Of a DNA stretch of 34,373 bases, positions 1-34,373 are shown one piece after another (positions within the stretch are counted from its first letter, which is position 1; every line of letters starts with the position of its first letter). The translations under genes were made by a program, and so were the position numbers. Origin of the DNA: Rhodoferax sp. Lineage in GTDB: Bacteria; Pseudomonadota; Gammaproteobacteria; Burkholderiales; Burkholderiaceae_C. Location of the stretch: contig JANXVI010000184.1 in NCBI GenBank assembly GCA_025351745.1, positions 1-34,373 of the forward strand, in the 5' to 3' direction. The notes beneath the pieces were generated by a model. It made no database searches. It was not told where the DNA came from and worked only from the letters and a program-made list of their open reading frames with translations.

Positions 1-913
1 TGCCGGCCTGTATCAGTTGTTTGACGGTCTGCTCGGCAATGTATTTGCCCATGCCGTCGTTGATGCGCCGCCCCGCCAGGATCACCTCGGGGTGGTACCC
101 CAGCATCTCCGCCTTGTAGGTCAGGTAGTACGGGTCCACACCAATGCAGTGGCCGCCCACCAGCCCGGGGCGAAATGGCAAGAAATTCCATTTGGTGCCC
201 GCCGCGGCCAGCACCTCGCTGGTGTCCAGGCCCATCATGTTGAAGATCACGGCCAGCTCGTTCATCAGCGCAATATTCAGGTCGCGCTGCGTGTTCTCAA
301 TCACCTTGGCCGCTTCGGCCACTTTGAGGGAAGAGACGCGGTGCACACCTGCTGTCACCACGCTTTCATACAGAGTGGCCACGCGCTCCAGCGTGGCGGG
401 GTCGTCGCCGGCCACCACTTTGACCGTGCTGGTCAGTGTGTGGTGTTTGTCACCAGGGTTGATGCGCTCGGGCGAGTAGCCCACGTGGAAGTCGCGCTTC
501 CACTGCAGGCCGGACAGCCGCTCCAGCACCGGTATACACACCTCTTCGGTAGCACCGGGGTATACAGTGGATTCATAAATGACCAAGTCACCGAACTTCA
601 GGTGTGCACCTATGCTTTCACTGGCACCGATCAACGGGCCAAAGTCGGGATGGCGTGCCGCGTCAATGGGTGTGGGCACAGCCACGATCAGGATATTGGC
701 ACCGGCCAGGGCTGCGGCTTCACCGGTAAACCTTAGCTGAGTGGCTGCGCGTAGATCCTTGTCGCTGACCGTGCCACTGGGATCTTTGCACTGGCGATAG
801 TTGTCCAGCTTGGGCAGGCTCAGGTCATACCCTATAGTCGGCATGATTTTTCCAAATGCGACGGCCAGCGGCAAACCGACATATCCGAGGCCGACCACTG
901 CAACTACATCCAT
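1..913 (-). CDS. Nucleotide-sugar 6-dehydrogenase (TviB/WbpO-like), 3' end outside window
   Basis: About 304 codons are present and the C-terminus lies beyond base 1. The protein should oxidise the C6 hydroxyl of a UDP-sugar (UDP-GlcNAc/GalNAc type) to a uronic acid with two NAD+, in the cytoplasm, for a surface polysaccharide or glycan. The N-terminus has a Rossmann fold with [12 protein letters not shown] near residue 8. The substrate-binding motif [13 protein letters not shown] and the active-site stretch [12 protein letters not shown] are present, with the nucleophile at Cys256. The pattern fits the TviB/WbpO/WbpA branch rather than UDP-glucose dehydrogenase, but exact substrate is inferred. 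The start ATG (bases 913-911) overlaps the ATG of the divergent ligase in the palindrome CATG, so one of the two starts may really be elsewhere. Confidence 0.9.
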
Positions 914-2513
914 GGCTTGCACATCCTGTTCATCCACCCATCATAGGCTACCGTTGGTTGCAACGATTCTGATCGTTCTGCCTTGGCTCAATCCGTTTTC
1001 GCCTGGGCCTACGCCTGCCGTGGTTCCCTGGATGTTTTCATGGGCATGTATCTCGGCGCTGCTCATCACGACGGGCTTTTTGGGCCAACGGATGGATCGT
1101 CACAGTTATGGGGCTGCAATCGCAAATGCCTGGTTGATTGCGTCGCTGTTGAGTGCTTCCATTGGTGTGCTGCAGTATTTTGGGCAAACGCCGGCCTTTC
1201 TGAACCCGTGGTTCAACACCGCTTCGGTTGGCGAAGCCTTTGGCAATTTGCGGCAGCGCAACCATTTCGCCACCTTGTGCAGCATCGGTTTGCTGGCGTT
1301 GGTGTGGCGTGCGGCGCGTCGGGGGTCAGCGCGCGAGGCTCTGCCATTCATGCAATGGGTGTCGTGGGGCTTGAGTGCGCTGCTACTGGCCTGCGCCAAC
1401 GCAGCCAGTGGATCGCGAACCGGCTTTTTGCAATGGTGGCTGGTGGCGGGGCTGGGTCTGCTGTGGTGGTGGCAAGGTCGGAAATTGGATAAAGGAATTG
1501 AAGCCCCGCAGGCCCTACCAGCTGTGATGGGTGCTGTTGCATTGGCCTTGTACCTGGTGAGCCTATGGCTAATGCCGCAGGTGCTGGAGATTGCCACGGG
1601 CTTTACCAGTGACGGACTGCTGGGGCGGTTCAAAGATGAGGCGGGCTGCAGCAGCCGCCGCATCCTGTGGGCCAATGTGCTGCACCTGATCGCGCAAAAG
1701 CCTTGGTTTGGTTGGGGTTGGGGGGAACTGGGATTTGCCCACTTCGTGACGCTGTACCCTGGCGAGCGCTTTTGCGATATTTTGGATAATGCGCATAACT
1801 TGCCACTGCATCTGGCGGTTGAGCTCGGGGTACCCTTTTCTCTTTTGGTGTGCGGCGTGCTGGGCTGGCTGGTGTGGCGCGCCAAACCCTGGCGTGAGCA
1901 GGTCGCCATTCGGCAATTAGCCTGGGGCGTGCTGGCCGTCATTGCCTTGCACAGTCTGTTGGAATATCCGCTGTGGTACGGGCCGTTTCAGATGGCCGTG
2001 GGCTTGTGTGTGTGGCTGCTTTGGATAACGGCGCACGAATCCTATGCATCGAGGGTAGAGGCGCCTTCGGAAATGTCCATTTTGGCTAGTCGACCCGTAG
2101 CTCTCGTACTTGTTGGATTTATTGCTATATTTTTAGTAGTATTTTTGCTTTTTTCCGCATGGAGCTATTGGCGCGTGAGCCAGCTATATTTGTCGCAGCC
2201 CGAACGGGCAGCGGCCTATCGCGAGCACACGATGGACAAAGTGCGCGACACATGGTTGTTCCAGAATCCTGTGCAATTTGCCGAATTGACCACAACGCCG
2301 CTGGCGCCCGACAATGCGGCGCCTCTCCATGCCCTAGCGCAGCAGCTCTTGCATTTTTCGCCTGAGCCCCGGGTGGCTGAAAAGCTGATCGACAGTGCTG
2401 TGATGCTGGGTCGCGACGACGTGGCGGAATATTACTTGGTGCGTTACAAGGCAGCCTTCCCCAAAGAGCACTCGCTGTGGAAAGAGCAGTTACGCGGCGA
2501 CAAAACTCCCTGA
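912..2513 (+). CDS. O-antigen ligase / pilin glycosylation ligase family membrane protein (PglL/Wzy_C type)
   Basis: A 533-residue polytopic membrane protein with about a dozen hydrophobic segments. It should transfer a lipid-linked glycan to pilin or another acceptor in the periplasm. It has the N-terminal PglL-type segment around [15 protein letters not shown], the family motif [13 protein letters not shown] near residue 114, and the large periplasmic loop with [16 protein letters not shown] near residue 295, typical of Wzy_C ligases. A soluble C-terminal tail follows the last helix. The start at 912 was chosen because upstream residues are proline-rich and unlike the family; a later TTG near 954 is possible. 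Neighbours support glycan work: a sugar dehydrogenase upstream and TfpZ downstream. The last helix (about residues 395-411) is encoded by a family A repeat. The 3' end overlaps convergent moaC by 24 bases. Confidence 0.85.
2096..2142 (-). repeat. Family A repeat, copy inside the ligase gene
   Basis: Read on the minus strand it shows the family A order: TAAAAATATAGC on the left and ACGAGAGCTAC on the right. On the plus strand it is translated as [17 protein letters not shown] within the last transmembrane segment of the ligase. It matches the copy at 3872-3936 closely over the GGA..TTGCTATAT..TAGTA core. Confidence 0.7.
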
Positions 2514-2978
2514 CTTGCCCCCATGTTTTTCCAGCAGCTTCACGTCGTTGATGGTCATGCCGCGATCAACGGCCTTGCACATGTCGTAGATAGTAAGCAA
2601 AGCGACCTGCACGGCATTCAGTGCTTCCATTTCCACGCCGGTGGGTCCGACGGTTTCGGCGGTGGCTCGGCATTGCACGTGGGCGGCGCGCGTTGCCGTA
2701 GTAGAGACGACCGTAAACTCCACGGCCACACGGGTCAGGGCTATGGGATGGCACAGCGGGATGAGGTCACTGGTCCTCTTGGCGCCCTGGATGCCAGCGA
2801 TGCGGGCAATCCCCAGCACGTCACCTTTCTTGGCATTTCCCGATTCGATCAGCGCCAGTGTGGTGGGCAGCATATCTATGCGTCCACTGGCCATGGCAAT
2901 CCTGTGTGTGGCGGGCTTGCTGGCCACATCTACCATGTGGGCTTGGCCTTGGGCGTCAAAATGGGTCAGGTTCTGCAT
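2490..2978 (-). CDS. moaC: Cyclic pyranopterin monophosphate synthase MoaC
   Basis: A 162-residue cytoplasmic enzyme that converts the MoaA product into cyclic pyranopterin monophosphate in molybdenum cofactor synthesis. The whole family pattern is visible: [15 protein letters not shown] at the N-terminus, [47 protein letters not shown] and the end [28 protein letters not shown] (quoted in part: [10 protein letters not shown]). The start at MQNLTHFD fits homologues; an ATG seven codons upstream (2999) is an alternative. It stands alone between the ligase and TfpZ on the opposite strand, with no other moa gene nearby. Its 3' end overlaps the ligase end. Confidence 0.97.
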
Positions 2979-3082
2979 GGGGAGTTTTGAAAATGGCAAA
3001 AAACGCCCTAAAGTGGGAGCCTATCAACTTTACCTGAGCTTGGCACTTGCGCAGGCCCGTTTCAACTACGCTTGACTACCGT

Positions 3083-3865
3083 ATGAATATGATGGAAACC
3101 AAAGCCCCCCCATTTTGGCCTGACCGCCTCAAGGCCAGTGCCATCCACTTGTCACTAAGCCTGCTGATTGCCGCGCTCGCAGCGGCATTGGTCTTTGGCG
3201 TTTGGTATCCGTACCCCTACCGTGAAATCTCTGGCGGTAGAGACCTGTTCATGATCCTGGTGACTGTGGACGTGATTTTGGGCCCGTTGATGACCTTGGC
3301 CGTCTTCAACCGTGTCAAGCCATGGCCCGTGCTGCGGCGGGATCTGATCTTCATCGCTGTGTGCCAAATGGTCGCGCTGGGTTACGGCCTATGGACTGTG
3401 AGTGCCGCGCGCCCGGTACATATGGTGTTTGAATACAACCGTTTCAGCGTTGTACATGCGGTTGATATTCCCGCCCAAGAGTTGGTCAAGGCGCCGGCGG
3501 GTATCGATGCCCTGCCACTGAATGGGCCCAGCCTACTGTCCCTGCGCGCGTTCAAGGATGAGAATCAAAAAATTGACTTAACGCTTGCCGCGGTAGGAGG
3601 TGTGGGGCTGGCGGCCCGGCCCGAGCTGTGGCAGCCCTATGCCAGCGCGCTGCCCGAGATACTGAAAGAATCAAAACCGTTGAGTCAACTCAAAGCGCGG
3701 TATGCCAACCGGGCTGATGAAATAGACCGTGTAGTGACCAAGGCAGGCGGCAACCCGCAAACCGTGCGTTACCTGCCGCTGATCGGCCGCGATAACTTCT
3801 GGACCGTGTTCGTGGACCCGGTTGACGCCCACATTGTGGCCACCATGCCATTGGACCCATTTTGA
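3083..3865 (+). CDS. TfpX/TfpZ-family type IV pilin accessory protein
   Basis: A 260-residue inner-membrane protein with three or four N-terminal hydrophobic segments (about residues 12-35, 48-68, 80-100) and a periplasmic C-terminal domain. The motifs WYPYPYREISGGRDLFMILV and VDVILGPLMTLAVFN are typical of TfpX/TfpZ accessory proteins, which assist assembly or modification of particular type IV pilins. The pilin itself is not in this window. The ligase 570 bases upstream fits the same pathway, although moaC lies between on the other strand. The ATG at 3083 was chosen; in-frame ATGs at 3089 and 3092 are equally possible. The stop TGA overlaps the TTG start of the next gene. Confidence 0.85.
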   Translation: MNMMETKAPPFWPDRLKASAIHLSLSLLIAALAAALVFGVWYPYPYREISGGRDLFMILVTVDVILGPLMTLAVFNRVKPWPVLRRDLIFIAVCQMVALGYGLWTVSAARPVHMVFEYNRFSVVHAVDIPAQELVKAPAGIDALPLNGPSLLSLRAFKDENQKIDLTLAAVGGVGLAARPELWQPYASALPEILKESKPLSQLKARYANRADEIDRVVTKAGGNPQTVRYLPLIGRDNFWTVFVDPVDAHIVATMPLDPF

Positions 3866-5511
3866 ATAAATGCCTTAAGCAAAATTGCCGTCTAGCCCTC
3901 GTCATTGCTGGACATCTTGCTATATATATAGTAGCAACTGGATTTCTCCCGGTGGGTTATGCGCAGACCACCAGCGTAGCCACCGCGCCTTCCAACACCG
4001 GCCTCCCCAACCTGGGCGATGGCACCGACATGACCCTCGGCGCCGAGCGCAAACTGGGTGACCGTATCGCCCGTGAGCTGTACCGCGACCCAGACTATGT
4101 GGACGATGCAGTGCTGATGGAGTACGTGCAGGGCATCTGGCAACCTCTGTTGACGGCAGCCCGCGTGCGAGGCGAGTTGCCACCGGAGCTCGACAGTGCT
4201 TACGCCTGGGAGATCCTGCTTGGTCGAGACCACACCGTGAACGCCTTTGCGCTGCCGGGCGCCTATATGGGATTGCATCTGGGCCTGGTTGGCGTTGTCA
4301 CCAGCCGGGACGAGCTTGCCTCGGTCCTTGCGCACGAACTGAGCCACGTCACCCAACGCCACATTTCCCGCATGATGACGCGCCAGGCCCAGCAGGCGCC
4401 GTGGCTGATGGGCATGATGATTTTGGGCGTGCTGGCCGCTGGTAAAAACCCCAATGTCGCCAGCGGCGTGTTGGCCGGAACGCAGGCTGCAGGTGCGCAA
4501 AGCCAACTCAATTTCTCGCGCGACATGGAACGCGAAGCCGACCGTGTAGGGTTCACCGTGTCAACCCAAGCCGGTTTTGCTCCCCAGGGCTTTGTGTCGA
4601 TGTTTGCAAAGCTGCAGCAGGCGTCCCGTCTAAACGACGCAGGCAATTTCCCCTACCTGCGCAGCCATCCGCTGAGCAGCGAGCGCATGGCAGACATGCA
4701 GTCGCGTATCGAGTTGCCAGACGCCGGCACCATGCCCAAGCCCACCGCGCGCCAGAACGTACAAGAATTCGATCAGTCGATGATGTCAGCGCGTGCCCGG
4801 GTGTTGTCCAATTCAGCGGTGGATGCGTTGCGGACCTGGTCAATCGAGGCTGACCCCGCTTTGCTGGCCAAGCTCCCTGCAACACAGCAGGCGGGCACTC
4901 TGTACGGTGCCACGCTGGCCGCGATAAAGCTGCGCGACTTCAAAAGTGCCGAAACCCAGTGGACCCGCTTGGCGGACACTGTGCGCCAAGATGCACCGGC
5001 GGCCCGCCTCGCCCAACTTTTGGGGGCGGAGCTCAAGCTCGCACAGACAGATGGCGCTGGCGCTCTGCGCCTGTTGCAGACAGGTGCCAAACCGTTTGAT
5101 AAAACCAGCCGCGCCGAACTATTTTTGATGGCGCAGGCAGATCTGCAATTGAGCACTCTGGTGCCTTCAAGCGGCGCTGCTACGCGAGCCGAAAAAAGCC
5201 CTGCCAGCACCTTGGAGGCGATAACCCAAAACCTGCAGACCTGGGTGGCAGACCACCCGCTGGATGCCCAGGCCTGGCAACTGCTGTCCAGCACTTACGC
5301 CGCCGAAGGACGCACGCTCAGCTCCATACGGGCGCAGGCGGAAGTCAATGTCGCTCAGCTGGATTACCCAGCCGCGCTGAGCCGCTTCAAGACCGCGCAG
5401 GATTGGGCTCGCAAGGGCGGCGCCGGCACCGACCATTTCGAGGCGTCCATCGTCGACACCCGCACCCGCCACGTGGAATCACTGGTTCGGGAACAGGCTC
5501 TGGAGCGCTGA
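3862..5511 (+). CDS. M48 family metalloprotease, BepA/YfgC-like, with TPR region
   Basis: A 549-residue periplasmic zinc protease probably acting in outer-membrane protein quality control, as BepA does in E. coli. The zinc motif HELSH is at residues 158-162, the third ligand Glu225 lies in MEREADRVGF, and NAFALPGAYMGLHLG and HPLSSERMADM are family landmarks. The C-terminal half (from about residue 300) is helical and TPR-like. No ATG is available before the conserved part, so translation must start at TTG 3862 (TTGA overlap with tfpZ stop) or a similar weak codon. The signal peptide (RLALVIAGHLAIYIVATGF... ending near VGYAQ) is almost wholly encoded by a family A repeat, so the original leader may have been replaced. 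The 3' end overlaps the convergent next gene by 33 bases. Confidence 0.92.
   Translation: MNKCLKQNCRLALVIAGHLAIYIVATGFLPVGYAQTTSVATAPSNTGLPNLGDGTDMTLGAERKLGDRIARELYRDPDYVDDAVLMEYVQGIWQPLLTAARVRGELPPELDSAYAWEILLGRDHTVNAFALPGAYMGLHLGLVGVVTSRDELASVLAHELSHVTQRHISRMMTRQAQQAPWLMGMMILGVLAAGKNPNVASGVLAGTQAAGAQSQLNFSRDMEREADRVGFTVSTQAGFAPQGFVSMFAKLQQASRLNDAGNFPYLRSHPLSSERMADMQSRIELPDAGTMPKPTARQNVQEFDQSMMSARARVLSNSAVDALRTWSIEADPALLAKLPATQQAGTLYGATLAAIKLRDFKSAETQWTRLADTVRQDAPAARLAQLLGAELKLAQTDGAGALRLLQTGAKPFDKTSRAELFLMAQADLQLSTLVPSSGAATRAEKSPASTLEAITQNLQTWVADHPLDAQAWQLLSSTYAAEGRTLSSIRAQAEVNVAQLDYPAALSRFKTAQDWARKGGAGTDHFEASIVDTRTRHVESLVREQALER
3872..3936 (-). repeat. Family A repeat forming the M48 signal peptide
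   Basis: On the minus strand it reads TTGCTACTATATATATAGC on the left, then ACGAGGGCTAGACGGC and ATTTTGCTTAAGGC on the right, a full-length copy. On the plus strand it encodes RLALVIAGHLAIYIVAT. Confidence 0.8.
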
Positions 5512-5832
5512 ATCGATAACAATGCCCAGCACTGAATAGATCAGCGAGCCGATCAGGGCTGCACCAAAGCCCGTGACGTTAAAGCCATCCAGCAAGCCAG
5601 CCGCAGCCCAGAACAGCAATGCATTGATGACAAACAGGAACAGGCCCAGCGTCACCACGGTCACCGGCAAGGTGAGCACGACCAGGATGGGCCGCAACAC
5701 GGAGTTGAACAGCCCAATGATCAACGCCGCAATCAGGGCTGCAGAAAAGCCTTTGATTTCGACTCCGCTGTACAGATAGGCCACGGCCAATAGGGAGGCT
5801 GCGCTGAGCAACCATTTTGCGATGAGTTTCAT
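5479..5832 (-). CDS. Small phage-holin-family (YvlD/Phage_holin_4_2-like) membrane protein
   Basis: A 117-residue inner-membrane protein with four hydrophobic segments. The motif GLFNSVLRPILVVLTLPVTVVTLGLFLFVINALLFW (quoted in part: NSVLRPILVVLTLPVTVVTL) is the signature of the Phage_holin_4_2 family. These proteins are common chromosomal genes in bacteria; despite the name they are usually not part of a prophage and no phage gene is near. The function is not established. The start at MKLIAKWLL (5832) was preferred because the 32 residues upstream are basic and unlike the family. The 3' end overlaps the M48 gene tail to tail. Confidence 0.88.
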   Translation of the reverse strand: MKLIAKWLLSAASLLAVAYLYSGVEIKGFSAALIAALIIGLFNSVLRPILVVLTLPVTVVTLGLFLFVINALLFWAAAGLLDGFNVTGFGAALIGSLIYSVLGIVIDSALQSLFPNQ

Positions 5833-5913
5833 GGCTGCAAGAATAGCACTTCGTCGGCAGTGCGGGGCTATGATGCGCTTGCCCAATTTGGGTAGCATTC
5901 CTCTGCCTGTGCG

Positions 5914-6345
5914 TTGCCAAACATTCACATTACCGACATCGAGTCGGCCATCAATTTCTGGCGCACGCGCCTGCCCTCATCTGATGGCGTGACGCTGCCT
6001 GCGCCCACGCGTTCGCTGGCGCAGGTGTATGGCGGCATGGTGTACGACCATGCGCTACAGGTGGAGGTGGCTGCCTTGTCTGAGGCGGCCCATGCGGCCT
6101 GGATGGAGTGGTACGACAGCACGCCCGACACGCCCTGCATCGCCATCTGCTCCACCAGCCAGGGCGACGCGCAGTGCAAGGGCTGTGGCCGCACATTTGA
6201 AGAAGTGCAACGCTGGTTGGGCATGGACCCGATCGAGAAACGCGACACTTGGCACCGCATCACTGTCGAGGGCACGGCCTGGCGTTTCAACAAATATGCG
6301 GAACGGGCAGCCGAGAGATGTGCAAAAATGCTATCTAATTCATAG
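5914..6345 (+). CDS. DUF3717-DUF1289 fusion protein
   Basis: A 143-residue cytoplasmic protein of unknown function. Residues 1-70 match the DUF3717 pattern (IHITDIESAINFWR at the start). Residues 72-110 match DUF1289, a small cysteine cluster: Cys75-x3-Cys79 in TPCIAIC and Cys88-x2-Cys91 in CKGC, followed by RTFEEVQRWLGM, which could bind a metal. A TTG start at 5914 is used because IHITDIE is the expected beginning. The final residues MLSNS and the stop codon lie inside a family A repeat, so the C-terminus was probably altered when the repeat arrived. Confidence 0.85.
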   Translation: MPNIHITDIESAINFWRTRLPSSDGVTLPAPTRSLAQVYGGMVYDHALQVEVAALSEAAHAAWMEWYDSTPDTPCIAICSTSQGDAQCKGCGRTFEEVQRWLGMDPIEKRDTWHRITVEGTAWRFNKYAERAAERCAKMLSNS

Positions 6346-6390
6346 CTTGCTGCCCAATGCGTACGAGGGCTAGAGGCCAAGTTCATTTAA
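6328..6390 (+). repeat. Family A repeat at the 3' end of the DUF1289 gene
   Basis: Reads ATGCTATCTAATTCATAGC, then ACGAGGGCTAGAGGCC and TTCATTTAA. The stop TAG of the upstream gene (6343-6345) is within the left arm, which forms a short inverted repeat (GCTAT...ATAGC). Confidence 0.8.
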
Positions 6391-6452
6391 CTCTTGTCGC
6401 CAGCGGCGTGCGACGCAAGCCTTCAAGTGCACCAGTATCAAATAAGTGAATT

Positions 6453-7583
6453 ATGAAACCATCGCAATGGGGTATCTTCCCGACAAACGATCCTGAACAG
6501 ACGCTGCGCTTAAGGCGTTTCTTCGTTGGCTCGGCGATCTATCTGATGACTGTCGCGTTTGCGTTGCTGTGTTGGGCTCTGGGCTTTCTGGATGATCGCA
6601 TCACGATCACCTACGCATCGACCATCCTGGCGAGCAATGTCATCCTGTACTGTGTGCTGCGCAGCGGCCTGAACAAACGCTTTAAGGATCCGAGCCTCAC
6701 CACTTTCCAAATCATGGTGTCAGCCGCGCAAGGTATGTATGTCATGTATTTTGCCGGCCCGGCGCGGGGTGCATTTTTGCTGCTCGGGGTGGCACTCTTT
6801 TCGTTTGGCATGTTTCGACTCGACACGCGGGGTTTTTTGAAACTGGCCGCCGGGATGCTCTTGGTGTATGCGCTGATGGTGGCGGCGCTGGTGTATTTCC
6901 AGTCCGAGACTAGCAACCTGCGCCTGGACTTGTTGTTGGGCGTTGCGTTCGCCATGACGCTTGCGCAGTTCAGTCTTCTGGCGGGCATGGTGAGCGACTT
7001 GCGGCACAAGGTCAGCGACAAGAATCGCACATTGGCCAAGCAAAACGCGGAACTTGAAGTCGCCTTGCAACGCATCAATGACATGGCGATTCGCGATGAG
7101 CTGACGGGCGTCTACAACCGCCGTTATCTGATGGAGCGCATCACTGAAGAAACGGTACGTAGCCAGCGCAGCGGCGCCACGTTTTGCCTGTGTATGGTGG
7201 ACATTGATTTCTTCAAGAAAATAAATGATGGCTACGGCCATTTGGGCGGTGATGAAGTGCTGCGCAGGGTCGCGCGTGCCGCGTCGGGCGCGCTGCGTGA
7301 AGGAGACTTTTTTGGGCGCTACGGGGGCGAGGAATTTGCCATACTGCTGACCAACACCACATTGGACGGCGCCATGGTCACCGCCGAGCGGGTACGCACC
7401 CAGATTCACAACCTGAGGTTTCCAGAGATCAACGAGAATTTGCAGGTCAGCATTTCTCTGGGGGTCGCTGAGCACCTGCGCCAAGATCCGGCCAATGTGA
7501 CTTTGCAACAGGCCGATGAGGCGCTGTACTGTGCCAAGCACAATGGGCGCAACCAAAGTGTGGCAGCCCCAGCCCGCGCTTAG
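6453..7583 (+). CDS. Membrane-bound diguanylate cyclase (GGDEF)
   Basis: A 376-residue inner-membrane enzyme that should make cyclic di-GMP from two GTP. Residues 20-185 hold about six hydrophobic segments forming a membrane sensor of no named type; residues 185-210 look like a short coiled coil. The GGDEF domain follows from RDELTGVYNRRYL. The active-site motif is GGEEF at residues 291-295, so it should be catalytic, and the inhibitory I-site RxxD is present as REGD at 282-285, five residues before it, predicting product inhibition. It stands alone, 62 bases beyond the repeat, and ends four bases before convergent yaeQ. The membrane ligand is unknown. Confidence 0.95.
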   Translation: MKPSQWGIFPTNDPEQTLRLRRFFVGSAIYLMTVAFALLCWALGFLDDRITITYASTILASNVILYCVLRSGLNKRFKDPSLTTFQIMVSAAQGMYVMYFAGPARGAFLLLGVALFSFGMFRLDTRGFLKLAAGMLLVYALMVAALVYFQSETSNLRLDLLLGVAFAMTLAQFSLLAGMVSDLRHKVSDKNRTLAKQNAELEVALQRINDMAIRDELTGVYNRRYLMERITEETVRSQRSGATFCLCMVDIDFFKKINDGYGHLGGDEVLRRVARAASGALREGDFFGRYGGEEFAILLTNTTLDGAMVTAERVRTQIHNLRFPEINENLQVSISLGVAEHLRQDPANVTLQQADEALYCAKHNGRNQSVAAPARA

Positions 7584-7587
7584 GGGC

Positions 7588-8147
7588 CTATTTCCAGCGC
7601 ACCGGTTCCAGGTCAACTGTTTGCTTGTCGTCGCCCAGTGTGAGGACGCCTTCCTGGATGGTGGCCTGCAGTTGCATGCTGCGTTGCGCCAGCTTGGCCA
7701 ATGCCTGCGAACTCTCAGTCGGCACGCGCCAGACCTGCAAGCGGTCCAGGCGAGTGAGTTTGTTCACGATGCCCTTCCACCAGATCTCGGCTGAATGCGC
7801 AAAGCAATACAGCAACACGGCATCAGCTTTGTTGCAAGCCTTGCTGATGGGTTTGTCTTCGGGCTGCCCCACTTCGATCCACAGACGCTTGTGGCCAGTG
7901 AAGTCGGTCAGCGATACATCTGGGTCTTCCACGTCTGACAGGCCCGCACCAAAGGCCAGCACGCCGTCGCCATTGCACTCGCTTTGCAACTTGTAGGCAT
8001 TGAAAGCCAGTGCGGCCAGCCGGATCATCATGCGCTCGTCGGTCTCGCTGGGGTGGCGTGCCAGCGTCAGCGCGTGGTCGGCGTAGTAGTTGTGGTCAAT
8101 GTCTGCAATCTGCAGATTGACTTTGAAGATCGTGGATTTGAGTGCCA

Positions 8148-8148
<1 letters not shown>
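7588..8148 (-). CDS. yaeQ: YaeQ family protein
   Basis: A 186-residue protein of the YaeQ family, which has a PD-(D/E)xK nuclease-like fold. Its role is unclear; early reports linked the E. coli and Salmonella homologues to suppression of rfaH or haemolysin defects. The N-terminus MALKSTIFKVNLQIADIDHNYY and the segment HPSETDERMMIRLAALAFNA are diagnostic. Also visible are DVSLTDFTGHKRLWIEVGQP and the region after it with paired acidic residues. Its ATG overlaps the stop of purB (ATGA), so it is probably translationally coupled to purB. Confidence 0.95.
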
Positions 8149-9624
<1,476 letters not shown>

Positions 9625-10239
9625 ATGAAATTACTCGGATCCACCTCTAGCCCCTATGTTCGCAAAGTGCGTGTGGTCTTGGCCGAGAAAAAGCTGGAAG
9701 TTGAATTTGTGGCAGAGGACGTCTGGAGCGCCGACACCACCATCTCCGAGTCCAACCCCCTGGGAAAAGTCCCGTGCTTGATCATGGAAGGGGCCGAGGC
9801 CCTGTTTGATTCCCGCGTCATTGTGGAATACCTGGACACGCTGTCTCCCGTGGGCAAGTTGATTCCGCCAGTGGGCCGTGAGCGCGCCGAGATCAAAACC
9901 TGGGAGGCCCTCGCCGATGGGCTGATGGACGCCGCCATCCTGGCCCGCCTGGAAGCCACTTGGACCGGCCGCACCAAAACCCAACGCAGCCAGGTCTGGA
10001 TAGACCGGCAACTGGCCAAGGTCAACGCCACCGTTAAAGCCATGTCCATCGGCGTGGGTGAGAAGCCCTTTTGCGGTGGCATCCATTTCAGCCTGGCCGA
10101 CATTGCTGTGGGCTGCGCGCTTGGGTACCTGGACTTCCGCTTTCCGCAGATCGACTGGCGTACCGAGCACCCTAACCTGGTTCGTCTGAACGACAAGCTC
10201 ATGCAGCGCCCCAGCTTCGCGGACACGGTTCCGGTCTAG
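9625..10239 (+). CDS. Glutathione S-transferase family protein, YibF-like
   Basis: A 204-residue cytoplasmic thiol transferase-like protein. The N-terminal thioredoxin-fold domain begins MKLLGSTSSPYVRKVRVVL, with a serine-containing active-site loop, NPLGKVPCL with the cis-proline, and FDSRVIVEYLD for glutathione contact. The helical C-terminal domain contains EALADGLMDAAILARLE, LADIAVGCALGYLDFR and the N-capping region near 155. The overall pattern resembles E. coli YibF. The substrate is unknown. It sits alone, divergent from purB. Confidence 0.93.
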   Translation: MKLLGSTSSPYVRKVRVVLAEKKLEVEFVAEDVWSADTTISESNPLGKVPCLIMEGAEALFDSRVIVEYLDTLSPVGKLIPPVGRERAEIKTWEALADGLMDAAILARLEATWTGRTKTQRSQVWIDRQLAKVNATVKAMSIGVGEKPFCGGIHFSLADIAVGCALGYLDFRFPQIDWRTEHPNLVRLNDKLMQRPSFADTVPV

Positions 10240-10342
10240 GGTTTCCCCGCGAGACGGTTATGCAACGGCATGCGCGCCGTATACATCGATTTACACTATT
10301 GGACTTCACAAACCGCGTGGCGGGGGCTACAGTGGCCCCTCT

Positions 10343-10588
10343 ATGGCGACGTTCAAGACCAAGACCCTTTACAAGTGCCGCGACTGCGCAGCCACCAGCT
10401 ACCAGCCGGTGATAGATCGCGGACCCAGCGGTGCCTTGCAGGCCACGGGCCAGTATCGTTGCGGTGGATGCCGCAATATCTTTGCGTCGATTCGCGCCTG
10501 GTGGGAGCCGCGCAGGAATCCCGAATTTAAACCCAGCGTCTTTCAACCCAGTGCGTTCCAGCCCAGTTCGTTTTCTGGGCTTCGGTAA
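10343..10588 (+). CDS. Small zinc-ribbon hypothetical protein with FQPS tail
   Basis: An 81-residue protein with two CxxC knuckles, Cys12/Cys15 (CRDC) and Cys40/Cys43 (CGGC), spaced as in a zinc ribbon. No function is recognised. The tail contains three near-repeats KPSVFQPSAFQPSSF encoded by ~15-base tandem units (10531-10575), suggesting slippage growth of the C-terminus. The ATG is preceded by a small GGGGC/GCCCC hairpin (10323-10339). The 3' end lies 12 bases from the convergent SnoaL gene. Coding status is supported by the paired cysteines and by frame, but not by a known family. Confidence 0.65.
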   Translation: MATFKTKTLYKCRDCAATSYQPVIDRGPSGALQATGQYRCGGCRNIFASIRAWWEPRRNPEFKPSVFQPSAFQPSSFSGLR

Positions 10589-10600
10589 CACGGCAATTCG

Positions 10601-11083
10601 TCAAGAATTTGCGCGCTTCCTGAGCCAGCGCATAAGCCCACCGATCAGTGGCAATTTTTCATACAGTTCCTGCGCGGCATCCCAATAGTCACGGTGCAAG
10701 GTCACCAGTCCAGCGTCTGAAAACACCAAGTGGCTGGTGCCGCGTATGGTCTGCACCGTGTGCGGGTCGAAACGCTTGAAGCGAAAGTGAAAATCCCACA
10801 ACAGAAAGCATTGCAGGCCCTGCACCACCTGGCCCGTGACGACAAAACGGGGCTCCTCCAGAGCCATAAACATATGGTGAAAAACCGCTTCAATGGCGGG
10901 CAGACCCTGCACATCGTTAAACGGGTCCACAAATCGCGCGCCACTGTCGTACAGGCCGGCCAACTGCCCCAAGTTGCCGGGTGTCATCGATTCAAAGAAT
11001 GCGACTACGCGGGCAACAGGCGGTGCAGCGGGTGCGACCGCGGCATCGGGAGCGGAAATGGCTGTGAAGGCAAGATTGCTCAT
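10601..11083 (-). CDS. SnoaL-like / NTF2-like protein, last gene of lipid operon
   Basis: A 160-residue protein of the NTF2-like fold (SnoaL type): VARVVAFFESMTPGNLGQLAGLYDSGARFVDPFNDVQG (quoted in part: YDSGARFVDPFNDVQG) is the helix-plus-strand start, and LWDFHFRFKR and GTSHLVFSDAGLVTLHRDYWDA form the later sheet. Such proteins act as small cyclases, isomerases or binding proteins; the substrate is unknown. The start at MSNLAFTAI overlaps the SDR stop (ATGA). In gamma- and betaproteobacteria this protein commonly accompanies the SDR, FAD oxidoreductase, DUF1365 and cyclopropane synthase genes found just upstream here. Confidence 0.85.
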   Translation of the reverse strand: MSNLAFTAISAPDAAVAPAAPPVARVVAFFESMTPGNLGQLAGLYDSGARFVDPFNDVQGLPAIEAVFHHMFMALEEPRFVVTGQVVQGLQCFLLWDFHFRFKRFDPHTVQTIRGTSHLVFSDAGLVTLHRDYWDAAQELYEKLPLIGGLMRWLRKRANS

Positions 11084-11871
11084 GGGGTGAGGCGGCGCGC
11101 CAGTTGGAAGAACAGGCGAGTGGGCATGAGGCGCAGTGCCTTGAGCCACAGCGTAAAGCGCTTGGGGAAGTGGATTTCAAACGCGCCCAGCGCCCAGCCA
11201 TGCAGGATGGAGTGCGCCGCTTGCGCGGGTGTCAGCAGGGCGGGCATTGCAAAGTCGTTGCTCGCGGTCAGCGGGGTCTGTACAAAGCCTGGGTTGATGA
11301 TGGAGACGCCCAGGCCCTTGCCGTGCAGGTCCAGGTACAGCGTTTCGGCCAGGTTAATCAGCGCCGCCTTGGTCGGGCCATACGCCAGGCTATTGGGCAG
11401 CCCTCGGTAGCCTGCCACACTGCCTACCAGGCTGATGTGGCCGCTACCCCGCGCCAACAAAGCCGGCAGCACGGCATCCAGCACATACAGAGCACCGAGG
11501 TAGTTGACCTCGTTGTGGCGCACCATGTCGGGTAGGTCCAATGCGTCGGCGCGCATGGCGGCGTAATGCCCGGCGCAATACACCACGCAGTCCAGCGGCC
11601 CCTGTGCCAGCAATTGCGCGGCGGCGGCCTTGACCGCCAGGGGCAGGGTGACATCCAGCGCCAGCGACTGGCTGCCCGGGTGCGCATCGACAAACCCGGC
11701 CAGTGATGCGGCGTTGCGCGCCGACACCACCACACGGGCGCCTTGACCATGTAAGGCCTCGGCCGTCGCCTGGCCGATGCCGCTGGACGCACCGACGATC
11801 CATACGGTCTTGCCAGCCCAGTCCGCCTGGGGCGGGTTGAGCGGTGGCAGGAAGACGTTAAGTAGGGGCAT
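11080..11871 (-). CDS. Short-chain dehydrogenase/reductase
   Basis: A 263-residue NAD(P)-dependent oxidoreductase. The cofactor motif is GASSGIG at residues 27-33, DVT lies near residue 72, the NAG-like motif appears as YCAG, and the catalytic pair is Tyr164 and Lys168 (YGPTK), with a serine about 14 residues earlier. The C-terminal 30 residues (FTLWLKALRLMPTRLFFQL) are hydrophobic or amphipathic and may touch the membrane. The start at MPLLNVFLPP was chosen because everything upstream in frame is family A repeat. It probably reduces or oxidises a lipid intermediate in the operon's pathway; this is inference from neighbours. Confidence 0.93.
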   Translation of the reverse strand: MPLLNVFLPPLNPPQADWAGKTVWIVGASSGIGQATAEALHGQGARVVVSARNAASLAGFVDAHPGSQSLALDVTLPLAVKAAAAQLLAQGPLDCVVYCAGHYAAMRADALDLPDMVRHNEVNYLGALYVLDAVLPALLARGSGHISLVGSVAGYRGLPNSLAYGPTKAALINLAETLYLDLHGKGLGVSIINPGFVQTPLTASNDFAMPALLTPAQAAHSILHGWALGAFEIHFPKRFTLWLKALRLMPTRLFFQLARRLTP

Positions 11872-11885
11872 GGTGAAAGATGCTC

Positions 11886-11943
11886 TGAATTTGATAGCTG
11901 AGTGTGTAGATTGGACGAGGGCTAGCGGCCTATTTTCCTTAAG
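11886..11943 (+). repeat. Family A repeat between DUF3833 and SDR genes
   Basis: Intergenic copy reading GAATTTGATAGC, then ACGAGGGCTAGCGGCC and TATTTTCCTTAAG. It fills nearly all of the 83-base gap, the largest gap in an otherwise tightly packed operon. Confidence 0.85.
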
Positions 11944-11954
11944 CGTTCGCGGTT

Positions 11955-12599
11955 TCAACGCTTGGTGAACGACAACGTCACTTCACCCAAGCGCATGCCA
12001 AACTTGGACATGGCGGCCTTGTTCAGCATGACCTTGTCGCTCACCAGGTACATCCAGTCGTCGAACTGGACGTCGATAACCCGTGCCGCCACGCTTGCCG
12101 CCTCGCGGGGTGCGCTGCCCCCACTTCCGGAGGGGTCGCTGCGCACCGGGGCACTCGCGCCTTGGGGCGGTCCGGCGTCGCTCGGCTGTTCTCCAATCGG
12201 CAGGCGCAGCGTGTAGGACCAGTGGAAGGCATTGCCACGGCTTTCGCCCATTGCTTCACCAACTACGTCGTCGGCACGGCCCACGAAGCGGCCATTGCCG
12301 AGCTGTTTGAGGTGCCAGATGCGGGTTTGTTTGGTTCCGTCGGAGTAGCTGAAGTCTTCGTTCAGCACGCCCTCGTCCCCGGTCCAACTGCACAGCATCA
12401 GCACGGTAAAGCGTTTGACGACGGAACCCGACCGGTCGGTAAACACGCCATAGGCGTCCAGCGTGCCGTTGAAGTACTGCTGCAAGTCCAGCCTGGGTTG
12501 CTGGTTGGCATAGTCGTCTATGTTTTGGGTCGCGCAACCCCCCAAAAGAAGTGCAAAACTGGCGCCAGCAAGGGCTAGGATCAATCGCCGTTTCATCAT
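11955..12599 (-). CDS. DUF3833 lipoprotein with an inserted low-complexity segment
   Basis: A 214-residue predicted lipoprotein: the N-terminus MMKRRLILALAGASFALLLGGC has a lipobox ending at Cys22. The body matches DUF3833 (LDLQQYFNGTLDAYGVFTDRSG, WHLKQLGNGRFVGRADDVVG, DVQFDDWMYLVSDKVMLNKA, FGMRLGEVTLSFTKR; each shorter than the family). The protein's biochemical role is unknown, but the family travels with FAD oxidoreductase/DUF1365/cyclopropane synthase clusters. Residues about 138-172 (PSDAGPPQGASA... to REAASVAAR) are proline/serine-rich and interrupt two conserved strands; this is a family B repeat in frame. The ATG overlaps the MFS stop. Confidence 0.88.
   Translation of the reverse strand: MMKRRLILALAGASFALLLGGCATQNIDDYANQQPRLDLQQYFNGTLDAYGVFTDRSGSVVKRFTVLMLCSWTGDEGVLNEDFSYSDGTKQTRIWHLKQLGNGRFVGRADDVVGEAMGESRGNAFHWSYTLRLPIGEQPSDAGPPQGASAPVRSDPSGSGGSAPREAASVAARVIDVQFDDWMYLVSDKVMLNKAAMSKFGMRLGEVTLSFTKR
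12083..12190 (-). repeat. Family B repeat inserted in frame in the DUF3833 gene
   Basis: The minus strand contains GAGGCGGCAAGCGTGGCGGC, which matches the insert in the cyclopropane synthase gene in the same frame, preceded by a GC-rich core with CCTCCGGAAGTGGGGGC. Boundaries are approximate, set from where the DUF3833 pattern resumes. Confidence 0.65.
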
Positions 12600-13915
12600 G
12601 AAGTTCTCCGCAAAATGAATCCATACAAAAGCAGGGCTGCCAGCAGCTTCAGCGCGCATGGCAACAGGCAATAGGCCATGCTCAGCACTTGCAAGGCCTG
12701 GGGGTCGCGCGTGCCGGGCACATAGCCCAGCGCGCCCAGCACCGGCAGCGCGACGCCGGCGGCCAGCGCCAGGTTGAGCTTGGTCGCAAAATTCCACCAG
12801 CCAAAGTACGCGCCCTCCGCCTGGCCGCGGTCGCCGCTGTCGGCAATGGTGCCCGCCAAAAGCGCAGCGGGCAGCACCAGATCGGTCCCCAGTGCGGCGC
12901 CCGACAACGCGCAGACCAGCAAAAATCCAGCCAAATCCCCGGCACCCAGCGCCAGCGCAAAGGCAAATACAGCGATGGAAAGCAGCATCCCCAGCCCCCA
13001 GGTACGCGCAAGGCCGATTCGCCCCACCAGCCGCAACCACAGCGGAATGGCCGACGCAGCGCAGACAAAGTAAACGCCCAAAAACAAAGGTTCCCAAGAC
13101 GTCGGGGCCTGTAAACGGTCTTGTACAAAAAACAGCAACAGCGTGGCCGGCAGGGCGCTGGCAATGCCGTTCACGACAAACACGGCTAGCAGCGCACGAA
13201 AACCGGGGCGTGTGAAGGGCAGGGTCATGCTGGAGCGCGCCGAGGGATAGACGACAGCGCTTCCACTACCGATCTCCGTGCGATGCTGGGCGGGCGACAG
13301 AGCAAGTGGTGGGGCTGGTGCCTTGCTCCAACCCAGCCAAGCCAACATCAATGCTATAAAAAGCAGAGCGGTAGTGCAAGGTAATCCGAGGGCTACAGGG
13401 CTGATTGATGCAATGACGACACCCAGCAGGCCCAAGCCTTCACGCCACGCGACGATGCGGCTGCGCTGCACTTCGTCGCCACCCAGCCGCGCGCCCCAGG
13501 ACTGGTGCAACACGCTCAAGGCGCTGTAGGCGGCATAAGTCAGCGCGAGCGCGGCCGCCGCCCATAGCAGCACCGGTTGCAAGGCCCGCACCGGTGGGAA
13601 GAACAATGCAGTAAAACCCAGGCCCAGCGCAACTGCAGCCACGGCCGCCCAGCGCAAAACAACCGCAGCCGAGCGTGTAAAGAGCCCGTCGCTCCAGCGC
13701 CCCAACAGCGGGTCGATCACTGCGTCGAACAAGCGGGCCCCCAGCAGCAGCAGGCCCAGGCTGGCCAGCGGCACGCCAAAGGCGCGCGCGTAATGGTTAG
13801 GCAGCAGAACATACAGCGGCAGCGCCACAAACGCTAGTGGCAGGCCCATCAAGCCATAGCGCCAGCCCTGGCGCCAGGTGAAGGCTGCAGCGGCAATGGG
13901 GCTCGCGGCGCTCAT
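12596..13915 (-). CDS. MFS transporter (MFS_2/GPH-like)
   Basis: A 439-residue inner-membrane protein with about twelve hydrophobic segments. The loop motif GARLFDAVIDPLLGRWSDG near residues 50-68 is typical of the MFS_2/GPH group. Within this operon it could move a lipid precursor or flip a lipid rather than import sugar; this is inference. The start at MSAASPIAAAAFTWRQGWRYG overlaps the stop of the upstream gene (ATGA). Residues about 172-189 (SPVALGLPCTTALLFIAL) are encoded by a family A repeat and form part of a membrane helix. Confidence 0.9.
   Translation of the reverse strand: MSAASPIAAAAFTWRQGWRYGLMGLPLAFVALPLYVLLPNHYARAFGVPLASLGLLLLGARLFDAVIDPLLGRWSDGLFTRSAAVVLRWAAVAAVALGLGFTALFFPPVRALQPVLLWAAAALALTYAAYSALSVLHQSWGARLGGDEVQRSRIVAWREGLGLLGVVIASISPVALGLPCTTALLFIALMLAWLGWSKAPAPPLALSPAQHRTEIGSGSAVVYPSARSSMTLPFTRPGFRALLAVFVVNGIASALPATLLLFFVQDRLQAPTSWEPLFLGVYFVCAASAIPLWLRLVGRIGLARTWGLGMLLSIAVFAFALALGAGDLAGFLLVCALSGAALGTDLVLPAALLAGTIADSGDRGQAEGAYFGWWNFATKLNLALAAGVALPVLGALGYVPGTRDPQALQVLSMAYCLLPCALKLLAALLLYGFILRRTS
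13350..13402 (+). repeat. Family A repeat inside the MFS gene
   Basis: The plus strand reads ATGCTATAAAAAGCAGAGCG, then CCGAGGGCTACAGGG. It is opposite to the gene, so translation runs through it as SPVALGLPCTTALLFIAL, the same orientation and codon frame as the copies in the ligase and M48 genes. Confidence 0.75.
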
Positions 13916-14511
13916 GGGGCGGCGTGGGCCAGCAAGGCGGCGCGCAGGCGGGGTTCGCTGGTGGAGTCGGCCAGCCAGATACCGAAGAACGCGCGGCTGA
14001 AATCCGGGTCGGCCACTACGGCCCGGGCCACGCCGTTGAGCCAAAAACGGGCACCCACGCCGGGTTGGTGCAGCCCGGTAAGCCGATCACCCGTTTTGAC
14101 ATCAGGAAACGCCTCTTGCATCGCGGCCAGCCATCGTTGCTCTTGCACTGGCGCCAAGGTTGCCGACTTGCGCATTTCCTCCAGCGAACGCTGGGCAATG
14201 GCGTGGCCATCCAGGTTGCGCAAATAGCGCAATTGCAGCGCCAATACCGATTGCGTATAGCGGCGCGCACTGAAACCCGGCGCCACCCACAGCGATGCGT
14301 CATAGACGTTGAAGGTGAAGTAACGCATGCGGGCAGTGCCCACCCATTGCGCGACGGGCAGCTCGGTCGCGAGCTCCGGTGGTGCCACCAAGGGGCTTGA
14401 CCCAGGCCCCGACTCCTGCGCTTCCACCATGGCCGGAGCGCCGAGCGCTACCAAGGAAAGCCGGCTGAGCGTGGTAGCGCTCGCAAGAACCATGGTACGG
14501 CGGTTCAGCAT
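13912..14511 (-). CDS. Chalcone-isomerase-like exported protein
   Basis: A 199-residue protein with an N-terminal signal-like stretch (MLNRRTMVLASATTLSRLSL, cleavage probably after VEAQ). The segment MRYFTFNVYDASLWVAPGF, followed by LQLRYLRNLDGHAIAQRS and the end SRAFFGIWLADSTSEPRLRAALL, is the chalcone isomerase-like family found in many proteobacteria. Bacterial members are usually not plant-type isomerases, and I assume a lipid- or fatty-acid-binding role at most. It is located between the cyclopropane synthase and MFS genes and overlaps the MFS start. An in-frame ATG six codons later is an alternative start. Confidence 0.85.
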   Translation of the reverse strand: MLNRRTMVLASATTLSRLSLVALGAPAMVEAQESGPGSSPLVAPPELATELPVAQWVGTARMRYFTFNVYDASLWVAPGFSARRYTQSVLALQLRYLRNLDGHAIAQRSLEEMRKSATLAPVQEQRWLAAMQEAFPDVKTGDRLTGLHQPGVGARFWLNGVARAVVADPDFSRAFFGIWLADSTSEPRLRAALLAHAAP

Positions 14512-14553
14512 GGGGTGGATCGCCTATGTGGTGGTAAGTGGGCCTTGCCCGCC

Positions 14554-15858
14554 TCAGGCAGCGGGCTTGCGCAACGTGTATTGCACGACATCGATGTTGT
14601 CTTCCATGAAGGCCGCCTCGCAGTAGGCCAAATAGAACTCCCAGATATGGAGGAAGCGTGTATCAAAGCCCTTCTTGAGCACTTGAGCGCGCTGGGCCAT
14701 GAAATCTTCACGCCAGCGCTTGAGCGTTTCGGCATAGTCGCGACCGAACGCCAGTTCTTCGATTACTTCCAAACCCGCAGCCTGGGCCTGACGGCGGAAT
14801 TCACGCGGGCATGGTAAGCAGCCACCGGGAAAGATGTACTGCTGGATGAAGTCGGTGGAACCCACATAACGTTCGAACAATGTGTCATCGATAACGATGC
14901 TTTGCAAGCAGGCATAGCCTCCGGGCTTGAGCAATTTGGAGACGGCAGCGAAGTAGGTGGGCCAGTATTCGCGGCCCACGGCTTCGACCATTTCAATCGA
15001 GCAGATGGCGTCAAACGGCGCGTCGTCGATGTCGCGGTAGTCCTGTAGCCTTAGGTCACATGCCCCCACGCTTGCCGCTTCGTAGGCTACTGCGCCTCCT
15101 GTGGAACCCCTCGCACCTTCGAGCGGCCGGGCGTTGCCCAAGCGTGGCACACCCAGGCGGTGCAGCCGCTCCTGGGCCGAGATCAATTGTTCGCTGCTGA
15201 GGGTTACGCCCGTCACAAAAGCACCGCGTTCTACCGTCGCCATCTCGGCCAGTGCGCCCCAACCGCAGCCGATTTCCAATACCCGGTCGCCCGCCTTGAC
15301 ACGCGCCTGGTCCAACGCGCGGCGTACTTTCGTTTTTTGGGCTTGCGCCATCGTCTGCGTGAAGTCTCCGTGGAACAGTGCGCTGGAGTAGTTCATCGTC
15401 TCGTCCAGCCACAGGCGGTAGAACGCGTTGCCCAAGTCGTAATGGGCGTGGATGTTTTTCTGGCTGTTGTTGCGCGTGTTGCGGTTGAGCAGGTGTTTGA
15501 CGCGGTACAAGAGTCGCCCTGCCCAGGTGCCGTAGATCACGCTCTCGACTTCGGCGCGGTTTTTCACCAGCACCCGCAACAGGTCTACCAGGTTGGGCGT
15601 GCTCCAGTCACCGGCGATAAAGGATTCGGCAAAGCCGATGTCGCCCGATTTGAGCGCTGCGCCGCAGACATTCCAGTTGTGCAGGTTCAGCGTGGCGTGG
15701 GGCATCTCGCCCTTGCCAAAACGTTGCATGCTGCCGTCCGGAAACTGCAATGTCAGTGTGCCATGGCGCAGGTTTTGCAGCAGGCGCAACACGGTGCGTG
15801 CAGCCGCCGGCGTACCCCGGGGAATGGAGAAGGTGGTGGGTGCTGTTGCGGTGTTCAT
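14554..15858 (-). CDS. cfa: Cyclopropane-fatty-acyl-phospholipid synthase family methyltransferase
   Basis: A 434-residue SAM-dependent enzyme acting on unsaturated acyl chains of membrane phospholipids. The SAM motif VLEIGCGWGALAE is near residue 190. AHYDLGNAFYRLWLDETMNYSSA, CSIEMVEAVGREYWPTYF and the C-terminal FYLAYCEAAF are cyclopropane synthase landmarks (each quoted in part by the family). Some relatives do not make a ring but add a methyl group, for example in furan fatty acid or 10-methyl lipid synthesis, so product assignment is open. After QERLHRLGV a 30-residue insert (PRLGNARPLEGARG... to YEAASVGA) interrupts the usual run into CDLRLQDYRDI; it is a family B repeat. The enzyme probably tolerates it because it lies in a surface loop. 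Confidence 0.92.
   Translation of the reverse strand: MNTATAPTTFSIPRGTPAAARTVLRLLQNLRHGTLTLQFPDGSMQRFGKGEMPHATLNLHNWNVCGAALKSGDIGFAESFIAGDWSTPNLVDLLRVLVKNRAEVESVIYGTWAGRLLYRVKHLLNRNTRNNSQKNIHAHYDLGNAFYRLWLDETMNYSSALFHGDFTQTMAQAQKTKVRRALDQARVKAGDRVLEIGCGWGALAEMATVERGAFVTGVTLSSEQLISAQERLHRLGVPRLGNARPLEGARGSTGGAVAYEAASVGACDLRLQDYRDIDDAPFDAICSIEMVEAVGREYWPTYFAAVSKLLKPGGYACLQSIVIDDTLFERYVGSTDFIQQYIFPGGCLPCPREFRRQAQAAGLEVIEELAFGRDYAETLKRWREDFMAQRAQVLKKGFDTRFLHIWEFYLAYCEAAFMEDNIDVVQYTLRKPAA
15061..15150 (-). repeat. Family B repeat inserted in frame in the cfa-like gene
   Basis: The insert spans 30 codons without frameshift. Its end, GAAGCGGCAAGCGTGGGGGC, differs at two or three bases from the corresponding part of the DUF3833 insert and is read in the same frame as EAASV. 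Confidence 0.65.
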
Positions 15859-15872
15859 GGTGTGGGCTCAGG

Positions 15873-16709
15873 TCAGCGGGTGGTGAAGTGTTTGGGTGGC
15901 ACGGGCTTGCCAAAAAATGGCGTCTTTTTGCACAACAGCTTGATGGCCTGCCAATGGATGCGCAGCACAACGCCCACCGTCATGGCGGGGTAATGCCACA
16001 GCGCGTGGCGCACGGATTGGCGGGTCAGCGGCTCCAGTTGGCCGCTGACGCTGGTCTCAATCAACGGGCCGTTGGCGTCGTCAAAATCGACGCGAGCCAC
16101 CGTGTGGAGCCGGTCCGGGGTGAACATGAAGCGAAAGCGGTAGCCTCCTTCCACGGGTGCAAAAGGCGACACATGGAAGACCTTGTCGGCACGCTGCTCC
16201 GCGCCAAACTGCGGATGGTCCAGCAGGTAGCAGTGCCGCTCGCCAAACGTGTTGTTGACCTCCACGACAATCGCACGCAGCGTGCCGTCCTTGCGGTGGC
16301 AGTACCAGAAGCTCACCGGTTTGAAGGTGTGGCCCAGCACGCGCGGGTAGCAGTGCAGCCAGACCTCGCCATCGGCCGGGTCGGCGTGCACATCGGTGTG
16401 CGCACTTCCAATGCCCTCGCTGCCCAGCAAGGCGTCCAACCAGGCCAGCGCTCCGCCTTGTTCCGGGCCGCGGCCATCGCCATGGTCGGCGTCGTAAAAG
16501 CTTAGCGCAGCGAAGCGGTTGCAGGCCAGCGCGGTGCTGCCTAGGTTGCGCAGGCTGCGCATGGGCAGCATCAGGAAGTACGTGCCGTAGTTAAACGCAT
16601 TGCGCACCGGCGCCAGGCGTGTATGGCGCACCTGGCCAAATCCGATCATCGGAACTGCTGGCAAAGCCATTGGCGCTGGAGGCGCGCAGGGTGCGTGGGG
16701 CTGTTCCAT
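15873..16709 (-). CDS. DUF1365 family protein
   Basis: A 278-residue protein of the DUF1365 family: GQVRHTRLAPVRNAFNYGTYFLMLP at the N-terminus, HCYPRVLGHTFKPVSFWYCH in the centre, VEVNNTFGERHCYLL, KVFHVSPFAPVEGGYRFRF and the hydrophobic end (each quoted in part). Members nearly always sit between a COG2907-type FAD oxidoreductase and a cyclopropane synthase-like gene, as here, and are thought to act on membrane lipids. The reaction is not established to my knowledge. The start at 16709 is used; ATGs at 16670 and 16649 are alternatives because the first twenty residues are proline/alanine-rich. Gaps to neighbours are 26 and 14 bases. Confidence 0.9.
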   Translation of the reverse strand: MEQPHAPCAPPAPMALPAVPMIGFGQVRHTRLAPVRNAFNYGTYFLMLPMRSLRNLGSTALACNRFAALSFYDADHGDGRGPEQGGALAWLDALLGSEGIGSAHTDVHADPADGEVWLHCYPRVLGHTFKPVSFWYCHRKDGTLRAIVVEVNNTFGERHCYLLDHPQFGAEQRADKVFHVSPFAPVEGGYRFRFMFTPDRLHTVARVDFDDANGPLIETSVSGQLEPLTRQSVRHALWHYPAMTVGVVLRIHWQAIKLLCKKTPFFGKPVPPKHFTTR

Positions 16710-16735
16710 GGTGCGTGAGGCGATGGGTGGGCAGG

Positions 16736-18031
16736 CTATGGCGCCCGTTGCAATTCGGCTTGCAGGCGGCGCGCCACGCCCAAACCCGATTTCAAACCGT
16801 CTTCGTGGAAGCCATAGCCAGTCCAGGCACCGCAGAAGTAGCTGTTTTGCAGGCCTTGCAGCGCATCGACCTGGCCCTGGGCGCGGATAGCCGCCACATC
16901 GAACACCGGGTGGGCATAGTCAAAGCTGGCATGTACATGGGCCGGGTCTATGTCGACCACAGGGTTTAGCGACACCACCACCGGCTGCTCAAAGGGCACG
17001 GGCTGCAGCATATTGATCAAGTAGTGCAGGCAGACCTGCGCAGCATCGCGCCCGGTATGGCTCGCACGTTGGTAGTTCCAGGCAGCCCAGGCGCGGCGAA
17101 CGCGGGGGAGTACCGACGTGTCGGTGTGCAACACGGCGCGGTTGGCTTGGTAGCGTATGGCGCCCAGTGTCTGCTGTTCGATGCGGCTGGGCTCGGCCAA
17201 CAAAGCCAGCGCCTGGTCCGAATGGCAGGCTAACACCACCTTGTCAAAGCGCTCGGTCTGACCGTTGGCGTGGATGGATACGCCTTGGGCGTCCCTGGTG
17301 ATGCGTTGCACCGGCGTGTTCAGGCGTTTATCGGCAATCTGGCCCACGATTTTTTCCACGTAGTGCCGTGCGCCACCGGCCACTGTCCACCATTGGGGGC
17401 GGTTGCTGACCTGGATCAGGCCGTGGTTGTGACAAAAGCGGATCATGGTGGCCACTGGAAATTGCAGCATCTGGTCGGTGGGGCAGCTCCAGATACAGCC
17501 CAGCATGGGCAAAAAATACCAGGCACTGAATTCGCTCGACAGGCGATGCTGGTCCAAAAACGCCGACAGCGGCTGCATCAGTTCGGACTCTGCGTTGCGC
17601 AATGCCATGTCAGTGCACAACTGGTTGAAGCGCATGACGTCGCGCAGCATGCGCAAGAAGCGCGGGTTGAGCAGGTTGCGGCGCTGCGCGAATACCGTGT
17701 TCAACGAGGAGCCGCTCCATTCCAAAGGTGACTCGCCCGGGGCACCGGGTACTTGCACCGAGAACGACATATCAGAGCGCGCGGTTGGCACCTGCAGATC
17801 GGCAAACAGCTGGATCAATTGTGGGTAGGTGCGCTCGTTGAACACCAGAAAACCGGTGTCGACGCCGAAGGTCTGGTTCACGCCCGTACGCGTAGGCAGA
17901 GTCAAATCGACGGTGTTGGTGTGCCCACCGAAGTAGCTGCCCGCCTCAAACACGCTGAGTTCCGCCTGGCCGCGCAAGGCATGGGCCACACCCAAGCCGG
18001 AGATACCGGAACCGATGATGGCGATTTTCAT
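16736..18031 (-). CDS. FAD-dependent amine-oxidase-like protein (COG2907 type), first gene of lipid operon
   Basis: A 431-residue flavoprotein. The dinucleotide-binding motif IGSGISGLGVAHAL starts at residue 6, FEAGSYFGGHTNTVD is the second half of the FAD site, GVDTGFLVFNERTYP follows, and the C-terminal FAD motif is FCGAWTGYGFHEDGLKSG (quoted in part). These proteins are often called NAD/FAD-binding protein or amine oxidase; in lipid clusters they are candidates for desaturation or oxidation of acyl chains. The start ATG at 18031 matches the family; a TTG four codons upstream is less likely. It heads eight co-directional genes, and its promoter must lie in the AT-rich gap at 18032-18204. 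Confidence 0.92.
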   Translation of the reverse strand: MKIAIIGSGISGLGVAHALRGQAELSVFEAGSYFGGHTNTVDLTLPTRTGVNQTFGVDTGFLVFNERTYPQLIQLFADLQVPTARSDMSFSVQVPGAPGESPLEWSGSSLNTVFAQRRNLLNPRFLRMLRDVMRFNQLCTDMALRNAESELMQPLSAFLDQHRLSSEFSAWYFLPMLGCIWSCPTDQMLQFPVATMIRFCHNHGLIQVSNRPQWWTVAGGARHYVEKIVGQIADKRLNTPVQRITRDAQGVSIHANGQTERFDKVVLACHSDQALALLAEPSRIEQQTLGAIRYQANRAVLHTDTSVLPRVRRAWAAWNYQRASHTGRDAAQVCLHYLINMLQPVPFEQPVVVSLNPVVDIDPAHVHASFDYAHPVFDVAAIRAQGQVDALQGLQNSYFCGAWTGYGFHEDGLKSGLGVARRLQAELQRAP

Positions 18032-18047
18032 GGGGCTGAACAAAACG

Positions 18048-18113
18048 GATAAGTCACGACTAAATTTACGGGTAAAACTAATTGGTAATTTTGTGACTGT
18101 ATAGTAACTTATC
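18048..18113. promoter_or_regulatory. Nested inverted repeats upstream of the lipid operon
   Basis: The AT-rich gap holds GATAAGT at 18048-18054 facing ACTTATC at 18107-18113, and inside them GTCAC (18053-18057) facing GTGAC (18093-18097). A TATACA box on the minus strand (18098-18103) could be a -10. The symmetry about a common centre suggests two bound operator half-sites or a looped regulator, but no known consensus was recognised. Confidence 0.45.
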
Positions 18114-18204
18114 GCCCAAAGAAGTTTTTACCCACAACTTGAATGTGGATATAGGTTGCTTATCAAAGGGTTGCGCGCGCCAAACTGCGTGCCTGCCGGG
18201 CCGA

Positions 18205-19455
18205 CTACCAGGGGCGGTCGGACGAGGGCATTGCGGTGAGCGGCATCAGGCGCTCCAGATTGATCTGAACCTTGACCTCGCGATGGGGCACGCTGGCCAC
18301 GATCCTGAAATCGCGGGTGCTGGTCTCGCGAATGGTGGGTTCCATCGTCGGCATGCCGCTGCGGTTGATCAACACCGCAACACGCGGGGTGCTGGTGTTG
18401 AGCCCGCGTTTGATGACCACCGCCACCTCATCGGTCGCCAGGCGAACAAAAGAGCCTGGCTGGTAAATGCCCACAGCCTTGATCAGCGCAGCGCCGGTCT
18501 CGTCCACCTGGCGGTTTTCGTCAAAGTAGCAGGCTTGCATAGCGGCCGCCGGTGAAATAGGGACCCGCGAGGCCCGCGGTGCCAAGCGCGCGGCGAACAT
18601 ATCGGCGCGCTGGATCAGGCGCGCTAGCTGCTGCGCCGGTGGACGGGTCTTCAGCGTACCAGGTGTCTGGGTGTGGTGGTCGCGCACGGCCTCGAGCCAC
18701 AGCGCATCGGTTACGCCCATCTCCTTCAGCATCTCGGCAGACTTGGCGGCATGACCATCAATCGCCTGGCGTTGCACCGGCGACGGCAATTCGACCTGCT
18801 TGGTCAATTGGTCTTGCAGCCCAGTCATACTCAAGTTCATGGTCAAAGCCGCCTTGCACAGCGAGGCTTCTTGTTCGGCCGGCCACTTCAGCACTTCGCG
18901 TGCCGCCAGGCTACACATCACGCTGACGAGCATGGCATGGGTGGCGCTGTACATCCGCACTTCCGTTGCGGACAGGTGGATCAGCGCGAACAGCGTGCCA
19001 TCTGGGTTGCGTCGGGAGTGGCGGCTCAATTGACTGTGCACCCGCTCCAGTTTTTCCATGAAGAAGGCTGGCTGGTTGTCCCGCAGCAAGGCATTGGCCT
19101 GTATCTGCAGGTCCAGCCAATCGGCGTGTTCGTCATCCTGTGCGTTGCGGGTGCCCAGCAGTTCACCGGTGATCTTGGCATCGGCTATTTCGCCCAGTGA
19201 CTTGCCGGTACGCACCAGGTTGTGCAGGCGCTCCACATAGGCCCGATGGTGGGCTTCGGAGTCGGCGACGTCGATAAATAGACCTCCCCCGCGCTGCGCG
19301 ATATCCGCCAGATATTCTTTTGAATCGATGACGAAGGCCCGCTTGGCCAACAGAACTCCATTCTTGTCCATCAAGGGAAAAGGCAGGGGCTGGTTGATGC
19401 GTATGGATTCAACGCTAACAGGAACAAGGTGCATAGATACCAAGTAATTATGCAT
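18205..19455 (-). CDS. Degenerate HD-GYP-type protein (probable c-di-GMP-related, catalytic site lost)
   Basis: A 416-residue cytoplasmic protein. The N-terminal 130 residues resemble the DUF3391-like or PilZ-like lead regions of HD-GYP proteins (SIRINQPLPFPLMDKNGVLL). The middle has the HD-GYP helical layout (YSATHAMLVSVMCSLAAREV, then a second helix, then AIDGHAAKSAEMLKEMG, then EAVRDHHTQTPGT), but the HD dyad is replaced by ALTMNLSMTGL and no GYP motif is present, so hydrolysis is unlikely. The C-terminus (GAALIKAVGIYQPGSFVRLA...VAVVIKRG) is the usual tail of HD-GYP proteins. It may bind a nucleotide or protein instead. Start codons at 19455 and 19434 (MHLVPVSVE) are both possible. It is divergent from rfaE2 by 52 bases. 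Confidence 0.75.
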   Translation of the reverse strand: MHNYLVSMHLVPVSVESIRINQPLPFPLMDKNGVLLAKRAFVIDSKEYLADIAQRGGGLFIDVADSEAHHRAYVERLHNLVRTGKSLGEIADAKITGELLGTRNAQDDEHADWLDLQIQANALLRDNQPAFFMEKLERVHSQLSRHSRRNPDGTLFALIHLSATEVRMYSATHAMLVSVMCSLAAREVLKWPAEQEASLCKAALTMNLSMTGLQDQLTKQVELPSPVQRQAIDGHAAKSAEMLKEMGVTDALWLEAVRDHHTQTPGTLKTRPPAQQLARLIQRADMFAARLAPRASRVPISPAAAMQACYFDENRQVDETGAALIKAVGIYQPGSFVRLATDEVAVVIKRGLNTSTPRVAVLINRSGMPTMEPTIRETSTRDFRIVASVPHREVKVQINLERLMPLTAMPSSDRPW

Positions 19456-19507
19456 TGTCAGATCGGCACAATTGCACCAGTCTTGAGCGCCCCTGCCGCC
19501 TGATAGC

Positions 19508-20014
19508 ATGGCACCCATGGATCCCCACGACACCTCTCCGGCGTTTTTGACCAAGATATGCCCGCGCGAAGACTTGCCTGTGCAACTGAGCCGACTGCCA
19601 AAGCCCTGGGTGTTCACCAACGGCGTGTTTGACGTGATCCACCGTGGCCACGTTGTCTATCTGGCGCAGGCGCGCGCGCTAGGTGGAAGCCTGATCGTGG
19701 CGCTGAATACCGACGCCTCGGTGCACCGCCTGGGCAAGGGCGACGACAGGCCTCTCAACAAGGAGGCTGACCGCGCCGTCGTCATCGCGAGCCAGGAGGC
19801 AGTCAGTCTGGTGACCTGGTTTGACGAAGACACGCCGGTGGAATTGATTCAAGAGATCCGTCCCGAAATTTTGGTCAAGGGCGGTGACTACGACATGGCT
19901 GTGCTGCCAGAAACCGCACTGGTCGAATCCTGGGGCGGCCGTGCCATGGCCCTGCCCTTTGTGGCGGGATACTCCACCACAGCGTTGGTGAAAAAGATCC
20001 GGTCAGTCAACTAG
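19508..20014 (+). CDS. rfaE2: D-glycero-beta-D-manno-heptose 1-phosphate adenylyltransferase RfaE2
   Basis: A 168-residue nucleotidyltransferase that activates heptose 1-phosphate with ATP to ADP-heptose for the LPS inner core. It corresponds to the C-terminal domain of HldE and is a separate protein here. TNGVFDVIHRGHVVYL carries the HxGH motif (HRGH), KGGDYDMAVLPE is the middle motif and YSTTALVKKI is the ISSTxI-type end motif. ATG 19508 or 19517 (MDPHDTSPAF) may be the start; neither has a clear Shine-Dalgarno. The end overlaps convergent glnE by 12 bases. Confidence 0.93.
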   Translation: MAPMDPHDTSPAFLTKICPREDLPVQLSRLPKPWVFTNGVFDVIHRGHVVYLAQARALGGSLIVALNTDASVHRLGKGDDRPLNKEADRAVVIASQEAVSLVTWFDEDTPVELIQEIRPEILVKGGDYDMAVLPETALVESWGGRAMALPFVAGYSTTALVKKIRSVN

Positions 20015-22756
20015 TCGTTCGTTGCGCGGCGTGGGCTCAGCGACGGCAGCCGTTTCAAACACCGCTGACCACAAAGCCAAGCCAGCGGCGCGTTCTTGCA
20101 GCACCTGGTCAGGCTCAACTTGCGTAGGCTCTTCGTTGAGGCGCGCGCGGTGCTGGATCTGGCGCAACTTGCGGTAGGCCAGTGCGGCGCTGTCACCCAC
20201 ACCTACCGGCAACAAGCCGCAGGCCTCGGCGCGCAGCAGCAATGCGATGTTGCCGACATTGGCTAGCAATTCGGGATGTTTGCAGCCCTGGGACAACACC
20301 AAAAACTGCACTGCAAACTCAACGTCCACCATGCCGCCCGGGCTGTGCTTGACGTCGAACCGCGCGCCGCGCACCGGGTGGCTTGCGCGTACCTTGGCGC
20401 GCATGCTGCCTATTTCAAGTCCCAGGCCCAGGCTGTCGCGTGGGGCTCCTATGACAGATGCACGCACCGCGTCAAAGCGCGCTTGCAGGCCTGCGTCGCC
20501 CAGTACGCAACGAGCGCGGGTCATGGCCTGGTGCTCCCAGGTCCAGGCCGTGTTGCTGCCGCGCTGCTGTTGGTAGTTGGAATAGGCAGTAAAGCTGGTG
20601 ACCAGCAGGCCAGAATTGCCATTGGGTCGCAAGGCGGTGTCAATTTCGTACAAATCGCCCTCGCCGGTTTTCACGGTCAGCCAGTTGATCAACTTGCGCA
20701 CCAGGGCGCCATAGACTTCGCCGGCGCATTCATCCTCATCGTCGTAGACGAACACAATATCCAGATCGCTGCCGTAGCCCAGTTCTTTGCCACCCAGCTT
20801 GCCGTAGGCAATGATGCCAAAACGGCAATCAGCCTGGTGGCGATTCTTCAGTCTGTCCCAGCACCAGCGGGTGGTGATGCGCAGCACGGCGTCGGCCAGT
20901 GCGCTCAAGTCATCGGCCACCTCTTCCACGCCGAGGCGGCCTTCCACGTCGCGCGCCAGTATGCGGAAAACCTCCGCGTGGTGGGCGCGGCGCAGCAGGT
21001 TCAGCAAGGTTTCGTCGTCGTCCTCGCCCGTGCCTTGCAAAGATGCCAAGCGCCGGTCCAATTCGTATTCAAACTCCCTGGGCTCAAAGCGCTCGTCTAA
21101 CATGCTGCTACCTGCCAACTCGTCGATCACTCCGGGATGCTTTAGCAGGTAGCGGGCTGGCCAGCGTGCGGCACCCAGCATGTGCAGCAGGCGCTGGTGC
21201 ACATTGGGGCGCTCCAGCAGCAGCGCCAAATAGCTGTCACGGCGCAGCAGCGGTTCGATCCAGTCCGCCAGACGCACAGCGGCCTCTTCAGTGACCTTGC
21301 CATCGGTCACCCACTGCGCCGTGCGCAGCACCAGACGGGACAGCCGGGCGCGGGATTCTTCACGCAGGGCCAGCACCCTCGGGTGTTCGCGCCAGGGCAG
21401 AATGCGCGCGCGAAACTCGCCGCTCAACGCGGCCAGCAGTTCGTCGAAATCATTGACGCCAGGCGCAGTTGCCGCACCATTGCAACCCCGGCACTCCTTG
21501 TGTGCGCCACCCAGCAGGGCGTCAAACTCCTGCGCCACCAATTCCCGGTGGCTGTCGAGTTCGTGCAGAAAAGCGCAAGCATTGGCAAAGCCCAGTGTCT
21601 GCGCAATCCACCCCAGATCGGTGTCGGCGGTCGGCAAAATATGGGTTTGCTGGTCGTCCAGGTATTGGATGCGATGCTCGACCTGCCGCAGAAAAACATA
21701 GGCCCGTGCCAGCGCATCGGCCGTGTCCTGGGGCATCAATCCGGCGGCTACCAACCTTTGCAGCGCGCTGAGCGTGGGCCGGGTTCGCAACTCCGGGAAC
21801 TGGCCACCGCGCACCACCTGGAGCAATTGCACGGTGAATTCGATCTCGCGTATGCCGCCGCGCGACAGCTTGACATCGTTGCTGCGTTCGGGCTTGCCAG
21901 CGCTGCGCTTGGTAGCGTGGTCACGGATCTGGCGGTGCAGTACGCGCAGCGCATCAAAGACGTTGTAATCCAGATAACGCCTGAAGACAAAGGACGACAC
22001 CACGCTGCGCAGGCCTTGTGCGCAATTGGAGCGGATGGCCTGGCTGGGCGCTACCACTCTGCTCTTCAACCACGCAAACCGTTCCCATTCGCGGCCTTGC
22101 ACATGGAAATACTCTTCCAGTGCCCCCAGAGATGCCACGGGCGGCCCCGAATTGCCATTGGGACGCAGGGCCAGATCAACGCGGAAAACAAAACCGTGTT
22201 CGGTAGTGTCGCCCACCAGTGCGTAGATGGCGCGCACTTGTTTGCCGAAATACTCCTGGTTGGAGATGCGCCCGCGCCCTTCGGCGTTACCCACGGTCTC
22301 GCCGTCCTGGTCGTAGATGTAGATCAGATCGATGTCGCTGGAGACATTGAGTTCGCGCGCGCCGAGCTTGCCCATGCCGACGATGCACAGGTCGGCCCGC
22401 GTGCCCGGCGCGGACATCGGTGCCCCGTGGACCGCATCCAGCATTCGGCTGCTCTCCTGGTAGGCGGCATCCAGTGCGCATTCGGCCAGGCTGGTCATGG
22501 CGGCGGTAATGGTGGCCAGGGCTGCACCCTCATTGCAATCAAGGCAGACCAGGCGCTCCACGACCAACTGCCGCACCGTACGCAGAGCCGCTCCGGTGTC
22601 GGCGCCCTCAGCACGCAACGCCAGGAACAGTGCATGCATGCTGTCCCTGGTGGGGGCACCCGCATGCAGCAGCGCTAATTGCTGGGCGTAACGGCGGCGT
22701 ATACGTTGCGTAAAGCGGGAACCCTCAGCCAGGTCAGGCGGTCCATTGCGGGTCAT
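20003..22756 (-). CDS. glnE: Bifunctional glutamine synthetase adenylyltransferase/deadenylase GlnE
   Basis: A protein of about 917 residues that adenylylates glutamine synthetase when nitrogen is plentiful and removes the AMP when it is scarce, under PII control. Both nucleotidyltransferase domains are visible: SSDIDLIYIYDQDGE near residue 140 (deadenylase half) and GYGSDLDIVFVYDDEDE near residue 662 (adenylyltransferase half). Other family marks are LDYNVFDALRVLHRQI, SRGGIREIEFTVQLLQ and SPGGMVDVEFAVQFL. The start is uncertain: ATGs at 22792, 22768 and 22756 are all in frame. The last was chosen because the others run into the start region of the divergent yhdP gene at 22784. Confidence 0.95.
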   Translation of the reverse strand: MTRNGPPDLAEGSRFTQRIRRRYAQQLALLHAGAPTRDSMHALFLALRAEGADTGAALRTVRQLVVERLVCLDCNEGAALATITAAMTSLAECALDAAYQESSRMLDAVHGAPMSAPGTRADLCIVGMGKLGARELNVSSDIDLIYIYDQDGETVGNAEGRGRISNQEYFGKQVRAIYALVGDTTEHGFVFRVDLALRPNGNSGPPVASLGALEEYFHVQGREWERFAWLKSRVVAPSQAIRSNCAQGLRSVVSSFVFRRYLDYNVFDALRVLHRQIRDHATKRSAGKPERSNDVKLSRGGIREIEFTVQLLQVVRGGQFPELRTRPTLSALQRLVAAGLMPQDTADALARAYVFLRQVEHRIQYLDDQQTHILPTADTDLGWIAQTLGFANACAFLHELDSHRELVAQEFDALLGGAHKECRGCNGAATAPGVNDFDELLAALSGEFRARILPWREHPRVLALREESRARLSRLVLRTAQWVTDGKVTEEAAVRLADWIEPLLRRDSYLALLLERPNVHQRLLHMLGAARWPARYLLKHPGVIDELAGSSMLDERFEPREFEYELDRRLASLQGTGEDDDETLLNLLRRAHHAEVFRILARDVEGRLGVEEVADDLSALADAVLRITTRWCWDRLKNRHQADCRFGIIAYGKLGGKELGYGSDLDIVFVYDDEDECAGEVYGALVRKLINWLTVKTGEGDLYEIDTALRPNGNSGLLVTSFTAYSNYQQQRGSNTAWTWEHQAMTRARCVLGDAGLQARFDAVRASVIGAPRDSLGLGLEIGSMRAKVRASHPVRGARFDVKHSPGGMVDVEFAVQFLVLSQGCKHPELLANVGNIALLLRAEACGLLPVGVGDSAALAYRKLRQIQHRARLNEEPTQVEPDQVLQERAAGLALWSAVFETAAVAEPTPRNERLVD

Positions 22757-22783
22757 AATTCCTGACATGGTGTTCCAACTACG

Positions 22784-25700
22784 ATGACTCAACTGACCCC
22801 AAACCCATCGCGCGTTCTCAGGGCCGGTGCGTTTGTTGTGCGCACAGCTTTTTGGGTGGTGGCATCAATATGGATGGCATTGTTCATAGTCTGGGGCGCG
22901 CTTCATTTTGTGATTGTGCCGCGAATCGCAGATTTCCGCCCAATGCTGGAGGAGCAGGTCTCTCGCGTGTTGGGGGTAACGGTGCGCATTGGCGCGATCG
23001 TGGCACGTTCCAATGGCCTGATTCCTTCGCTGGAGCTCAACGACGTGCGCATGCTCGACAGCCAGGGGCGTGAGGCCTTGAAATTGCCGTCGGTAATGGC
23101 GGCATTGTCCGCACGCTCGTTGATGGGGCTGGGTTTCGAGCAACTGACGGTGGACCGACCCGAGCTGGACGTGCGCCGTTCTGCAGACGGGCGCATCTGG
23201 GTAGCGGGCTTGCCCCTGCCCAAGGGCGATAGCGCTGACAGTACCGGTGCGGACTGGGTCATGTCGCAGCCGGAATTGGTGATTCGCCACGGGACAGTGA
23301 CCTGGACCGACGAGATGCGCAATGTGCCGCCGTTGGCACTGACCGATGTGGACTGGGTCTTGCGCAACCAGCACCGCACCCACTCCGTGCGGTTGGACGC
23401 CAACCCGCCCGCGCATTGGGGCGAGCGCTTGAGTGTGTCGGGCATCTTCAAGCAGCGCTTGCTCAGTCGCCGCGCCAGCGACTGGAAGGACTGGGAAGGC
23501 CAGATCTACGCCAACTTCGCACAGGTGGACCTGGCGCAACTGCGTCTTTATGCCGACTTGGGCGTCAACTTGGAACAAGGCGTCGGCGCCGTGCGCGCCT
23601 GGGTGGATGTAGCCCGCGGCAGCATTACCGGTGCCACGGCCGACCTTGCGCTCGATGGCGTCAAGGTCACGGTCAATCCCAAATTGGAGGCCCTGGTCTT
23701 GCGCGGCATCAGTGGGCGGCTGGGCGCCAAGACCATCGACGGCGGCATCGAATTTTCAACCAAGGCGCTGCAATTCCAGACCGATGACGGTCTTCATTGG
23801 CCCGGCGGCAACGTGCGACTAACCCTCTTGGCCGGCGACAAAAACAAGCCGCAGAGTGGGGAGCTGGTGGCCGACAAACTGGATTTGGCCGCCATGACGC
23901 AGATTGCCAACCGATTGCCGCTGAACGAAGCAGTCCGCGGTCAATTGGTGCAGTTGGCGCCCAAGGGACTGGTTGAACAGCTTCAGGGCAACTGGCTGGG
24001 CCCGATTGAAGAGCCGACCCGGTTTTCTGCCAAGGGGCACGTGGCGCAACTGGAGATTGCGTCGCGGTCCGTTGGTGCAGGTGCACGCCCCGGTTTCAGG
24101 GGGGCAGATATTGATTTCGACATCAACCAGTCCGGCGGACGCGCGACGATCGCCATGCGGACCGGCGCACTCGATCTGCCCGGTGTTTTTGAGGAAGCCA
24201 TATTGCCCCTGGACCAGTTGAATGGTGATGTGCAGTGGAAGATCGACAACGGTCAGATCAGCGTGGGCTTGCCCAGTCTGCGTTTCAGCAATGCCGATGC
24301 CCAGGGCGAGCTGCAGCTCAAATGGCAGACAGCACCGGTCAGCGCAGCGCCCGGTGCAAACCAGGCGGGGCAAACCGCTTCCCGCTTTCCGGGAATTCTG
24401 GACTTGCAAGGCACGATGAGCCGTGCCGACGCCACCAAGGTGCACCGCTATTTGCCGCTGGGTATTCCGCAGAACGTGCGGGAGTACGTTCGCGAAGCCG
24501 TCACGGCCGGTACCGCGTCGTCGGTCAAATTCAAGGTCAAGGGCCATCTGCACGACTTCCCGTTTGCGACGGCCAAACAGGGCGACTTCCGCATTTCGGC
24601 AGACATTCACAAAGCAACTTTTTCCTATGTGCCGGGCATTTTGTTACCCAAAGACGCGCCGCAATGGCCGGCACTGACCGACTTGTCGGGAGAACTGGTC
24701 ATAGACCGCTCGGTACTGCAGGTCAAGGGCGCCACCGGCAACCTGAAGGGCGCCACAGGCCTGCGCATCACCAAGGTCGACGGGACGGTGGACAGCCTGT
24801 ACCACGGAGCGACTGTGTCCGTCGTGGCAGAGGCCCAAGGGCCGTTGGCCGACGTGCTGGGTTTTGTCAACGCATCGCCACTGAACGCGCTGATGGGCAA
24901 GCCACTCGAACATGCCACGGCTAGTGGTCCGGCTGACTACAAATTCAAGCTCGCATTGCCGATTGCTGCGGTGGACCATGCCACGGTGCGGGGCACCATC
25001 GCGCTGGGTGGCAACGACATACAAATTACACCGGACACGCCGCGCCTGACACGTGCGCGCGGGACCATAAATTTTTCTGAAACCGGTTTTTCGCTGGCTG
25101 GCGCGCAGGCCCGGGCGCTCGGTGGCGATGTGCGTCTAGAGGGGGGAATGGGTGGCAAGGCCGGCGGGCCCCAGCAGTTGCGCCTGCAGGGAACGGCTAC
25201 AGCCGAAGGCTTGCGGCAGGCCCGCGAATTGGGATTTGCAGGCCGGCTGGCCGCGTACGCCAACGGCACGGCGGCGTATACCGCCACGCTGGGTTTTCGG
25301 GCGGGCATACCCGAGCTGCTGATCAACAGCAATTTGGTGGGAATGGCTCTGAATCTACCCGCGCCTTTTGCCAAAACGGCGGACACGCCGCTGCCCTTGC
25401 GCGTGGAGACTTCGGCGGTGAAGGCATCCCTGGGCGTGGGCAGTGACGGAGGCATCCATTTGCAAGACCAGTTGCAACTGGAGGTGGGAAAACTGGTCAG
25501 CGTGGTGTACGTGCGCGATGCATCGGGCCCCGAGGCCCGTGTGCTGCGCGGCGCACTGGCCGTGGGCTTGGCGGCCGATGAATCGGCGCCCTTGCCGACG
25601 GAAGGTGTCGTGGCCAACGTCAATGTGGCGAGTATCGATGTCGATGCGTGGACCGACATTTTGTCGCGCGCCGCCGGGGCAGACCTGTCGGCTACGACCA

Positions 25701-26917
25701 TTGCGGCAACCAGTAGCAATGTCAGTACTAGTCCCGTCAGCATGGGCTATCTACCCACCAGCGTGGCATTGCGCGCGCGCGAACTTACCGTGGGTGGGCG
25801 CAAGCTGAATAACGTCATTGTCGGGGGTGGGCGCGACGGGCTGCTGTGGCGGGCCAACATGGATGCGTCAGAGATCAATGGGTATGTGGAATACCGCCCA
25901 TCATCAGGCGCGAATGCCGGGCGCCTGTACGCCAGGTTGGCCCGTTTGGTGATTGCCCAGAGTACGGCACAAGATATGGAGAGCGTGTTGGACGAGCAGC
26001 CCGCCAGCATTCCGGCGTTGGACATTGTGGTCGAAGACTTTGAGCTGCGTGGCAAGAAGCTGGGCAAAGTCGAGATCGACGCGGTCAACGTGGGTGCCAG
26101 CGCGTCGGCGGTGTCGCGCGACGTGCCGCGTGAATGGCGCTTGAATCGCTTCAACATCACCACACCCGAAGCTGCGTTGACAGCCAATGGCAACTGGACC
26201 AATATCAATGCACAGGCGGGCCCCGTGGCCGGGCGCAGCATCAAGGAGCGCCGCCGTACTGTGATGAACTTCAAGCTCGACATCCGTGACTCAGGTGCGT
26301 TGCTGGACCGCTTTGGCATGAAGGGCGTGGTGCGCAAGGGCCCGGGCAAGGTGGAGGGCCAAGTGGCTTGGCTCGGCTCCCCCATCACGCTGGACTACCC
26401 TAGCCTGTCGGGCAACTTCAACATTAGCGTGGAGAATGGCCAGTTCCTGAAGAAGGACCCCGGCATAGCCAAACTGCTGGGCGTGCTGAGCCTGCAGTCG
26501 CTGCCACGGCGGCTGGCGCTGGATTTCAGGGACGTGTTCAGCGAAGGCTTTTCCTTTGATTTTTTTCGCGGTGACGTGTCGATTGCGCAAGGCATTGCCC
26601 ACACCAGCAATCTGCAGATGAAAGGCGTCAACGCCCTGGTTGCCATGGAAGGGCAGGCCGACATAGCGCAAGAAACCCAGAAAATCAAGGTATTGATCGT
26701 CCCTGAACTCGACGCCGGCACCGCGGCCCTCGTTGCCGGTTACCTGAACCCGGTCATCGGGTTAGGTACCTTTCTGGCGCAACTGGTCTTACGCCGACCC
26801 TTGATCGAAGCCAACACACATGAATACACCATCGACGGCAGCTGGCTCGACCCACAAATCACTGAGGTGAAGCGCAAGTCGGGCAGCCGCGCAAGCAAAT
26901 CCGAGGAACCCAAATGA
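22784..26917 (+). CDS. yhdP: YhdP family AsmA-like envelope protein (TIGR02099 type)
   Basis: A 1377-residue protein with one N-terminal membrane helix (AFWVVASIWMALFIVWGALH, residues about 26-45) and a very long periplasmic part. The beta-rich body with repeated RLEGG/GTATAEG-type strands, and the C-terminal AsmA_2-like region (FNISVENGQFLKKDPGIAKL, FSFDFFRGDVSIAQGIAHTS, PELDAGTAALVAGYLNPVIG) match YhdP. In E. coli YhdP, TamB and YdbH form bridges for phospholipid transport to the outer membrane. The stop TGA overlaps the ATG of the next gene (ATGA), so the two are translationally coupled. The start overlaps the divergent glnE start region. Confidence 0.94.
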   Translation: MTQLTPNPSRVLRAGAFVVRTAFWVVASIWMALFIVWGALHFVIVPRIADFRPMLEEQVSRVLGVTVRIGAIVARSNGLIPSLELNDVRMLDSQGREALKLPSVMAALSARSLMGLGFEQLTVDRPELDVRRSADGRIWVAGLPLPKGDSADSTGADWVMSQPELVIRHGTVTWTDEMRNVPPLALTDVDWVLRNQHRTHSVRLDANPPAHWGERLSVSGIFKQRLLSRRASDWKDWEGQIYANFAQVDLAQLRLYADLGVNLEQGVGAVRAWVDVARGSITGATADLALDGVKVTVNPKLEALVLRGISGRLGAKTIDGGIEFSTKALQFQTDDGLHWPGGNVRLTLLAGDKNKPQSGELVADKLDLAAMTQIANRLPLNEAVRGQLVQLAPKGLVEQLQGNWLGPIEEPTRFSAKGHVAQLEIASRSVGAGARPGFRGADIDFDINQSGGRATIAMRTGALDLPGVFEEAILPLDQLNGDVQWKIDNGQISVGLPSLRFSNADAQGELQLKWQTAPVSAAPGANQAGQTASRFPGILDLQGTMSRADATKVHRYLPLGIPQNVREYVREAVTAGTASSVKFKVKGHLHDFPFATAKQGDFRISADIHKATFSYVPGILLPKDAPQWPALTDLSGELVIDRSVLQVKGATGNLKGATGLRITKVDGTVDSLYHGATVSVVAEAQGPLADVLGFVNASPLNALMGKPLEHATASGPADYKFKLALPIAAVDHATVRGTIALGGNDIQITPDTPRLTRARGTINFSETGFSLAGAQARALGGDVRLEGGMGGKAGGPQQLRLQGTATAEGLRQARELGFAGRLAAYANGTAAYTATLGFRAGIPELLINSNLVGMALNLPAPFAKTADTPLPLRVETSAVKASLGVGSDGGIHLQDQLQLEVGKLVSVVYVRDASGPEARVLRGALAVGLAADESAPLPTEGVVANVNVASIDVDAWTDILSRAAGADLSATTIAATSSNVSTSPVSMGYLPTSVALRARELTVGGRKLNNVIVGGGRDGLLWRANMDASEINGYVEYRPSSGANAGRLYARLARLVIAQSTAQDMESVLDEQPASIPALDIVVEDFELRGKKLGKVEIDAVNVGASASAVSRDVPREWRLNRFNITTPEAALTANGNWTNINAQAGPVAGRSIKERRRTVMNFKLDIRDSGALLDRFGMKGVVRKGPGKVEGQVAWLGSPITLDYPSLSGNFNISVENGQFLKKDPGIAKLLGVLSLQSLPRRLALDFRDVFSEGFSFDFFRGDVSIAQGIAHTSNLQMKGVNALVAMEGQADIAQETQKIKVLIVPELDAGTAALVAGYLNPVIGLGTFLAQLVLRRPLIEANTHEYTIDGSWLDPQITEVKRKSGSRASKSEEPK

Positions 26918-27729
26918 AGATAGCCGCCCTACAAATGGTGTCCACCGGCGATCTGGAGCAGAACCTGCTGCAGGCCCGTGGTTTGCTGGAACAGGCCGCG
27001 CAGCAAGGCGCTGAGCTGGTTGTGCTGCCAGAATACTTTTGCCTGATAGGCCATCGCGATGCGGACAAGCTGACCATCCAGGAGGCGTTTGGCAGCGGCC
27101 CGATCCAGACTTTTCTGGCAGACACTGCCCGTGCGCTGGGCCTGTGGGTGGTGGGTGGTACCTTGCCGCTTGCGGCCTCCAGCCCCGAACGCGTCTACAA
27201 CAGCGCACTGGTCTTCAACCCCGAAGGCGCATGCGTCGCGCGATATGACAAGATGCACCTGTTCCGCTATGACAACGGTGTCGAGTCGTATGACGAATCA
27301 CGCGTGTTGGACCCGGGTACGCACCCGACCCGCTTCGCGTTGCCGTCAAGGGATGGCCACGTCTGGCAGGTGGGTCTGAGTGTGTGCTACGACCTGCGTT
27401 TTGCCGAACTGTACCGCGGCTATGCGCGCGAGGGTGTGGACCTTCTGCTGGTGCCAAGCGCCTTCACCCATACCACCGGCCAGGCGCATTGGGAGGTTTT
27501 GCTGCGCGCGCGTGCCATTGAGAACCTGGCCTACGTGGCTGCTGCTGCCCAGGGCGGTGAGCACCCCAATGGTCGGCGCACTTGGGGGCAATCGATGGTT
27601 ATCGACCCTTGGGGCTTGATCCTCGCGCAGCGGGCGCAAGGTGCCGGTGTGGTGTGCGCCGATCTGGACCCGCACACGCTGGCAAAGTGTCGCGCCCAGT
27701 TGCCGGCGCTGCAGCACCGGCTGCTGTAG
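26914..27729 (+). CDS. Carbon-nitrogen hydrolase (Nit1/Nit2-like amidase)
   Basis: A 271-residue cytoplasmic nitrilase-superfamily amidase with the full catalytic triad: Glu40 (VLPEYF), Lys113 (YDKMHLF) and Cys158 (SVCYDLRFAELYR). The sequence YDKMHLFRYD and RARAIENLAYVAAAAQGG, followed by SMVIDPWG, place it with Nit1/Nit2, of which the bacterial members repair deaminated glutathione. The exact substrate is inferred. It is coupled to yhdP by an ATGA overlap, an arrangement I believe is common in Burkholderiales, without a known functional link. Confidence 0.93.
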   Translation: MKIAALQMVSTGDLEQNLLQARGLLEQAAQQGAELVVLPEYFCLIGHRDADKLTIQEAFGSGPIQTFLADTARALGLWVVGGTLPLAASSPERVYNSALVFNPEGACVARYDKMHLFRYDNGVESYDESRVLDPGTHPTRFALPSRDGHVWQVGLSVCYDLRFAELYRGYAREGVDLLLVPSAFTHTTGQAHWEVLLRARAIENLAYVAAAAQGGEHPNGRRTWGQSMVIDPWGLILAQRAQGAGVVCADLDPHTLAKCRAQLPALQHRLL

Positions 27730-27756
27730 TTGTGCGGCAGCGGGGCATCTAATGGG

Positions 27757-27819
27757 CGCTATGAAAAATATAGTGCTTAAGACATATTCCACGAGGGCTA
27801 GCGGCTGTTTTTACCTAAG
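27757..27819 (+). repeat. Family A repeat at the 3' end of the small membrane protein gene
   Basis: Reads ATGAAAAATATAGTGCTTAA, then CACGAGGGCTAGCGGC and TGTTTTTACCTAAG. On the minus strand it provides the last codons (GKNSR) and the TAG stop of the gene at 27798. Confidence 0.85.
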
Positions 27820-27992
27820 TCGTCGGCTGGAGCTGCTTGCTGGACCTCTCCCGGGGCGGACGCAGCGCGTGTTGTTTCAGCAGGCGGTTCTGTCGGCAGT
27901 TCACCATTCTTGCGTCCCGAAAACATGGTCCACCAGATGATTCCAATGAACAGCATCCCTGCGCCCAGGGCCTCCAGCAATAGCAATGACAT
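27798..27992 (-). CDS. Small single-pass membrane protein of unknown function
   Basis: A 64-residue protein starting MSLLLLEALGAGMLFIGIIW, then WTMFSGRKNGELP and a short polar tail. One transmembrane helix is followed by a positively charged cytoplasmic segment. I recognise this as a conserved short protein in Comamonadaceae, but no function is known to me. Longer in-frame readings that start further upstream run antisense through mltA and are not real. Its ATG (27992-27990) is almost touching the GTG start of mltA (27994). The C-terminal residues and stop are in a family A repeat. Confidence 0.7.
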   Translation of the reverse strand: MSLLLLEALGAGMLFIGIIWWTMFSGRKNGELPTEPPAETTRAASAPGEVQQAAPADDLGKNSR

Positions 27993-27993
27993 C

Positions 27994-29142
27994 GTGAAAC
28001 GGCTCCTGGCCTGTGGGTGGTTGGCCCTGATTGTAGGAAGTCTGGTGGCCTGCGGCAGCGCGCCGTTATATGCCCCTGCACCCCAGACCCCGCCGCGGAC
28101 CGAGCCTGCCCGTAGCAACGTACCGATCGATGTGCCCGGCACGCTGAACCCGTCCAAGGGCCGTTGGGTGCCAGCGGCGTGGAGCGATTTGCCGGGCTTT
28201 GCCGATGACAGCCTGTTTGAAGCCTGGAACGCGTGGATCAAGAGTTGCGAGCGTCCCGTCGCGGCGTTTGCCCGACTGTGTGCTGACGTGCGCCGTCTGA
28301 GCATTGGCAACCCGGACGAGCAGCGCGCTTGGATGCAAGAGCGCCTGCAGCCCCTTCGCGTGGAGACCGTGCAGGGCGAAGCTACCGGATTGCTGACCGC
28401 CTACTATGAACCAGCGCTCGAAGCCAGCCGCCTGCCCAATGCCAACTTCGGCGTGCCTTTGTACCAGCCGCCCGCCGGGCTGGCACAGCGCAAACCGTGG
28501 TACACCCGGCAGGAGATGGATACCCTGCCTGAAGCCCAGGCCGCGTTGCAGGGAAAGGTGATTGCCTATTTGGCCGACCCTATTGATGCGTTGATGTTGC
28601 AGATTCAAGGCTCGGGGCGCATCCGCATCACCCAGCCCGACGGTAGCGAACGCTGGGTACGTTTATCCTATGCCGGAACCAACGACCAGCCCTACCGCAG
28701 CGTGGGGCGCTGGTTGCTCGACCAAGGCCTGATCCGCGACGCATCGTGGCCCGGCATCAAGGCCTGGCTGGGCCAGAACCCGCAGCGCCAGCAGGCTCTG
28801 CTGTGGAGCAATCCGCGTGTGGTGTTCTTCCGCGAAGAAGTCCTTACCGCACGCGAGGCCAGCGATGGTCCGCGCGGTGCGCAGGGCGTGGCGCTGACAC
28901 CTGGGCGCTCCATCGCGGTGGACCCCACCAGCATTCCGTATGGCACGCCACTGTGGTTGTCCTCTACCGGTCCCCAGACCACGCTGCAAAAGCTGGTGCT
29001 GGCTCAGGACACTGGCAGCGCCATTACCGGTGCTGTGCGGGCCGACTATTTTGTCGGCTGGGGTGCGCAGTCCGGTGAGTTGGCCGGGCGGTTGCGCCAG
29101 CCGCTGCAGCTGTGGGTTTTGTGGCCCAAACCCACCAGATAA
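27994..29142 (+). CDS. mltA: Membrane-bound lytic murein transglycosylase A
   Basis: A 382-residue lipoprotein that cleaves peptidoglycan between MurNAc and GlcNAc with formation of 1,6-anhydroMurNAc. The start is GTG 27994, giving the signal VKRLLACGWLALIVGSLVAC, with lipidation at Cys20. The MltA domain runs through GLLTAYYEPALEASR and LQIQGSGRIRI, and the C-terminal 3D domain has the aspartates in VALTPGRSIAVDPTSIPYG and LAQDTGSAITGAVRADYFVG (Asp in LAQDTG and RADYF). Any ATG upstream lacks a signal sequence in position. The gene is followed by the CheV-type gene after 85 bases. Confidence 0.93.
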   Translation: MKRLLACGWLALIVGSLVACGSAPLYAPAPQTPPRTEPARSNVPIDVPGTLNPSKGRWVPAAWSDLPGFADDSLFEAWNAWIKSCERPVAAFARLCADVRRLSIGNPDEQRAWMQERLQPLRVETVQGEATGLLTAYYEPALEASRLPNANFGVPLYQPPAGLAQRKPWYTRQEMDTLPEAQAALQGKVIAYLADPIDALMLQIQGSGRIRITQPDGSERWVRLSYAGTNDQPYRSVGRWLLDQGLIRDASWPGIKAWLGQNPQRQQALLWSNPRVVFFREEVLTAREASDGPRGAQGVALTPGRSIAVDPTSIPYGTPLWLSSTGPQTTLQKLVLAQDTGSAITGAVRADYFVGWGAQSGELAGRLRQPLQLWVLWPKPTR

Positions 29143-29209
29143 CGTTACTATGATCGCTAATGCTGCGTCGCAGTACCAGGATTGTTTCAGCCCTTTAACC
29201 ACCACCACT

Positions 29210-29230
29210 GACATCGGGGAACACGCCATG
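29210..29230 (+). promoter_or_regulatory. Shine-Dalgarno GGGGA for the CheV start
   Basis: GGGGAA lies about seven bases before ATG 29228 and decides this start; the in-frame codons upstream are antisense-like and belong to the mltA region. Confidence 0.6.
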
Positions 29231-30178
29231 AGCACCATGCGGGACATCGACGAGCGGACCAATCTGGCTTCCAACAGCATGTTCGAGTTGCTGCTGTTCC
29301 GTCTGGGTGAGGCACCGGGTACCGACCGGCGCGAGTTGTTTGGCATCAACGTGTTCAAGGTGCGCGAGATTCTGGTCATGCCTGAGATCACAGCCATGGT
29401 CAATATGCCGCCTACCGTCATGGGCGTGGCCAATATCCGTGGCCAGATGATCACCGTCATCAACCTGCCCAAGGTCGTGGGCTGCAACCCGGTCAAGGGC
29501 CTGGGCATCTTGCTGGTCACCGAGTTTGCCCGCACCACACAGGCTTTTGCCGTGGAAGAGGTCAACGAGATCGTGCGCCTGGAATGGAAGCATGTGCTGT
29601 CGGCCGAGAACAGTGGCGGCGGCCTGGTGACCAGCATTGCGCGGCTCGACGGCAATGCCGAGAACACACGGCTGGCCCAGGTGCTGGATGTAGAGCAGAT
29701 CCTGCGCGATGTCATGCCGCAGGAGCATAGCTCCGATGTCGATGCCTCAAAGGTAGGCGCCGTCAAGTTGCCCCCGGGTAGCGTGGTTCTGGCAGCCGAC
29801 GACTCGCCCGTGGCGCGCCTGATGATCGAACAGGGCCTCAAGGCCATGGGCGTGCCGTATGTCATGACCAAGACCGGCAAGGAAGCCTGGGACATGCTGG
29901 AGACCATGACCGAGAAGGCGATTGCCGAGGGCAAGACCATACAAGACAAGGTGGCCGTAGTGTTGACCGACCTGGAAATGCCGGTCATGGACGGTTTCAC
30001 ATTGACCCGCAACATCAAGCAAGACGGCCGCTTCAAAGGCATCCCGGTCATCATCCATTCTTCGCTGACGGGCTCGGCCAACGAGGGCCATGTCAAGAGT
30101 GTGGGGGCAGATGCTTATATTGCCAAATTTGTAGCCGAAGAACTGGGCGCGACTATTCGCCAGGTGCTGTCACGCTAG
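29228..30178 (+). CDS. CheV-type chemotaxis coupling protein (CheW + receiver)
   Basis: A 316-residue cytoplasmic protein. Residues 1-170 are a CheW-like domain (NSMFELLLFRLGE, FGINVFKVREILVMP, GVANIRGQMITVINLP), which couples methyl-accepting receptors to CheA. Residues 175-316 are a response-regulator receiver: ADDSPVARLMIEQG with the acidic pair, the phosphoacceptor Asp248 in LTDLEMPVMDGFTL, the Ser/Thr at HSSLTGSANEGH and the lysine in DAYIAKF. The receiver probably tunes adaptation. No other chemotaxis gene is in the window. The start has a good Shine-Dalgarno. Confidence 0.93.
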   Translation: MSTMRDIDERTNLASNSMFELLLFRLGEAPGTDRRELFGINVFKVREILVMPEITAMVNMPPTVMGVANIRGQMITVINLPKVVGCNPVKGLGILLVTEFARTTQAFAVEEVNEIVRLEWKHVLSAENSGGGLVTSIARLDGNAENTRLAQVLDVEQILRDVMPQEHSSDVDASKVGAVKLPPGSVVLAADDSPVARLMIEQGLKAMGVPYVMTKTGKEAWDMLETMTEKAIAEGKTIQDKVAVVLTDLEMPVMDGFTLTRNIKQDGRFKGIPVIIHSSLTGSANEGHVKSVGADAYIAKFVAEELGATIRQVLSR

Positions 30179-30229
30179 AACGAGGCATCGTTGTCGACGG
30201 GCTGGCGTGTGCACGGGTTGCCAACTACG

Positions 30230-30290
30230 CATGCTATATATTATGTAGCAAAGAGTCTATATTGCACGAGGGCTACAAGGTATTTTTGTT
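30230..30290 (+). repeat. Family A repeat between the CheV and DadA-like genes
   Basis: Reads ATGCTATATATTATGTAGC, then GCACGAGGGCTACAAGG and TATTTTTGTTG. The left arm is close to the M48 copy (GCTATATAT..TAGCA). The remaining ~290-base gap (30179-30468) holds nothing else I recognise. Confidence 0.8.
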
Positions 30291-30468
30291 GTGGAAGGCT
30301 TTTGAAATCAAAAGAACCGGCTTCTACTCGGGATGTGGTGGACCGCGCTGAACCCGGGGCCCTGGATCATCTGGCCATTGACTCGGGTTATGACACGTAG
30401 GCGTGCATTCATTGGTTGCCTGTGCTGAAACAACTTACGCTCCTGATCAAATCTGTACACGGGCGAAC

Positions 30469-31716
30469 ATGCAGCATGTGATGGTTATTGGGGGGGGCGT
30501 CGTCGGACTGACCACAGCCTGGTCTTTGCTGGAGGCCGGGTTTGAGGTCAGCCTTGTAGAACGCGAATCTGCACTGGCGCAGGGTGCCAGCCGTGCCAAC
30601 GGGGGGCAACTCAGTTACCGCTATGTATCGCCGCTGGCGGACACAGGGGTTCCGCTAAAAGCCCTTCGATGGCTGTTGGAACCCGATGGCCCCTTGCGTT
30701 TCAAGCCCGAATGGAGTCTGCACCAGTGGGTGTGGTTGGCATCCTTCCTCAGCAATTGTCGCGGCTCTGTCAACCGCCGCACGACGCAGCGTCTGCTGGC
30801 TTTGGGCGCGTTCAGTCAAGCGTCGTTTTCAGGCTTGTATGCCCGCGCCGAGCTGGAGGGTGTGGCGCTGCGCACACCCGGCAAGTTGGTCATCTACCGC
30901 GACACCAAAGAATTTGCAACCGTCGCATCCCGGTTGCGAAGCGACCCACACAATGTGGAAAGGGTTCTGGATTACCAAGAATGCTCGTGTGTCGAACCCG
31001 CCTTGGCCCACAGTCCAGTCCCGTGGGCCGGTGGTGTATTCACCGCGGGCGAAGCGGTTGCCGATTGTTACGCCCTGTCTCTGCAATTGGCCGAACGTTT
31101 GCGCTCGCACTCCCACTTCAAGGGCTTCGTGCATGCACGCGCACAAGGCTTCGTCATCCGGGCCGGCCGGGCAGTGGCGGTCCAAACTTCTCAGGGCAAC
31201 CTCGAGGCCCATGCTTTTGTGATAGCTGCTGGTCTGCAAAGCCGCACGCTGGCCCTGTCAGCGGGCATACACCTGCCGATTTACCCGTTGAAGGGTTACA
31301 GCCTGACCGCTCCCATCGGTCCTGAGCACAAGCCACCCGTGGTCAGCGTGACCGACATCGAAAAGAAGATCCTGTACGCCCAAATCGGGAGTGACTTGCG
31401 CGTCGCCGCCATGGCCGACCTGGTCGGCGAAGACACCCGAATAGACCCAGCCCGCATGGCCTCGCTGTACCGCTCGGTCAACGAGACATTTCCCCAGGCC
31501 GCTGGCTATGGTGCGGCGGCCGAGTGGGCCGGATTGCGTCCGGCCACCCCGTCCGGTGCTCCCATACTGGGCGCAACTCCGATTGCGGGTCTATGGCTCA
31601 ACGTGGGCCACGGCGCACTAGGCTTCACCATGTCGTTTGGTTCGGCGCGCATCGTGGCTGACCTGGTTGCAGGACGTCCAAGCCCCTTGAGTCTGGATGG
31701 CTTGCAACTCCAGTAG
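30469..31716 (+). CDS. D-amino acid dehydrogenase-like FAD oxidoreductase (DadA family)
   Basis: A 415-residue DAO-fold flavoprotein likely to oxidise a D-amino acid to the 2-oxo acid, passing electrons to the respiratory chain. It starts MQHVMVIGGGVVGLTTAWSL with the FAD motif GGGVVG, has SRANGGQLSYRYVSPLAD typical of DadA, YPLKGYSLT in the middle and the end GLRPATPSGAPILGATPIAG followed by LNVGHGALGFTMSFGSAR. The usual dadA partners (alanine racemase, Lrp regulator) are not adjacent, so the substrate is uncertain. The start at 30469 was chosen; 22 codons upstream are in frame but unlike the family. Confidence 0.88.
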   Translation: MQHVMVIGGGVVGLTTAWSLLEAGFEVSLVERESALAQGASRANGGQLSYRYVSPLADTGVPLKALRWLLEPDGPLRFKPEWSLHQWVWLASFLSNCRGSVNRRTTQRLLALGAFSQASFSGLYARAELEGVALRTPGKLVIYRDTKEFATVASRLRSDPHNVERVLDYQECSCVEPALAHSPVPWAGGVFTAGEAVADCYALSLQLAERLRSHSHFKGFVHARAQGFVIRAGRAVAVQTSQGNLEAHAFVIAAGLQSRTLALSAGIHLPIYPLKGYSLTAPIGPEHKPPVVSVTDIEKKILYAQIGSDLRVAAMADLVGEDTRIDPARMASLYRSVNETFPQAAGYGAAAEWAGLRPATPSGAPILGATPIAGLWLNVGHGALGFTMSFGSARIVADLVAGRPSPLSLDGLQLQ

Positions 31717-31749
31717 CACGTGAGCAGTTGATGCACCTTGCCCCTTCGC

Positions 31750-31775
31750 AAAAAAAAGGGGCACCGAAGTGCCCC
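31750..31775 (-). terminator. Rho-independent terminator of the TonB-dependent receptor remnant
   Basis: On the minus strand a 7-bp GGGGCAC/GTGCCCC stem with a four-base loop (31758-31775) is followed by eight T residues (complement of 31750-31757). An alternative stem pairs TGCCCCTT (31739-31746) with AAGGGGCA (31756-31763). The terminator has survived the damage to the gene. Confidence 0.8.
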
Positions 31776-31833
31776 CCTAAAACGGGCCAACCATAGACCC
31801 GGACCCTTCCTTGAAAGCGCCGTATTTAAACAA

Positions 31834-32649
31834 TCAAAACTTGGCGCGCAGATTCACGTAGTACTGGCGTCCAGCGCGCCAGACAAGGATGCGTTACCCG
31901 CAGCCGACGCCTGTGAGGCACTGACGGTCCCACGGTTGAAGGTCCTCCTGCCCGTCGTGGTGCAAATGGCGCTCTTCCGAAAACACCTGCACCATCATCC
32001 CTATGGTCTTATCTTCGCTTTGCCACGCAAGCAGCCCACTCAGCTGAGGATCCACTTTTTGTGGATGATCGGTATACACCGCACCCACCGCAAGCTCACC
32101 GGTCAACGGCTTGCTAAAGTCTAATGGACGACGCAACTTCATGTCGATCGACCCCGCAATGCCGCCTTCCACCGCATCGGCTTGACCAGTCTTCTGAACG
32201 ATAGCTTGGCCAATCAATTGCGATGGCAGCAGGCCAAAGCCGACACTGCGCCCGGAGCTCCCTTGGTCGCCGACGTGCCAGTCACCTGAACTGATGTCGT
32301 GGCCGTTTACGGTGAACACATTCAGGTTGGGGCTGGTGCCGCGAATCGCCACGCGCTCTGCCTCATCCATCGCGTTGGCGGCACCTGCTTGCACGCTGAC
32401 GCCCGTTAGGCGCGAAAGGGCGTCGGCGATATTCTTGTCGGGCATTTTGCCGATGTCTTCTGCCGTCACAACCTCCACGTTGGCATCGGCATTCTTTTTG
32501 GTCTCGATGGACTTGGCCAACGATGCACGTATGCCGGTAACCACCACTGCTTCCAAAGGCTTGCTGCTGGTCTGTGCTGCTGCGGGCGAGGCCAGTGCAG
32601 CGAGCGCGAAAGAGGTAGCCAGCGCTACCTGGGTGCGACGAAATATCAT
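31834..32649 (-). pseudogene. TonB-dependent receptor (TIGR01782-like) that has lost its barrel
   Basis: The intact part (to 31894, 251 codons) encodes a signal peptide (MIFRRTQVALATSFALAALA, cut after AAAQ) and the plug domain: VVVTGIRASLAKSIETKKNA, EDIGKMPDKNIADALSRLTG, ERVAIRGTSPNLNVFTVNGH and GSIDMKLRRPLDFSKPLTGE are typical of TIGR01782 receptors from Xanthomonas/Caulobacter-type carbohydrate uptake loci. The barrel, normally several hundred residues, is missing. After EERHLHHDGQE an extra base near 31945-31949 shifts the frame (the shifted frame reads TFNRGTVSASQASAAGNASL), and shortly after the sequence runs into the true C-terminus WRAGRQYYVNLRAKF (stop at 31834). So one large internal deletion plus one small indel are inferred. 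A plug-only protein may still be made. Confidence 0.8.
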
Positions 32650-33064
32650 TGGATTTTCTCGGATTTAGACACAACAAAAAGGTAGCCGACAAGGGTAGCA
32701 GGGCGCATTCATTGCCTGAACCGGGTTAGCCCTAACGGGACATTCACATGTGTTTGGCGGATATTCGCTGGGGTTATGCAGTGCAGTTTGCGTGGGACGC
32801 ATCAACGCACTTGGTACCGATAAACGGGTTCCGAGGGAGTAGGAATGCGATGTCTATCCACAACGGCTATTTGCGTCCGAATCTGCGAAGGGAATTCGTG
32901 GTAAGTTCACCTCGACCGTTGTTCAGCCGTCGGACATATCGACGGGTTGTTGTGTGTAAAATGCCAATCTCGGCATCCCGTTTTAGCTGAATCCGAACTG
33001 CCATTTATTTGCCATGACAAACGGCCTGTTCTCGGGCTTGTTCTCAAAGAATCAAAGCTTTCCA
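32650..33064. other. 415-base intergenic region with mixed composition
   Basis: Must hold the promoter of the receptor remnant (minus) and of the ClpP-like gene (plus). A hairpin CCGTCG/CGACGG with a seven-base loop is at 32927-32945. No convincing -35/-10 pair, open reading frame or insertion-sequence end was seen. Confidence 0.4.
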
Positions 33065-33841
33065 ATGAAACTGGTTTTACGAATACTGACTTCTGTAACG
33101 TTTGCAGTTTCAACGAGTAGCACACTTGCCGAAAGCCTGAAGTACCAGTTTCCCGCTGCTGGGGTCGCATACTATGTTGGGGTGCTTACAGATTCCGATG
33201 TAGACCAGTTCATCTCCGCCGCTAAAGACAAGAACATTAAGGAACTGATGATCACGTCTCAGGGCGGCTCCATTTTGGCAGGAGTGCAGTTAGGCCGGTG
33301 GGTGCGGTCTAACCGAGTTGAGGTAGTGGTGGATCGGCTGTGTATGAGTTCCTGCGCTAACTATGTATTTCCCGCTGGAAAAGGGAAAATTATTCGCCCA
33401 GGATCACTAGTGATTTGGCATGGAGGAGCAGAGCAGAAAGATTTTCGTGAACTTAGGGAACGGATGTCTCGAATCGTTAGAGCAAAGTCTCTGGGTGAGA
33501 CTGTATCCATCGAGGACGAGGCCTTCCACGCAGACAACACATCCCCATCCAAACTCTGGGACGTTCAGACGCTGGCGCAGAAAGAGCTATTTGCTGAACT
33601 GGGAGTGGATGAGTACATTACCCGTCTCGGTCAGGAACCGGTGTTTTACGGGAAGCCATGGACCACTACGATCGAGACAATGAAGCTCTTCGGCATTGAT
33701 GGCATATTGGCTGATGATCGATATGGCAGTGGTGAGTACTTGGCCAAAGCCGCTAAAAGCATTGGCTTGAATAACATTCCGATGGTGCTGAGTGCGACTC
33801 GAAGTGGCCCCGGTACCTTGATACAAGTGCTCAGCGATTGA
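33065..33841 (+). CDS. Periplasmic ClpP-fold protein (COG3904-like)
   Basis: A 258-residue protein with a signal peptide (MKLVLRILTSVTFAVSTSST, ending near LAES) and a ClpP/crotonase-type core. ITSQGGSILAGVQLGRWVRS is the strand-loop-helix after which ClpP enzymes place the oxyanion glycine pair. CMSSCANYVFPAG aligns with the nucleophile loop of ClpP, with a candidate serine between two cysteines, and SLVIWHGGAEQ carries a candidate histidine. No ATPase gene is near. The gene has visibly lower GC and different codon choice than its neighbours, suggesting transfer. The ATG at 33065 gives a proper signal sequence; the ATG at 33014 would add 17 non-hydrophobic residues. Protease activity is unproven. 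Confidence 0.7.
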   Translation: MKLVLRILTSVTFAVSTSSTLAESLKYQFPAAGVAYYVGVLTDSDVDQFISAAKDKNIKELMITSQGGSILAGVQLGRWVRSNRVEVVVDRLCMSSCANYVFPAGKGKIIRPGSLVIWHGGAEQKDFRELRERMSRIVRAKSLGETVSIEDEAFHADNTSPSKLWDVQTLAQKELFAELGVDEYITRLGQEPVFYGKPWTTTIETMKLFGIDGILADDRYGSGEYLAKAAKSIGLNNIPMVLSATRSGPGTLIQVLSD

Positions 33842-34235
33842 GTCACTTTGATAAAGAAATCGGTTTGGTGCCTCAAGTCGGCCAGGGCTAAAACGTCATT
33901 GATGGCCCATCGGTAGCAACGCCGCGCGTCGGTAAGGTGAGTTTGAGCCCAATGTTTTAGGCGCGAGTGTGCGGATGTCGCTGATACCTAAGAAATCCTT
34001 GCGCACACATCTATCTCCAATATATTCGGAGGCGTCTCCCGTTCGTAGGCTCGGGGAGTAGAAATTGACGAACATGCGCTTGGGTTATTGCGCGCCACCT
34101 ACAAACGCAAAACCCGCCTGGTGTGCACCGGCGGGTCTTGAGTAAGTTTTCAGATGAAGCACGAACCCGCGCAAGGTTCGACTATTTGGAAGTCACATCC
34201 AAAACGTTGTCAGATCATTTTTTAGGCGCTTCCGT
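33842..34235. other. 394-base region without a recognisable gene
   Basis: Contains the terminator of the following receptor gene and an inverted repeat GTGTGCG (33967-33973) facing CGCACAC (34002-34008), and CGAACC/GGTTCG at 34162-34180. Base composition is lower in GC than the rest of the window. Nothing else was identified. Confidence 0.4.
34103..34136 (-). terminator. Probable terminator of the second TonB-dependent receptor gene
   Basis: ACCCGCC (34112-34118) pairs with GGCGGGT (34130-34136). On the minus strand the stem is followed by TTTTGCGTTTG, a moderate T-tract, 100 bases after the stop at 34236. Confidence 0.6.
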
Positions 34236-34373
34236 TCACCAGAACTTGTAGCTGGCATTCATAGTGATTGAACGTCCCCGTGGGTCGGCAACGCGAGGCT
34301 CCCATGAGCTTCCCGCACCGGTGTCACTGTCGTACACCGCGGTGAACGGAGGATCCTTGTCGAACAGGTTCTT
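34236..34373 (-). CDS. TonB-dependent receptor, C-terminal end only (5' part outside window)
   Basis: Reading back from the stop TGA (34238-34236), 45 codons end the protein: KNLFDKDPPFTAVYDSDTG, then AGSSWEPRVADPRGRSITMN and ASYKFW. NLFDKDPPF and the terminal aromatic residue after a final strand are the hallmark of the last barrel strands of outer-membrane receptors. The remainder lies beyond base 34373. It is a separate gene from the remnant at 31834-32649, which has its own C-terminus. Confidence 0.85.
   Translation of the reverse strand, partial: KNLFDKDPPFTAVYDSDTGAGSSWEPRVADPRGRSITMNASYKFW

Follow-up and report, generated by a model that had tools for sequence, protein, structure and literature searches.

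A dispersed 64-bp motif of Rhodoferax that may mark DNA for uptake in natural transformation

A 64-nt element occurs seven times in 34,373 nucleotides of DNA from a Rhodoferax sp. (contig JANXVI010000184.1; this whole stretch is the window), and it is confirmed as a real family of dispersed repeats, all seven copies fitting one ungapped profile at 21–71 bits. The element resembles the USS of H. influenzae and the DUS of Neisseria, and it may mark the bacterium's own DNA for uptake in natural transformation. We give a probability of roughly 0.45 to the reading that these ~64 bp form a composite signal for DNA recognition, spread and kept by biased recombination and working as USS and DUS do. 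The first-pass annotation had already listed seven copies; all of them were found again by profile search, which corrected their extents as follows (genes were called by a simple script with an order-3 model, and some starts are trimmed).

Copy 1, 2079..2142, minus strand, 27.6 bits: within a Wzy_C_2/O-antigen-ligase-type gene (ORF 801-2513, plus strand, Pfam), antisense
Copy 2, 3874..3937, minus strand, 59.9 bits: between a gene whose stop ends at 3865 and the called start, at 3952, of an M48 peptidase gene (Pfam on ORF 3862-5511); the place is also occupied in genomes G003 and G064
Copy 3, 6328..6391, plus strand, 58.7 bits: overlaps the 3' end of a DUF3717/DUF1289 ORF (5914-6345, plus strand, Pfam), upstream of a GGDEF gene (Pfam)
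Copy 4, 11880..11943, plus strand, 71.4 bits: between a DUF3833 ORF ending at 11955 (minus strand) and a short-chain dehydrogenase called from 11871 (minus strand)
Copy 5, 13351..13414, plus strand, 21.1 bits: within an MFS_2 transporter gene (ORF 12596-14044, minus strand), antisense
Copy 6, 27756..27819, plus strand, 65.4 bits: 27 bp past a gene ending at 27729 (plus strand)
Copy 7, 30231..30294, plus strand, 46.0 bits: between a gene ending at 30178 (plus strand) and a DAO-family gene (ORF 30403-31716, plus strand, Pfam)

The profile was trained on 66 copies picked by their exact core, including the window copies at 3874, 6328, 11880 and 27756; the other three window copies lay outside the training set. 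At a threshold of at least 10 bits, a scan of 903,356 bases from the loci found 202 matches, and the reversed bases gave none. Over 2,360,386 bases there were 569 matches, a count that takes overlapping loci repeatedly and includes the training copies; ten profiles with shuffled columns, run over 806,679 of these bases, found none. Copies close to a contig end were dropped before the copies were aligned and counted. The predicted order of left arm, variable middle, core and right end is borne out in the 66 aligned copies, where a left dyad is followed by the variable middle, the core ACGAGGGCTAG and a T-rich right end with CTTAAG. Among these copies, which were selected by exact core, the spacing of the blocks is fixed and gap-free, and conservation drops off abruptly at both ends. 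The copies at 2079 and 13351 sit inside called genes, a point on which the annotation made no remark.

The family is abundant far beyond the window. In the window's own genome (G000) the exact core 11-mers occur 86 times forward and 81 times in reverse, 167 in all, compared with 2 and 0 for the reversed control, and this large excess, found also in relatives, agrees with the annotated idea of one dispersed non-coding family. Adding 14 non-exact copies per 273,836 bases to the 167 exact cores gives a rough estimate of ~430 copies, or ~1 per 12 kb; the density of one copy per ~5 kb given earlier thus holds for the window and not for the genome average. In a survey of the genus the motif was present in 31/61 genomes and none was found in 30/61. 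The complete genome G064 uses both strands, with 66 plus and 84 minus sites, and these 150 scored sites show no two-block orientation polarity (p=0.16), and a replication-polar signal was rejected for that reason. Among 72,556 plasmid records 3 match, with copies on a 7.2-kb Polaromonas plasmid; among 50,697 phage records a single match was found, a weak one of 30 nt (E 0.5).

Copies inside genes (23/81 in the loci of the window's genome) are mostly not insertions. They keep to few reading frames, 11/13 sense copies sharing one frame and 9/10 antisense copies sharing one. The first site in the CCA-adding enzyme is occupied in 22/30 fetched genomes, and 12 of the 22 carriers agree in loop length with 6/8 element-free genomes; in G066 a 73.5-bit copy lies in a loop of element-free length. 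Neither CCA site 2 nor the MFS site changes in length among the alignments listed, and the MFS region of the window (copy 5) equals its element-free orthologues in length, with 16 aligned rows gap-free. Since three coding sites thus show no 21-residue gap against element-free orthologues, the motif was built there by substitution. Over all element-free alignments that span the element, which represent few independent sites, the length change is 0 in 118/200 and -21 in none. Compared with solved homologues, AroA differs by 5 residues and an XdhA-type protein by 2. The aconitase copy is the exception, because it has 22 extra residues relative to IRP1 and looks like an in-frame insertion. In the window's genome the CCA loop has 12 additional residues next to the element, and the Wzy site is ambiguous as to substitution or insertion.

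Intergenic copies behave differently in one clear instance. G003 and G064 share a copy at one operon junction that is a clean gain of ~76 bp, the junction being without it in seven other genomes, and this agrees with the interpretation in the first-pass annotation. For this comparison loci L001-L008, L099-L128, L150, L180 and L321 were left out as repeats of other loci. The spacer around copy 4 is ~84–97 bp shorter in genomes without the element (alignment with 11 loci). Among intergenic copies with a facing stop, 37/49 lie within 40 bp of that stop; convergent gaps are enriched in copies (20 against 12.3 expected by length) and divergent gaps are depleted (4 against 12.6).

A mobile element would leave such a gain too, and the first-pass annotation had favoured a MITE- or REP-like element moved in trans. 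A mobile palindromic element of this kind, or one like those of Rickettsia, would enter genes in frame and later be kept as useful or harmless. Its abrupt ends and fixed length, the clean gain at the junction, the aconitase copy, the copies on plasmids and the preference for gene ends are all in its favour. Nevertheless, the two ends of the element are not inverted repeats of each other, and no target-site duplication was seen: repeats of 6 bp or more flank 1/76 copies, compared with 3.2% of 746 control positions. Covariation and compensatory change are both lacking in the left dyad. The transposase search was for Y1_Tnp (RAYT-type); the genome has a single such gene, and its 3.3-kb locus holds no copy by profile search, which rejects RAYT mobilisation. 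Furthermore, the copies in both CCA sites, MFS, AroA and XdhA overlie conserved protein without a 21-residue insertion, and resident copies are constrained. A REP or MITE moved in trans therefore fits badly, and we consider the mobile reading in general rather unlikely. The element is like REP/RAYT systems and MITEs in being short, in its extragenic preference, in its many copies and in having no gene of its own, and unlike them in the features just named. Rickettsia palindromic elements are mobile palindromic sequences that enter genes in frame; genic copies in a limited set of frames are common to both, whereas most of the coding copies examined here replace sequence and do not add to it. 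A literature search on Comamonadaceae repeats as miniature inverted elements found none.

Once resident, copies stay constrained at the conserved positions of the motif. At noncoding orthologous sites, identity is 0.81 at conserved versus 0.55 at variable positions (10/10 sites, p=0.002), and at coding sites 0.76 versus 0.65 (6/7 sites, p=0.047); the test compares orthologues other than the query that differ in length by no more than 12 and are 72% or more identical in the flanks, the repeated loci named above being left out here as well, and the orthologous window is the best profile match, which may favour conserved positions at weak sites. A smaller first run gave 6/6 and 8/9. The earliest comparison was set aside, as a query copy chosen by its score could alone mimic conservation. 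The core also has lineage dialects. ACGAGGGCTAG makes up 167/177 of the ACRAGSGCTAG matches in the window's genome, while ACGAGCGCTAG accounts for 10/13 in G007 and 12/18 in G020, and the fourth core base is G in 6/8 copies read in G064.

Constraint and dialects would also suit a putative site that is bound by an abundant protein, one that organises the chromosome or is related to replication, and that is selected at many places for what it does in the cell. The GCTA/TAGC dyad and the core at fixed spacing look like DNA half-sites conserved without covariation, and the 150 sites of G064 are spaced slightly evenly (CV 0.87 versus 0.99, p=0.04). Against this stand the lack of an orientation bias linked to position in the same genome, the absence of the motif from half of its congeners, which is unusual for a site of housekeeping architecture, and an information content that seems far above the need of a few hundred sites, although partly inflated by the choice of exact cores. 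We regard such a site as unlikely. A role in ending transcription, or as an element at the 3' end of mRNA, is very improbable, for despite the gene-end preference described above and a strong stem seen by eye in one G003 copy, RNAalifold predicts no consensus pair, compensatory change is lacking, none of the seven window copies matches Rfam (E<=1), both orientations are used and more than a quarter of the copies lie within genes; an RNA element was rejected on the same grounds of structure, covariation and Rfam.

The uptake reading would account for these properties as follows. A putative surface DNA receptor of the competence or type IV pilus apparatus would prefer fragments bearing the motif, and such incoming fragments would replace homologous stretches of the chromosome, so that changes improving the motif would be copied more often than lost. 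Within genes the motif would arise by substitution, as far as reading frame and protein allow; intergenic regions might also gain whole copies, as short insertions brought by recombination. Dialects would then be specific to each lineage, and loss of the preference would entail loss of the copies. Several observations weigh against uptake, namely the distribution of ComEC, the length and sparsity of the motif, the aconitase insertion, the longer CCA loop of the window's genome and the plasmid copies, and the ~76-bp gain is expected from a mobile element as well. ComEC is present in 27/31 carriers and 28/30 non-carriers and does not separate the two groups. One carrier, G042 (99% complete, 77/78 scored candidates matching), has no ComEC candidate, and the less complete carriers G012, G020 and G046 are also without a match.

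Self-preference in transformation is on record in this family. Selective DNA uptake was described in Verminephrobacter eiseniae, and Acidovorax temperans was transformed by DNA of its own species only; the accessible text of that work reports no signal for either (PMC4212676). Sequence-marked uptake is credited, in the parts available of a further study, to two families only (PMC7811141). Our literature searches found nothing that links uptake sequences with Comamonadaceae, or that treats them across Neisseriaceae, Pasteurellaceae and Betaproteobacteria together. It is quite possible, as a tentative proposal, that Comamonadaceae possess a separately evolved class of uptake signal, a ~64-bp assembly of dyad, core and A/T block kept by molecular drive; this would explain the self-preference of Verminephrobacter and Acidovorax and would distinguish carrier from non-carrier lineages within one genus. 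If the uptake reading is true, it would add a third case of sequence-marked uptake beyond the two families, with a far longer signal, and supply a candidate for the unexplained self-preference. The question of drive versus selection could also be tested afresh, one genus holding carriers, non-carriers and several dialects. Whether or not uptake is the right reading, something must recognise a 64-bp motif that is substituted across conserved protein and afterwards kept.

Likeness to known uptake signals is considerable. According to the accessible portions of the literature, USS evolve through point mutation, and DUS are mostly intergenic, exist in dialects and in many cases were acquired through recombination (PMC2397512, PMC3630211, PMC7811141). 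Here too we find hundreds of dispersed copies over-represented on both strands, partly genic and there arising by substitution, frequently close to gene ends, with an intergenic gain of the kind ascribed to recombination and with lineage dialects. The element differs in having 64 bp in several blocks where USS and DUS have a core of 9–12 bp with or without AT tracts, in its ~430 copies versus ~2,000 (2,206 USS are reported for H. influenzae; PMC2397512, PMC3630211, PMC7811141), in the bacterial family concerned, and in an uptake role that is putative.

Two published repeat types come from related bacteria. BRE (betaproteobacterial repeat elements), as far as described in the available text, are likewise dispersed, mostly intergenic with some genic copies, and also present in Comamonadaceae; they are ~90 bp long, 69% G+C and often tandem (PMC3110155), while our element has 64 bp and 37–47% G+C at the five best window copies, so that identity was rejected on size and composition, by description and not by sequence. 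Of six core 11-mers searched in the literature, occurrences were confined to five papers unrelated by title. A 2017 paper (PMC5217627) reports GCTTAT(N)5AAGCG in Acidovorax ebreus (114 copies; 44 convergent, 4 divergent and 59 co-oriented) and ATAGCT(N)22CAAAAG in Polaromonas naphthalenivorans (125 copies); among the genomes of that paper, Rhodoferax ferrireducens T118 is the richest in motif pairs, with 140. As presented in its accessible text, these are two short halves without an assigned function, with no analysis of coding copies; they share with our element the bacterial family, a copy number of like order and a location mostly near gene ends. The Polaromonas pair, which is absent from the scanned loci including all 569 elements, may be identical with the 64-nt element. 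The A. ebreus pair has a single occurrence in the scanned loci, and this lies within one of the 569 elements, in register at -9 to +6. The hosts of the motif are water and soil bacteria of the Comamonadaceae.

The 64-nt dispersed motif, hereafter the element, is real, widespread and maintained, and on the features that can be tested it works like an uptake sequence, by which we claim likeness and not membership. The seven copies that the first-pass annotation had reported in the window are borne out by a weight matrix, which recovers 7/7 at 21–71 bits, three of them outside its training set of 66 copies selected by exact core (4 from the window, 62 from 60 stretches of the same genome). Aligned, these 66 copies form an ungapped 63–64 nt unit with conservation nearly nil beyond its ends, and its blocks follow in the order yGCTAY, seven variable bases, RTAGC, a half-conserved middle (tnctaACGCAtATTCC), ACGAGGGCTAG, CGGCC, tATTT and CTTAAg. 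The true matrix gives 569 matches in 2,360,386 bases, training copies and overlapping loci counted, against none in 903,356 bases of the reversed-sequence control and none on 806,679 bases with ten column-shuffled matrices. The window's own genome (G000; 5.10 Mb, 498 contigs, 91.7% complete) contains 167 exact cores (reversed control, 2), and 14 further non-exact copies were found in 273,836 of its bases; from the exact cores and this non-exact rate the total is roughly estimated at ~430 copies.

An RNA element was rejected, as there is no consensus RNA structure, no compensatory change in the dyad and no Rfam match at the seven window copies (E<=1). The earlier proposal of a MITE- or REP-like element moved in trans is a poor fit: the genome has one Y1_Tnp gene and no profile match near it; neither inverted ends nor target duplications were found at the element copies. 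By eye, the Y1_Tnp gene (L149, G000:C412) appears to have its own flanking repeats of the GGGGTC-GATTCCAATT type, and an element-like stretch near 1085–1165 of this locus is likewise seen by eye only, the profile search finding nothing there.

Insertion does not account for most copies inside genes. The left dyad of the element covers the conserved TIN(S/A)IA motif of the CCA-adding enzyme, and the element is present at this first site in 22 of 30 fetched genomes and absent in 8. Loop length is identical in 12 of the 22 element-bearing genomes (a 73.5-bit copy in genome G066 among them) and in 6 of the 8 element-free ones, and G000 and some other genomes have 6 to 12 extra loop residues directly past the element. 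Length is unchanged, in the alignments displayed, at a second site close to the C terminus of this enzyme and at the MFS_2 copy of the window (13351..13414, + strand). Most carriers, as we call congeneric genomes with the element, have both sites in one CCA-adding enzyme gene, 288–300 codons apart (L065:1516-2802; orthologues L181-L209). When all coding queries are compared with motif-free orthologues the length change is 0 in 118 of 200 alignments and -21 in none, although these alignments represent few independent genes and include some orthologues in carriers whose sites have decayed. Comparison with solved homologues gives a difference of 5 residues for the AroA copy and of 2 for the XdhA-type copy; in the 3-hydroxyisobutyryl-CoA hydrolase-like copy there is a gap of 9 residues, 3 of these counted within the element. 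The aconitase copy is a counter-example, with 22 residues more than IRP1, which fits an insertion, and the Wzy copy (2079..2142, - strand) is ambiguous, the displayed alignments placing it at -5 to -12 relative to element-free relatives. In two similar long genes (L014:372-3173 and L029:1-2511) the element sits at an identical coding position with a near-identical peptide, indicating that this coding copy was duplicated along with its gene. Another copy, of 62.4 bits, lies inside the Competence domain of the ComEC gene of G000 (L058:1173-3626, G000:C132).

Between genes, whole copies can be gained. In G003 and the complete genome G064, a stretch of ~76 bp with one copy lies between two genes whose ends overlap (TGATG) in G000, G066, G050, G007, G060, G042 and G048. 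The same junction has other short spacers in G018, G070 and G057, and in G009, G075, G015, G001 and G020 it holds another, G+C-rich repeat about 100 bp long with CCGGC..GCCGG and GGGGG..CCCCC-type arms, which may be the betaproteobacterial repeat element (BRE) or a relative and whose pattern has no match in the window:

L137:8070-8170, G+C-rich junction repeat
L140:8640-8740, G+C-rich junction repeat
L141, L144 and L148, G+C-rich junction repeat also present

At copy 4 of the window (11880..11943, + strand) the spacer is ~84–97 bp shorter in element-free genomes. By eye, one intergenic copy (L129:11520-11583 / L131:10595-10658) differs from the others in a perfect stem of 10 bp (AAAGCGCCTC/GAGGCGCTTT) and may have been recruited as a terminator or mRNA hairpin.

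Placement was assessed for 81 copies of at least 20 bits in loci of G000, with 23 within called genes, 29 in tandem gaps, 20 in convergent and 4 in divergent ones, and 5 at edges; for the 53 intergenic copies, intergenic length predicts 28.1, 12.3 and 12.6, respectively. A stop codon lies within 40 bp of 37 of the 49 stop-facing copies. Coding copies use a single frame in 11/13 sense and 9/10 antisense cases, the restriction expected where stop-containing frames are excluded. Along G064 there are no strand blocks (p=0.16), and spacing is slightly more regular than random in a subset of 150 sites (p=0.04). Window positions 6314-7583, a GGDEF gene region, are absent from the syntenic matches of G003 and G064, so that a gain or loss of this region took place next to copy 3.

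Resident copies are kept up over time. When orthologous copies are compared without the query copy, family-conserved positions exceed variable ones in conservation at noncoding sites (0.81 vs 0.55, 10/10 sites, p=0.002) and at coding sites (0.76 vs 0.65, 6/7 sites, p=0.047), an excess that may be inflated by the choice of windows by best profile match; a smaller first run gave the same direction in 6/6 noncoding and 8/9 coding sites. The core varies by lineage, being ACGAGGGCTAG in G000, ACGAGCGCTAG in G007 and G020, and ACGGGGGCT in 6/8 copies of G064 (assigned by the fourth base), and its skeleton is common to other genera. Of the 61 congeners, 31 match the element profile R1 at E<=1e-6 and 30 do not, 24 genomes having from 14 to at least 78 matches and seven having 1 to 8. 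Family-wide, where 31 candidates were scored in each genome, at least 35 of 150 genomes match, from 32 of 141 genera. Scanning named genomes for the pattern gave at least 111 matching stretches; among the 80 matches listed, 33 are titled Rhodoferax, 4 Curvibacter and 3 Polaromonas, the rest bearing higher-rank labels, so that Comamonadaceae is the probable family of the window. One copy is found on a 7.2-kb Polaromonas plasmid (NZ_MG869627.1, L392:5001-5053), 15 bp past a gene end.

Coding copies built by substitution, whole intergenic gains, siting at gene ends, use of both strands, maintenance, dialects and a patchy presence among congeners together correspond to the published behavior of uptake sequences. 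Among the known uptake sequences, USS are described as arising by point mutation and not as inserted elements (PMC7811141), DUS as mainly intergenic, with many new gains suggesting recombinational insertion (PMC2397512), and dialects as tracking phylogeny (PMC3630211). The likeness has two weak points, apparatus and length. Of the 31 carriers 27 have ComEC, as do 28 of the 30 non-carriers, and no ComEC candidate was found in carrier G042 (99% complete), both of which weaken the uptake reading; G042 has also lost CCA site 2 and its MFS site is weak, which would fit a recent loss, although this is a single lineage. As for DNA preference, transformation of Verminephrobacter eiseniae fell only about ten-fold under an excess of salmon DNA, even one of 1500:1, and for Acidovorax temperans it is stated, with data not shown there, that DNA of its own species alone transforms it (PMC4212676), a restriction that could alternatively reflect the limits of homologous recombination; the passages concerned name no signal behind this preference in Comamonadaceae (PMC4212676).

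In the open-licence papers covered, nothing was found on an uptake role for the element, and parts of the family have probably been seen already without an assigned function. Listed as potential novel motifs (PMC5217627, section 13) are GCTTAT(N)5AAGCG, with 114 copies in Acidovorax ebreus, and ATAGCT(N)22CAAAAG, with 125 in Polaromonas naphthalenivorans; the former pair stands in register in 1/569 of our elements and the latter in 0/569. Both are described as lying mainly close to gene ends, and Rhodoferax ferrireducens T118 is given as the genome richest in motif pairs (PMC5217627).
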